Source: an uncultured Clostridia bacterium
GTDB taxonomy: Bacteria; Bacillota; Clostridia; Christensenellales; Borkfalkiaceae
Reading direction: 5' to 3'
Assembly: GCA_944359365.1 (NCBI GenBank)
Contig: CALVST010000013.1
Location: forward strand, 1-46,220
Length of the DNA stretch: 46,220 nucleotides
In this document: positions 1 to 46,220 of the stretch, piece after piece
Numbering within the stretch: the stretch's first letter is position 1
Layout of the letters: each line of letters starts with the position of its first letter
Notes under the pieces: generated by a model
The model's database searches: none
What the model was told of the DNA's origin: nothing
The model's input: only the letters and a program-made list of their open reading frames with translations
Made by a program: the position numbers and the translations under genes

Positions 1-62
1 TCGTGCTCTTTTTTTCTCCAAAAATTTTTATAATTCTTTCTCTTTTTTGCTTGACTTTTCAA
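1..62 (-). CDS. 5' end of an unknown gene (partial, runs off left edge)
   Basis: A TTG start at 60-62 lies 7 nt after an AAAGGAG ribosome site and downstream of a good promoter at 94-122. The reading frame stays open for 20 codons to the window edge and gives a very basic N-terminus rich in Lys, Arg and Asn. No family can be named from this fragment. The promoter and ribosome site are the main support. A short non-coding leader is the alternative. Confidence 0.35.
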   Translation of the reverse strand, partial: MKSQAKKRKNYKNFWRKKEH

Positions 63-93
63 TAGTTAGCTCCTTTTGACCTTTACTGCCGCA

Positions 94-122
94 ATTATAC
101 CACACAAAACAACATAAGTCAA
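94..122 (-). promoter_or_regulatory. Sigma-A promoter reading off the left edge
   Basis: On the minus strand, TTGACT (117-122) and TATAAT (94-99) are separated by 17 nt. The promoter faces the partial gene at the left edge. Confidence 0.6.
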
Positions 123-157
123 CGGAATCCAACAAAAAAGTACAAGCGATCCCCCTT

Positions 158-265
158 TTAATCTTCCAAACCCAACAAATAATCGGCAGAAACATCCAAA
201 AATCTGCAGATGAGATACAGCGTGTCGATGCTCGGCACGCGCTTCCCCAATAACTTACTTAATGG
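158..265 (-). pseudogene. C-terminal remnant of an XRE/Cro-type HTH regulator
   Basis: The minus strand between two in-frame stops encodes about 35 residues. They include GKRVPSIDTLYLIC and the ending VSADYLLGLED, the hallmark helix-4/5 and tail of Xre/Cro-CI HTH_3 regulators. The first helices, including the recognition helix, and any start codon are missing. In-frame TAG lies just upstream at 266-268, so this is a broken gene, not a short intact one. The break coincides with one arm of the inverted repeat at 252-294. Confidence 0.5.
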
Positions 266-294
266 CTATAATAATTTTACTTGACAAGTAAGTT
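252..294. repeat. 9-bp perfect inverted repeat at the XRE remnant border
   Basis: AACTTACTT (252-260) and AAGTAAGTT (286-294) are exact reverse complements separated by 25 nt. The left arm lies inside the XRE remnant and the right arm between the two remnants. It may mark a rearrangement junction, or be an old regulatory site. Confidence 0.5.
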
Positions 295-303
295 GGTTAA
301 ACC

Positions 304-561
304 TCATTTTCTTCGTTTATTCCATAAGACGAGCAAAACGAAAGCAAGGGTGATCAGCGCGAATACCCCGGCCAGAATGCCGAAAAACATCCCTTTATCC
401 CGCGCTTCGTAATTTAAAATATTGAGTCCGATGACGAGCGCTGCAACGAACAGCAATACATAGGTATATACGGAAATCCGGAACGCATTCTTCTTGTCCG
501 CCTCCGAGCCCCTCTCCGTTTTGCAGAGGCAAATATGCGGCGCGAAAAAATATATTGAAAT
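304..561 (-). pseudogene. Remnant of a small two-TM membrane protein
   Basis: The frame ends with TGA at 304-306 and is open upstream to a stop at 598-600, but it has no ATG, GTG or TTG start. It encodes a charged segment (GSEADKKNAFR), two hydrophobic helices (around VLLFVAALVIGL and FFGILAGVFALITL), and a basic tail NKRRK. This layout resembles the C-terminal half of small membrane proteins that often sit beside XRE regulators in Clostridia (DUF6442-like; my recollection, unverified). The missing start and the overlap with the helicase promoter suggest a truncated gene. A non-canonical start would be the alternative. Confidence 0.4.
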
Positions 562-575
562 ACGCCGTCTTCCCC

Positions 576-604
576 TTGCTTTTTGGGCGCGTTGCGCTTA
601 TAAT
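576..604 (+). promoter_or_regulatory. Candidate promoter of the PcrA-type helicase
   Basis: TTGCTT (576-581) and TATAAT (599-604) are spaced by 17 nt, about 40 nt before the helicase start. A second TATAAT overlaps at 604-609. The ribosome site is GGAGAGG just before the ATG at 642. Confidence 0.5.
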
Positions 605-641
605 ATAATTACGAACAAATGTTTGAAATCGGAGAGGAAAA

Positions 642-2825
642 ATGCGGGAGTTGGCTCAGCTTTTTGAAAACTTAAACGAAAAACAGCGCGCCGCCGTGGA
701 AGAGACGGAAGGCTATGTGCGCGTTGCGGCGGGCGCGGGCAGCGGCAAGACCAAAGTGCTCACCTGCCGCTATGTATACATCGCGAAAATGCTCGGCGTT
801 GCGCCCGAGCATATCCTTTCCGTGACATTCACGAACAAAGCCGCGTGGGAGATGAAAAAGCGCATCCGCGCCTTTATGCCCGACGAGGACGGCGGCTGGA
901 TACTCACCTTCCACAGCGCCTGCCATAAAATACTCAAATACGAGATCGCAAACCTTTCCTACCCCTCCAACTTCATGGTGCTGGACGAAGAGGATCAAAA
1001 GACGATCTTGCAGCGCATTTACGCCGAAAACGGGCTTACGCTGCGCAATTTTCCTTTTAAGAAGTGCCTTGACGCGATAGAAATGTACAAATCGCAGAGC
1101 GACTATGTGCCCTTTCTGACCGATCCGAAAAGGCAGACGCCCGCGCCCGACCTGCCCTGTGCGGACGATAAAAACTCGATGCACTTCGTCATTTTGAAGT
1201 ACCTCGAAAACCAACGCAAAAACTTCTTTCTGGATTTTGCCGACCTCATCCAATTTGTATTGTTCCTCTTTGAAAAGGACGCGGCGATCCTCGGAAAGTG
1301 GGCGAACAAATTCGAATACATTCAGATAGACGAATTTCAGGACGTTTCGGGCGAACAATACAAACTTGCGCGCCTTCTTGCAAGCCGCCACAAAAACCTG
1401 TTCATCGTGGGAGATCCCGATCAGACCATTTACTCGTGGCGGGGCGCAGACGTGCGGTTCTTTAACGGGTTCGATAAGATGTTCGAGGGCGCAAAGACGA
1501 TCGTTTTGGATACCAATTACCGCTCCGTGCCCGAAATACTCGCCGCGTGCAACAGTCTGATCTCCCGCAACGCCGACCGATTGGAAAAGACGCTCAAAGC
1601 CGCGCGCAAGAGCGGCGCGCGCCCCAAATACTTCCATGCCCGCTCGCGCATAGAAGAGAGCGATTTCATCGCGCAGGAGATCTCCCGCCTGCACGAGGCA
1701 GGCGTTCCCCTTTCGGACGTCGCCGTGCTCTACCGCGGCAATTATATGTCGCGCGCGGTCGAAGAGGCGCTCGTGCGCAAAAAAGTACCCTACGTCATTT
1801 ACAGCGGCGTCGCGTTTTATCAGCGCAAAGAGATCAAAGACGCGCTCGCCTACCTGCGCCTCTGCGTGTTCGGCGACGACCTTTCTTTTCTGCGCACGGT
1901 GAACGTACCGCCGCGCGGCATCGGCAAAACGCGGCTCTCCGCGCTGCAAAACTATGCAGCAGAGAACTCGGGCACACTGCTCGGCGCGCTTCGGGCACAC
2001 CTTTCGCATCCCCTTTTTAAAAACACGAAGGCGGCGCAATTTGTCGCCGCCATAGACGAAGGAACCGCCTTTTTACAGGCGCACGACATTGCCGACGCGC
2101 TCGACTTTATCCTGCAAAAGAGCGGGTATACCGAATACATGATGCTTTGCGGCAATCAGGACAGGCTGGACAACCTGAACGAACTCAAAGCCTCCGTGCG
2201 CGACTTTGTGGACTCCGCCGGAGAAGAGGTGAAGGCGGAAGATTACCTCAACGGCATTTCCCTCATATCCAATGCGGACGCGGAGGAAAAGAAAGACTGC
2301 GTAAAGCTGATGACCATTCACACGGCAAAGGGGCTGGAATTTAAAAATGTTTTCGTCTGCTGCCTGAACGAGGGACTGTTCCCATCCCGCAAAATACGCG
2401 GCAAAGAAGAGATGGAAGAAGAGCGGCGCGTCGCCTACGTCGCGCTCACGCGCGCGGAAGACAGGCTTTACCTTTCGGACGCGGAAGGGTTCGACGCACA
2501 CGTCGACGGCGCGCTGTACACCTCGCGCTTCCTTTTCGACATAGACGAAAAGACTCTCGACGCGGAAGGCAGTTTTTCCGAAGGGCATCTTGCCCGCTCA
2601 AAAAACTATATACAAAAGAGCGAATTGGATATGGGCTGCACGCCTGCGCATGCGAACATTCAGATCTTCGGCGCGGGCGACAAAGTGCGCCACCCCGTTT
2701 TCGGTGCGGGTGTCGTTCAGGAGATGGCGGGCGGCTCGTACACGGTGCTCTTTGCGGGCGGAAAGACGCGCTCCATCGCCGTTTCCGCCGATATACTCAT
2801 CCCCCTTTACGAAAAGAAAGCCTGA
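642..2825 (+). CDS. pcrA: PcrA/UvrD-type SF1A 3'-5' DNA helicase
   Basis: An ATP-dependent 3'-5' DNA helicase acting in nucleotide excision repair, replication restart and clearing of RecA. All SF1A motifs are visible: Q motif LNEKQRAAV (11-19), Walker A GAGSGKT (31-37), Ia TFTNKAA, motif II DEFQD (230-234), motif III GDPDQTIYSWRGAD, motif IV DTNYRS, motif V TIHTAKGLEFKNVF and motif VI YVALTRAEDRLYL. The C-terminal DKVRHPVFGAGVV segment matches the PcrA tail that contacts RNA polymerase and UvrB. At 727 aa it has the usual family length. The start follows a GGAGAGG site. It stands alone; the neighbours on both sides are broken genes on the other strand. PcrA is more likely than Rep in a Firmicute, but a paralogue is possible. 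Confidence 0.93.
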   Translation: MRELAQLFENLNEKQRAAVEETEGYVRVAAGAGSGKTKVLTCRYVYIAKMLGVAPEHILSVTFTNKAAWEMKKRIRAFMPDEDGGWILTFHSACHKILKYEIANLSYPSNFMVLDEEDQKTILQRIYAENGLTLRNFPFKKCLDAIEMYKSQSDYVPFLTDPKRQTPAPDLPCADDKNSMHFVILKYLENQRKNFFLDFADLIQFVLFLFEKDAAILGKWANKFEYIQIDEFQDVSGEQYKLARLLASRHKNLFIVGDPDQTIYSWRGADVRFFNGFDKMFEGAKTIVLDTNYRSVPEILAACNSLISRNADRLEKTLKAARKSGARPKYFHARSRIEESDFIAQEISRLHEAGVPLSDVAVLYRGNYMSRAVEEALVRKKVPYVIYSGVAFYQRKEIKDALAYLRLCVFGDDLSFLRTVNVPPRGIGKTRLSALQNYAAENSGTLLGALRAHLSHPLFKNTKAAQFVAAIDEGTAFLQAHDIADALDFILQKSGYTEYMMLCGNQDRLDNLNELKASVRDFVDSAGEEVKAEDYLNGISLISNADAEEKKDCVKLMTIHTAKGLEFKNVFVCCLNEGLFPSRKIRGKEEMEEERRVAYVALTRAEDRLYLSDAEGFDAHVDGALYTSRFLFDIDEKTLDAEGSFSEGHLARSKNYIQKSELDMGCTPAHANIQIFGAGDKVRHPVFGAGVVQEMAGGSYTVLFAGGKTRSIAVSADILIPLYEKKA

Positions 2826-2850
2826 AAAACCGATCCAAACGCGCAAGCGC

Positions 2851-2866
2851 CGCGGCTGATGCCGCG
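2851..2866 (+). terminator. Weak hairpin after the helicase gene
   Basis: CGCGGC and GCCGCG form a 6-bp stem with a TGAT loop, followed by TTGTTTG. It is a poor but plausible terminator between the convergent helicase and permease remnant. Confidence 0.3.
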
Positions 2867-2887
2867 TTGTTTGAAATCCCTGAAAAA

Positions 2888-3694
2888 TCAATCGTTCGCT
2901 TTGAGCGAGGACGCCATATCGATGCCGAGTATCTTCTGGCTGAGCAATAGATCGGTGCCACCCGCAAACACAAGGACAAGCGCAAACGAAGCAATGTATG
3001 AATACCATTCGGCATCTGCAAGCGAACCGAAATCCAGATAACTCAATACTGCCTGAACGAGTATACACCCCAGTCCGACACCGACCAAAGCGCCGAACGC
3101 GACCATTAGCATGATCTCTCTGTAAATATAACCGAGGATTTCGCTTTTACGATAACCGAGTACGTCGAGCGTGGCTATCTCCCTTTTGCGTTCGCCTATA
3201 TTCATATTCGTCAGATTATAAATCACGAACCCACAGAGAAGAAGTGCAAAAATAATGATCGCCACAGATATCGGTTTCAACGAATCCTCAAACCCGACAA
3301 ACGAACCGCTGTGCATGGAATTTGCCACGTTCAGCAGCGCAAACCCGGCAAAGACCAGCGCCGTCGCCCCCGCAACGGAAACGATCGTCATGGCGAGATG
3401 CTTTTTATATCTGAAAATATTGCGTATACTCGACTTATATTTAAAAGACAGACGTTTCCAGAAAAAACCGATGCGTTCCAAAAAAATCTTTTTTCCCGGT
3501 TTCGGCGCCTTTGCGATCAAAAGGTTCGCGGGCTGTTCTTTCAGCCTGTTTTTACAGACGACCGCGGTGACCGCCAAAACGACGGCCGCCATCGCCGCGA
3601 ACGAAACGATCCCCAAAAGCGGATGCACCGTTCCCGTGAGCGCGAATCTCCGTTTCGCCCACGATATACTTTTTAAAGATATTTTCTGCCCGTA
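2888..3694 (-). pseudogene. FtsX/MacB-type ABC permease, N-terminally truncated
   Basis: The frame runs from an in-frame stop at 3695-3697 to TGA at 2888. It encodes only the C-terminal part of a large FtsX-domain permease: one TM helix (residues near LLGIVSFAAMAAVVLAVTAVV), the cytosolic stretch with NIFRYKKHLAMTIVSVAG, then four TM helices with the typical INIGERKREIATLDVLG loop (here starting NMNIGERKREI) between TM helices. Intact family members are about 800-1100 aa; this is about 250-270 aa. The only usable start, GTG at 3626-3628, has no ribosome site. The Rrf2 gene ends 55 bp upstream, so the missing part has been deleted. A partner ATPase is not present. Confidence 0.65.
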
Positions 3695-3749
3695 TCAATT
3701 TTTCACCTGTTCCGCGATAAAATTTCTCTCGGACAGCCTTTGCCGCACG

Positions 3750-4175
3750 TTACAGCCTGCGCTCCAGATCCTGCGTCAGATCGTAAAGCGTGACCTTTTT
3801 CAATTCGTTCTCCAACGCCCTCTGCGCGTCGGCAAGGTGCGTATCGAGCACGGCGTGGATGTTTTTCCCCACCGCGCAGGCGGGATTCGGATTTTCGTGA
3901 AAATGAAAAATGTCGCCGTCCACGCTGTCTACCGCCCTATATACGTCGAACAGGGTGATGTCTTTCAGATCTTTTACGATGCTCGCGCCGCCGCTGCCCG
4001 CTTTTACCTCCACCATGCCCGCAGCCTTTAAACTCAACAGGGCGCGGCGGATCACCACGGGATTGACGTTCACGCTCGCCGCGATAAATTCGGACGTCGT
4101 CTTTTCCTTTCCTTCAAAATGATAAATGACCAGCAGCGTATGTACCGCCACGGTGAACCTTGATGTGATCTTCAT
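3750..4175 (-). CDS. Rrf2-family winged-helix transcriptional regulator
   Basis: A 141-aa Rrf2-type repressor. The N-terminus MKITSRFTVAVHTLLVIYHF and the winged-helix segment with VNPVVIRRALLSLKAAGMVEVKAGSGG carry the family pattern. The start at 4175 follows AAAGGAG and is preferred to an upstream ATG at 4226, which falls within the promoter. IscR and NsrR bind Fe-S clusters through three closely spaced Cys. Here only a single Cys (in NPNPACAVGKN) is seen in that region, so a YwnA-like sensor without a cluster is more likely. The gene is probably autoregulated through the palindrome at 4211-4239. The ligand and any other target are unknown. Confidence 0.85.
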   Translation of the reverse strand: MKITSRFTVAVHTLLVIYHFEGKEKTTSEFIAASVNVNPVVIRRALLSLKAAGMVEVKAGSGGASIVKDLKDITLFDVYRAVDSVDGDIFHFHENPNPACAVGKNIHAVLDTHLADAQRALENELKKVTLYDLTQDLERRL

Positions 4176-4196
4176 GCTTCTTTCTCCTTTTCCGTT

Positions 4197-4226
4197 ATTA
4201 TAGAGCAAAAAATGATGTAATGTCAA
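4197..4226 (-). promoter_or_regulatory. Consensus sigma-A promoter of the Rrf2 gene
   Basis: TTGACA (4221-4226) and TATAAT (4197-4202) on the minus strand are both perfect, with an 18-nt spacer. The start codon is 22 nt beyond the -10 box. The palindrome at 4211-4239 covers the -35 box and half of the spacer. Confidence 0.8.
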
Positions 4227-4239
4227 GCATTACATCATT
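4211..4239. promoter_or_regulatory. Perfect 12-bp inverted repeat, likely Rrf2 operator
   Basis: AATGATGTAATG (4211-4222) and CATTACATCATT (4228-4239) are exact reverse complements around the 5-nt spacer TCAAG. The site overlies the -35 element of the Rrf2 promoter. It also touches the 3' end of the NUDIX gene at 4243, so it belongs to the Rrf2 gene alone. Confidence 0.7.
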
Positions 4240-4242
4240 GTA

Positions 4243-4635
4243 TCATGCCATTGTTTTCAGTTTTTCCACGGCGGGCGCGTCGGCGGGCGCCCACTCCTCT
4301 GCGTTCAATTCTGCGACGGGCATCCAACACAGCGATTCGTGTTCGGTGATGCGGTACCCGCTCAAAAGCTTGCAGAAATACACCGAAAGCTCTATCTCAA
4401 AATCGGGATATGTATGCCCGATTCGGATGAAATGCCCCGTCACCTCGATCTCGGCGCCCAATTCTTCGCGCACCTCGCGCACGAGCGCCTCGGTCTCGCT
4501 CTCCCCTTCTTCCACCTTTCCGCCCACAAATTCGTATTTGTGCGCGACGTATCTGTACTTACTTTCGCCCCGCTTTGCGGCGAGCACTTTGCCGCCTTCT
4601 ACGATCGCCGCTCCCACTACGTGCAGTTTTTTCAT
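4243..4635 (-). CDS. NUDIX hydrolase, MutT/NudG-like
   Basis: A 130-aa NUDIX pyrophosphohydrolase. The Nudix box is complete, from GGKVEEGE to REVREELG, matching Gx5Ex7REUxEExGU. The small size, the N-terminal VVGAAIVEGGKVLAAKRG strand pair and the late Trp-containing WMPVAEL motif fit the MutT/NudG group. That group cleans oxidised dGTP or dCTP derivatives from the nucleotide pool. Substrate choice cannot be read from sequence. The ribosome site is AAAGGGG, 9 nt before the ATG. No partner gene is evident, and the next unit is tRNA-Leu. Confidence 0.85.
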   Translation of the reverse strand: MKKLHVVGAAIVEGGKVLAAKRGESKYRYVAHKYEFVGGKVEEGESETEALVREVREELGAEIEVTGHFIRIGHTYPDFEIELSVYFCKLLSGYRITEHESLCWMPVAELNAEEWAPADAPAVEKLKTMA

Positions 4636-4741
4636 TGCCGTATGCCCCTTTCGACTTGTATCAGCGAAACTTTACTTCATTGTTCAAATTTACGCAATAC
4701 ACATAAACAGGGCACGAAAATTTATCGCGCCCCATTGCACC

Positions 4742-4824
4742 TGGTGCGGATGACAAGATTTGAACTTGCAAGGTTGCCCACCGGATTCTAAGTCCGGCGC
4801 GTCTGCCAATTTCGCCACATCCGC
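4742..4824 (-). tRNA. tRNA-Leu (anticodon UAG)
   Basis: The minus strand folds as a class II tRNA. Its acceptor arm is GCGGATG paired with CATCCGC, and the D-arm region contains TGGC. The anticodon stem CCGGA/TCCGG has loop CTTAGAA (anticodon TAG), and a variable arm is present. The T loop is TTCAAAT. Encoded CCA lies at 4742-4744. It reads CUA and probably other CUN codons. Confidence 0.93.
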
Positions 4825-4834
4825 ATATGATAAC

Positions 4835-4863
4835 AGTTTACACCATTTACCGCAAAAATGCAA
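4835..4863 (-). promoter_or_regulatory. Candidate tRNA-Leu promoter
   Basis: TTGCAT (4858-4863) and TAAACT (4835-4840) are spaced by 17 nt on the minus strand, about 10 nt before the mature tRNA 5' end. Confidence 0.45.
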
Positions 4864-4877
4864 CCGTTTATATAGAA

Positions 4878-4900
4878 AAAGGCGGCTGAAAGCCGCCTTT
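4878..4900 (-). terminator. Terminator of the cysteine-rich gene
   Basis: AAAGGCGGCT and AGCCGCCTTT form a perfect 10-bp stem with a 3-nt loop. On the minus strand the stem is followed by T residues. It sits just after the stop at 4908. Confidence 0.8.
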
Positions 4901-4907
4901 CCCTCGT

Positions 4908-5237
4908 TCAGTTATTGCAGCAGCAGCGCACTTTGCACTTGCAGCAGAGCGCATACTGACGGTTGTAGTAATCCGCGTCGCAGCAGACGGAGTCGCCGCC
5001 ATGCCTGCCGAAGCCCGAGCAGTCGCGCCGGCAGCAACAACTCTGCGAATAGGTACTCACCTGCCCGCAGCAGCGATCGTTACGGCTATTCCCGCAGCAA
5101 CCGATGCGTTCCTGCACGCACCCGCAGCCCTGTTCAGAGCAATTCTGCCCACTGCCGATACGTTCCTGCGCGCATCCGCAGCCTCGGTCACAGCAGTTTT
5201 GACCGCAGCCGAACAGCAACAAATAAAGCAAACACAT
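4908..5237 (-). CDS. Cysteine-rich repeat protein of unknown function
   Basis: A 109-aa protein with about 25 cysteines. After a short hydrophobic stretch (LLYLLLF, then GC, faintly like a lipobox), two 18-residue repeats follow. One contains GQNCCDRGCGCAQERIG and the other GQNCSEQGCGCVQERIG. Further CC, CCC and CKC groups run to a CCCNN C-terminus. The ATG lies 9 nt after an AAGGGGA site and the gene has its own terminator, so it looks expressed. High Cys with Tyr and Asn late in the chain suggests metal binding or a disulfide-linked spore-coat or surface protein. I cannot choose between these, and no named family was recognised. Confidence 0.6.
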   Translation of the reverse strand: MCLLYLLLFGCGQNCCDRGCGCAQERIGSGQNCSEQGCGCVQERIGCCGNSRNDRCCGQVSTYSQSCCCRRDCSGFGRHGGDSVCCDADYYNRQYALCCKCKVRCCCNN

Positions 5238-5358
5238 GATGTTTCGTCCCCTTTTGTGGATAATGAGAGTTTCCCCTCTTCTATCATCATATGGAACGTG
5301 CCATGAATTTGTGCCACTGCACGGTCGTTATGTTACGGTAATTTCAGCAAATATCATT

Positions 5359-6750
5359 TCAGTTTTTTTCCGTCAAAATCAAGTTACCCTCTTCATCGTA
5401 CCGCCGCATATTGCTTTTTTTCAGGCACCTGAGCGTAAAATAAAAAGTAAGGGCGACGGCGGTACCCAGCGTCCACCCGACGCACCACGACCACGCAACG
5501 CCGCTGAATCCCAAAAAGGGAGTCAAAATAAACACGAACGCCACCCGCAAGATCAAATCGATAAAGGTACTCACCATAAATCCGACATTCCCGTTGCAGC
5601 CGCGCACTGTGCCGTCGGCGATCACTTTCACGTTGACGATAAAGTAAAAAGGAGCGACGATGTGCACATATTCCGTTCCCGTGACGAGTGCGAGCGCAGT
5701 GTCTTCGTCGCTAGGCATAAACAGCTCTACGAGCGGGCGCGCAAACAGGAAACATAACAGAAAAAACACTGCCGTCAAAAGCGTTGAGATGACTAACGCG
5801 GAACGGAACCCCTCTTTGATCCGCCTGAATCGGTGCGCGCCAAAATTTTGGGAAACATAGTTCGTCAACCCGTTCGCGCAGGTACAAAAGCAAGTCGTGC
5901 AAAACGCAAGCAATTTAAAACCCGCCGTAAAACCGGAGGTTATGCCTTCCCCCTGAATGTTCGCAAATTCGTTGATTTTGATCTGAATGACAAGGTTCCC
6001 GACGGACACGAAACTGTTCTGCAAAGCCACGGGTATGGCAAGCAAGATGAGATATTTTAAGATCTGAGTGGAAAATATACTGCTTTTCGTTTGTGTTTCC
6101 AACCTCGTTATCCTTCTGAAAACGAATACGATCGTAAGAAGGCACGCCGCACCCTGCGCAATAAAAGTCGCCCACGCAACGCCTGCAACGCCCCAAGGAC
6201 GCACCATAATGTAATCCAAAAGGATATTTGAAACGGAAGAGAACACCAAAAACAGAAAGGGCGTGCGGCTGTCGCCCAAAGCAGAAAAAACGCCCGTACC
6301 GAGGTTATACAGTATCAGAAAGGGAAGCCCGAAATAGTAAATGTTGAGATATGTAACGCTTTCCTCCATTGCCCATTCCGGCGTTTTTAACACGGAAAGC
6401 AGCGGACGGCAGGACAAGACGCCCGCCGCGAGCAAAACGACGCTGAGCAGTGAGAACGCGATCAGCGCGGTATACACGACAGACTTGACCTTCGCGTTTT
6501 CTTTCGCCCCGAAATATCTGGAAGCAAGCACGGCGCAGCCCGCATTTGCGCCCAAAGCGACCGCCATGAGTATATTGACGATGGCATTGGACGCTCCGAT
6601 CGCGGTAAGCGCCGTCTGCCCTGCAAATTTTCCTGCGATGACCGTATCCGCGAGCGTGTACAACTGTTGGAACACGGCGCTGCCGAACAGGGGCAAAATA
6701 TATTTTAACAGAACTTTCCAAGGTTTCCCTATCGTAAGATCCGTATTCAT
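5359..6750 (-). CDS. MATE-family multidrug/cation antiporter
   Basis: A 463-aa membrane protein of the MATE family (DinF/NorM-like), which couples Na+ or H+ entry to export of drugs or metabolites. About 12 hydrophobic helices are visible. The N-terminus carries the family pattern, with GKPWKVLLKYILPLFGSAVF then QQLYTLADTVIAGKF. The second half repeats it around YVSQNFGAHRFRRIKEG. The start at 6750 follows GTGGAGA at good spacing; an upstream in-frame ATG at 6798 lacks a site. It is a single-gene unit next to the MFS gene on the same strand (112-bp gap). The substrate is unknown. Confidence 0.9.
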   Translation of the reverse strand: MNTDLTIGKPWKVLLKYILPLFGSAVFQQLYTLADTVIAGKFAGQTALTAIGASNAIVNILMAVALGANAGCAVLASRYFGAKENAKVKSVVYTALIAFSLLSVVLLAAGVLSCRPLLSVLKTPEWAMEESVTYLNIYYFGLPFLILYNLGTGVFSALGDSRTPFLFLVFSSVSNILLDYIMVRPWGVAGVAWATFIAQGAACLLTIVFVFRRITRLETQTKSSIFSTQILKYLILLAIPVALQNSFVSVGNLVIQIKINEFANIQGEGITSGFTAGFKLLAFCTTCFCTCANGLTNYVSQNFGAHRFRRIKEGFRSALVISTLLTAVFFLLCFLFARPLVELFMPSDEDTALALVTGTEYVHIVAPFYFIVNVKVIADGTVRGCNGNVGFMVSTFIDLILRVAFVFILTPFLGFSGVAWSWCVGWTLGTAVALTFYFTLRCLKKSNMRRYDEEGNLILTEKN

Positions 6751-6862
6751 GGTATCTCCACTACAATAAAACCGATCGGCTGATTTGTTGTCCCGCAACA
6801 GTGCTTTACAGACAAAACCGTGCCCATGCTTTCACAAAAAACATCAGGCGCACGATCCCGCG

Positions 6863-8089
6863 TTATGTGTCGCTTTGGCTTTTCTTTTCAGCTGCGTTTT
6901 CGTGAACGCCTTTCTTTTCGCGGTAAAGCGCAGCGGCAACAAACATGATTATGGGGAAGACGATGCCGAACGCTATGCCGATCTGCAGCGAACCGCCGAA
7001 GCCGTCGGCGATCGCCCCGACCGCGGAAGGGCCCGACATACCCCCCACATCACCGGCAAGCGCAAGCAGCGCGAACAGCGCGGTACCTCCTTTCGGCAAG
7101 GCGGCAGACGCAAACGAAAGAGTCCCCGGCCACATGGCGGCAACCGAAAAGCCGACCACGCCGCACCCTACAAGCCCCAGCCACGCCGCAGAAGGGGGCG
7201 CAAAAGCGCAAAGCGCATAACCGGCAACACAACCCGCCGCGGATATCATAAGCGCATATTTGAGGTGCATTTTAGCACCGCACGTTGCAAAGAGCACGCG
7301 GGCGAGCCCCATACATATCGCAAACAGACAGGGACCTAAAAGGTCCCCCATAGTTTTTGAAACTTTCAACCCCGATTCCGCAAAAGCCGAAGCCCATTGA
7401 TTGACGGCATTTTCACTGCTGCCCGCACAGAGCATCAAAACGACGAAAAGCCAAAAAACGGGCGTCTTCAACAGCCCGCCGACGGACATCCCCTTTCCCT
7501 CTTCCACAGGTTTGAAAATGGGCACGAACAAAAAATATATCGCGTTCAGAAACGGGACCACCGCCCATATACAGGTAAGCACCTGCCAACGCCCGACGCC
7601 CGCCGACACGAAAAACAGCGTAGACATTGCGACGGTCAAAACCTGCCCCCAACTGTAAAAGGAATGCAACAGTCCCATTTCCGACTTTTTGTTTTTGGTC
7701 GGGCACGCCTCGATCACGGGGCTTATAAGCACTTCTATCAGCCCGCCGCCCACCGCATAGACGGCGGACGCGATAAACAGCCCCGCCGCGGGAACGGGCA
7801 ATATATCGGGCAGGAACGCGAGCAATAAAAGCCCCGCGCACGCCATCAGGTGCGCCGCCACCATGCAGGGACGGTAACCGATCTTATCTACAAATTTCGA
7901 CGACAAAAGGTCGACCAAAAGCTGCACGCCGAAGTTGACCGTTATCATCAAGCCTATCAGCGAAAGAGATATACCGTATTCGGTATTGAACGTAACAAAC
8001 AGCAGCGGCGCGAAATTGACGATGATCGCCTGCGTTATGTAACCTGTATAACAGGCGATTTTTGTATGTCCGACTCCGAGTTTACCCAT
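6863..8089 (-). CDS. MFS transporter (FucP-like)
   Basis: A 408-aa major facilitator superfamily permease with about 12 TM helices. The start MGKLGVGHTKIACYTGYITQ at 8089 was chosen because upstream residues of the frame are low-complexity and Arg-rich, and fall within the neighbouring gene. The loop between TM2 and TM3 contains SSKFVDKIGYRPCM, the A-motif-like signature of the family. The general form resembles fucose/glucose permease-type or YfkF-like transporters. It lies 23 bp after the GNAT gene, so both are probably co-transcribed from the promoter at 8611. Export of the acetylated product or import of a sugar are both possible. Confidence 0.85.
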   Translation of the reverse strand: MGKLGVGHTKIACYTGYITQAIIVNFAPLLFVTFNTEYGISLSLIGLMITVNFGVQLLVDLLSSKFVDKIGYRPCMVAAHLMACAGLLLLAFLPDILPVPAAGLFIASAVYAVGGGLIEVLISPVIEACPTKNKKSEMGLLHSFYSWGQVLTVAMSTLFFVSAGVGRWQVLTCIWAVVPFLNAIYFLFVPIFKPVEEGKGMSVGGLLKTPVFWLFVVLMLCAGSSENAVNQWASAFAESGLKVSKTMGDLLGPCLFAICMGLARVLFATCGAKMHLKYALMISAAGCVAGYALCAFAPPSAAWLGLVGCGVVGFSVAAMWPGTLSFASAALPKGGTALFALLALAGDVGGMSGPSAVGAIADGFGGSLQIGIAFGIVFPIIMFVAAALYREKKGVHENAAEKKSQSDT

Positions 8090-8112
8090 AAATGCCCACC
8101 ATTGCGTGCCGT

Positions 8113-8565
8113 TCAGTCTTGCCCTACTTCTTTGATCATTTGGCAGTAATCCAGCGGAACATAGCCTATCCGCCCGTACAGCGCACGGGCGCGCACGTTT
8201 TCCGGCTCCACTTCCAGGCGGATGCGCGCAAACCCGTTCTGCTTTGCATAATTTTCGATGTACGCAAAGTATTCCCGCCCCAAGCCGCGGCTGCGGTATT
8301 CTTCGAGGATAAACAGCTCTTCCAACCAAAGCACTTTGCCGCCCGCTTCGCGCGAGTAAGTTTTAGCCGTAAGCGCAAAGCCAACGCTTTTTCCGTCCGC
8401 TTCCACCATAAACCCTTCCGCATATTCGTTTGAACGCATCAGCTCGTCAAAAGCGCGCGCGTGATATTCCTTCGGTATGTCATGCGCGACTGCGGGGGAA
8501 GCGTAAAATTGTTCGGAAAAGCGGAGAAATGTTTCCCTGTCCTTTTTCTCTATTTTGCGTATCAT
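8113..8565 (-). CDS. GNAT-family N-acetyltransferase
   Basis: A 150-aa GCN5-related acetyltransferase that would transfer acetyl from acetyl-CoA to an amine. Motif A is clear in LEELFILEEYRSRGLGREYF, the R/QxxGxG/A pyrophosphate-binding loop being RSRGLG. Motif B follows in ARIRLEVEPENVRARALYGR with the YGRIGYVP end. The ATG at 8565 follows AAGGAG, and longer in-frame starts lie inside the promoter region. The short leader contains a terminator-like hairpin directly before the ribosome site, so expression may be attenuated. The substrate is unknown; the downstream MFS gene may handle the same compound. Confidence 0.88.
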   Translation of the reverse strand: MIRKIEKKDRETFLRFSEQFYASPAVAHDIPKEYHARAFDELMRSNEYAEGFMVEADGKSVGFALTAKTYSREAGGKVLWLEELFILEEYRSRGLGREYFAYIENYAKQNGFARIRLEVEPENVRARALYGRIGYVPLDYCQMIKEVGQD

Positions 8566-8577
8566 GGCTGTCTCCTT

Positions 8578-8599
8578 AAAAAAAGCGCGTCTGACGCGC
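8578..8599 (-). terminator. Terminator-like hairpin inside the GNAT leader (possible attenuator)
   Basis: On the minus strand GCGCGT, loop CAG and ACGCGC form a 6-bp stem followed by seven T. It lies between the promoter (8611-8639) and the AAGGAG ribosome site. The transcript leader would be only about 40 nt, so the hairpin occupies most of it. Confidence 0.55.
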
Positions 8600-8610
8600 G
8601 TCCGAGCGAT

Positions 8611-8639
8611 ATTATACAACAGGCATTCCTTTAAGTCAA
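8611..8639 (-). promoter_or_regulatory. Sigma-A promoter of the GNAT-MFS operon
   Basis: TTGACT (8634-8639) and TATAAT (8611-8616) on the minus strand have a 17-nt spacer. Confidence 0.75.
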
Positions 8640-8668
8640 CTTTCCTTACCTTTATTTTACTATAAAAT

Positions 8669-8701
8669 AGATCTGCCGCGATTTTTTGGGCGGGCAGATC
8701 T
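8669..8701 (-). terminator. 9-bp hairpin after the ferritin gene
   Basis: AGATCTGCC (8669-8677) and GGCAGATCT (8693-8701) are perfect inverted repeats with a 15-nt loop. On the minus strand they are followed by ATTTTA. It could end the ferritin transcript, or be an upstream regulatory element of the GNAT promoter 30 bp away. Confidence 0.4.
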
Positions 8702-8766
8702 AAATTTACAATTATTTGCCGATTCATTAACAATTTTTTAACATCATGCCGTTATGATATTTTCAA

Positions 8767-9276
8767 TTACAGCACGAGCGAAGGCGCGGCGTAAACGCGG
8801 CTTTTCAGCTCGCTGTCGAGCATATACAGCGAACGCGCGTCTGCCCCGAACAGCTCCATCTTGCGCACGAGGTCGGAAGCATTCTTTTCCTCTTCCCCCT
8901 GTTCCTTAACGAACCAGTCGAGGAACTGCATGGTGCGGAAATCTTTCGCCGCGTTCGCTGCGGCATAAATTTCGTTGATGGCGGCGGTAATAAATTTTTC
9001 GTGTTCATACGCGGCTTTCAGGGGCGTCATATTGTCGCTAAGCGCAGCATCGGGCTTGGCAACAGCCTCAAAGGTCACCTTTTCCCCGTTGTTCTGCAGA
9101 TATTTGACCATCAGCAGGGCGTGATCCATCTCCTCCTGTGCCTGTACATAGTACCAGTTATAAAAGCCGTCTAACCCTGCTTCCTGATAATAATTCGCAA
9201 ATTCAAAGTATAAATAAGAAGAATAAAACTCCTTATTGATCTGGCTGTTTAAAAGGGCGCTGACTTTTTTATCCAT
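8767..9276 (-). CDS. ftnA: Non-heme bacterial ferritin
   Basis: A 169-aa ferritin that oxidises Fe(II) at a di-iron centre and stores the ferric mineral in a 24-mer cage in the cytoplasm. The four-helix bundle is clear. Likely ferroxidase ligands are visible: E16 in NKEFYSSYLY, E49 and H52 in QEEMDHA, a Glu in helix C (HEKFITAAINEIY), and the Glu/Gln cluster KEQGEEEKNA in helix D. There is no heme-ligand Met as in bacterioferritin. The start follows AAAGGAG. It is transcribed alone, divergently from the TetR-type gene with about 155 bp between them. Both genes may share that control region. Confidence 0.93.
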   Translation of the reverse strand: MDKKVSALLNSQINKEFYSSYLYFEFANYYQEAGLDGFYNWYYVQAQEEMDHALLMVKYLQNNGEKVTFEAVAKPDAALSDNMTPLKAAYEHEKFITAAINEIYAAANAAKDFRTMQFLDWFVKEQGEEEKNASDLVRKMELFGADARSLYMLDSELKSRVYAAPSLVL

Positions 9277-9320
9277 AAAATTTCTCCTTTCGGCTGTAAA
9301 CCGAGTCTCCTTTTTTCTTT

Positions 9321-9349
9321 ATTATAGTCCATTTTCCGCCGAAATTCAA
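9321..9349 (-). promoter_or_regulatory. Candidate ferritin promoter
   Basis: TTGAAT (9344-9349) and TATAAT (9321-9326) on the minus strand are spaced by 17 nt, upstream of the ferritin start. No Fur-box-like 19-bp palindrome was recognised. Confidence 0.55.
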
Positions 9350-9374
9350 CCTGCCTGCGCGGGAAATAAAATAA

Positions 9375-9388
9375 TCGACAATTGTTGA
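9375..9388. promoter_or_regulatory. Near-palindrome over the TetR -35 box (possible operator)
   Basis: TCGACAATTGTTGA is a 14-bp palindrome with a single mismatched pair. It overlaps TTGACA at 9385-9390 and lies between the ferritin and TetR-type promoters. Confidence 0.4.
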
Positions 9389-9413
9389 CAAATTCAGCAA
9401 AGGGGCGTATAAT
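9385..9413 (+). promoter_or_regulatory. Consensus sigma-A promoter of the TetR-type gene
   Basis: TTGACA (9385-9390), a 17-nt spacer, and TATAAT (9408-9413) make a perfect promoter. It lies just before an AAGGAGAGG ribosome site. Confidence 0.8.
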
Positions 9414-9431
9414 GAGAATAAGGAGAGGATC

Positions 9432-10004
9432 ATGAAAAGAGAAGACAAGCGAAGCAAAAAAACAATAAAGGCCATACAAGACGCCCTTTTAAAGATCTTA
9501 ACGGATATGAACCTTTCGGACGTGCGCATCGTCGAACTGTGCCGCCTTGCGGACATCAATCGCACGACGTTTTATTTGCACTTCGAAAGCGCGAGCCAGG
9601 TGCTCGCGTCTATCCGCGAACAGATCGTAGAACGTATATTCGACAGTTATAATGGCAATTCTTTTTTATATACGCTGGAACATCCTTTAGAATTTTTAAA
9701 TATCTGCACGGATGTCATTTCTTCCTATGACGGATTCGAAAATTTTGTCCGCCATTCCGCGGAAGCGGCGTATTTTTTGGAAAAGCTGAAAAAGTCCTTT
9801 GCGGAAAGGGCTTTTGCAGAGTTCAAAAACGAGAACCCTGAACGGAATGACTGCGCCTTTTTCATCATAGATTTTATGACGGCAGGCATTCTGGATGTGT
9901 TCATCGTTTGGCTGCGTTCAAAACAGGATATTCCCCTCTCCGCTATCTTCGACAGATGCGCAAAACTTTTTGTTGCCTGCCATGAGGCGCTGATAGCCAT
10001 TTGA
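9432..10004 (+). CDS. TetR/AcrR-family transcriptional regulator
   Basis: A 190-aa TetR-type repressor. The N-terminal HTH spans about residues 10-55, with TIKAIQDALLKIL as helix 1. The recognition part is IVELCRLADINRTTFYLHF, matching the family T-x-Y-x-H/Y-F pattern. The C-terminal ligand domain resembles the DhaS-like TetR_C group, with an amphipathic segment ending in FIVWLRSKQDIPLSAIFD. It has a near-consensus promoter with a near-palindrome over the -35 box, which suggests autoregulation. Likely targets are the divergent ferritin or the glycosyltransferase 64 bp downstream. The ligand is unknown. Confidence 0.85.
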   Translation: MKREDKRSKKTIKAIQDALLKILTDMNLSDVRIVELCRLADINRTTFYLHFESASQVLASIREQIVERIFDSYNGNSFLYTLEHPLEFLNICTDVISSYDGFENFVRHSAEAAYFLEKLKKSFAERAFAEFKNENPERNDCAFFIIDFMTAGILDVFIVWLRSKQDIPLSAIFDRCAKLFVACHEALIAI

Positions 10005-10068
10005 TCGCACTTGCCGCTCTGCATAAATATACTTTTTCTGTTTTGAAAATATTTTTCGGAGCGATAAC

Positions 10069-11220
10069 ATGAAAATAGCGATCATTGCAGACGTTCTCGG
10101 AGAAGAAAACAACGGCACAGCCATAACCGTAAAAAGGCTCATCGACTGCCTGAAAGAGCGCGGGCACGACGTACAGGTCGTATCGCCAAGCCCCTGCACC
10201 GACGAGGGGTATCACCGCGTCGATACGATAGACTTCAAAGTATTCAACAAATATGTGAAGAAAAACGGCGTTGCGCTTGCCAAACCGAACGAAGAACTGT
10301 TGCGGCGAGTCATTTCCGATTGCGACGTGGTGCATATCCTTATGCCCTTTGCACTTGGCCGCGCCGCCATGCGCATTGCGGCGGAACTCGGGAAACCCCG
10401 AACGACGGCATTCCATGTACAGCCGGAAAACGTATCCAGCCATTTCGGGCTGCAAAGAAGCCGTTCCGTCAATAAATACATCTATAAAAATTTTTACGAT
10501 AAGTTTTACAAATATTCCGAATACATCCACTGTCCCACGCAGTTCATTGCCGATACTCTCGCAAAGAACGGCTACGACGCCGACCTTCGCGTCATTTCCA
10601 ACGGCGTCGATCCGGTATATAAAGCGCAAAAAGCGCAAAAGCCAAAAGAACTCGCAGGCAAATTCTGCATACTCACTACGGGCAGGCTTTCGCGCGAAAA
10701 GTGCCAGAAAGACCTGATAAAGGCGGTAAAACGCTCCAAATATGCGGACAAAATACAGATCCTCATCGCCGGCGACGGTCCCCTGAAAAGAAAACTTTTG
10801 CGCATGGGCAGCCGGCTGAAAAACCCGCCCGACATCTCGTTCCATACCAAAGAAGAGCTCGCCGAGCGCATCAACTACTGCGACCTGTATGTACACCCCT
10901 CCTACGCGGAGATCGAATCGATCGCCTGCGTCGAGGCGATCACCTGCGGGTTGGTACCCGTCATAGCGGACAGCAAAAAATCTGCGACAAAAGATTTTGC
11001 ACTGACGGACGCCGACCTTTACACATCGGGCGATCCTTCCGCCCTCGCAAAAAAAATCGATTATTTTATCGAAAATCCGCAGGTGCGGCAGGAGCTTTCC
11101 GAAAGATACGTCGCATACGGCGAGCGTTTCCGCCTCGACAAGTGCATCGACAAGATGGAAGAGATGTTTGAAGACGCCGTAGCGCACAGGCATCCCTCCG
11201 CGGAAGAAAAGCGAGCCTGA
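10069..11220 (+). CDS. GT4-family glycosyltransferase
   Basis: A 383-aa GT-B fold retaining glycosyltransferase (GT4, Glycos_transf_1). The N-terminal acceptor domain starts MKIAIIADVLGEENNGTAIT, with the Gly-rich loop, and includes FHVQPENVSSHFG. The C-terminal nucleotide-sugar domain has ILTTGRLSREKCQKDLI, LIAGDGPLKRKL and the E-x7-E motif within EIESIACVEA. The pattern is close to enzymes that glucosylate diacylglycerol or teichoic-acid anchors, but the acceptor cannot be fixed. The ribosome site is GGAG, 7 nt before the ATG. It follows the TetR-type gene by 64 bp and is probably read from the same promoter. Confidence 0.88.
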   Translation: MKIAIIADVLGEENNGTAITVKRLIDCLKERGHDVQVVSPSPCTDEGYHRVDTIDFKVFNKYVKKNGVALAKPNEELLRRVISDCDVVHILMPFALGRAAMRIAAELGKPRTTAFHVQPENVSSHFGLQRSRSVNKYIYKNFYDKFYKYSEYIHCPTQFIADTLAKNGYDADLRVISNGVDPVYKAQKAQKPKELAGKFCILTTGRLSREKCQKDLIKAVKRSKYADKIQILIAGDGPLKRKLLRMGSRLKNPPDISFHTKEELAERINYCDLYVHPSYAEIESIACVEAITCGLVPVIADSKKSATKDFALTDADLYTSGDPSALAKKIDYFIENPQVRQELSERYVAYGERFRLDKCIDKMEEMFEDAVAHRHPSAEEKRA

Positions 11221-11288
11221 CCGCGAACCCTGCGGTCGTATAAAACGACATGATCAGCAACAGACAGTATAAAATGTAATACCGTGCA

Positions 11289-11324
11289 AAAGGCGGCGCC
11301 CGCATGAAAGCGGGCGCCGCCTTT
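11289..11324. terminator. Bidirectional terminator, 15-bp stem
   Basis: AAAGGCGGCGCCCGC (11289-11303) and GCGGGCGCCGCCTTT (11310-11324) form a perfect stem around a 6-nt loop. T runs lie on both strands. It separates the convergent glycosyltransferase and DUF1893 genes. Confidence 0.9.
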
Positions 11325-11335
11325 GTATCTGAAAT

Positions 11336-11761
11336 TTATTTGCGGGCGTTCGCCCTGAGCATATCCGCTTTTCGCCTGAGCGCCGCGTATGCCTCGGCGG
11401 GATCGGAAATATCCTGCACCGTCATTTCCATCGGGCACATCCCGTCGCCCTGCCTGTTTACGATATACGGCGCATGCGCGGCGCAGGCAAAGGATATGCC
11501 GTTCGCCTCCAATGCACTTGCGCCTGTGTCGGAGAGGACTTCCGCCCAGACTTCTTTCACGCCGGCATAGGCAAACAGGAGCGCCGCCGCCTTGCCGACG
11601 ACAACGTCCGCAACAGACCAACCGGAAAGATTTTTCCCTTCCCCGATAAACGAGAGCATGGGCGAAATGCCGCGCAGGTCGCTGACGAGCACCTCTTCTC
11701 CCCTGCACAGCGCGATGGTATGCCCCGCGAGCGATGCCCTTGCCCTTTCGGCGTCAGTCAT
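11336..11761 (-). CDS. DUF1893 domain protein
   Basis: A 141-aa protein that matches the DUF1893 family as I recall it (a cytidine-deaminase-like fold of unproven function, seen in anaerobes). The conserved blocks are RGISPMLSFI, then GWSVADVVVGKAAALLFAY, and the C-terminal PYIVNRQGDGMCPMEMTV. It retains the Cys-Pro-Met near the end that may be part of a metal or active site. Its start overlaps the last 8 nt of the ECF S-component gene, so the two are translated together. This pairing hints at a role with the imported vitamin or metal, but that is inference. Confidence 0.7.
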   Translation of the reverse strand: MTDAERARASLAGHTIALCRGEEVLVSDLRGISPMLSFIGEGKNLSGWSVADVVVGKAAALLFAYAGVKEVWAEVLSDTGASALEANGISFACAAHAPYIVNRQGDGMCPMEMTVQDISDPAEAYAALRRKADMLRANARK

Positions 11762-12338
11762 TGTTTTTATCCCTGTTTATGAGCACGCGCAGCCCCATTG
11801 CGATGAACGGAACGAGGACAGTCTGCAAAACCAAGCCCAAAAGCCCCGTTTGGATCTGCGACCATATCATTGCGGGCGTGAAGGGCGCAACGTTTTGGAA
11901 GATCACGGCAAGCAGCAGGAAGAACGCCCTGCCCGAAACAGCCGCCAAAAGCACGGCGGGGAAAGCCATCCAACCGTTTTCGGCTATCTTTTTAGAAAAA
12001 AGCCCCGAAACGGCGGCAAACACCGCAAGTTCTGCCATCATGAAGGGCAAACGCGCCGCGGCGGGCATTGCGCTGCCCATTGCGGAAGTGATCGCAAAAC
12101 TTGCGAGCGGGGATACAAGCCCCACGCCAAGCCCCCACCATGTGCCGAGCAGGCATCCGCCCAACAGCACGGGCAGATACATGGGAAGCCAACGGACGCC
12201 GCCCGAAGCGCCTGCCGCAAGGTGCACGAGCTGCGGCAAAAGCATCGCGAGAGCCACCACGCCGACCGCGACGAGCGATTTGACCGTGATTCTTGTCCTT
12301 ACCGAAACGCCCTTGCGGGCGAGAATGCTTTCCAACAT
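11754..12338 (-). CDS. ECF transporter S-component
   Basis: A 194-aa integral membrane protein with about six TM helices. Its form is typical of substrate-binding S-components of energy-coupling-factor transporters. It has a basic start (LARKGVSVRTRITVKSLVAVG), the helix-1 to helix-2 loop with GGVRWLPMYLPVLLGGCLLG, and the third-helix GLGVGLVSPLASFAITSAMG. S-components bind a vitamin, precursor or metal and share the EcfA-EcfT module encoded elsewhere. No ATPase or EcfT gene lies nearby. Substrate is not readable. It is translationally linked to the DUF1893 gene by an 8-nt overlap. Confidence 0.75.
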   Translation of the reverse strand: MLESILARKGVSVRTRITVKSLVAVGVVALAMLLPQLVHLAAGASGGVRWLPMYLPVLLGGCLLGTWWGLGVGLVSPLASFAITSAMGSAMPAAARLPFMMAELAVFAAVSGLFSKKIAENGWMAFPAVLLAAVSGRAFFLLLAVIFQNVAPFTPAMIWSQIQTGLLGLVLQTVLVPFIAMGLRVLINRDKNND

Positions 12339-12381
12339 ATACGATTCTCCTGTTTTTATTTTTACGGCAGAGCTCTGCCTT

Positions 12382-13476
12382 TTATTTGCCGAAATATGCG
12401 GCTATCTCTTTCATGCGCGACATCTGATCGGCACGGAAAGGACAGCGTCTGTTGCAGTGCCCGCAGCCGATGCAGTCGGATGCGGACTTCGCCAAGTTTT
12501 TATAATGATCGGCGGCGAGCACATCGCCCGCGCGGGCAAGGTCATAATATTTGTTGACCGTGCCGATATCGATCCCCGCGGGGCAGGGTTTGCAGTGGTT
12601 GCAGTACACGCATTTCCCCGCCGCATCCTGCGGGGCGAACGTACCTATCACCGAATAATCCTTTTCCTCTTCGGAGGCGGAAAAATAGCCGAGCACCCGT
12701 TTCAGGTCTTTCTTATCCCTGACGCCCGGGAGCACCGTGAGTACGCCCGGCTTATCCAGCGCATACCGGATACACTGATATTCGGTGAGCGCCCTGCCGA
12801 ACGGAGAGGTCTTTTCGTTCAGCAGCTGACCGCCCGAAAACGCCTTCATGACGGATATGCCCACGCCCTCCTTTTCACAGCGACGGTACAGGCGCATCCG
12901 CTCTTCCGCGCTTCCGTTGGCAAAATCGCCGTGATGATAGTCATAGCCGGGGTTGATGCTGAACATGAGCATATCTATAAGCCCCGTGTCCAATATTTTC
13001 TCCGCGACGGCGGGAACGTGCGACGATAGCCCTATATGCCGCGCGGCGCCCGTCCTTTTCAGTTCGAGCAGAAATTCGAACGCGCCGTTTTTGCGGTAAC
13101 GAGCCCAGTCGCTCTCCTCGTCGATGCAGTGTATGAACGCGTAATCTATGTAATCCGTCTTTAAGTTTTTCAGCTGCCATTCCACGCTGTGCTTTACGGC
13201 GTCGCCGTCCGTCGTCCAGCCGTATTCGCCCGCGGAGTAATCCGCGCCGAAATGTACCTGATAAAACACCTGCCCGCGCACGCCCGCAAACGCGTCGCCA
13301 AAGGCGGGAAAGGTCTTTGCATTGCTCGTGGCAAGGTCGTAATAGTTGACGCCGCTTTCAAAAGCGAGCGCGAGCGTTTCGGCGATCTCTTTCCCGTCCG
13401 CCTCGCAGACCGCGGAGGTGCCGAACCCGATCGTGCCTATTTTGTCGCCCGTGCGGCGGTTCGTGCGGTATTCCAT
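12382..13476 (-). CDS. Aldo/keto reductase with C-terminal 2[4Fe-4S] ferredoxin domain
   Basis: A 364-aa two-domain oxidoreductase. Residues 1-280 form the aldo/keto reductase barrel (TIGFGTSAV, then NYYDLATSN with the conserved Asp at 47, and DYAFIHCIDE, ISVMKAFSGG, VLTVLPGVRD). The usual catalytic Tyr and Lys are not at their expected places (the latter region reads VFYQVHFG), as in other Fe-S members. The C-terminus carries two cluster motifs, CVYCNHCKPCP and CIGCGHCNRRCP. Such proteins probably pass electrons between ferredoxin and NADPH or an organic substrate in anaerobes. It has its own promoter and a GAGGAG site. Confidence 0.87.
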   Translation of the reverse strand: MEYRTNRRTGDKIGTIGFGTSAVCEADGKEIAETLALAFESGVNYYDLATSNAKTFPAFGDAFAGVRGQVFYQVHFGADYSAGEYGWTTDGDAVKHSVEWQLKNLKTDYIDYAFIHCIDEESDWARYRKNGAFEFLLELKRTGAARHIGLSSHVPAVAEKILDTGLIDMLMFSINPGYDYHHGDFANGSAEERMRLYRRCEKEGVGISVMKAFSGGQLLNEKTSPFGRALTEYQCIRYALDKPGVLTVLPGVRDKKDLKRVLGYFSASEEEKDYSVIGTFAPQDAAGKCVYCNHCKPCPAGIDIGTVNKYYDLARAGDVLAADHYKNLAKSASDCIGCGHCNRRCPFRADQMSRMKEIAAYFGK

Positions 13477-13496
13477 AACTCATACTCCTCGCCGTT

Positions 13497-13525
13497 ATTA
13501 TAGCACGCGCAAAGCTGCATGTCTA
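13497..13525 (-). promoter_or_regulatory. Promoter of the Fe-S aldo/keto reductase gene
   Basis: TAGACA (13520-13525) and TATAAT (13497-13502) are spaced by 17 nt on the minus strand. The 124-nt gap to the end of the AAA gene at 13601 shows no clear terminator, only a G/C-rich imperfect hairpin without a T run. Confidence 0.55.
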
Positions 13526-13600
13526 ATGCTTATTTTTTATCGCGCACCATGCGCGGCGGCTATAATTGTGCAACCGAGGCGAGGCGAGCCGCGCAGGATA

Positions 13601-14755
13601 TCAGCGAAAATCCTCGTACTCTTTCAAAAGCGCGGCGGAGATGCTCGGCGGTATCTTTTCGAACGCCCTTTCGAACATATCGCGCGTGAGCGGGATGGGC
13701 GCGGTGGATTTTGCCGCCTGCAATTTTTCGAGAGCGAGGCGGCAAGCCTCTTCGATGATGCCGCATATATCCGCAGCCGAATAGTATGCTTCCTTTACGG
13801 AAACGCGGCCGAGCGGCGTATCTTTCACCGTCTGCCGTTCGGTCATTTCGAGAACGTCTTCCGCCGTTACGCCGTCGAGCGCGATGCCGTCGAGCTTCGA
13901 GGTTATGATGGCGCGCTTCGCTTCGAGATCGGGCGGGGTAACGTGTATCAGGTGGGAAAAGCGCTTGTACCGAAGGTATGCGGGATCGATCACGTCGGGG
14001 CGGTTGGTCGCGGCGATCATGATGCGCTTGGAACCGTCTACCCCGAAACCGTTGATGCGCTGTAAAAGCTCGGTCGTTACCGCCGCCTTATAGTCTTTCG
14101 TATCCTGCGTGCGGCGGCTGAAAATGGATTCGCATTCGTCCACGAACAGGATCGCTCCTTCGGGGCAGGCGTCTATCTCCTGAAAGATCTGTTTGACCGC
14201 CTGTTCCGATTCCCCTACATACGATTTGAAGATGTCCGCAGGCGTAACGATAAAGAGCGGCAGGTTCATGGCGTTCGCGATCGCCTCGGCGAACATCGTC
14301 TTGCCCGTGCCGGGCGCGCCGTACATGAGCATGCCAAGCCCGCCTTCCAACTTGTAATATTTGAGTATATCGGGGTTTTGCGCCATGAACATAAAACTCA
14401 TGACGAGTTTTTTTACGTTTTCCAGCCCCTTTACGTCGTCGAACGTGGTGTCGGGCACGCGGCTGGTGATGACGGAACCGTAACTTGCCGCAACGGCCGT
14501 GAGCTGTTTGTACTGCTCTTCGTACTTTTTCCGCTTTTCGTCGTCGGTCACCCTCTGCGAAAGGGTGCGCGCGAGCTGCGCCGCGCGCGAATATTCTGCG
14601 CGCAGCTTTTGCCTTTCCTCGTCGCGGATATCGTTTTTGTCTTTCCTTCCGCCCAAAAGCGCGCGTATTTTTGCGATGCTTTCGGCGTAGTCCTTTTCCA
14701 AATTATCCACCGAATCGGGTTTTTCGCCCTTCGGCGCCCTGCCGATGCCTGCCAT
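13601..14755 (-). CDS. Vps4/katanin-type AAA ATPase (cluster gene 10)
   Basis: A 384-aa AAA+ ATPase. Residues 1-95 are a charged helical segment that looks like an MIT-type helical bundle (three helices, the last YSRAAQLARTLSQRV to YKQLTAVAASYG). The ATPase core follows: FDDVKGLENVKK, Walker A GAPGTGKT (146-153), pore loop SYVGESE (178-184) typical of the meiotic clade (Vps4, spastin, katanin), Walker B LFVDEC (203-208), sensor 1 AATN (248-251), and the arginine-finger region LRYKRF (261-266). Such ATPases pull polypeptides through a hexamer pore. It is the last gene of the cluster, 12 bp after the 242-aa helical protein, which may be its substrate. FtsH is excluded: there is no protease domain or TM helix. 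Confidence 0.88.
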   Translation of the reverse strand: MAGIGRAPKGEKPDSVDNLEKDYAESIAKIRALLGGRKDKNDIRDEERQKLRAEYSRAAQLARTLSQRVTDDEKRKKYEEQYKQLTAVAASYGSVITSRVPDTTFDDVKGLENVKKLVMSFMFMAQNPDILKYYKLEGGLGMLMYGAPGTGKTMFAEAIANAMNLPLFIVTPADIFKSYVGESEQAVKQIFQEIDACPEGAILFVDECESIFSRRTQDTKDYKAAVTTELLQRINGFGVDGSKRIMIAATNRPDVIDPAYLRYKRFSHLIHVTPPDLEAKRAIITSKLDGIALDGVTAEDVLEMTERQTVKDTPLGRVSVKEAYYSAADICGIIEEACRLALEKLQAAKSTAPIPLTRDMFERAFEKIPPSISAALLKEYEDFR

Positions 14756-14767
14756 ATGCCTTACCCC

Positions 14768-15496
14768 TTACAAAATGTCGCTGATATCGCCGACGCCGCC
14801 CTGCGATGCGCCGCTCTGCGGGGCGGGCGTTTCGGGCGCGGCCGCCGATGCGCCGCCCTCTTCGCCGCGCGCTTTGAGCATATCCGCGATGAGCGCCTGT
14901 GCCTTGCTCGGCCCTGCGGGCGCCGTGGGCGCCTTGCCCGACGCGATGCGCTTTTCTTCCTTCTTTTTCCGCTTTTCGTCCCGCTTGTTCATGGTGATGC
15001 GCATCCTTTCGCAAGAGGAGCGGAGCGCCTCCATGATGTCCTGCGCCATCTGCTGCTGCCCGAGGATGTTGTCGATGGCAACGGTCATGCGGTTGCGGTT
15101 GTTGCGTATGACCTTGCGGATGCGGCGCTTTCTCTTCCAGCGCGAAAAGAATCCGTAATTTTCTTTGAGGGAGTCTTCCTGCAACATGGTGTCGAAATTG
15201 ATGGCGGAATCGATAAAACTGATCGCCTCGAACATACAGCTCATCGCCACGTTTATAGAGGTGAGCATTTTTATGACGTCCTTCATTTCAAGCGCCACGT
15301 CCAAAAAAGACAGCATCATCTGCGAGCGGAAATCTTCCTGCCCGTATTCGAGGATGAAGTCCACCGTCTTGTTGGCAAGATCTACGATCTTTTGGTCGAG
15401 GTCGCGGCTGCGCTGCTCGCGAGCGCGTTCCTGCCTCTTCTTTTCGGCGATCTGTTCATAGTCGCCGAAGGTATCGTGTTCTTTCTGTTCAGGCAT
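14768..15496 (-). CDS. Helical charged protein of unknown function (cluster gene 9)
   Basis: A 242-aa soluble protein with no recognised family. A charged N-terminal helix (YEQIAEKKRQERAREQRSR) is followed by helices rich in Met and Leu (SQMMLSFLDVALEMKDVIKM), a strongly basic stretch WKRKRRIRKVIRNNRNRM and another charged helix. An Ala/Pro/Gly-rich flexible tail then contains a short amphipathic helix (AQALIADMLKAR) and ends DISDIL. Size, helical content, basic core and flexible tail with a short helix resemble ESCRT-III proteins that are remodelled by Vps4. Placement next to the Vps4-like ATPase supports this, but sequence similarity is not demonstrated. The ribosome site is AAGGAG. Confidence 0.7.
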   Translation of the reverse strand: MPEQKEHDTFGDYEQIAEKKRQERAREQRSRDLDQKIVDLANKTVDFILEYGQEDFRSQMMLSFLDVALEMKDVIKMLTSINVAMSCMFEAISFIDSAINFDTMLQEDSLKENYGFFSRWKRKRRIRKVIRNNRNRMTVAIDNILGQQQMAQDIMEALRSSCERMRITMNKRDEKRKKKEEKRIASGKAPTAPAGPSKAQALIADMLKARGEEGGASAAAPETPAPQSGASQGGVGDISDIL

Positions 15497-15516
15497 TTTC
15501 GTTCTCCTTGCTTTGT

Positions 15517-18500
15517 TTAATTGACATATTTTTTGAGCGCCGCGGCGAGCGCGTCGCGCTCCGCTTCGGCGTTGTCAGCCCAATCGTGCGCGTAAATGCG
15601 GTACAGGTTCCATCCTCGTTCTTTCAGGCTGTCCGCATAGCGCATATTGTAGTCGAGATAGTTATATTTATTGCCCGTGGGCTTTTCGCACCACACGCCG
15701 AGCTGCGCCTCTTTCAGATCTTGCGAGAGCACAGCGACGGGTATGCGCACCGAGCCTTCCGTAACGCCGTAATCGCAGGCGATGCGCTCGCGCGCGATGC
15801 CCTGCGAGGCGATAAAATCGGCAACGTTCTTTATAAATCCCGCAGGCGGCTCTTCCGAAACGAACTGCGACCTGCCGTCTTCGGCAAACCGCGCCGCAAG
15901 CTCCAAATACTCGCGTATATACGAAACGCTTTCGCCCGTGATCTCTTCGGCGCGCACCGAATGTATGACGGCAACGCCGCACTGCGCCCGCGTGACCGCC
16001 ACGTTGAAGATGCACTTGCCCAATTTGTCGCGGTTGAGCTGACCGAAACTGTTTACCGTTTTTCCTTCCGCCGTTTTTCCGTAGGTAAGCGAAAGTATGA
16101 GCTGCGCGGTTTCCTGCCCTTGCACCGTCTCTATCGTCTTGAAAAAGATGAGCTTTTCGGGCACGTCCTTGAAATTGGAGAGCGCGCGGTCTATCTTTGC
16201 GCGCAGTTCCCTGTCGGCGCGCACCAGCTTTCTGATGCATTCCGTCTGTTCTTCGCCGAAGGCGACCACGCCGACCGATTCCGCGAGCGTCCCTTCCGCC
16301 TCGTCGTAATACCTTTCAAAATGCTCTTTCAAAAGGGCGACCGCCTTCTCCGCCTCCGCCATGTTCACGCCCTTTTCGCACCTTCCTTCGGGTACATATA
16401 CGTCGGTAAAGCCAAGCCCCGTTTTCCTCGGTACGGGTGCGGGGAATGTGCGCATGAACGGATAAAACGAGCGCTGTGAAAACGCGATGAGCGATTCCGT
16501 TTTGCTCCTGTAATGGCAGATGAGCTCCTCGGCGCGGAACGCGCGGTTGCGGAGCGCGAGCGTGAGCGCGGAAAGCTCCGGTTCGAGCACGAAACGGACG
16601 TTCCCGTCCTCGTCGGTAACGCGCCTTTCATACTTCGCCGCAAAGTGTTTGATGGGCGGCATCTGCCATTCGTCGCCCACGATAATGCACTGTTTTGCAC
16701 GGAACAGCACGGGCAGCAGGTTGACGGGTTCGAGCTGGCTCGCCTCGTCTATGATCACGGCGTCGAAGTCTGCATATTCCTCGGGCCGGAAGAGCACGCT
16801 CGCCGTAGAGGGAGAGAGTATAAAGCACCGTTTGAGCTTTAATATCTCTTTCGGATATTTTTTGAACAGGGAGCGCAGCGTCGTTTGCGGATCGCGCTCA
16901 GACGCGAGAAAAGATAGAGAAGGATCGTTCGGATCGATGCGCGCCATGCACTTGCCCTCGATGACGGACACGTTCGCCTGCTCGATCTTGCGCTCCGCCG
17001 CGGCGAGCTTTGTAAGGCTCTTCGCCACGTTTTTGCCCAACCCGTTGCGCAAAAGCCCCATGCTCTTCATGCGGTCAGCGACCGCAAGCGCATAAAAGGA
17101 ATGCTCGAACATATCGGCAAAACTGCCTTCCCGCTCCGCTTCGCCCCTTTCAAAGGGCGCAAAGAACGCGTACAGCGGCAGGGCGTTTGCGGGATCGTGC
17201 AGAATACTCTTATACCTCAGTGCCGCCGAAAGAATGCTCCTGTCGCCCGCCTCGGCGGCGTAAACGGAAAGATCCCCTACTTCTATCCGCGAAAGCTCGG
17301 CATAATGCCCGCCAAAGAATTTTTCGCCGAAATTTGCGAACCCCTCGCGCAGTTCGGCGGCGCGGCGCTTGGCGTCTTCCGGCGCTCGGCGCAGCGTTTG
17401 CGCCGCAGCCGCCTTGTCTTCAAGTGAACTTTCGGAAAAAGAGGGCGCCGAAAAGAGCGAGCGCAGCGCGAGTGCGGAATACGCCGCCTTTTCCGTTTCC
17501 GCGGCGGGCGCGGCAATGCCCGTCTTTTCGAAAAGCGCAAAGAGCGCTTTTTTAAGTTCAGCCTTTGCGAGCGCGGCGCGCGCGGCGGCATAAAGCTCGC
17601 CCGCATTCATTTGCCCCTTTACGCAAGCAGCCAACAGGCGCACGTCCTCCGCCCTTGCCGACGCCGCCGCGAGCAATTCTCTCGCGCCGTCCTTTGCAAA
17701 GGCAAGCGCAAGCCCGCGCATCTGTTCTTCCTGCGGCTTGGCGCGCAGCAGTTTGCATATGAGCGCGGCACAGACATCGCCCTCTTCGCGGCACTTTTCC
17801 GCATGACCGAAGGCGGAAACGGCGGCGACCGCTTCCGCAAACGACGCGCCGCCCGTAAAGCTCATGCGCGAAAGCCTTTCATACAGCTTTTTGCCCTTAA
17901 AATCAAATGCACGCGGCTTTTCGGCTTCCGCACCGTACTTTGAAAAGGCATCCGCCGCCGCGCGCAGAAGTTCCCTTTCCCCTGCGAGCGTTTCCGCAGA
18001 AAAAACCCTGCGCGCCTCGAAGAGAAAATCCTCCGCATTTCTGCCGCTTTCGGCGATCTTTTCCGTCAAAGCGGAAAGCTCGGCAAACTCCCTTTCCCCG
18101 AGATATTGCCCCGCTTCCCCCGCAAACAGCCGCGCGGCGGAAGCCATGCACGCCGCCTCTTCCGCGGTGAAAGGGTTCAGAGCCCCGAAATCGCCCGCAC
18201 GGACGACGGTTTGTACGCTTTGCGCGTCCGCGAGCGTAAATTTTTCGCCGATATCTTCCCGACGCACCGCGAGATATTCCGAAAACGCGCGGGAAAGCGC
18301 GGCGAATTCGTCCTCCGCGCCGTTTGCGATCACCGCGCGCGTTTCCTTTTCCGTAAGGACGGAGAGCATGGCGCCGAGCACGTCCTGCCAACGAAGTCCG
18401 TCCGCATCGCTGCCGGGCAAAAGCGCGCAAACATCCGCATACACCTGTTCGGCGAGCGCCGCAAGCCGCACGCATTCCGCATACGCGCCCTCCGTATCGG

Positions 18501-20013
18501 AAGAGGCGTCGACGCCCGCCCACGGGCACTTTGCGAGGGGATGTTTTTCTCCGCCCGTTAATGCGTCGAAATATCCTCCCGCCTCTTTCACGGCGGAAAG
18601 CAAAGCCTCGTACTGCACGCGCGTGAGCGCGGCGGCTGCTTCGGGCGGCGCGAAGGGCACCGCGTTCATGTTGTTCTTAAAATACGCGCCGAGCGCGTCG
18701 TAATAGGTGCCGCCCGCAACGGCGCCTTCCGTAAATACCTTGCTTATATAATCGGACAGGAATGTGATCGCCGCCGACTTTTCGGCATTCGCGTGTTCGC
18801 GCGCGTTATATGCCGCAGATGCGGGCGCATATTCACGCCGCGCCCTGACGAGCGCGCGCAGATCCGCCTTGATATCGGAAGGGTTGACCTTTGCCGCCTG
18901 TGTTTCCGTTTCGCAGTCTAAAAGAAGGGCGAACCTGCGCAGGGGCGCGGGAAGTTTTGCATACACTTCGGAAAGCGCGGAAAGCTTTTTCGACGCGAGT
19001 AAAACTTTTTTGTTCTCGCCCAGCAGCGCCGCGATCATATTCGCGATGGTGAGCGTTTTGCCCGTGCCCGGCGGGCCCTTTATGATCAGCGATTCGCCGT
19101 TGACCGCGCGGCGTATCATGTCTTCCTGCACGCTGTCGCGCGGGAGCACGAAATCAGGTTCGGCGAGGTAGCTCACCTTGTTTTCGGGCAGATTTTCGGT
19201 AAAAACGCGCCGCACGAGCGGATGCGCATAAATCTTATCCCGATTGCGGCGTATGTCGTAATACATACAAAGATCCGCGTGGTCGTATTCCGAAATGGCG
19301 ACAACGTTTTCCTCAAATTCAAACACCGCATCGCCGTCGGCGCTCTTGCAGCTCTGCATAAAGGCGCGCACCGCCGCAAAATACCTCTCTCCCCCGCCGA
19401 GCTTTTCGAGGGAGATCGGCTCGTCGAACGCGCCCGCACCGTTCGGATGCGGAAAACTTTCGGCTGTCTCTTCGCCGAGATCCCTTCTCAGCCCGTAGAT
19501 CAGGCAGGGGTTGAAATAGGCGTCGTCGTCTACAAATTCTATGCACACGGGGCTGGTACCCAGCGCGCGTATCAGGCGTATCGGAAAGATCAAAAGGGGC
19601 GTTGCGACCTCGCGCACTTCGCCTTCGGAAATGGCGATCTTGCGGCGCACCGCGCCGACGCTCAGAAAGAGCGGGTTGTTCCCCTTCAGATTGATGTCTT
19701 TATACGCGGCGGAAATGAACGCGGCGAGCCGCTTGGGATCCTGCGTTCCGTCGGCGGCGCGCCAATCGAAATCGTTGACGCTTTTTCCGATCACCTGTTC
19801 GCCCGCCGCCGCACTGCCGCGCAGTACGGTGTTGCCCGTCTTGCCGAGACGGCCGCGGATAACTTCTATCGCGTAAAGGGCGATATCGCGATGCAATTTG
19901 TGGGAAAGATAGTATGTATCGGAACCGCCCGCACCCAAGTCGACCAACTTGTTTTTCGCCGCGTCGCCCGCGTGCAGAAGCTCTTCCGTATACCCTTCCA
20001 AAAAATTCTCCAT
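15517..20013 (-). CDS. Giant UPF1-like SF1 helicase with nuclease-like C-terminus (cluster gene 8)
   Basis: A 1498-aa SF1B-type helicase of the AAA_11/AAA_12 group. Residues 1-295 resemble the DUF4011-like N-terminal region (NPLFLSVG, TPLLIFPIRL). Walker A is GPPGTGKT (313-320). A helical insert of about 700 residues follows. Motif II is DEAS (1089-1092) within VIIDEASQLEPVNLLP, then GDEWQMPP (motif III). Motif V/VI region shows ETVQGQETAQLILSLTYG and NVAVTRAQ. The last 100 residues (DYGVTEGSVRIPVAV to LKERGWNLYRIYAHDW) match the very-short-patch-repair-like domain of related helicases, but the catalytic Asp position reads Pro, so nuclease activity is doubtful. It likely unwinds or translocates on nucleic acid in the cluster machine. 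The ribosome site is AGGAGAGAGG. Confidence 0.88.
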   Translation of the reverse strand: MENFLEGYTEELLHAGDAAKNKLVDLGAGGSDTYYLSHKLHRDIALYAIEVIRGRLGKTGNTVLRGSAAAGEQVIGKSVNDFDWRAADGTQDPKRLAAFISAAYKDINLKGNNPLFLSVGAVRRKIAISEGEVREVATPLLIFPIRLIRALGTSPVCIEFVDDDAYFNPCLIYGLRRDLGEETAESFPHPNGAGAFDEPISLEKLGGGERYFAAVRAFMQSCKSADGDAVFEFEENVVAISEYDHADLCMYYDIRRNRDKIYAHPLVRRVFTENLPENKVSYLAEPDFVLPRDSVQEDMIRRAVNGESLIIKGPPGTGKTLTIANMIAALLGENKKVLLASKKLSALSEVYAKLPAPLRRFALLLDCETETQAAKVNPSDIKADLRALVRARREYAPASAAYNAREHANAEKSAAITFLSDYISKVFTEGAVAGGTYYDALGAYFKNNMNAVPFAPPEAAAALTRVQYEALLSAVKEAGGYFDALTGGEKHPLAKCPWAGVDASSDTEGAYAECVRLAALAEQVYADVCALLPGSDADGLRWQDVLGAMLSVLTEKETRAVIANGAEDEFAALSRAFSEYLAVRREDIGEKFTLADAQSVQTVVRAGDFGALNPFTAEEAACMASAARLFAGEAGQYLGEREFAELSALTEKIAESGRNAEDFLFEARRVFSAETLAGERELLRAAADAFSKYGAEAEKPRAFDFKGKKLYERLSRMSFTGGASFAEAVAAVSAFGHAEKCREEGDVCAALICKLLRAKPQEEQMRGLALAFAKDGARELLAAASARAEDVRLLAACVKGQMNAGELYAAARAALAKAELKKALFALFEKTGIAAPAAETEKAAYSALALRSLFSAPSFSESSLEDKAAAAQTLRRAPEDAKRRAAELREGFANFGEKFFGGHYAELSRIEVGDLSVYAAEAGDRSILSAALRYKSILHDPANALPLYAFFAPFERGEAEREGSFADMFEHSFYALAVADRMKSMGLLRNGLGKNVAKSLTKLAAAERKIEQANVSVIEGKCMARIDPNDPSLSFLASERDPQTTLRSLFKKYPKEILKLKRCFILSPSTASVLFRPEEYADFDAVIIDEASQLEPVNLLPVLFRAKQCIIVGDEWQMPPIKHFAAKYERRVTDEDGNVRFVLEPELSALTLALRNRAFRAEELICHYRSKTESLIAFSQRSFYPFMRTFPAPVPRKTGLGFTDVYVPEGRCEKGVNMAEAEKAVALLKEHFERYYDEAEGTLAESVGVVAFGEEQTECIRKLVRADRELRAKIDRALSNFKDVPEKLIFFKTIETVQGQETAQLILSLTYGKTAEGKTVNSFGQLNRDKLGKCIFNVAVTRAQCGVAVIHSVRAEEITGESVSYIREYLELAARFAEDGRSQFVSEEPPAGFIKNVADFIASQGIARERIACDYGVTEGSVRIPVAVLSQDLKEAQLGVWCEKPTGNKYNYLDYNMRYADSLKERGWNLYRIYAHDWADNAEAERDALAAALKKYVN

Positions 20014-20022
20014 GCCTCTCTC

Positions 20023-21969
20023 CTAATCGAAATCGACGGTGTGCCAAACCCGCTCGCTGTCGCGCAGGCAGTCGGCGGCAAAGGCGCGCGCCTCGGCTTC
20101 CCGCACCTGCACGAGGTACGCCGCCGTGGAAGTGCCCGAAAAGTACTTCTTGCCCGTATTGACGAGCCATTCCGCCTTTCTGCCCTTCGTAACGCCGAAA
20201 TCCGTCCAATACCAATCGCGCCAAGGTCCGTACATGACCATGTGCTGAAAGGCATGGTAACACTCGTGGCAGACGCAGTCTATCGTCCAACCGTAGCTCT
20301 GTATGCAGTCCTTTTTATACAAAATGCGCTTGCCGCCGTCGCAGCATAGCCCGCCCGCGCCCTTGTTTTCCAACTCGTCCAGAACGGCGACTTCCGGCTC
20401 GAACTCTATGCCGAGCGCGCGCATGACCAGCCTTGTCGCCTCGCGCAGGCGCTCTTCGCGCAGTTCGTCGCTCAGCGCCGCCCAACGGGAAGAATCGTCG
20501 CCGGCAAGGGTGCAGTAGCGCGCGAGCATCCCTATCTTTTCAAATACGGTGAAGTCCCCTTCCATGATCTTTCGCACATTTTCGGGGGAGACCGTGCGGA
20601 TATCGTCGTAATCGAAAGCGCGGCGGGAGTCGTCTTTCACATCGTCGGCGAAATCGCCCCATCCCGCGTCTATCAAAAGCCCCTGCGAGGGCAGTTTTTC
20701 CAGATACCGCCGCGCGGCGGGCGCGTTTTCCGCCGAGCGCACTTTTGCGGCTTGCTTCCAATCCTTGCCCGCCGCAAACGCCGAAACGGCATCGTTCAGC
20801 CCCACAAACCCCATAAAGGGCAGATTTTTTCGGATAAAATCGTAATCTTCGCCGCGCCCTTGCAGCATGCCCTTTTCTTCGAAGAGGGCGACCGTCTCTT
20901 CAAACAGGGGGACGGAAAGGTACTCGAAACTTATGTCCGTCGCCTGCATCCCGCCCGCAAGGACGGCTTTGAGCGCCGCGTCGTATATCTTTCTGTCGCC
21001 CGCGCTGTCCGCGATGAACGCCTTTTTGCCCCTTTTGCCCAGCCGCGCCGCCGCGCGGTACACAGCCTCCGCATCGCCGCGGCAGCGTTCCATGCCGAAA
21101 ATAATGACGTTTGCGCCCTTGCTTGCGGCGAGCGAGAAAATATTTTCGATATTCTCTTCCGAATACCCTTCGAACGCCTCCGCGCGCAGTTCGTACAGAC
21201 AGCCTTCCGTATTTTTTACGGCAAACAGTTCCGCCTCGTCGGCGAACGGGGTGCACAGCGCGACCGCGTTCGCAAGCGAGCGAGCGCCGCGGGGCAGTTC
21301 GGGGAAATATTCGCAGTTTTGCCACGGCGTCGTGCTTTTCAGTTCCTTCGCGTGCTTTTCGAAGAACCCTTCCGCGTCTTTTAAACGGATATTTTCGGCA
21401 AGCCCTTCCGCAAACGAACGCACTTTGCCGAGCTCTTCGAGCATTTCGTCGCAAATATTCGGAAAAACGACGTCCTCCCCGAAGGGGGAAGGCAGTTCTT
21501 TCAGCCCCTTTGCCGCTTCTTCCTTTTTAGCAAACAGCGCCGAAACTTCCCTGCACTCCGCCTCAGACGAGGTCGCAGGCTGAAAATCGTAAGTCCGTAC
21601 CCTGTCTGCCTGCGCGGGTGCGTCGTGCATGACCGCATCCGCCGCGGACGCGAAGGATACCAGCCTTTGCAGGACCGCCGCCGTGTTTGCATACCCCTTG
21701 CGTTCCGCCTCGCCCGACTTTTCTCCCGCAAAGGCGCTGAGCTTTGCAAAGTCGTCGGCATTGTAGCCCTCTTCAAAATAGGCGAGCGCCAGAATTTTTG
21801 CGCGCACGCGCCAAAGGAGCGCCTCTGCGTTCTCGCGGTTGGCGTCGTTGAGCCAGCTCTCCTGCAAGAGCGCATCGAGCGACAGCGCGCTCTTTTCCAA
21901 CTCCTCTTTTTGCGTGCTTTTCAGATAAGCGTAATTGGCTTTGCCGAGAATGTCGCGGACGGTCTGCAT
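20023..21969 (-). CDS. Protein with C-terminal gluzincin metalloprotease motif (cluster gene 7)
   Basis: A 648-aa soluble protein. The first 500 residues are helical with no recognised family. The C-terminal part contains HECYH (568-572), the HExxH zinc and catalytic motif. A matching ExEAxxFA motif, EAEARAFA (624-631), lies 52 residues later and would supply the third zinc ligand, as in ImmA/IrrE-like and minigluzincin proteases. A conserved-looking YGWTIDCVCHECYHAFQH core fits the active-site helix. The fold is therefore probably a gluzincin. Substrate unknown; another protein of the cluster or a regulator of it is the obvious guess. The ribosome site is GAGGGG. It lies 9 bp upstream of the large helicase. 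Confidence 0.75.
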   Translation of the reverse strand: MQTVRDILGKANYAYLKSTQKEELEKSALSLDALLQESWLNDANRENAEALLWRVRAKILALAYFEEGYNADDFAKLSAFAGEKSGEAERKGYANTAAVLQRLVSFASAADAVMHDAPAQADRVRTYDFQPATSSEAECREVSALFAKKEEAAKGLKELPSPFGEDVVFPNICDEMLEELGKVRSFAEGLAENIRLKDAEGFFEKHAKELKSTTPWQNCEYFPELPRGARSLANAVALCTPFADEAELFAVKNTEGCLYELRAEAFEGYSEENIENIFSLAASKGANVIIFGMERCRGDAEAVYRAAARLGKRGKKAFIADSAGDRKIYDAALKAVLAGGMQATDISFEYLSVPLFEETVALFEEKGMLQGRGEDYDFIRKNLPFMGFVGLNDAVSAFAAGKDWKQAAKVRSAENAPAARRYLEKLPSQGLLIDAGWGDFADDVKDDSRRAFDYDDIRTVSPENVRKIMEGDFTVFEKIGMLARYCTLAGDDSSRWAALSDELREERLREATRLVMRALGIEFEPEVAVLDELENKGAGGLCCDGGKRILYKKDCIQSYGWTIDCVCHECYHAFQHMVMYGPWRDWYWTDFGVTKGRKAEWLVNTGKKYFSGTSTAAYLVQVREAEARAFAADCLRDSERVWHTVDFD

Positions 21970-21992
21970 CTTTACCCCTCTTATTGCTTCGG

Positions 21993-23486
21993 TTATTTAT
22001 CGTTTTCGGAAAGGGGAATAAATTCGGGCGCCTCTTCCACGCGGGGCTTTTTCTGTTCCTGCTTAGCGCCGCCGTCCAAGCCCATCTCTTTGAGCAAAGC
22101 CTCCATTTCCTCTTCCGCCTGTTTCTTTTTCTGTTCGGAATTCACGGCGGGGCGCTTGGGCTCGCGCTCGCGTTCTCGCTCTTTTTCCATTTTCAGTTCG
22201 CGGCGGATATCGCGCCACGATTCCCTCGCCTCTTCGGTGAAACCGCCGTGCACCTTTATCATGTCGAACACGGCAAGGATGCGGCTCGCCACGTCCTTCA
22301 ATTCTTCCGCGCTCTTTCTGCCGAGCAATACGCCGCTCAGCTCCACGAGGTCGATGTTTTTCGAAAGAGTGGTGAACATTGCCGGATCGTTTTCGAATTC
22401 GAGTATCCTGTCGCTGAGTTTTTGGAATTCGCGGCGGATACCGTCGCGGTCGGAACGCCCCTCGTCCTTTTCGGCGATCTCGCCTTCCACTTCCTCGATG
22501 CGCTCTTCGCAGTCTTCGAGTTCGCGCTGCAGCCGCTTTATTTTAGAGAGGGAAAGCTCCGCAGAGATCTCCCCGTTGCGGTACTGCACGGAAAGGCTCT
22601 TCACCTCGTTCGTCTTTTCCTCTTTTTCCGCGTGCAGCGCGTCGCGCTCGGCTTCCAGCGCCTGCGTGCCGAAACGGCGCTCCGTTTCTTCGTCGAAACG
22701 TTTGAGCGCGTCCACAAAAACACACAGCCCCTCTTTGCGGCCGACGCTGTCGATGATGCGCTCCACATCGTTGGGGGAAGAATAGCCCACCTTTTCCTTG
22801 ATGTAATCCTCTTTTGCGATGTTGCGTTTTTTGGGCGCAACATTGAGCGCCTTCCAAGCCTTTGCCTTTTCGAGCGCGGCTTCGAGATCGGAAACGGCTA
22901 CGCTGTCGCACATATATACGGAAAGCTTTTTGCGCCAACGGATGATAAGGTCTACCATCTCCCCCGCGACGTCAGCGGCGGAAATGGAAGAATCGTCCCA
23001 CACCTCTTTGACGGTCTCTTCCGTCTCTTTGAGTATTTCGGCGCTGCGCGCGAAGAGCGCCTTCTGCCCTTCGCCGATATTCATCGCCGAAACGACCTCT
23101 GCCCCCTTGATGGACGAAGTGATATACTTCATCGCTTCTTCTTTGATGCTCATTCCCGCCTCCCTGCGCGCAGGCGTTTCGGCGCCTGCCAAAATTTTTT
23201 TCTTTGTTTCCGCATACTTTGCGAGCTTGTCGGGCGCCTTCCTGTCGCTGAGTTTGAGCGCGAGTTTAATAAGGTCTGCGATCGCCTCTTTTTCCCTCGA
23301 GCCAAACCCGCCGCTGCCGATACAGCGCGCCGTCAGATCCTCCAGGTCGCCTATGATCTCTTCCGAAAAGCTCTGACACGCGTCGCTCGCGTATCCGCGC
23401 GCGTCCAATTCATAAAAATCGGGATCGTACCCCACCCCGTTCGCGTCCAATGCCGCCGCTATTCTCTCGATTCTTTCCATAATCAT
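21993..23486 (-). CDS. Coiled-coil charged protein (cluster gene 6)
   Basis: About 497 aa, soluble and very rich in Glu, Lys and Arg. Residues 1-260 are helical with no recognised domain (YDPDFYELDARGYASDACQS near the start). A long coiled coil spans about 285-360 (KIKRLQRELEDCEERIEEVE). The tail is Lys/Glu-rich and disordered, then carries a short amphipathic helix EEEMEALLKEMGLD, and ends FIPLSENDK. The ATG at 23484-23486 forms an ATGA overlap with the upstream stop; the next ATG at 23478-23480 has the better ribosome-site spacing (GGAG plus 8 nt) and may be the true start. It looks like a structural or adaptor subunit. Confidence 0.72.
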   Translation of the reverse strand: MIMERIERIAAALDANGVGYDPDFYELDARGYASDACQSFSEEIIGDLEDLTARCIGSGGFGSREKEAIADLIKLALKLSDRKAPDKLAKYAETKKKILAGAETPARREAGMSIKEEAMKYITSSIKGAEVVSAMNIGEGQKALFARSAEILKETEETVKEVWDDSSISAADVAGEMVDLIIRWRKKLSVYMCDSVAVSDLEAALEKAKAWKALNVAPKKRNIAKEDYIKEKVGYSSPNDVERIIDSVGRKEGLCVFVDALKRFDEETERRFGTQALEAERDALHAEKEEKTNEVKSLSVQYRNGEISAELSLSKIKRLQRELEDCEERIEEVEGEIAEKDEGRSDRDGIRREFQKLSDRILEFENDPAMFTTLSKNIDLVELSGVLLGRKSAEELKDVASRILAVFDMIKVHGGFTEEARESWRDIRRELKMEKEREREREPKRPAVNSEQKKKQAEEEMEALLKEMGLDGGAKQEQKKPRVEEAPEFIPLSENDK

Positions 23487-24604
23487 TCTCCGCGGCATAC
23501 CGCCGCTATCAGTTTTTTCACGGCATCGCCCGCGCCGCGCATCGTCGTTTTATACAGGTAAACGTCGTCGTCGAGGAAAGTATAATCCTGCATTCCCCCG
23601 TCGGCGATCAGCCGCTTTACGAGGTCGAACCTGCTCTCTTCGAGGCTCTTTTTGACGGCGTTCAAGCCGTACTTGCCGAAAAAACGGTGCCCGCCGTTTT
23701 CGTTGAAAAAGTACACGCAATACAGTGCATTTTCGGAAACTTCCGCCAAAAATTCGTCCGTTCTCCGCCTGTTCCTGAGTGCTACGGGCGTATCCGCCAT
23801 ATCCTTCACGCTCCCGCGCGCGTCGCACCCGATAACGCCGAGGAACACGCCGCGCTCTGCCATCCTGTAAGCGTCCATGCGCCCGATGTTTATTTTGAAC
23901 AGGCTTTTCAGCTCAGCACCCGTAAGCCGGAATATGCCGAACAGCGGGGCGCGCGCTTTGGAAAAACAGGAATACAGTACGGAAAACGCCTGCTCGTCGC
24001 GTCCCGATTTCATCGATTCGGCACGGGCGGGCGAAATATCTATGCCGAGTTTTGCCCTGACCTTTGCGCGGTTGATCTCCACGTCGAACTTTTCAAGACG
24101 GGTAACTTCTTCGGGCGCATAGGCGAGCATATCCAGCATCATCTTCGCGGCGCGGCAGCGTATTTCATGCCAATCATACCGCTTGCCCACGCCGCTCTCT
24201 TCTTTCAGTTCCGCATCCGAAAAGCACACGGCGCTGTAATAGGCATACGCGATGCGGCAGCGCACCGCTTCGCTGCGGTTGACTTCCACATAATCTTTAT
24301 CATAAAAAAATCCCAACCGCAATACGGCGAGCGGATTGCCCAGCTGCGCGGATTCTCTGCACAGCTCCACCGCCCTGTCGATGAGCTTTTGCGCCGCTTT
24401 GCCGCGCAAAAGTTTCATGTTCGTCAGCCAACGGTAGTAACTGCGCTCGGATAGTATGTACAGCTCTTCGTTTTCCTCGGTGATCGAGAATGCGGAAAAA
24501 TCCCCGCCCATTTCCCTCTTGCAGTAAGGGCACGCCCAACTGCCGTCGTACAGTTCGAGCGGCTGTTCCACCTCTTTTCCGCACCTATCGTTATGGCAGA
24601 TCAT
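23483..24604 (-). CDS. Zinc-finger and Sel1-like repeat protein (cluster gene 5)
   Basis: A 373-aa protein. The first 30 residues hold a probable zinc ribbon: MICHNDRCGKEVE with CxxxxC, then WACPYCKREM with CxxC. Next comes a helical region with Sel1/TPR-like character (SAQLGNPLAVLRLGFFYDKD). The C-terminal 180 residues are mixed alpha/beta and not recognised (IGRMDAYRMAERGVFLGVIG, YFFNENGGHRFFGKYG). The start at 24604 makes a 4-nt ATGA overlap with the preceding stop and follows GGGGGTG. It overlaps the next gene by ATGA too, so three consecutive genes are translationally coupled. An adaptor role is likely; function unknown. Confidence 0.72.
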   Translation of the reverse strand: MICHNDRCGKEVEQPLELYDGSWACPYCKREMGGDFSAFSITEENEELYILSERSYYRWLTNMKLLRGKAAQKLIDRAVELCRESAQLGNPLAVLRLGFFYDKDYVEVNRSEAVRCRIAYAYYSAVCFSDAELKEESGVGKRYDWHEIRCRAAKMMLDMLAYAPEEVTRLEKFDVEINRAKVRAKLGIDISPARAESMKSGRDEQAFSVLYSCFSKARAPLFGIFRLTGAELKSLFKINIGRMDAYRMAERGVFLGVIGCDARGSVKDMADTPVALRNRRRTDEFLAEVSENALYCVYFFNENGGHRFFGKYGLNAVKKSLEESRFDLVKRLIADGGMQDYTFLDDDVYLYKTTMRGAGDAVKKLIAAVCRGE

Positions 24605-27351
24605 CTTACACCCCCTTCTTCCTCCGCGGGCATCACGATGGAATATTCCCAAGTAATTTCTTCGGCGGTATAATTATCGCTCACAATGCGCGCCGTGATG
24701 CGGTATGCGCCCGCCGCCGACGGCGCAGCCGTCAGCGCCCTGTTATTCGTTATATCGAAAAATTCATAGACGATGTTCACGCCGCTCACCGAGCACACCG
24801 CCGTCGGTCGATGCGCGCTGCCGTCAAAGATATACTCATCCTGCGCGCCGCTCCATTGCAAAGTTACCGGACGCGGCAAGATCGTATAATCGCACGCCGC
24901 ACCGCCCGTAAGCGAAAAGTTGCTGATCTGCGGCAGGCTAACCGTCATCCGATGGCTGCCGGCATCCGTCGCATATCCTGTATACTCGATATCGCCGAGA
25001 AACTCGTTCAAGAGCCTGCCGGAAAGCGAGCTGCCTCCGCCGTAAGATGCGCCCGTAACCGACACACCCTGACGGAACCCGTTATATGTAAACTCTGTAT
25101 TCTGCTGCCAAACGGGGGAAACGCCGAGTTTTTCTATGGTATAGCTCTGCGAACCGTTCGCCAGCGCATAGTTTGCACTGACGATATCGTTATCGTTGGT
25201 CAATGCCGCATAGGCAGTATACGTTCCCGCATTCGATTGCACGTTCGCGACCGAAAAAACCATCGTTTGCGCCGCATCGCTTCCCACGCCCGTCGCGCTG
25301 ACGGAAGGCGCTTTCGTTGTGCCGTCATAGGTAAAGGAAGTGTTTTCCCATATGAGCGTAAGCGCGTAAGGCTCTATGGTAAAGTATACCGATCCGCTCG
25401 CTGCGGAAACAGTGTACCTGTCCGTCCAAGCGTCGTCTAAAACGGCATCGGCAAAATAGGTGCCCGCATCCCGCACGCTTCCTATTGTGGAAGAATATGT
25501 AACTTGCTCCCCGTTCACCGTTTCCGTGATCAGTTCGCATGAAATATTTTTATCCGTTCCGCTGTATATGAGCTCGTCGCCCGAAGGGATATCCCACGCA
25601 AATTCGAGCGGTTTCCTCGAGATCCGGATATCTACGGACGCGGAGGTCGATTCCGTGAGCGAAGTGATCGGCGAAGACAGAGATACTGTAACCGTATACA
25701 CACCGCTTTTATCGGGCAGCGGCGTGCCGAGCGGATAAGTTACGCCCTGCGTCCCCGAACCGTTTTCGCCGCTCCAAGAATAGGAAAACTCCGCGCTGTC
25801 CACAAGGGCGTCTTGATTTACTACGGCGGCGTTCAAAGTAACGCTGTCGCCGTACACAAAAGAAGTCGCACCCTGTTCCGTGCCCACCGTCAAAGAAACG
25901 GGTATAAGTTTCCATACGGGATATGCGGTCACGCGCCCGTCGCTTTCGGGCAAAACGGAAGAAAGCGTGCTGCCGTCGGAAGATCCGCTCTCCGTTTGAT
26001 AGTACCAGGAAAGGTTAAAGCCCTTTCGCCCGGGGAAATTTTCGATGAGCGCATCCGCCGTGCCCGTCACGGCGTAACGGTATGTGAGCGTCTGCCCGCC
26101 CACATTCGTCTGCGTATAGTCTTCGGGCATATCGTAAAGATCGTCGTTGCTTTCCGCGAACGCGACGCGATAGATGCGTTCGAACTCTACCGCCGCGCCG
26201 CCCACGCTTTCGGTAAGCGCCCTGCCCGCTATCGGCGAACCGTTCTCGTCGCACGGCACCGTCATGATATAGCCGCCCGCCTCGGTATAGCCCCAATGCA
26301 GGTCTTCGTCGGAAAGCACATCGGTATGCGCCGCATAAGGGAATTCCTCTTCGTATGCGCTCATATCCAAAGTCTGCCCGCTCTGCCCGTACCAAGTTTC
26401 AAAAACTTTGCCTTCCGCTATTTCGTAGGACTCTTCACTGTACGCGAAGGTAACATAAATTTCGTCTTCCGCAAGTCCCTGCGGGAACGTGGCGTTGCCG
26501 AGGGCAAATACCGTTTCGGGCACGGAAACATCTTCCGCCAAACGGTAAAACGCCTGTTTATAGCCGTCAACGGTCGCCTTTTCCGTATATACAGTTACCC
26601 CTTCCGCGTCGGACAGTGCAGAAACGTCCGTAAGCTGTAACATTTCATCGGACGCAATGCGAACGACTTTTACTCCCTCTGCGGAAAACACCGAACAGCT
26701 GAGCGAGGCGACAGGTTTTCCGTTGAAAGTTTCGGGCACGGCGACGGTATCTCCCCTGCCCGAGAGCACGCCCGTCACGGAGTATGTGCCGCTCTCTTCA
26801 TCGTAAACGTAAGTCAAAGACCTTTCGCGCAGCCCCTGCCCGAAAAACCCGTTCTGTAAGATATAGAAGGCGTAAAATCCCGTGGCGAGCGCGAACAGCG
26901 CCGCTGCAACGAGGGCTATGCCGCCCTTTTCGAAAACGCCGAGTTTTGCCGCGTGCAGCCACGATGCGACGGTAGAAAGGAGCACCAAAGCGTGCACGAC
27001 GATCCACGCCGCTGCGGCAGCTGTCGTTGCGGCGGTCTCGCCGCCGATGCCGAGATCGGCAAACAAAGTGATCGCCATCAGGATGGCAGCAAGCACGAAA
27101 TAGCCCGCCGCCGCAAATATCGAGTAGCGGAAACGGAAATTAAAGAGGCAAACGCAAACCGCGAACAGCGCGTCGAGCACGAGCAACAGGGCGGGACAGA
27201 CAAAATAAGCGCCGTCAAACCCGCCGATGCCGAGCGCGACGATAACGAATATATCGCACAGCCCTGCAAGGATGCAGGTGGCAAGCAAAATCCACTTCGG
27301 GCTTGCCGATTTTTTTGCCGTCAAAGCAGAACCGTAAACAATGTCGTTCAT
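24601..27351 (-). CDS. Five-TM membrane protein with extracellular MBG-like repeats (cluster gene 4)
   Basis: About 916 aa. Residues 15-180 hold five TM helices (e.g. WILLATCILAGLCDIFVIVA and GGIALVAAALFALATGFYAF), which place the N-terminus inside and the long C-terminal part outside. The outside part starts with a LRR_5/BspA-like stretch (VPETFNGKPVASLSCSVFS). It ends with about four 80-residue MBG/YDG-type repeats from about residue 585 on, with FTYDGTTKAPSVSATG, FTYNGFRQGVSVTG and YIFDGSAHRPTAVC marking three of them and AGTY/AGAY turns. Such repeats are typical of Gram-positive surface proteins. The start at 27351 is preferred because GGAG is 6 nt upstream; the ATG at 27357 abuts it. It is the only membrane member of the cluster. 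Confidence 0.8.
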   Translation of the reverse strand: MNDIVYGSALTAKKSASPKWILLATCILAGLCDIFVIVALGIGGFDGAYFVCPALLLVLDALFAVCVCLFNFRFRYSIFAAAGYFVLAAILMAITLFADLGIGGETAATTAAAAAWIVVHALVLLSTVASWLHAAKLGVFEKGGIALVAAALFALATGFYAFYILQNGFFGQGLRERSLTYVYDEESGTYSVTGVLSGRGDTVAVPETFNGKPVASLSCSVFSAEGVKVVRIASDEMLQLTDVSALSDAEGVTVYTEKATVDGYKQAFYRLAEDVSVPETVFALGNATFPQGLAEDEIYVTFAYSEESYEIAEGKVFETWYGQSGQTLDMSAYEEEFPYAAHTDVLSDEDLHWGYTEAGGYIMTVPCDENGSPIAGRALTESVGGAAVEFERIYRVAFAESNDDLYDMPEDYTQTNVGGQTLTYRYAVTGTADALIENFPGRKGFNLSWYYQTESGSSDGSTLSSVLPESDGRVTAYPVWKLIPVSLTVGTEQGATSFVYGDSVTLNAAVVNQDALVDSAEFSYSWSGENGSGTQGVTYPLGTPLPDKSGVYTVTVSLSSPITSLTESTSASVDIRISRKPLEFAWDIPSGDELIYSGTDKNISCELITETVNGEQVTYSSTIGSVRDAGTYFADAVLDDAWTDRYTVSAASGSVYFTIEPYALTLIWENTSFTYDGTTKAPSVSATGVGSDAAQTMVFSVANVQSNAGTYTAYAALTNDNDIVSANYALANGSQSYTIEKLGVSPVWQQNTEFTYNGFRQGVSVTGASYGGGSSLSGRLLNEFLGDIEYTGYATDAGSHRMTVSLPQISNFSLTGGAACDYTILPRPVTLQWSGAQDEYIFDGSAHRPTAVCSVSGVNIVYEFFDITNNRALTAAPSAAGAYRITARIVSDNYTAEEITWEYSIVMPAEEEGGVR

Positions 27352-27361
27352 ACCCATCTCC

Positions 27362-29014
27362 TCACTTCACTTTGCGCGGTCCCACGAGATACCCGCCCGA
27401 TTTGAGCGTAAGTTTATCGAGCGTGTATGCGTCCTCTCCGAGCAGGAACAGCAAAATGTCCTCCTCCTCAAAGCAAAGTTTTTGTTTTTTCGCGTATTTT
27501 AGCCGCGTGAGCGGAGAAAACATTTGCGCATATTTTTTGTATCGCTTTTTCGCAAGCTCTTTTTCCGCTCCGCCGGCAGACACCGCGGCGCGGCAGAAAG
27601 CGCATTCGCGCCCGTGCATATATTCCTTGGAAAATGGTCTGCCGCACAGGTCGCACACGGCGGCGTCCTCTTTTTCGATGAGCGTCATTTTATCGCGCGC
27701 AAACGCGAGGCGGGGCGTATATTTTTTCGTACCGTCTTCATAGACGAACACGACTTCGGGATACGGGCAGTCTTTGCACTTATAAACGGGCGAATCTTCC
27801 GTACCGAGATTTTCCGTCTGCGCCGCGCATACGAGGCGCGAGCACCCTCCCGCGACGCGCGGATTCTCCGTGCACGCCATGCGCTGTAAATGACGGGAAA
27901 GTTCGCTGTTTTCGGCGATCTTTTCCGCCTCTTCCTCGGTTATGCCGAGATCTTCTCTTGACGGCACGATCACAGCGGCCGCCTGCTTTTCCTCGCCGTT
28001 TTCGTCCGTTTCCGTATAGGCGATGCGGTTGTTTTCAATGAGGGCGCCCCCGCCGCAGTTCATGCAGTACAGGCTGATGCTCTCGTTCAGCCCCACGGAC
28101 GCGCGCATCACCGCTTTGCCCGCCGAGTAAACGTAGTATGCCGTACTGATCCAGCGGACATGAGAAATGCCCAAGGTATCCACCGCCCTGCATTCGAGGC
28201 GCACATTGTCGTGCGAGACCTTTTCGATCAGTTCGTTTACGATATTCGCGTCCTCTTCTCCGCTGAAACAGATGCAGTCGGTAAAGTCGAACCCCGCCGT
28301 CTTGCCGTAAAGCAGGTTTTCCATACCGCCGAGCACGGCGTCTATGGTATCGGACGCATCGGAACTGTCTGTTTTTCCGCCGCCCGTCGGGATGACTTCG
28401 TAAAGATATTCATCGATGCGCCGCGCCTCTTCTTCGGGCATGGGCAGCATTTTGTTTCCGTTCCTGCGGAAGTATACCTTGCCGAGCACGGGCACAGCCG
28501 CGCCCGTTCCGCCGGAAAGTTCTATGCGCACGGAAACTCCGTAAATATCCTCGATGCCGTCGGCACGGCTGCCCTCGCGCACTTCCGCGGCGGGCAGATC
28601 GGGGAAAAACCTTTCGCACAGCCGCGCGATCGCTCCGCGGCAACGCTCTTTTTCCTCGTCCGTGACCGTGCTTACGTTCTGCTTGTATTCGATGAGGGAA
28701 TACCGCCTGTGATAGCCCGCAGCGACGCTTTCGATCAGGTTGAGCCATACGGCGGTGCCGTCGTCGTACTTTTTCCCGCGCAGGGACGCGAACCACGCAG
28801 CGCCCTCTTCCGTCATGCCTTCCGCGCGCGCCGCGCTCCCCGCAACGTCCAACACCTTTACGTCCCCTGAATATTCGAAGGTGTAGGCGTCGGTGACGAT
28901 CTCGTTTTCCGTGGCGCTCTTTACGATCTCGGGCGGGATACATCCGCCCGAAACGAGCCGCACGATGCTTTTGAACGCCTTTTCGTATTCTTTGCCGATG
29001 ATGATCTTTGCCAT
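27362..29014 (-). CDS. Zinc-knuckle protein, partner of the SNF2 helicase (cluster gene 3)
   Basis: A 550-aa soluble protein of no recognised family. The N-terminal half is mixed alpha/beta (GKEYEKAFKSIVRLVSGGCI, YGVSVRIELSGG, LGKVYFRRNGNKML). The C-terminal half has several Cys pairs: CMNCGGG, CKDCPYP and CDLCGRPFSKEY followed by CAFC, suggesting two or three zinc sites, then a short helical tail with DILLFLLGEDAYTLDKLTLK. A Walker-A-like PTGGGKT is present, but it is in a linker and lacks supporting motifs. Its start is 10 bp after the SNF2 gene, with AAAGGAG. The shared Cys-rich style suggests it binds the helicase tail. Confidence 0.75.
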   Translation of the reverse strand: MAKIIIGKEYEKAFKSIVRLVSGGCIPPEIVKSATENEIVTDAYTFEYSGDVKVLDVAGSAARAEGMTEEGAAWFASLRGKKYDDGTAVWLNLIESVAAGYHRRYSLIEYKQNVSTVTDEEKERCRGAIARLCERFFPDLPAAEVREGSRADGIEDIYGVSVRIELSGGTGAAVPVLGKVYFRRNGNKMLPMPEEEARRIDEYLYEVIPTGGGKTDSSDASDTIDAVLGGMENLLYGKTAGFDFTDCICFSGEEDANIVNELIEKVSHDNVRLECRAVDTLGISHVRWISTAYYVYSAGKAVMRASVGLNESISLYCMNCGGGALIENNRIAYTETDENGEEKQAAAVIVPSREDLGITEEEAEKIAENSELSRHLQRMACTENPRVAGGCSRLVCAAQTENLGTEDSPVYKCKDCPYPEVVFVYEDGTKKYTPRLAFARDKMTLIEKEDAAVCDLCGRPFSKEYMHGRECAFCRAAVSAGGAEKELAKKRYKKYAQMFSPLTRLKYAKKQKLCFEEEDILLFLLGEDAYTLDKLTLKSGGYLVGPRKVK

Positions 29015-29023
29015 GATGCTCCT

Positions 29024-31813
29024 TTAACCGCGCGTTTGCTGATCCATACTGAGGATCGCCTGAATGTCTTTGACCTTTTCCGCCTCCGCTTGCAGGTTGC
29101 GGCAGAACGCCGCGCCGTTGTCGTGGCGGAAATCCCATGCGGCGCGGATATACGTCGCAAAGGTGCGCGCCAGCACGGGGCGTATGCGCCCCTGCCTGTG
29201 CCCCGCCGCGCAAACGGGGCAGTCCGCCTCCCACTTTTCGTCGAAACGGATGACGTGCGGCTTCGGGTAACAGGTGGCATATTCGCATCCCGAGCAGGAA
29301 TCGATCGCTCCTTCGCCCACGTCTATGCGGCATTTCGGCATGCAAATTTTATTGGTGCAGGCATAGCACAACTGCATGAGGTCGCCGTCGCTCGTGTTCC
29401 TGTCTTGCCGGTATTTTTCGAGCGCGGGGCATTTGCCCGCCATTTCCGGCTTTTTGAAAAAGTCGCAGTGAGAGAGCGAACATATCTTGCGGCAGTACAC
29501 CTGCCTGTCGCCGTACTCGCCGCTGTTGCACATGATGCCCTTGCCCTCGTTGTTGACAGACATACACAGGTAGCCCTCTTCCGATACGGAACGGGCGAAC
29601 ACAGAATCGCAGGCGTCGCACTTGAAATCGTAAACGCTTATCTCTTCCATGCGGGTGCCGCGCTCGTCGTATTCGCGGCACATCGTCGTTTCCGTACAGA
29701 AAAGGCCGTCCTCCTTCCGCTTTCTCTCGTAATCTTCGAGGGAATACAGGCGCACGCTGCCGCACACGGGGCAGCGCACGGTTATCATGCGCTCGTTGTT
29801 GCTGCCTGCGATGATGGTCGCATCGCCGCTGCCCGAAGACATCAGCTTGATGCGCAGGAAGTACATGAGGACGTAGCCTTCCAGCTTGCTCATATCCGCA
29901 AGCGAATAGATGCGCACGTTGTTCTTCTGCCCGAGGCGGAAAATACGGCCGATGCGCTGATCCATCGCCAAGGGATCGGGCGTCACCTGGAAATTTATGA
30001 TGACGTTGGAATCCTGCAGATTCACCCCCTCGGTAAAGGACGGATCCTTTACGATGAGCACGGCGTCCTCTTTTTCGATGAATTTTTTCACCGTTGCCGC
30101 TTTGCCCGCAGCCGTGCCCGAAAGCACGCGGGGCGCGAACTCCGCGTCCGCAAGCAGCGCCTGTTCGAACGCGTCCGCCGCGCACTCCTCTTTTTTCAGC
30201 TCGTAATCGAAAAACACGAGCACGCGCTGTTTTTTATGGGCGCGCAGGATCTCTTTGGCTTTTTTCAGCTTATGTTCGAAGATGCCGCTCTCCGCATAGC
30301 GCACGGGCACAAGCTCGTAGGAAACGTCGGGAGGAAGTTCGCGCATCTGATTCCAGTAATACCTGCCCGTATCCGCCTTCGTGAACACGGGAGCTTTTGC
30401 CCCGACGGTATTTATGATGCGGCTGCCGATCATTTCTGCATACGCCTGCCGCTGTGTAACGTTGCCGCGCACGTCTTCGATATAGGAAGAGAGCGGCATC
30501 TCGTTCCCGCCGGTGCGCACAGCCTTTTGCCCGTAGAGGTCGGAAAGGTCTATTTGTATCTCCTCGCCGTGCAGCCCCTTCGTCGAAAGCATGCCCGGCT
30601 TTTCCGTCATGGGGAAAAACAGATAGTTGAACAGTTCTTTCTTTTTGGTCAGCACGTTGTTGGGCTGACGGATCATGATGGAGCGCAAAACGCCGTTGTG
30701 GTAGGCGTTCGCCACCTGCGCGAGAACTTCGCCCGATATTTTTTTATTCTTTTCGAGGAATTCCTGCGCGATCTGATAGCGCTCTCCTTCCGTCTTTTCT
30801 TCGAACCCCTTTATATTTTCTTTGGCAAGATATTCGGAAAAAGCCGCGCCGTGCGTGCCCGTGACCTCTGTCAGTTTCACCTTTTTGATGAACTCCATGA
30901 CGGTCGCGGCGCCGCGGCAGATATGCGTTTTATAATAATTTTTTTCCTTATTGTAATCCGCGCTGCGGTCCTTGTCGTCCTTTTCGTCGAAATCGCCCGG
31001 GTTGCCGCCCTTGCAGCGGATAAAGTACCACAGGCGGAACATATGCTCTAAGTTGCCCGAATGGGGCGTTGCCGAAAGGAGCAGGCAGTACGTCATGTTT
31101 GCTTTCTTTTTCGTTTCCATCATGAGCGAAAGAAGTTTCATCGCCTTGGCGTACTTTCCCTCTTCCGCACAGAGGTGGTGCGCCTCGTCGACGATGATGA
31201 CGTCGAAAAGCAGCCGTTTGGTCTCTTCCGGCCAGCTCACGAAGTCCTCCGTTTTCACGATGATCGGGCGCACGGGGCGGAGCGCGCCGCCCGCCTTTTC
31301 GCATTCGAGCGCGCCGATATCTATATCCGCGCCGACGTGCAGCAACGCGCCCTTGCCGAGCCCGAATTGATTTTCGAGCACGTCTACCCAAGTCGCGTAT
31401 ACCTGTTCGGGCACGACCAGAAGGAGAGAGCGCACCTTGTCGCGCACGGCGAGCTCGCTCAGCACCACGCACGCCTCATACGTTTTACCGCTGCCGACCA
31501 CGTCAGCCAACAGCCCGAAGCCGCGCAGTTCGCGCAGAAAGGCGAGCGCCGCCTCGCGCTGATGCCGCAAAATGACGCCGTCGTTAAAGCCCTGCTTTTC
31601 CGTTATTCCGTAGCCGCTTTTCCCCTTTTTGTACTTATAGGGATCGATCTTGAGCATGGAAAAATCGTCGTAACGATCCAGCGGCTCGACCGCCCTGTTC
31701 ATCTCCGCGATCTTCGCGTTGTAAGCCTCTTTGGTCGAAGAGAGGCGCGTTCTCTGCTTTTCCCTGTCGAAAACGCCCAGCCCCACTTCGATGCGGTAAT
31801 TCCTTTTGCCCAT
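29024..31813 (-). CDS. SNF2/DEXH-type helicase with Cys-rich C-terminus (cluster gene 2)
   Basis: A 929-aa SF2 translocase. Motif I is VGSGKT (106-111) preceded by RHQREAALAFL, motif II DEAHH (209-213), motif III SATPHSG (248-254), motif VI DQRIGRIFRLGQKNNVRIY near 615-633, as in SNF2 and RapA-like enzymes. Residues after about 680 hold many Cys pairs (CPVCGSVRLY, CDACDSVF, CSGCEYATC, CPVCAAG), and the ending is helical. This Cys-rich part may bind zinc or a cluster and contact gene 3. SNF2 proteins translocate on double-stranded DNA and remodel bound proteins. The ribosome site is GGGAG. It lies 14 bp after the Hsp70-like gene. Confidence 0.9.
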   Translation of the reverse strand: MGKRNYRIEVGLGVFDREKQRTRLSSTKEAYNAKIAEMNRAVEPLDRYDDFSMLKIDPYKYKKGKSGYGITEKQGFNDGVILRHQREAALAFLRELRGFGLLADVVGSGKTYEACVVLSELAVRDKVRSLLLVVPEQVYATWVDVLENQFGLGKGALLHVGADIDIGALECEKAGGALRPVRPIIVKTEDFVSWPEETKRLLFDVIIVDEAHHLCAEEGKYAKAMKLLSLMMETKKKANMTYCLLLSATPHSGNLEHMFRLWYFIRCKGGNPGDFDEKDDKDRSADYNKEKNYYKTHICRGAATVMEFIKKVKLTEVTGTHGAAFSEYLAKENIKGFEEKTEGERYQIAQEFLEKNKKISGEVLAQVANAYHNGVLRSIMIRQPNNVLTKKKELFNYLFFPMTEKPGMLSTKGLHGEEIQIDLSDLYGQKAVRTGGNEMPLSSYIEDVRGNVTQRQAYAEMIGSRIINTVGAKAPVFTKADTGRYYWNQMRELPPDVSYELVPVRYAESGIFEHKLKKAKEILRAHKKQRVLVFFDYELKKEECAADAFEQALLADAEFAPRVLSGTAAGKAATVKKFIEKEDAVLIVKDPSFTEGVNLQDSNVIINFQVTPDPLAMDQRIGRIFRLGQKNNVRIYSLADMSKLEGYVLMYFLRIKLMSSGSGDATIIAGSNNERMITVRCPVCGSVRLYSLEDYERKRKEDGLFCTETTMCREYDERGTRMEEISVYDFKCDACDSVFARSVSEEGYLCMSVNNEGKGIMCNSGEYGDRQVYCRKICSLSHCDFFKKPEMAGKCPALEKYRQDRNTSDGDLMQLCYACTNKICMPKCRIDVGEGAIDSCSGCEYATCYPKPHVIRFDEKWEADCPVCAAGHRQGRIRPVLARTFATYIRAAWDFRHDNGAAFCRNLQAEAEKVKDIQAILSMDQQTRG

Positions 31814-31826
31814 TTTTTATTCTCCC

Positions 31827-33827
31827 TCAGTCGTCCGCCTGGACCATAAATTCGTCCATGCCTTCAAAACGTATTTCTATATCCCGCGCGGGCACTCTGT
31901 ACTTTACGCCCTGCCAACCGCCCGAAAAATATGCCTCGCCGGATGCAAATTCGATGACGGCGTTCCCGTCGTTCGCCTCTTTGTCGTTCACGATATACGG
32001 ATATGCCCTGCCGTCCTCGTCTATGCGCACGCCTTCGCGGAAATAAAGGCGGGTGTTGTGCAGGCGGCAGCGCTTTCCGCCGTGATAAAAGCGGATGGTA
32101 GCCCCGCCCTTGCCCGAAACGACTTTCAGCCCGATGACCTCTTCCGCATTTTTGCGCCATTCCGCATCGTCGGTATTGCCGATGAGAAGGTAGGTCTTGC
32201 CCGCCATATCGTAATACTGCCCCCGCATGCGGGAGAAGTGTTTTTTTGCGGCTATATCCTCTTCCGTGACGGCGACGGCATAGATCTGATCGTTTTTTAC
32301 CTCTTCGAGCACGACGGGCGCGCCGAAGTTGGACGGTACCGCGAAGATATTTCCGCCCTTGTCGAGCGGCGTGCCGCGGTTGACGAAGATAGACAAAAAC
32401 TTTTCGCGTATGGTATTGATGACGAACCACGTCGCATACGAAAGAGCGATGATGGTTTTCAGTTCGTAATTTTTGAGCGCCACGATCGCCCCGCCCACCG
32501 CGGGCGCATACACGGAATCTTCGAACGACAGGATGGAAAAGCCGTCCTTTTCATCCTTATAGTCGTCAAAGGTATAAAATTCCGCGCGCGGCACCTCTTT
32601 CTGCACCTGGTTTTTGATGTATTCGAATACGGAGCAAGTTTCTATCAACCCGCCCGACAAAAAGATCTTTTTCACGCCGTCGTTGACGGGACGCTTGACT
32701 TCCTGCAGGATATAGTCGGCTATTTTCCGCGCGACGCCGCCGTCCTTCGCGGTGCCGATGCACTCGCAAAATTCCTCTCGGGTGAGCTTGCGCTGTATGT
32801 AAAGGTCGCGGCTGACGCCCACGGGCACGCCGCTTGCGAACACGCTGCCCTCCTTTACGGGCACGCTCATCAGCATTTTCGCCTTTTTTATGTCTTTCAG
32901 AAAGAGATACTGCTTGGAATGCAGCCCCCGCTCGTTGATGTGCCCATCCTGCCCGTAAGAGGGCGTTCCCACCGTTTCCCTGCGGCGGATGCGCCCCTCG
33001 ATGTGTTCGGCGAGGGCGTCGTCTATGTCGTTCCCGCCGATGTCGCAGGGTTCGCTGTGCCCGTCGGCGCCGTCCACCGCAAGGCCGCCTTGCAGGAGCG
33101 TCGCCTTTACCACGGAAATGCTCTCTTCGCCCATATCGAATACGAGCAGGCTTTCGCCGAGCCCGAGCATCCCCCGCTGATAGGCGTACATACTGAGCGC
33201 CTTTGTGGAGCTGAGCACCTTTGCGGGCGGCACGCCGAACATTTTTTCCGCAAGGCGGCTGAGCTCGGCAACGTATGCCCTGCCCGTGCGCGAAGGGTGC
33301 ACGAGCGCCACGCGCAGCGCCGGCAGGAAAGCCGTGCCCGTATGCGCGGAAAGTTTGGCAATGCGCCCGAACACCATGCCGCGCGCGTATTCGAAAAACA
33401 TTTCGCACACGCGTTCGGGCGTTTCGCCTGCGGAAAACGTCATGTCATTGCGCACCATTTCTGCAAAGTCGCTGCCCATTTTCCGCCGCACGGGGAAATA
33501 AAACTTGGGAAAACAGTGCCCCCTGCGGTAATATTCCCTGTTCGATTTTTGCACTTCCGCATCGCGCTGCGGCAAAAGCAGGGAAAGGAGCGGCTTTATT
33601 TTGACGACGTTCACGAACGAACGCCTCCCCGCCCGTTCCACTTCGTCGCCGAACAGCCAGCGCTTTGCCGCCTCGTCGTAATAGGCGATCGCGGGCAGCG
33701 CGACTTCGGTCATGATGCCCTCTTTCATCAGTTTGCCGTATGTAATTTTTCCGCCCTGCTCGAATGCGAACGCCACTTTTAACGTGTCGCTGCCCAAATC
33801 GAGCCCGATGTTGAGAGAGATTGCCAT
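31827..33827 (-). CDS. Hsp70/actin-fold ATPase (cluster gene 1)
   Basis: A 666-aa ATPase of the actin/Hsp70 superfamily. Phosphate-1 is GLDLGSDTLKVAF (8-20), phosphate-2 VFDMGEESISVV (near 230) with GGNDIDDALAEHI (near 265, the GGEDFD-equivalent), and the adenosine motif IFLSGGLIE (near 385). The usual DnaK substrate domain is not evident; the last 200 residues read as a separate beta-rich region (FYHGGKRCRLHNTRLYF, YFSGGWQGVKYRV). It resembles stand-alone Hsp70-like proteins found in large bacterial gene clusters more than DnaK, HscA or MreB. It is the first gene after the promoter at 33860, so it may set the level of the whole operon. Confidence 0.85.
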   Translation of the reverse strand: MAISLNIGLDLGSDTLKVAFAFEQGGKITYGKLMKEGIMTEVALPAIAYYDEAAKRWLFGDEVERAGRRSFVNVVKIKPLLSLLLPQRDAEVQKSNREYYRRGHCFPKFYFPVRRKMGSDFAEMVRNDMTFSAGETPERVCEMFFEYARGMVFGRIAKLSAHTGTAFLPALRVALVHPSRTGRAYVAELSRLAEKMFGVPPAKVLSSTKALSMYAYQRGMLGLGESLLVFDMGEESISVVKATLLQGGLAVDGADGHSEPCDIGGNDIDDALAEHIEGRIRRRETVGTPSYGQDGHINERGLHSKQYLFLKDIKKAKMLMSVPVKEGSVFASGVPVGVSRDLYIQRKLTREEFCECIGTAKDGGVARKIADYILQEVKRPVNDGVKKIFLSGGLIETCSVFEYIKNQVQKEVPRAEFYTFDDYKDEKDGFSILSFEDSVYAPAVGGAIVALKNYELKTIIALSYATWFVINTIREKFLSIFVNRGTPLDKGGNIFAVPSNFGAPVVLEEVKNDQIYAVAVTEEDIAAKKHFSRMRGQYYDMAGKTYLLIGNTDDAEWRKNAEEVIGLKVVSGKGGATIRFYHGGKRCRLHNTRLYFREGVRIDEDGRAYPYIVNDKEANDGNAVIEFASGEAYFSGGWQGVKYRVPARDIEIRFEGMDEFMVQADD

Positions 33828-33859
33828 TCCTTAAACCTTATTATAATAATTCAGTTTCT

Positions 33860-33888
33860 ATTGTATCACAATCCGACAGAAAACGCAA
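33860..33888 (-). promoter_or_regulatory. Promoter of the ten-gene cluster
   Basis: TTGCGT (33883-33888), a 17-nt spacer, and TACAAT (33860-33865) with a TG just upstream (extended -10, TGA then TACAAT) on the minus strand. It lies 33 nt before the Hsp70-like start. No other promoter was seen in the 20 kb behind it, since the gaps are at most 23 bp. Confidence 0.6.
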
Positions 33889-33900
33889 TGGTATCATTGC
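33885..33900. promoter_or_regulatory. Palindrome over the -35 of the cluster promoter
   Basis: GCAATG (33885-33890) and CATTGC (33895-33900) are exact inverted repeats with a 4-nt centre GTAT. The site overlaps the -35 box, so it is a likely repressor site. No regulator gene lies in the cluster. Confidence 0.5.
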
Positions 33901-33996
33901 AAAAACAAATGTAAAGTTTTTCTGAGCACTGCGCCGCAGACGTCGGCAACGGGCGGCTCTGAAAATGCGCGGATGAAATTTTTTGCATGACAAAAA

Positions 33997-34023
33997 CCGC
34001 CGCCCGCTGTTCGCGGGCGGCGG
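33997..34023 (-). terminator. Terminator of the GH43 operon
   Basis: CCGCCGCCCGC and GCGGGCGGCGG form a perfect 11-bp stem with a 5-nt loop. On the minus strand it is followed by TTTTT. It ends the LamG-GH43 operon just upstream of the cluster promoter. Confidence 0.85.
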
Positions 34024-34055
34024 CTGCCGTCTTTTTTCTGTTCAGTCAGCGCGCG

Positions 34056-36185
34056 TCATACGCTCGCCAAGACCTGCCCTTCGTTGCGCTCGTACACGCC
34101 GCTGCGGTTCGCCGTTTCCGTCTGTACGCGGAAGGTGCGCTGCGCTATCGTTGCGCCGTCCGTCACGACGAGCCTGCCGTTCACGCTCGCGAGGTAAAAA
34201 TCGGGATCGGCGGCGCATTGGAACTGCACGCCTTCGCCGTTCTCGCCGACGAGCGTCTTAAAGGTCATGTTTATCTTATCCGCCTTTCCCGCATCGCTCG
34301 CGGGATCTTCGGAATCCTGCGTCAGTATGACTTTTCCGGAAGCCACGTCATAGCAGATATACAGTCCCGCCTTGTTGTACGACTGTATGGAAACATAGTG
34401 CGCCCCGTTCTCGCCGTTCGGCACATATTTCGCCTCTTCCAGTTCCCAAAGCATATCGTCTAGATCGTCGAGGTCGGTTTCCGCCCAAAGGAGCATATCC
34501 AGCTCCAAAGGATACAGCAGCGACGACGAAGGATCCAGCTGCGGGTTCTTGTAATTGATGTGAGATATCGGCGTGCCGTTCGAATCGGCGATCTTGCTCG
34601 TAACGCCCGTAAGCCCCGTGGAGGTTTCCACGACGTATTCTATATAACCGTCTGTGTCAAACTCCAACTCGGCGATGCATGCCACGCGGCGGTAACCGCT
34701 GCCGTAAGGCAGGGAACCGTTGTGGTAGATCATGTAGGTGCTGCCGCCGAAGTCGAACACCGCGGGATGGTTGGTGTTGGAAGTGGCGGTCGCGTCCATG
34801 AGCAGATTTCCGTAATCCCATGTAACTTCCCAAAGGGTATCGCTCACGCTGTAAGCGAGCGCTTCGCGCCATCCGCAGGCATAGAAGATATAATACATGC
34901 CGTCCCGCTCGTACAGGTAAGGCGCCTCGGTAAAGGTATTCCCGATGGGGTTGTTCGAATAGCAGTTGAGGCGCATGATGTCCCAATCCGCCGCGTTTGA
35001 AGAGTCTGCATTTTTCGTATCGCCGCCGTATACGGGATCCGCGCTCGTCCTGTCGATGACGACGGGATTTTCGCTGTCCGTCGTGGCGCTTTGATCGACG
35101 ATCTCCAAAGCAACGTCGAAGCCTGCCGCCCTGTATGTGTCGGAAGCGCTCACCTCGACCATTTCCACCTGCGCGAGGAAGCTGTTCGAGTTGCCCCAAG
35201 AAATATAAAACTCCTCTGCACCGTCCTCGTTGGCGTCCGTCACGAGCCCCGTGGGATCGATGTCGTTCCATCCGGGGATTTTATCTACGGTTATGGAACT
35301 GTCGTCCGCGTTGTTCGTCCAGGTGCTGTACACGAGCGGTTCGCTGAAACAGGTGAACGGCCCGGCGGGATCTTCAGCAACGGCAACGCCGATGCACTGG
35401 CTGCCCGACTCGTCTGCCGTTACGCCCGTCGGATTCGACCACGAACAGAACAGGAACCAATAATAACCCTTGTATTCTATGACCTGCGCCGCCCATGCGG
35501 AAAGTTCGGTGGTGCCGTCGCTGAGTTTTCTCGCCCACGGCACGTCGTTGATGTCCATGATGATGCTTTCCGCCGTCCATGTGAGAAGGTCCGTCGAAGA
35601 ATAGCATACCCATTCGGGCATCTGATAATCTCCGCCCTGCGATACGTCGTGCCCGACGTACAGGTACGCCGTTTCCGCGCCGTTTTCTTCCACTACCAGA
35701 ACGGAAGGATCGCCGCCGTAAGTGAGAACGCCCTCTTTATCGCCGATCTGCCAAAGCTCGTCGTCAGTATCCCAGCTTTGGTCGTAGCTGTTATCGCCTA
35801 CGCCGAACCCGCCGATAGGATTGCCGCCCACGCTCTTTTCGAGAGAAACGGGCGTACCCTCCGTGACGGCTGTGCCTCCCGCATCCCTGCATACAGCCGT
35901 CAGCGTGATGTTTGCCGTTACCGTAAACGTATACGGGTTTTGGGTGGAAACGGTCGCGCCGTCAGCCGTCCATTCCACGAATATCTGCCCGCTCGGAACG
36001 GTCGCGGTGACGGTACAGCTTGCGCCCGATTCAAATTCGCCGCCGCCCGTACCGTTTATTACCGTAACGGTATACTTTTGCGTATTTTCGTTATTATCGC
36101 CGTTGCCGCACCCCGCAAGCAAAAACGCAAACGCGAGTACGGGCAACAGGCAAAGGACGATTATTTTTTGAATGCTCTTTTTCAT
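34056..36185 (-). CDS. GH43-family lipoprotein, arabinan-acting, with C-terminal CBM42-like domain
   Basis: A 709-aa surface lipoprotein. The signal peptide has lipobox LLAGC with Cys 26. An InlB-like beta-repeat (FVEWTADGATVSTQNPYTFT) follows. The GH43 five-bladed propeller shows the catalytic set: Asp base in YGGDPSVLVVE, pKa Asp in NDIDPTGL, and acid Glu in FTEAPYLYERDGMYYIFY. A C-terminal beta-trefoil region, with YICYDVASGKV and PDFYLASVNGRLVVTDG, resembles the AbfB arabinose-binding module (CBM42). It likely releases arabinose from side chains or arabinan outside the membrane. It is 15 bp after the LamG lipoprotein gene in one operon, and the GH51 gene lies just upstream. Confidence 0.87.
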   Translation of the reverse strand: MKKSIQKIIVLCLLPVLAFAFLLAGCGNGDNNENTQKYTVTVINGTGGGEFESGASCTVTATVPSGQIFVEWTADGATVSTQNPYTFTVTANITLTAVCRDAGGTAVTEGTPVSLEKSVGGNPIGGFGVGDNSYDQSWDTDDELWQIGDKEGVLTYGGDPSVLVVEENGAETAYLYVGHDVSQGGDYQMPEWVCYSSTDLLTWTAESIIMDINDVPWARKLSDGTTELSAWAAQVIEYKGYYWFLFCSWSNPTGVTADESGSQCIGVAVAEDPAGPFTCFSEPLVYSTWTNNADDSSITVDKIPGWNDIDPTGLVTDANEDGAEEFYISWGNSNSFLAQVEMVEVSASDTYRAAGFDVALEIVDQSATTDSENPVVIDRTSADPVYGGDTKNADSSNAADWDIMRLNCYSNNPIGNTFTEAPYLYERDGMYYIFYACGWREALAYSVSDTLWEVTWDYGNLLMDATATSNTNHPAVFDFGGSTYMIYHNGSLPYGSGYRRVACIAELEFDTDGYIEYVVETSTGLTGVTSKIADSNGTPISHINYKNPQLDPSSSLLYPLELDMLLWAETDLDDLDDMLWELEEAKYVPNGENGAHYVSIQSYNKAGLYICYDVASGKVILTQDSEDPASDAGKADKINMTFKTLVGENGEGVQFQCAADPDFYLASVNGRLVVTDGATIAQRTFRVQTETANRSGVYERNEGQVLASV

Positions 36186-36200
36186 TTCCGATCCCTCCCC

Positions 36201-38096
36201 TTATGCCACGAGCGACGCAAGGTCGTCCGTTTCGTGCAGCAGTGCCACCTCGTCGGGGGTGAGCGCACGCTCGTACACGCTCAGATTGCGCGCATACGCC
36301 ACCTGATTCCCGTCCACGCTCCAAAACGAACGCCCGATCCAATTGTCTTTGCCGTTCAATACAGCGGAATACACCGCATTGAAAGCCGATTCGCTCAATT
36401 CCGCGCGGATACTGCCGTTTTCCGTGCCGTAAGAGCGCGCGGTCGCCGCCGAAGACACATAGAAAGTGATGGAGTGCGAGAACGCGTCGAACACGACGCT
36501 CACGTCCGTCCATTCGCCCGCGATAACGGTGCAGAACTTCGGAGAGGTAATATCATTGGTATAAACGAGCAAGCCTTTGTTTTCGACGCACAAAATACCG
36601 CCGTCGGAATAGGCGAAATACAGCCCCGTGCCGTCGGAATAGCCGTCGAGGCTCCCCTTCGTGCCGAGCTGAAGGATTCGCGCCCAAGGTTTATAAAGCG
36701 TTTCGGCATAAATGCTGACAGACAAGGTCATGCCGCTCGTCTGCATGGAAGAAGAGAACGCGTCGGCGGGTATTTTCAATCCCGTGGTAGACGCCGCGCT
36801 CGTATCCCAAAGATCGCGCGGGTGCAGATTGCTTTCGTCGTAAAGTTTTGTGCCCGCAAGCCGCTGTTTGGTTACGGAAAGCGCCGAAGTTATCTCCGTC
36901 AGCTCGCTGCCGTTCATATATTTGACCGTATCTTTGCCCGTGCCGACAAGGTTCTCCCCACTGCCACCGAGCGGATATGCGGCGTACAGCCCTTGGGTAA
37001 GGTCGGGCTCGCGGTAAAATCCGGCAAGTCCGTCTATCGCCGCTTTTAACGCGTCAGCGGCGGCATCCACGGCGGTCTGTTCCACCGTGAAGTAGTCGAG
37101 CGCCTGCGCGGTTTCCATTGCCGAAGTATACGCCCCGTATGCAGCCGTCCAACCGCTTGCGGATGTGTCGTAATTGCTGAAAACAAGTTCGTCTGCACGC
37201 TCGAACTGCGCATATAAAGCGGTATAATCTGCCTGACCGCCGCCCGTATTCTGCAAATCCGTTTCCGTAAGCACTCTATCGTAAAACGCGACCTGCGAAA
37301 CCGTCATTTCAGGCTGCCCCCACCACGAACAGCTCGCGCCGAGGTTGAAATACTCCGCCGTATCGACATAGCCGAGCGTATCGTAGTTGTAATTTGCGGT
37401 ATTGTTCGATCCCGCACGGTCTACCCATTCATATGTGTGTTTCAATTTGCCGTTGAGGTAAATTTTTATTGCGGACGCGTCCACCGTAAGGGCAAACCGC
37501 GATGCTGACGACATATCGAGCTTGCTCGTATCGGATGACGGGCGGATATCGTAATACCAATATTTAGATCCGTCGGGCGGAGTTTCCGATTCCGAATCCC
37601 CTTCCCCGACGCGGTTCAGGTGCACGCCTTCGCCGCTGCCCGATACGGTAAACGTCTTGCTCATCTGCGCGGGCGCGGCGCTGTCACTGAAACCGAACAT
37701 AGATTCATAGTGGTTGATCGTACCCGTAACCTTGACGTTCAGCAAAACGGTAAATCCGTCCGCCGCCTCTCCGTACAAAGGGTTTTCCACCGAATACGAG
37801 GCGGCTACCTCTTTGAATCCGCCGGGGAAAGACACTCCCTCGCCGACGGTGTGCACCGCGCCGCCCGCGGCGATCCATTCCTCCGTTGCGCCTTCCAGGT
37901 TGTACGACTTTAACGGCGTGACCGCCGCGGCTTGCGCAGACGCGCCGCCGCTCTCCGTTGTTACCGACTGCACCTCGGGCGTATAAGCCCCGCTCTCCCC
38001 TTCGCCGCACGCGGTAAACAGGAAGAGGCTCGACGGCAAAAGCAGCAACGCCATAGCTGTTGCCGCGAATCTCGCCGCCGATCTTCTCTTTTTCAT
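36201..38096 (-). CDS. LamG-domain lipoprotein with FIVAR region
   Basis: A 631-aa surface lipoprotein: basic n-region, hydrophobic helix, and lipobox LFTAC with Cys 30. Two LamG/concanavalin-like sandwich domains are visible. The first lies in about residues 85-270, with VDASAIKIYLNGKLKHTYEW and MTVSQVAFYDRVLTETDLQN. The second lies in about 400-620, with SVVFDAFSHSITFYVSS and QVAYARNLSVYERALTPDEV. Between them a FIVAR-like helical segment contains AVDAAADALKAAIDGLAG. Such domains bind sugars or glycans. It is the first gene of the operon with GH43 and probably captures arabinan. The ribosome site is GGAGG. No hydrolase signature is seen, so binding is the likely job. Confidence 0.8.
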   Translation of the reverse strand: MKKRRSAARFAATAMALLLLPSSLFLFTACGEGESGAYTPEVQSVTTESGGASAQAAAVTPLKSYNLEGATEEWIAAGGAVHTVGEGVSFPGGFKEVAASYSVENPLYGEAADGFTVLLNVKVTGTINHYESMFGFSDSAAPAQMSKTFTVSGSGEGVHLNRVGEGDSESETPPDGSKYWYYDIRPSSDTSKLDMSSASRFALTVDASAIKIYLNGKLKHTYEWVDRAGSNNTANYNYDTLGYVDTAEYFNLGASCSWWGQPEMTVSQVAFYDRVLTETDLQNTGGGQADYTALYAQFERADELVFSNYDTSASGWTAAYGAYTSAMETAQALDYFTVEQTAVDAAADALKAAIDGLAGFYREPDLTQGLYAAYPLGGSGENLVGTGKDTVKYMNGSELTEITSALSVTKQRLAGTKLYDESNLHPRDLWDTSAASTTGLKIPADAFSSSMQTSGMTLSVSIYAETLYKPWARILQLGTKGSLDGYSDGTGLYFAYSDGGILCVENKGLLVYTNDITSPKFCTVIAGEWTDVSVVFDAFSHSITFYVSSAATARSYGTENGSIRAELSESAFNAVYSAVLNGKDNWIGRSFWSVDGNQVAYARNLSVYERALTPDEVALLHETDDLASLVA

Positions 38097-38196
38097 TGCC
38101 TGACCTCCATCATATATTTAAGAGCGCGCCGTTTTGCGCTCGCCCTCTCACCGTAACAGCGCCCCGATGCATCACTTTTTTCTGCACGATAAAACC

Positions 38197-38224
38197 GTTT
38201 TTGTTTTGTACGCAAAACAAAAAC
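38197..38224. repeat. 11-bp perfect inverted repeat in the LamG-GH43 leader
   Basis: GTTTTTGTTTT (38197-38207) and AAAACAAAAAC (38214-38224) are exact reverse complements with centre GTACGC. The centre TTTTGTACGCAAAA partly resembles the AraR box (TTTGTACGTACAAA), which would fit arabinose control. It lies downstream of the promoter start, in the 5' leader. Confidence 0.5.
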
Positions 38225-38239
38225 AAGGGCGCCCCTTGT
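38223..38239 (-). terminator. Terminator-like hairpin in the LamG-GH43 leader
   Basis: On the minus strand ACAAGGG, centre GCG and CCCTTGT form a 7-bp stem followed by TTTTGTTTTG. This sits between the promoter and the LamG start, 12-30 nt after the expected transcript start, so it could attenuate the operon. Confidence 0.5.
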
Positions 38240-38258
38240 GAAAATATTTTATATCTTC

Positions 38259-38286
38259 ATTATATCCCCTTTTCGGGGTTTGTCAA
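38259..38286 (-). promoter_or_regulatory. Sigma-A promoter of the LamG-GH43 operon
   Basis: TTGACA (38281-38286) and TATAAT (38259-38264), both perfect, are spaced by 16 nt on the minus strand. The spacer holds a small CCCC/GGGG inverted repeat. The leader before the start codon is about 155 nt. Confidence 0.75.
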
Positions 38287-38322
38287 GCTTATTTGAAAAA
38301 AAATAAAAATTTTTGTGAAAAA

Positions 38323-38332
38323 TTAACGTTAA
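38323..38332. promoter_or_regulatory. Palindrome TTAACGTTAA upstream of the LamG promoter
   Basis: A perfect 10-bp palindrome with central CG, about 37 bp upstream of the -35 box. It resembles LacI-type half-sites in form. The rest of 38333-38480 holds only a second palindrome, GTGAACGTTCAC (38411-38422), and no gene. Confidence 0.3.
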
Positions 38333-38489
38333 CCGCGAAAAACCGCATATAAATAGCCGCAATTTAACATATGTTCGGATGCGCATGCGATCTTAGTTGA
38401 TAAACAGCAGGTGAACGTTCACTCAGAATATTCATATTCACCCCTGTGCCTGCCAGCGGCGTGCAGCGCGGAGCCATGCAATAAAAAAA

Positions 38490-38526
38490 GCCCCGCCGCT
38501 TGCGCGTATCGCGCGGGCGGCGGGGC
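38490..38526 (-). terminator. Terminator of the GH51 gene
   Basis: GCCCCGCCGC (38490-38499) and GCGGCGGGGC (38517-38526) form a perfect 10-bp stem whose 17-nt loop can pair further (GCGCG). On the minus strand it is followed by seven T. Confidence 0.85.
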
Positions 38527-38534
38527 ATCCCGGG

Positions 38535-41126
38535 TTATTCTATCACGAAAACCGTTACGCTGTTTTTATCGAGCGTATATTCGAGCTTGTTGCCCGTAAT
38601 TTTGATGTTCTTTTCGCGGGGCAGAATATTGTGCTTGGCGCCGTAGTTGGTGCCGATCTCGTTGATGACGTTCTCGTCATCGTCGGAAAGGGTAACGACG
38701 CGCGCGCGCTTTTTGTCGCCGAAATTTCTGATGTCCGCCGCAAGGTCCTGTTCCTCGCCGCTCACGTTGACGACTTTCAGGTAAATTTTGTCTTTATCGT
38801 ACGTTGCGCTCTGGAACACCCTTTCGTTGACCTTCCATACATTTTTATCAAACAGGAAGTGCCATTTTCCGTCCTTCAAGAAGTGCGCCGTCAGCTTTTT
38901 GCGGGTATACGTCAGCCGCAGGGTGTTGCCGTCGGGGCTGTATCCGAGGAACTTGTCTTTGCCCATCATTTCGCAGACGGTGCGCATGAAATCTACCCGT
39001 TTGTCGAAAGAAACGTCGTACCCCTTGTGGTTTTTGCCGTATTGGCAGCTCATGGAAAAACCGTTGCAGTCCATCGTGCCGCGGTCCTCCACCTCTTTCA
39101 CGCCGACGCCCGCGATAAAGCTCTGTTCGCCGCTTATCCTACGCATATCCACTTCGACCTCGCAGTCGGAAAAATCCCCGTCGAGATAGTACCCGTTGAA
39201 TGCGTCCGCCGCGTCTATGACGAGTTCGCCGCCCTCCAGCCTGCCGCCGATACAGCGGGGATACAATTTCCATCCGCCCATGCCGTCCTTAAAATTGTGG
39301 CGGTAAAGCGTCGAACCGTCTTTCAGGCTCTTCACGCGCACTTCCTTCACGGCAACGCCCGTCGCGTGCGCGCCCACCAAAAGGCCGCCCGCATTGTCGT
39401 CGTCCGTTTCGCCCACTTCGTTCAAAAGCGTTTTGCCCGTGTTTTCCGCGAACATCTGCTGTACAAAATAATTGGGCGTGAACATCATGTCGCGCGGGTT
39501 GAACCATATAAGGTTGGGCGTCCAACTGTAATTGGCGGTGGATGCGAACAGCGGCGCATAGCAAGTCATCTTCACCACGTCGCTGTTGCGCTCGCAGCCC
39601 GTAAGGAACGCCGCCTCCGCGAGCGCGGAACGCAGGTTGTTTTCGCCGTTCAGCCTTCCCCTGCCGTCGCTCATGGTGTGCATCGCGTATTCGCCCATAA
39701 ACACCTTCGCGCCGCCGCGGTCATAACAGTCGTAACGCTTTGTGTTGTCGATAAACCACTGATAAGAGTTGTAAACGTGCTCGTCTACGATCATATCGCG
39801 GTACTTTTCGTTGATGACCTTCCAATTATCGCTCGAATCCTGCGGGCGGATATCCACCCCCGCCGTAGTGACTATCGTGACGCCGAATTTTTGGATGAGG
39901 TCGGTCTGCCCGCCCGCATATTCGTACTGCCGCAGCCCCATCAGGCAGGCATCGAAGTTTTCAAAATACACGTCGCCCCAATTTTCGTTGCCGATGCCGA
40001 GATATTCGAGCGCAAAAGGCGCGGGGTGCCCCATGTCCGCCCGCACTTTCGCCCAATACGCTTCCGCCTCGTCGGAAGAATTTACGTCGCCCTTTGCAAA
40101 GAACAGAAGATGGGCGGCATTGTCGATGACCTCGCGCTTGAACATTTCCGTGCCCGGCATGATGCGGCGGTACGCCTCGCCGCGCTGCGTGCCCACGCGT
40201 ATCTGACACAAAAGCCCCGCGTGCAGCACGGGCAGGGGCGCCATTTGCAGATCTTCGCACAGGCAGAAATATTCATAAAAGCCCACCCCGTACGACTGCA
40301 TGTATCCCCATGTGTTGGCGATCTGCTTTCTCGTTTCGAGAGGGCCTACGGTGTTGCGCCAACGGTATTGGTTTTCGAACACGTCGTCGCCCTCCACAAC
40401 GCACCCGCCGGGAAAGCGGAAAAAGGAAGGATGGCAGTCTTTGAGCGCCTTCACGATGCGCGGGGAAAGCTTGCCGTTCCTGTATTTGTCGGGATCACCC
40501 CACACCGTGGCGGGGAGCAGGGAAACGTAATCCACGCCGATATGCCCGTTCCCCTTGAACACGATGACGAGCCTGCCCATCTCGGTGGAGAGCGCCTTGA
40601 AAGAACAGCTGACCTTTTCCCACGAACCGTCGCCGCCCGAAAGTGGTATTTCCGCGACCGAAGTGAGTGCGGAGCGCGCGCCGCGCACATAGACCTGCGC
40701 GCAGCCGGTAAAGCCGAGCTTTTTCACAAACATGCTGAAATGGTAGGTTTCCCCCTTTTCCATCGCCATGCCGTAATAATTCCAGCGCCCGACGGCATAG
40801 CCGGGGTTTTCGAGGCGATAGATGCCCCCCGCGCAGAGCATGAGATAAGAGGGATTGGCAGGTGCGATGCCCCCTTCCTCCGCTATGTAATGCGGCCCCG
40901 CGCCGGATATATCCCAATACGCGTCCTTCTGTCTGCGCAGTTTCGTGGGTACGGAAACGTTGTAAGCGTCGTAATCGAAGTATTCGAATTCGAACGAGTT
41001 GTTGATGACCATTTCCGCATTCAAACCGCCGTCGCCCGCCTGATTGATGTCCTCAAAAAACAGGCCGTAGAGATGCTTGCTGACTTGTATGCCGCTTTTG
41101 TTCTTGTCGAGCGTGTATCTTACCAT
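38535..41126 (-). CDS. abfA: GH51 alpha-L-arabinofuranosidase
   Basis: An 863-aa retaining glycosidase that cleaves terminal alpha-L-arabinofuranosyl groups from arabino-oligosaccharides. No signal peptide is seen, so it probably works in the cytoplasm on imported oligosaccharides. The GH51 pattern is clear: SKHLYGLFFEDINQAGDGGL near the start, catalytic acid/base Glu 381 in GIGNENWG and nucleophile Glu 479 in FMGEYAM. The C-terminal beta-domain is longer than in typical 500-aa GH51 enzymes and includes a jelly-roll-like region (residues about 600-770), like the larger gut-bacterial members. The start at 41126 follows GAGGGAG. It has its own promoter and terminator. Confidence 0.9.
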   Translation of the reverse strand: MVRYTLDKNKSGIQVSKHLYGLFFEDINQAGDGGLNAEMVINNSFEFEYFDYDAYNVSVPTKLRRQKDAYWDISGAGPHYIAEEGGIAPANPSYLMLCAGGIYRLENPGYAVGRWNYYGMAMEKGETYHFSMFVKKLGFTGCAQVYVRGARSALTSVAEIPLSGGDGSWEKVSCSFKALSTEMGRLVIVFKGNGHIGVDYVSLLPATVWGDPDKYRNGKLSPRIVKALKDCHPSFFRFPGGCVVEGDDVFENQYRWRNTVGPLETRKQIANTWGYMQSYGVGFYEYFCLCEDLQMAPLPVLHAGLLCQIRVGTQRGEAYRRIMPGTEMFKREVIDNAAHLLFFAKGDVNSSDEAEAYWAKVRADMGHPAPFALEYLGIGNENWGDVYFENFDACLMGLRQYEYAGGQTDLIQKFGVTIVTTAGVDIRPQDSSDNWKVINEKYRDMIVDEHVYNSYQWFIDNTKRYDCYDRGGAKVFMGEYAMHTMSDGRGRLNGENNLRSALAEAAFLTGCERNSDVVKMTCYAPLFASTANYSWTPNLIWFNPRDMMFTPNYFVQQMFAENTGKTLLNEVGETDDDNAGGLLVGAHATGVAVKEVRVKSLKDGSTLYRHNFKDGMGGWKLYPRCIGGRLEGGELVIDAADAFNGYYLDGDFSDCEVEVDMRRISGEQSFIAGVGVKEVEDRGTMDCNGFSMSCQYGKNHKGYDVSFDKRVDFMRTVCEMMGKDKFLGYSPDGNTLRLTYTRKKLTAHFLKDGKWHFLFDKNVWKVNERVFQSATYDKDKIYLKVVNVSGEEQDLAADIRNFGDKKRARVVTLSDDDENVINEIGTNYGAKHNILPREKNIKITGNKLEYTLDKNSVTVFVIE

Positions 41127-41159
41127 GATAAACTCCCTCAAAAGGCTTTCTTTGCCCTC

Positions 41160-41188
41160 ATTTTAACATAACAAATACCGATAGTCAA
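41160..41188 (-). promoter_or_regulatory. Promoter of the GH51 gene
   Basis: TTGACT (41183-41188) and TAAAAT (41160-41165) are spaced by 17 nt on the minus strand. A near-copy of the GTGAACGTTCAC palindrome (GTGAACGTTTC) lies about 40 bp upstream, at 41224-41234. Confidence 0.65.
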
Positions 41189-41200
41189 CGGTTGCGAAAG

Positions 41201-41253
41201 AAAAAAAGCCGCCCCGCGGAAAGGTGAACGTTTCTTTTTTTCGCAAAGGCGGC
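41201..41253 (-). terminator. Possible terminator of the spoVA pair
   Basis: GGCGGC (41248-41253) and GCCGCC (41208-41213) form a stem with a long inner loop. On the minus strand the stem is followed by seven T (41201-41207). Stem and loop are imperfect, so confidence is moderate. Confidence 0.45.
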
Positions 41254-41258
41254 GGGGC

Positions 41259-41639
41259 TCAGTTCTTTTTGCTCTTCGGGCGGAATATGAGCGCAAACAG
41301 GAAGGAAAACGCCACCGCCGCGGTAACGCCCGCGCTCGCCGCCGCGAGCGGCCCCGTAAGCGCATAGAACAGCCCCTTTTCCGCGCCGCGTATCCCGCCG
41401 CGCGCGAGCAGGTAGCCGAATCCCGAAATGGGAACCGTCGCGCCCGCGCCCGCGAACTGAACGATATAGTCGTACAGCCCGAACGCTTCGAGCGCCACGC
41501 CCGCAAGCATGAATATGACGAGTATCCTGCCCGCGGTGAGTTTGGTCTTATTGATGACGACCTGCGCCACCGTACAGATCGCCCCGCCCACGGCAAACGC
41601 TTTTACGAACATGAAAAGGATATCGACGTATTTTTCCAT
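41259..41639 (-). CDS. spoVAE: SpoVAE (SpoVAEb-type) forespore membrane protein
   Basis: A 126-aa membrane protein of the SpoVA channel, which moves Ca-dipicolinic acid across the inner spore membrane during sporulation and germination. The family signature is obvious: KAFAVGGAICTVAQVVINKT, then LTAGRILVIFMLAGVALEAF and the AGAGATVPISGFGYLLARG motif. Four TM helices are seen. It starts one nucleotide after the spoVAD stop, so both are made together. It would be expressed only in the forespore. Usual neighbour spoVAC is absent here. Confidence 0.95.
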   Translation of the reverse strand: MEKYVDILFMFVKAFAVGGAICTVAQVVINKTKLTAGRILVIFMLAGVALEAFGLYDYIVQFAGAGATVPISGFGYLLARGGIRGAEKGLFYALTGPLAAASAGVTAAVAFSFLFALIFRPKSKKN

Positions 41640-41640
41640 T

Positions 41641-42648
41641 CTATTCCCCCTCGCTTTCTATGGCAACGGCGTGCGATACGCAGGGGATCGTTTCCCCCTG
41701 CCCCGACGATACGGTGGAAAGCAGCGCGCCCGTCGCCGCAAACAATACCTTTTTGATCTTTCCGCCGCCGGTCAGTTTGTCGTAAATGTACGAATTCATG
41801 ACGGCGGCACTGCATCCCGCGCCGCTGCCGCCCTGAAATTCGTCTTCAATGACCTTATAGACGATTTCGCCGCAGTCGACGTGGTTGTCGGAAATATCCA
41901 CGCCCTTTTCCCATACGAGGTCCTTTACGATGCGGCTGCCGAGCGCGCCGAGGTCGCCCGTAACGATCAGATCGTAATAGGAAGGCTCTCTGCCCGTGTC
42001 GCGCAGGTGCGCAAGTATGGTATCCGCCGCGGCAGGAGCCATCGCCGCGCCCATATTGTTCACGTCGGAAACGCCGAAGTCTATGACCTTCCCCACTGTC
42101 GCCGAGGTGATGCACGGCCCGCCGCCCTTGCAGGAAATGACCGCCGCCCCCGCACCCGTTACCGTCCACTGCGACTGCGGCGGGCGCGTCGTCCCCTGTT
42201 CGAGCGGAAAGCGGTACTGCCGTTCGGCAGAGGCGAAATGGCTGCCCGTCGCCGCGAGGGCGTACCGCACAAATCCCGCGTCGGCAAGCGCCGCGCCGAG
42301 CAGGTAGCCCTCGCTCATCGTGGAACAGGCGCTGTATATGCCCAAGAACGGGATGCCTATCTCCCTGGCGGTAAAACTTGCCGAAATGATCTGGTTGAGC
42401 AGGTCGCCCGATATAAAAACGTCTATCTTTTCGGGCGCAAGTTCCGCCTTTTCCATGCACCGCCGCGCCGCGTGCAGCAGCATCTTCCGCTCCGCACGTT
42501 CGAATGTTTTTTCGCCGAACATATCTTCGGAAAGGGCGATATCCACATATTCGCCCAACACCCCCGCGCATTCTTTCGGCCCCGCGACCGCCGCCGCGGA
42601 AATGATTTTCGGTTTGTTTTTGAAAAATATCGTCTGCCCTTGCATCAT
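41641..42648 (-). CDS. spoVAD: SpoVAD, thiolase-fold dipicolinate-binding protein
   Basis: A 335-aa soluble subunit of the SpoVA dipicolinate channel. It has a thiolase/KAS fold without catalysis. Typical segments are GQTIFFKNKPKIISAAAVAG, GIYSACSTMSEGYLLGAALA with the thiolase-position Cys, HFASAERQYRFPLEQGTTRP, and VTGAGAAVISCKG. Family size is 335-340 aa. The start is MMQG at 42648 (or the second ATG at 42645), after AAAGGGG; the long upstream extension of the frame is not part of the gene. A weak forespore-type site (GAATA, then CAAACTT 17 nt later) lies upstream. Confidence 0.95.
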   Translation of the reverse strand: MMQGQTIFFKNKPKIISAAAVAGPKECAGVLGEYVDIALSEDMFGEKTFERAERKMLLHAARRCMEKAELAPEKIDVFISGDLLNQIISASFTAREIGIPFLGIYSACSTMSEGYLLGAALADAGFVRYALAATGSHFASAERQYRFPLEQGTTRPPQSQWTVTGAGAAVISCKGGGPCITSATVGKVIDFGVSDVNNMGAAMAPAAADTILAHLRDTGREPSYYDLIVTGDLGALGSRIVKDLVWEKGVDISDNHVDCGEIVYKVIEDEFQGGSGAGCSAAVMNSYIYDKLTGGGKIKKVLFAATGALLSTVSSGQGETIPCVSHAVAIESEGE

Positions 42649-42707
42649 ATCCCCTTTCGCATTACGAAGTTTGCGCCTTATATTCCTTTTTATTCGCAAA
42701 AGCGCCG

Positions 42708-42737
42708 GTATTTTTCCCGCCGCAAAGGGGCATATTA
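42708..42737 (+). promoter_or_regulatory. Candidate sigma-F/G (forespore) promoter
   Basis: GTATT (42708-42712), 15 nt, then GGGCATATTA (42728-42737). The latter matches the sigma-F -10 consensus GGNNANANTR at every fixed base and also contains the sigma-G -10 CATATTA. It lies just before the 43-aa gene and divergent to spoVAD. Confidence 0.5.
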
Positions 42738-42766
42738 TGTATACAAAAAAACAAGGAGGCGCTTGT

Positions 42767-42898
42767 ATGCCGAAAAAGAAAAAAGCAAAGGTACGCACTC
42801 TTACCGACGAGCAGTACAACGACTATCTCATGGCGCTCAAGGACGAACGCCCGACCATGCTCATCGACGAAAACGGAAAAAGAAAGCCTCAGAAGTAA
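42767..42898 (+). CDS. 43-aa lysine-rich small protein
   Basis: A small gene with ATG 7 nt after a perfect AAGGAGG ribosome site. The protein starts MPKKKKAKVRTLTDEQYNDY, continues as an amphipathic helix with MALKDERPTMLID, and ends GKRKPQK. It has no Cys, signal or TM segment. No family was recognised, and it lacks the SASP alpha/beta motifs. The forespore-type promoter and the divergent spoVAD suggest it is made in the developing spore. A DNA-bound or coat-associated minor spore protein is one guess. Confidence 0.65.
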   Translation: MPKKKKAKVRTLTDEQYNDYLMALKDERPTMLIDENGKRKPQK

Positions 42899-42903
42899 AC
42901 GTT

Positions 42904-42932
42904 CGGTCCCGCGGCAAAACGCCGCGGGACCG
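42904..42932 (+). terminator. 12-bp hairpin after the 43-aa gene
   Basis: CGGTCCCGCGGC and GCCGCGGGACCG form a perfect 12-bp stem with a 5-nt loop. No T run follows on the plus strand, so it is a hairpin that may stabilise or end the small transcript. Confidence 0.5.
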
Positions 42933-42982
42933 AAAATATCTTATCTTACAGAATATTTCCGCAATTTTGTGATGAAAATCGC

Positions 42983-43011
42983 TTGTGTAAAATTTTTTGA
43001 TATGCTATAAT
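42983..43011 (+). promoter_or_regulatory. tRNA-Met promoter
   Basis: TTGTGT (42983-42988) and TATAAT (43006-43011) are spaced by 17 nt, with TG before the -10 (TGC then TATAAT). The tRNA starts 47 nt downstream of the -10 box. Confidence 0.6.
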
Positions 43012-43058
43012 AAGCGCGTTGACTCAAACGGAGCGCACGAAATGCTCTGTACGAATAT

Positions 43059-43135
43059 GGCGGCGTAGCTTAGTTGGTTATAGCGATCGGTTCATACCCG
43101 ATAGGTCGTAGGTTCGAGTCCCACCGCCGCTACCA
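43059..43135 (+). tRNA. tRNA-Met (anticodon CAU, elongator type)
   Basis: A complete cloverleaf of 77 nt. Acceptor GGCGGCG pairs with CGCCGCT (one G-U pair), the anticodon stem ATCGG/CCGAT has loop TTCATAC (anticodon CAT), and the T loop is TTCGAGT. Encoded CCA ends at 43135. One A-C mismatch is present in the T stem. The acceptor arm matches the Bacillus elongator tRNA-Met more than initiator or tRNA-Ile2. Confidence 0.92.
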
Positions 43136-43170
43136 AAAAGAGAAACAGGTTTTTACCTGTTTCTCTTTTT
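43135..43170. terminator. Bidirectional terminator between tRNA-Met and mgtA
   Basis: A perfect 16-bp stem: the arm starting AAAAAGAGAAACAGGT pairs with ACCTGTTTCTCTTTTT around a TTTT loop. T runs lie on both strands, so it ends both the tRNA transcript and mgtA. Confidence 0.9.
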
Positions 43171-43176
43171 TTTCGT

Positions 43177-45888
43177 TTATATCAGTTTGCCGAAACGGCG
43201 CACATACAGCCGCTTTGCAAGCGTCGCCACCGCCAAATAGCCTGCAACGACCGCCGCAAGCGCCGCAAAATAGATTGCGGGCAGAGGGCACAGCCCCACC
43301 GCCGCCCCTGCGGGGGTATACGGCACAGCCGTCAGCAACGCGATGCCGCCGAAGGTGAACAGGCAGACGGGCAGAGAGGCGCGGCTGCCCACAAACGGGA
43401 ACTTTTCGCTGCGCAGCATATGAATGACGAGCGACTGCGTCCACATGGACTCGACGAACCAACCCGTCTGAAAGAGCGCCGCAAACTGCGCGCGCGCCGC
43501 CGCGTCCGCCGCGGCATACGGCGTTCCCGCCGCCGCGGGGCAGATGACAAAGTACAGCAGCAAATAAGCGGCTATGTCGAAAACGGAACTGACCGGCCCG
43601 AAACAAAACATGAACTTTGTGATGGAGCGCGCGTCCCACCTGGCGGGCTTTTGCAGGCTTTCCTTTTCTACATTGTCCCACGGCACCGAAGTGCAGGAAA
43701 GGTCGTATACAAGATTCAAAAGGATCAGCTGTACCGAAAGCATGGGCAAAAAGGGCAAAAAGGCGCTCGCCGCAAGCACGGAGAACATATTGCCGAAGTT
43801 GGACGACGCGGTGATCTTGATATACTTCATCATGTTGGCATACGTCTTTCTGCCTTCCGTAACGCCGTCCGCCACGACCGTAAGATCTTTTTCCAAAAGG
43901 ATGATGCCCGCCGACTCTTTGGCGATATCTACCGCCGTATCCACCGAAATGCCGACGTCGGCGGCGCGCATGGCGGGCGCGTCGTTGATGCCGTCGCCCA
44001 TGTAGCCGACCGTATGCCCCGCCGCGCGCAGCGCCCGCACGACGCGCTCCTTCTGCGCAGGCGAAAGTTTTGCGAAGACAGCCGCCTCTTCCGCCGCGGC
44101 GGCGAGCTGTTCGTCGTTCATGCTTTCGAGGTCGCTTCCCAGCAAAATACGCCCGTCCGAAAGCCCCACTTTGCGGCAGATGCAGGCGGTAACCTTTTCG
44201 TTGTCGCCCGTGAGTATTTTAACGGAAACGCCGAGCGACTGCAACCGCTTTACTGCCGCCGCCGTCGTGGGTTTGGGCGGATCGAGAAAGGCAAGGTACC
44301 CGATCAGCGTCATTTCCGCCTCGTCGGAAACGCGCGCCTCGATGCCCTCGGCAAGCCGCTTTTCCGCGACCGCCAACACGCGGAACCCCTGCCCGTTCAG
44401 CTCGTCCGCGCGGGCGCGCACCGCCCTTTTGCGTTCGCCCGTAAGAGGTACCGCTTCCCCCTCTATCTGCGCGTAAGCGGAAACGGCGAGCATCTCTTCC
44501 ACCGCCCCTTTTGTGATGAGCAGCGTTTCGCCGCCCCTGCCGCGCACCGCGACGCTCATTCTGCGGCGCTCGAAATCGAAGGGGATCTCGTCCGTCTTTT
44601 CAAAGCCGTCCAGCTCCGCCGAAGAAATATCTCCCGCGCCGCACAGTTCCTTTGCCCGCTCTATGACGGCGACGTCCATCAGATTTTTCAACCCCGTCTG
44701 ATAATTGCTGTTCAGAAAGGCGCGCGCAAGGACGCGCGCGTCCTCTTCGCCCTCTATATTCAGGTGCATTTCCAGCACCACTTTGTCCTCGGTGAGGGTA
44801 CCCGTTTTATCGGTACATAAAATATCCATGCTGCCGAGGTCTTGGATCGCGTTCATGTTTTTCACGATGACCTTTTTGCCGGAAAGCGCGATCGCGCCGC
44901 GCGCGAGGCAGGCGGTAACGATCATCGGCAGCATTTCCGGCGTGAGCCCGACCGCTATGCTCACGGCAAAGAGCACCGCGCTCAGCCAATCGCCCTTCGT
45001 AAACCCGTTCACGAGCAGCACGACGGGCACCATGGCGAGCATAAAGGCGATCAGGATATGCGAAACGGACCCTACGCCCTTTTCGAACGCCGTCTTTTCG
45101 GGTTTGCGGATAAGCGTTTTCGCCGTCTGCCCGAACAGGGTATCGGAACCCGTCGCAACGACGACGCCCGTACCGCTCCCGCTCACCACGTTCGTGCCCA
45201 TAAACGCGAGGCAGGCGCAGGAAGTGAGCGCCGCGCCTTTCCCTGCGGGCGAGGCGTTCTTTTCTTCGGGCGCGCTTTCCCCCGTGAGGGCGGACTGCGA
45301 TATGAACAGGTCTTTCGCCGCCGTGATTCGCAGGTCTGCGGGCACCATGTCGCCTGCGGAAAGGTGCACCACGTCCCCCACCGTCAATTCGGAAACGGGT
45401 ATCTCCCGCCGCGCTTCGCCCGCGCGGGACACGCAGGCGGTGGTCGTTATCATGGCGCTGAGTTTTTCCGCCGCCGCGCCGCTCTTCGTTTCCTGTGCAA
45501 AGCGCAGGATGCCCGAAACCGCGACCATGACACAGATGACCGTTACCGTAACGAAATTCCTTTCGCCCGCCGCGGCGAACACGATGTCCGTCAGCGCGGA
45601 TATGACCGCAAGCACGAACAAAACGATGGTGAAAGGATTGACGAACGCCCCCGCGAGCCGCGCCGCAACGCCCCTCTTTTTCGCCGACGGGAGCACGTTT
45701 TTGCCGAAGTGCTCCCTCCTCTCTTCCGCCGCCGCGGCGGTGATGCCGCACTCGTCCGTCTTCAAAAACGAGTAAACCTCGCGGGCGGGAAGTTCCGCCG
45801 CCGTGCGGACGCACACCTTTGCCTCTTCCGCGCGCGCAATGCCTTCCGCCATGCGGGAAAGCAACCTTTTTTTGAGTTTTGTTGCCAT
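43177..45888 (-). CDS. mgtA: MgtA-type P-ATPase, magnesium importer
   Basis: A 903-aa P-type ATPase of the P3B (MgtA) group, which imports Mg2+ across the cytoplasmic membrane using ATP; E. coli MgtA has 898 aa. The phosphorylation Asp is D360 in DKTGTLT, the actuator loop is LTGES, and the hinge is GDGINDAPA. The TM region with VNPFTIVLFVLAVIS and ASSNFGNMFSVLAASAFLPF, as well as LVYDLSCTSVPWDNVE, matches MgtA/MgtB and not Ca2+ or heavy-metal pumps. The start follows AAGGAGG within a hairpin. The long leader with a leader peptide, a terminator and a possible structured RNA suggests Mg2+-responsive control. No mgtC was seen. Confidence 0.93.
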   Translation of the reverse strand: MATKLKKRLLSRMAEGIARAEEAKVCVRTAAELPAREVYSFLKTDECGITAAAAEERREHFGKNVLPSAKKRGVAARLAGAFVNPFTIVLFVLAVISALTDIVFAAAGERNFVTVTVICVMVAVSGILRFAQETKSGAAAEKLSAMITTTACVSRAGEARREIPVSELTVGDVVHLSAGDMVPADLRITAAKDLFISQSALTGESAPEEKNASPAGKGAALTSCACLAFMGTNVVSGSGTGVVVATGSDTLFGQTAKTLIRKPEKTAFEKGVGSVSHILIAFMLAMVPVVLLVNGFTKGDWLSAVLFAVSIAVGLTPEMLPMIVTACLARGAIALSGKKVIVKNMNAIQDLGSMDILCTDKTGTLTEDKVVLEMHLNIEGEEDARVLARAFLNSNYQTGLKNLMDVAVIERAKELCGAGDISSAELDGFEKTDEIPFDFERRRMSVAVRGRGGETLLITKGAVEEMLAVSAYAQIEGEAVPLTGERKRAVRARADELNGQGFRVLAVAEKRLAEGIEARVSDEAEMTLIGYLAFLDPPKPTTAAAVKRLQSLGVSVKILTGDNEKVTACICRKVGLSDGRILLGSDLESMNDEQLAAAAEEAAVFAKLSPAQKERVVRALRAAGHTVGYMGDGINDAPAMRAADVGISVDTAVDIAKESAGIILLEKDLTVVADGVTEGRKTYANMMKYIKITASSNFGNMFSVLAASAFLPFLPMLSVQLILLNLVYDLSCTSVPWDNVEKESLQKPARWDARSITKFMFCFGPVSSVFDIAAYLLLYFVICPAAAGTPYAAADAAARAQFAALFQTGWFVESMWTQSLVIHMLRSEKFPFVGSRASLPVCLFTFGGIALLTAVPYTPAGAAVGLCPLPAIYFAALAAVVAGYLAVATLAKRLYVRRFGKLI

Positions 45889-45898
45889 AGCACACCTC

Positions 45899-45917
45899 CT
45901 TCGAATTTCGTTCGAAG
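45899..45917 (-). promoter_or_regulatory. Hairpin covering the mgtA ribosome site
   Basis: CTTCGAA and TTCGAAG form a perfect 7-bp stem with a 5-nt loop. The 3' arm on the minus strand shares its last AAG with the AAGGAGG ribosome site of mgtA, so folding would hinder ribosome entry. Confidence 0.5.
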
Positions 45918-45942
45918 CAGGGCTGCCAAAGCCTTTTTGGTT

Positions 45943-46026
45943 TTAAGGGCAGACGGAAAGACGGACTGTTCCCGTACAGACCGCACGCCCGGATGACCGA
46001 CTTCGACTGCCGCAGCTTTCGTCCAT
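45943..46026 (-). CDS. 27-aa leader peptide upstream of mgtA
   Basis: The ATG at 46024-46026 follows a perfect AAGGAGG at 10 nt and the frame ends with TAA at 45943-45945, 55 nt before the mgtA start. The peptide is Ser/Arg/Cys-rich (begins MDESCGSRSRSSGRAV) and has a single Pro at its end. In Salmonella the mgtA leader carries a Pro-rich peptide (MgtL) that couples translation to transcription. Position and strong ribosome site suggest an analogous role here, though the sequence differs. Just after it, CTGCC and GGCAG plus CCAAA and TTTGG can pair. Confidence 0.5.
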   Translation of the reverse strand: MDESCGSRSRSSGRAVCTGTVRLSVCP

Positions 46027-46053
46027 TTTTCCGAATCCTCCTTAAAAATTTTG

Positions 46054-46088
46054 CAAAAAATATCCCGCGCGCCCAACGGCGCGCGGGA
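46054..46088 (-). terminator. Intrinsic terminator in the mgtA leader
   Basis: TCCCGCGCGCC (46063-46073) and GGCGCGCGGGA (46078-46088) form a perfect 11-bp stem with a 4-nt loop. On the minus strand TATTTTTTG follows. No promoter fits between this terminator and the leader peptide, so it probably acts as a regulated terminator for mgtA. Confidence 0.7.
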
Positions 46089-46106
46089 AAAGACAGAATA
46101 AACCCT

Positions 46107-46220
46107 CGCAAAATACCGTTTGAGCTTTGACTTCGCGGGGCGGTGAAGCTGTGTTATGCCGCGCCTTGTTTTTCGACGCGGCCTGTTCAAACCTGCGCGC
46201 GATGTCTCCATCGCTTTGCG
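46107..46220 (-). ncRNA. Possible structured leader RNA (riboswitch-like) upstream of mgtA
   Basis: On the minus strand several nested pairings can form: CGCAAA with TTTGCG (46215-46220 with 46107-46112), GCGATG with CATCGC around a GNRA loop GAGA (46199-46214), GTTTGA with TCAAAC (46187-46192 with 46118-46123), GCCGCG with CGCGGC (46158-46182), and CTTC with GAAG (46131-46148). The intrinsic terminator follows 18 nt later. It does not carry recognisable M-box signatures. The element is cut by the window end, and short stems in G/C-rich DNA may be chance. Confidence 0.35.

Follow-up and report, generated by a model that had tools for sequence, protein, structure and literature searches.

A ten-gene operon-like cassette of the order Christensenellales encodes a predicted membrane-anchored multi-ATPase machine

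Inspection of a 46,220-nt stretch of DNA from an uncultured bacterium of the family Borkfalkiaceae (referred to below as the window) revealed ten co-directional ORFs on the minus strand, designated A to J (positions 13601-33827), which constitute one operon-like block of approximately 20 kb. The same gene order was found in seven families of the order Christensenellales, and the cassette has apparently been exchanged horizontally between bacterial families as a block. Judging from the sequences, its products may act as one unit, a membrane-anchored machine of immunity or conflict whose activity would be the remodelling of nucleoprotein or protein and not DNA cleavage; we favour this reading tentatively, giving it somewhat less than an even chance. 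No model set of PADLOC, Pfam or NCBIfam covers the ten-gene ensemble, in agreement with the initial annotation of this DNA, which had seen no named defence system in the combination. In PADLOC-DB and NCBIfam the ensemble fits no named system at curated thresholds: for seven of the ten (A, C, D, E, F, G and I) no Pfam or NCBIfam model exceeds its cut-off and no credible model is among the matches listed, and B, H and J score far below the NCBIfam cut-offs. No published account of the operon was found in the literature searched, the scope of which excluded most subscription papers and preprint servers.

The ORF coordinates and translations confirm the ten minus-strand genes, separated by -4 to +23 bp, that had first been described. 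The intergenic gaps are 13 bp (A-B), 9 bp (B-C), 4 bp (C-D), -4 bp (D-E), -4 bp (E-F, counted from the ATG at 23486), 23 bp (F-G), 9 bp (G-H), 20 bp (H-I) and 12 bp (I-J), so that only the pairs D-E and E-F overlap. A promoter-like site (33840..33869, minus strand; GTGATA-18-TATAAT) containing a perfect TATAAT is located 12 bp upstream of A and matches the consensus at 10/12 positions, the prediction being a consensus match only. The scan also returned weaker minus-strand matches within the block, at 30978, 27890 and 24381, and the total for the region (11, versus 7.5 +/- 3.1 in shuffled sequences) is not significant. A single promoter for the whole block is thus only plausible; the proposed head promoter has its counterpart in the site before A.

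Homologous clusters were mapped at 32 loci. The complete set, in the order A-B-C-D-E-F-G-H-I-J, is present at twelve of them, and at eight others G and H alone are missing. Contig ends truncate another eight, and the remaining four deviate from this pattern. The repetition of the order across seven families is more than chance would give. The locus in genome G038 ends at E and that in G363 breaks off in D; J is absent in G038, G381 and G164, and these losses were also counted against an immune role. Of 37 Ca. Borkfalkia genomes in which both A and J were sought, six contain A, and these are also the six with J. Gene A is present in 32/396 genomes of the order (two of the 32 are weak partial matches), and in 13/17 and 10/20 genomes of two other genera, with one match each. 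Where present, the cassette occurs as one copy per genome, and three relatives that do not carry it have clean empty sites; inspection by eye detected no terminal repeats. Outside the order, no match was obtained in class and phylum samples, the sole named exceptions being two records titled Bacilli, a confinement that is unusual for a defence system and speaks against immunity.

In the trees, monophyly was rejected for three families (AU p 1.6e-6 for f6, 4.5e-8 for f32 and 0.0066 for f3), which points to transfer between families. The conserved order, the co-occurrence of A and J, the patchy presence, the conflict of the gene tree with the families and the lack of a defence model set that covers the ensemble all support the initial proposal that the ten genes form one unit. 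The genes are under purifying selection (dN/dS ~0.08-0.28 by gene). They also co-diverge (r 0.55-0.96; in each of the 35 pairs, computed without H, none of 999 permutations reached the observed value), which is consistent with one unit and would equally follow from shared ancestry alone.

The surroundings of the cassette were characterized through 113 flank ORFs (longest-ORF calls of >=110 aa from 27 flank loci), whose families are mainly metabolic and housekeeping; a defence-island setting was rejected on this basis. The 25 of 98 families listed include no integrase or transposase. In the comparison with PADLOC, the 25 of 101 families listed have one member each and include many type II methyltransferase models, besides HEC-06, mad3, Orf5 and E1-E2; at least one of the 113 ORFs is a type II methyltransferase.

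Four of the proteins, A, B, C and E, may be regarded as a cytosolic core. The first gene, A (31827..33827), encodes a 666-aa predicted ATPase of the ASKHA (actin/Hsp70-fold) class, which has diverged far from DnaK and has an extra C-terminal part. Its best profile match in PDB is DnaK (E 5e-4), extending over the nucleotide-binding domain, and residues D10, G12, G233, G392 and G393 are invariant in 24/24 homologues; the match to Pfam HSP70 (E 0.012) is below cut-off, so that A would belong to the ASKHA ATPases but not to Hsp70 proper. B (29024..31813) is a 929-aa SNF2/RapA-like ATP-driven translocase with a Cys-rich C-terminal part (SNF2-rel_dom 1e-8, Helicase_C 4.5e-9), in which GSGKT 107-111, DEAH 209-212, Q619, I621-R623 and many Cys are invariant in 21/21. 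C (27362..29014; 550 aa) is a core protein that matches no known family. Eleven Cys and one His are invariant in 23/23 homologues, and it is probable that the conserved Cys form zinc sites; its AF2 model (pLDDT 80, fair) nevertheless has no PDB match at E<=1e-3. E (23483..24604; 373 aa) combines a zinc ribbon, with C3, C8, C25 and C28 invariant in 22/22, and Sel1-like repeats (PDB profile match to Sel1, E 6e-5).

Among the ten proteins, TM segments are predicted for D alone (24601..27357; 918 aa). Five N-terminal hydrophobic segments were recognized in 16/16 homologues, and the positive-inside distribution of charges predicts that the C-terminal part, with its putative Ig-like (PKD/MBG-like) repeats, is extracellular. 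Complete homologues comprise 900-1916 aa, and the Ig-like array varies in length and repeat number. Five TM segments had been proposed at the outset and stand, whereas the accompanying label of MBG-like repeats corresponds to sub-threshold matches (MBG_3 7e-4, PKD 4e-3). We considered and rejected faster evolution confined to the outside part of D: identity by region is 51/50/50%. This evenness of divergence over the TM and repeat regions was likewise counted against an immune function.

The architecture of D, with its long and variable outside array, may alternatively indicate a non-immune accessory envelope apparatus for adhesion at the surface, for contact with other cells or a host, or for the biogenesis of the envelope. 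D would then be the functional product, and the cytosolic ATPases would serve its assembly, positioning or turnover. The metabolic flanks agree with such a role, as does the lineage-bound distribution in MAGs, many of them titled gut, caecum, rectum or rumen. However, the SNF2 and UPF1-like ATPases and the many conserved Cys indicate nucleic acid rather than envelope assembly, and we consider this explanation possible, if rather unlikely.

The proteins F, I and J may constitute a second, remodelling module. F (21993..23486; 497 aa) is, from an alignment of 17 sequences, probably a helical or coiled-coil protein with an acidic C-terminal tail; its coiled-coil-type matches in Pfam are sub-threshold. 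I (14768..15496), directly upstream of J, is a 242-aa helical protein with a variable linker and a conserved acidic-hydrophobic C-terminal tail (mostly DDI-x), in which Asp240 is the only invariant column (20/20). The last gene, J (13601..14755), encodes a 384-aa predicted classical AAA ATPase with an N-terminal region of its own; its AAA core exceeds the Pfam cut-off (AAA 2e-32; AAA_5 8e-6) and has Walker A and B motifs invariant in 10/10. J had been placed in the meiotic clade as a Vps4-type ATPase; it is a classical AAA protein, but the Vps4 type was not upheld. Its NCBIfam scores are 146 bits for CDC48 and 129 bits for CdvC, both under the cut-offs, Vps4_C in Pfam reaches 18.7 bits (cut-off 21.3), and no MIT domain is among the 25 of 30 families listed for 11 J N-termini. 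Chains of p97/Cdc48 dominate its PDB matches, and no Vps4, katanin or spastin chain appears by name among the best 60 of 61 matches at E<=1e-30; this ranking is inflated, and weakens as an argument for Cdc48, because whole-chain scores of p97-type proteins add up two AAA domains (89 + 123 bits in the best chain). By its scores J appears nearer to Cdc48/p97 than to Vps4, though by a modest margin, and a Vps4-type ATPase is less likely but conceivable.

An ESCRT-III/Vps4 reading of the I-J pair was set aside. The resemblance consists of a small helical protein with a linker and a conserved C-terminal motif, encoded beside an AAA ATPase. The AF2 model of I (long helices; low confidence, pLDDT 64) gave nothing significant in Foldseek, to ESCRT-III or any other fold, the best E value of any PDB chain being 1.9 and Vipp1 ranking 45 and 48 (E 9.1). 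The lack of an MIT domain among the families listed for J, and its higher score for CDC48, also told against this reading. By analogy, the pair may still work as an AAA ATPase with a tailed client.

Genes G and H are both missing from the eight otherwise complete clusters, so that the UPF1 part is not essential. G (20023..21969) encodes a 648-aa predicted gluzincin metallopeptidase without a Pfam peptidase match; H568, E569 and H572 of the HExxH motif and the downstream ligand E624 are invariant in 14/14 homologues. H (15517..20013) is a 1498-aa UPF1-like SF1 helicase (AAA_11 3.5e-19, AAA_12 4e-10) with a C-terminal MTES/Vsr-like nuclease domain (MTES_1575 7e-8), which was below cut-off in one search and just above it in another (38.9 vs 38.2 bits). 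The Asp and Glu of this domain, which we presume to be catalytic, are replaced by Pro and Trp, respectively, in 5/5 homologues relative to the canonical MTES row L164, wrong-frame rows of the alignment being disregarded; the other MTES rows retain the Asp and not the Glu. H was accordingly rejected as a nuclease effector. These analyses confirm the first assignments of A to the actin/Hsp70 ATPases (as a diverged ASKHA protein), B to the SNF2/DEXH translocases, H to the AAA_11/12 SF1 helicases and G, by its motif, to the gluzincins.

In favour of immunity, several helicases of defence systems (DISARM DrmD, DpdE and BrxH; ProA, PDC-S37 and Hhe) are among the named models closest to B and H. B is nearest to the SNF2 helicases of DISARM, BREX and Dpd (DrmD, BrxHI, DpdE) and to RapA, but attains 104 bits against the DrmD cut-off of 610. 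In DISARM, DrmD is accompanied by DrmA, DrmB, DrmC and a methyltransferase; B alone is Drm-like, at the helicase level, and the matches listed include no DrmB, DrmC, DISARM methyltransferase or BREX/Dpd modification genes. H aligns with Hhe, ProA and PDC-S37 over the helicase halves and the C-terminal nuclease fold, but differs in the loss of the presumed nuclease residues, in its location inside this operon and in its scores (402 bits vs a cut-off of 1500 for ProA, 245 vs 2000 for Hhe). A separate MTES_1575-bearing protein, mostly of ~1,900 aa, is present in 25/25 Borkfalkia genomes searched, so the kinship of H to Hhe/ProA is by itself no sign of defence. J resembles IetA of IetAS (3.7e-31, PADLOC), and both operons contain a protease gene; J reaches only 98 bits vs 510 in NCBIfam, however, G is an optional HExxH gluzincin whereas IetS is a subtilisin-like protease, and the cassette has eight further genes. 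With the GAP1-N2 GTPase/ternary conflict systems described in PMC7159879, the cassette shares the theme of zinc ribbons and an Hsp70-family ATPase together with Ig-like (FNIII) repeats on a membrane protein, but no GTPase, MoxR partner or VWA was detected in it, and it has SNF2 and UPF1-like helicases instead.

A close parallel in content is provided by the Type III-A CoCoNuTs, which, according to PMC11090510, unite in one large operon a UPF1-like SF1 helicase, an Hsp70-like ATPase, coiled coils, zinc ribbons, a Cdc48-like AAA protein and an inactivated nuclease fold, all with counterparts in the cassette. It is therefore conceivable that the cassette is an RNA- or ribosome-directed conflict or quality-control system of this kind, in which H, A and J, which share these reported superfamilies, act on RNA or nascent chains. 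By comparison with that account, no McrB-like GTPase or McrB model, McrC, VWA, HEPN or SmpB-like match is among those listed for the ten proteins, J is a classical AAA protein, and the cassette contains SNF2, a five-TM Ig-repeat protein and a gluzincin instead; since eight otherwise complete clusters also do without H and G, we regard this explanation as improbable.

The joint presence of an ASKHA ATPase, an AAA protein and a gluzincin could also suggest a specialised chaperone or proteostasis operon of the Hsp70-AAA-protease kind, devoted to the stress response, and the A-E locus of G038 adjoins hrcA-grpE-dnaK-dnaJ (genes named by eye). This is more improbable still, given the patchy presence in conflict with family phylogeny, the sub-cut-off HSP70 match of A, the lack of a J-domain or GrpE among the matches listed and the SNF2 translocase, which would not be expected. 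The clean presence or absence at one site and the tree conflict would also be explained by a selfish mobile element or a prophage remnant whose carriage serves only its own transfer. This is highly improbable, as there is no Pfam or NCBIfam recombinase match in any of the ten proteins, terminal repeats were not seen and A is unmatched in viral contigs, phages and plasmids. C was not matched in plasmids either, and the conjugation control suggested in the initial annotation thus found no support.

Under the preferred reading, an immune or conflict machine, the horizontally exchanged operon would encode one membrane-anchored multi-ATPase complex, with D as its envelope anchor or sensor. A, B, C and the putative scaffold E would assemble on the cytosolic side of D, with nucleoprotein as their substrate; incoming DNA at the membrane would be the likeliest target. 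In the F-I-J arm, J may thread its client I (perhaps F too) by the conserved C-terminal tail, so that the complex is switched or recycled; G, and H with its dead nuclease domain, would be an optional add-on. The role would most likely be immunity or conflict through sensing and remodelling, without DNA cleavage. Against immunity, neither an intact nuclease nor a toxin-like effector of a known kind was found. One machine for defence or nucleoprotein remodelling had been envisaged from the start; the single unit stands, but defence by DNA targeting is weakened by the lost nuclease residues of H, the mainly metabolic and housekeeping flanks and the separate MTES_1575 protein of the 25 Borkfalkia genomes. 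In its most explicit form, the proposal is a new membrane-spanning immune machine. Its outside Ig-repeat sensor would be linked by five TM segments to an actin/Hsp70-fold ATPase and a SNF2 translocase, which would remodel nucleoprotein as it comes in; a Cdc48-like AAA protein would reset the machine by pulling on tailed helical clients. Such a system would protect without DNA cleavage and would pass as one block from family to family within an uncultured gut order; we hold this version to be unlikely.

A 20-kb unit of ten genes that keeps its order and apparently passes between families must have a function that carries a cost and can be selected for. Its presence in 6/37 genomes of one genus, together with the empty sites, offers ready matched comparisons. 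If the role is immune, the cassette would represent a new principle, in which envelope sensing and remodelling take the place of cleavage; if it is not, the gut order Christensenellales would possess a surface machine of a new kind.

The ten ORFs predicted in the initial annotation, here designated A-J in order of transcription, were confirmed in position. All lie on the minus strand, from A (31827-33827), the first gene transcribed, to J (13601-14755), the last, and, as computed from the coordinates, neighboring genes are separated by -4 to +23 bp. A promoter scan revealed a promoter-like site with a TATAAT motif 12 bp before A, and weaker matches at chance level within the block. Pairwise comparison of the window with G026, a genome carrying the same ten genes, gave dN/dS values of approximately 0.08-0.28, the highest being that of D.

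Gene A was detected in 37 genomes, and 32 neighborhoods, including that of the window, were mapped; five genomes (G151, G157, G249, G280 and G381) were left unmapped, G157 and G249 being weak partial matches. The complete order A-J is retained at 12 of the 32 loci, and eight more contain A-F, I and J without G-H. Within the genus Ca. Borkfalkia, A is present in 6 of 37 genomes and J in 6 of 40, precisely the same six; single absences carry little weight here, since genome completeness is 66-96%. The conserved order, together with this co-occurrence, bears out the proposal that the ten genes constitute one unit. Contig ends interrupt a further eight loci, and the last four depart from the pattern: (i) G261 contains every gene except a recognized F, whose place is taken by a 512-aa ORF (F match of 18 bits), (ii) in G038, A-E directly adjoin genes identified by eye as hrcA-grpE-dnaK-dnaJ (locus L043, 2433-7195), and no J was found genome-wide at E≤1e-60, (iii) in G363, A-C are followed by D running into unrelated sequence and then by other ORFs, with J on a separate contig, and (iv) in G342, J precedes A in the same orientation. 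As the D frame of G363 enters foreign sequence, this locus is either broken or misassembled; the ORFs after D (L059, 9589-11459) resemble, by eye, an Mrr-type restriction domain and a DegV protein. J gave no match in G381 and G164. In G008, A is split into two overlapping pieces (L041, 3122-5333), which reflects decay or an assembly error. In three rows, J or H is labeled twice because the stretches used overlap. G041, one of the 12 complete loci, carries two copies of G, in tandem (L042, 12723-16553).

Protein A is predicted to be a far-diverged actin/Hsp70-fold ATPase: it matches Pfam HSP70 at only E 0.012, and a 24-sequence profile reaches DnaK at E 5e-4. B is a putative SNF2/RapA-like translocase whose GSGKT and DEAH motifs, like many Cys residues toward the C terminus, are invariant (21/21 homologs). 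Eleven Cys and one His are invariant in C (23/23), whose AlphaFold2 model is fair and yielded no relative in a PDB fold search at E≤1e-3. D alone among the ten proteins of the window is predicted to span the membrane: five hydrophobic stretches near the N terminus recur in all 16 homologs, and the charge pattern places the long C-terminal part outside. E combines a zinc ribbon with Sel1-like repeats.

F (21993-23486) is probably helical. I is helical; its linker varies, and Asp240 is the sole invariant column of its C-terminal tail (20/20). The F and I tails look alike in several genomes of group g77 (INDIV/ITDIV versus IDDIV), a hint that J might act on both as clients. G is a predicted gluzincin metallopeptidase, with the HExxH motif and a downstream Glu conserved in 14/14 sequences. 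H is, as judged from its sequence, a UPF1-like helicase with a C-terminal MTES-type nuclease domain, which looks dead: on alignment with a canonical member, the presumed catalytic Asp and Glu are replaced by Pro and Trp in 5/5 homologs.

J is a classical AAA ATPase. The Vps4-type (meiotic clade) label initially assigned to it was not upheld on the basis of scores: J scores higher with the NCBIfam model of CDC48 (146 bits) than with that of CdvC (129 bits), and the best 60 of its 61 PDB matches at E≤1e-30 include no chain of Vps4, katanin or spastin. Heading these matches are p97/Cdc48-type chains and their relatives, in part because the scores of two domains are added together (89 and 123 bits for the best chain).

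We also compared six Ca. Borkfalkia genomes with a close (at least 76%) copy of the neighboring aldo/keto reductase gene. In the three of these that lack A and J (G013, G034 and G027), this gene lies approximately 140-170 bp from an arabinofuranosidase gene; in G026, precisely the ten genes sit between the two. The window contains two extra glycan-related genes (34056-38096; GH43 and laminin-G surface proteins) between A and the arabinofuranosidase gene, missing there in G026. Inspection by eye revealed neither an integrase nor an obvious target repeat. In a tree of A+B+C+E (22 rows), families f1 and f16 stay whole and f6, f32 and f3 are split; monophyly was rejected for all three (AU p 1.6e-6, 4.5e-8 and 0.0066, respectively), in quick trees with some long branches and for families chosen after the tree was viewed. 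Transfer would be the simplest reading of this conflict; old duplication followed by loss may explain it instead.

Of 396 genomes sampled from Christensenellales, where NCBI places the genus, 32 contain A, as do 13/17 and 10/20 genomes of two other genera, with a single match per genome. A was found in 2/391 of the class sample, both from the same order, and in 1/398 of the phylum sample, the window's own genome; as these counts are samples, rare copies elsewhere are possible. Further records include, by title, Ca. Protoclostridium, Ca. Limadaptatus, a Christensenella MAG and two Bacilli. One of the latter (L104, 9971-22005) contains A, B, C and E in order, possibly through transfer across classes or a binning error; the other (L115) holds only the start of A, at a contig end.

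The initial statement that the combination matches no named defense system also holds for PADLOC and NCBIfam among the matches listed. B, H and J fall far below the NCBIfam cut-offs of the defense models that they match: DrmD (104 versus 610 bits), ProA (402 versus 1500 bits) and the anti-phage ATPase IteA (IetA in PADLOC; 98 versus 510 bits), respectively. The nearest published theme found is that of Type III-A CoCoNuTs, reported to join a UPF1-like helicase, an Hsp70-like protein, a Cdc48-like AAA protein and an inactive nuclease fold (PMC11090510); the CoCoNuT-defining McrB GTPase and its McrC partner are absent among the matches listed for A-J. Several parts of the predicted ensemble belong to known superfamilies.

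Each of the 25 Ca. Borkfalkia genomes searched (G000:C5:53232-53507 and 24 others) encodes a second MTES_1575-bearing protein, in most cases of about 1,900 aa, with the nuclease Glu replaced and the Asp kept in the rows aligned. Its gene is apparently a core gene of the genus. A parallel, possibly without kinship, is reported from P. aeruginosa, where a DUF4011 gene that belongs to the core set borders a defense hotspot (PMC10250203).

A, B, C and E would form the core of the system, as A-E stand alone in G038, with D as an envelope anchor or sensor, F-I-J as a second layer and G-H as an optional module. By analogy, J may thread I via the tail of I. A role in immunity or conflict can be proposed tentatively: occurrence is patchy, the gene tree conflicts with the families and the nearest models of B and H are of defense type, but the flanks are ordinary, the locus is nearly confined to a single order, and all genomes of the genus searched encode an MTES_1575-bearing protein. 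Since the nuclease of H is apparently inactive and no further effector is evident, remodeling would be favored over cleavage.
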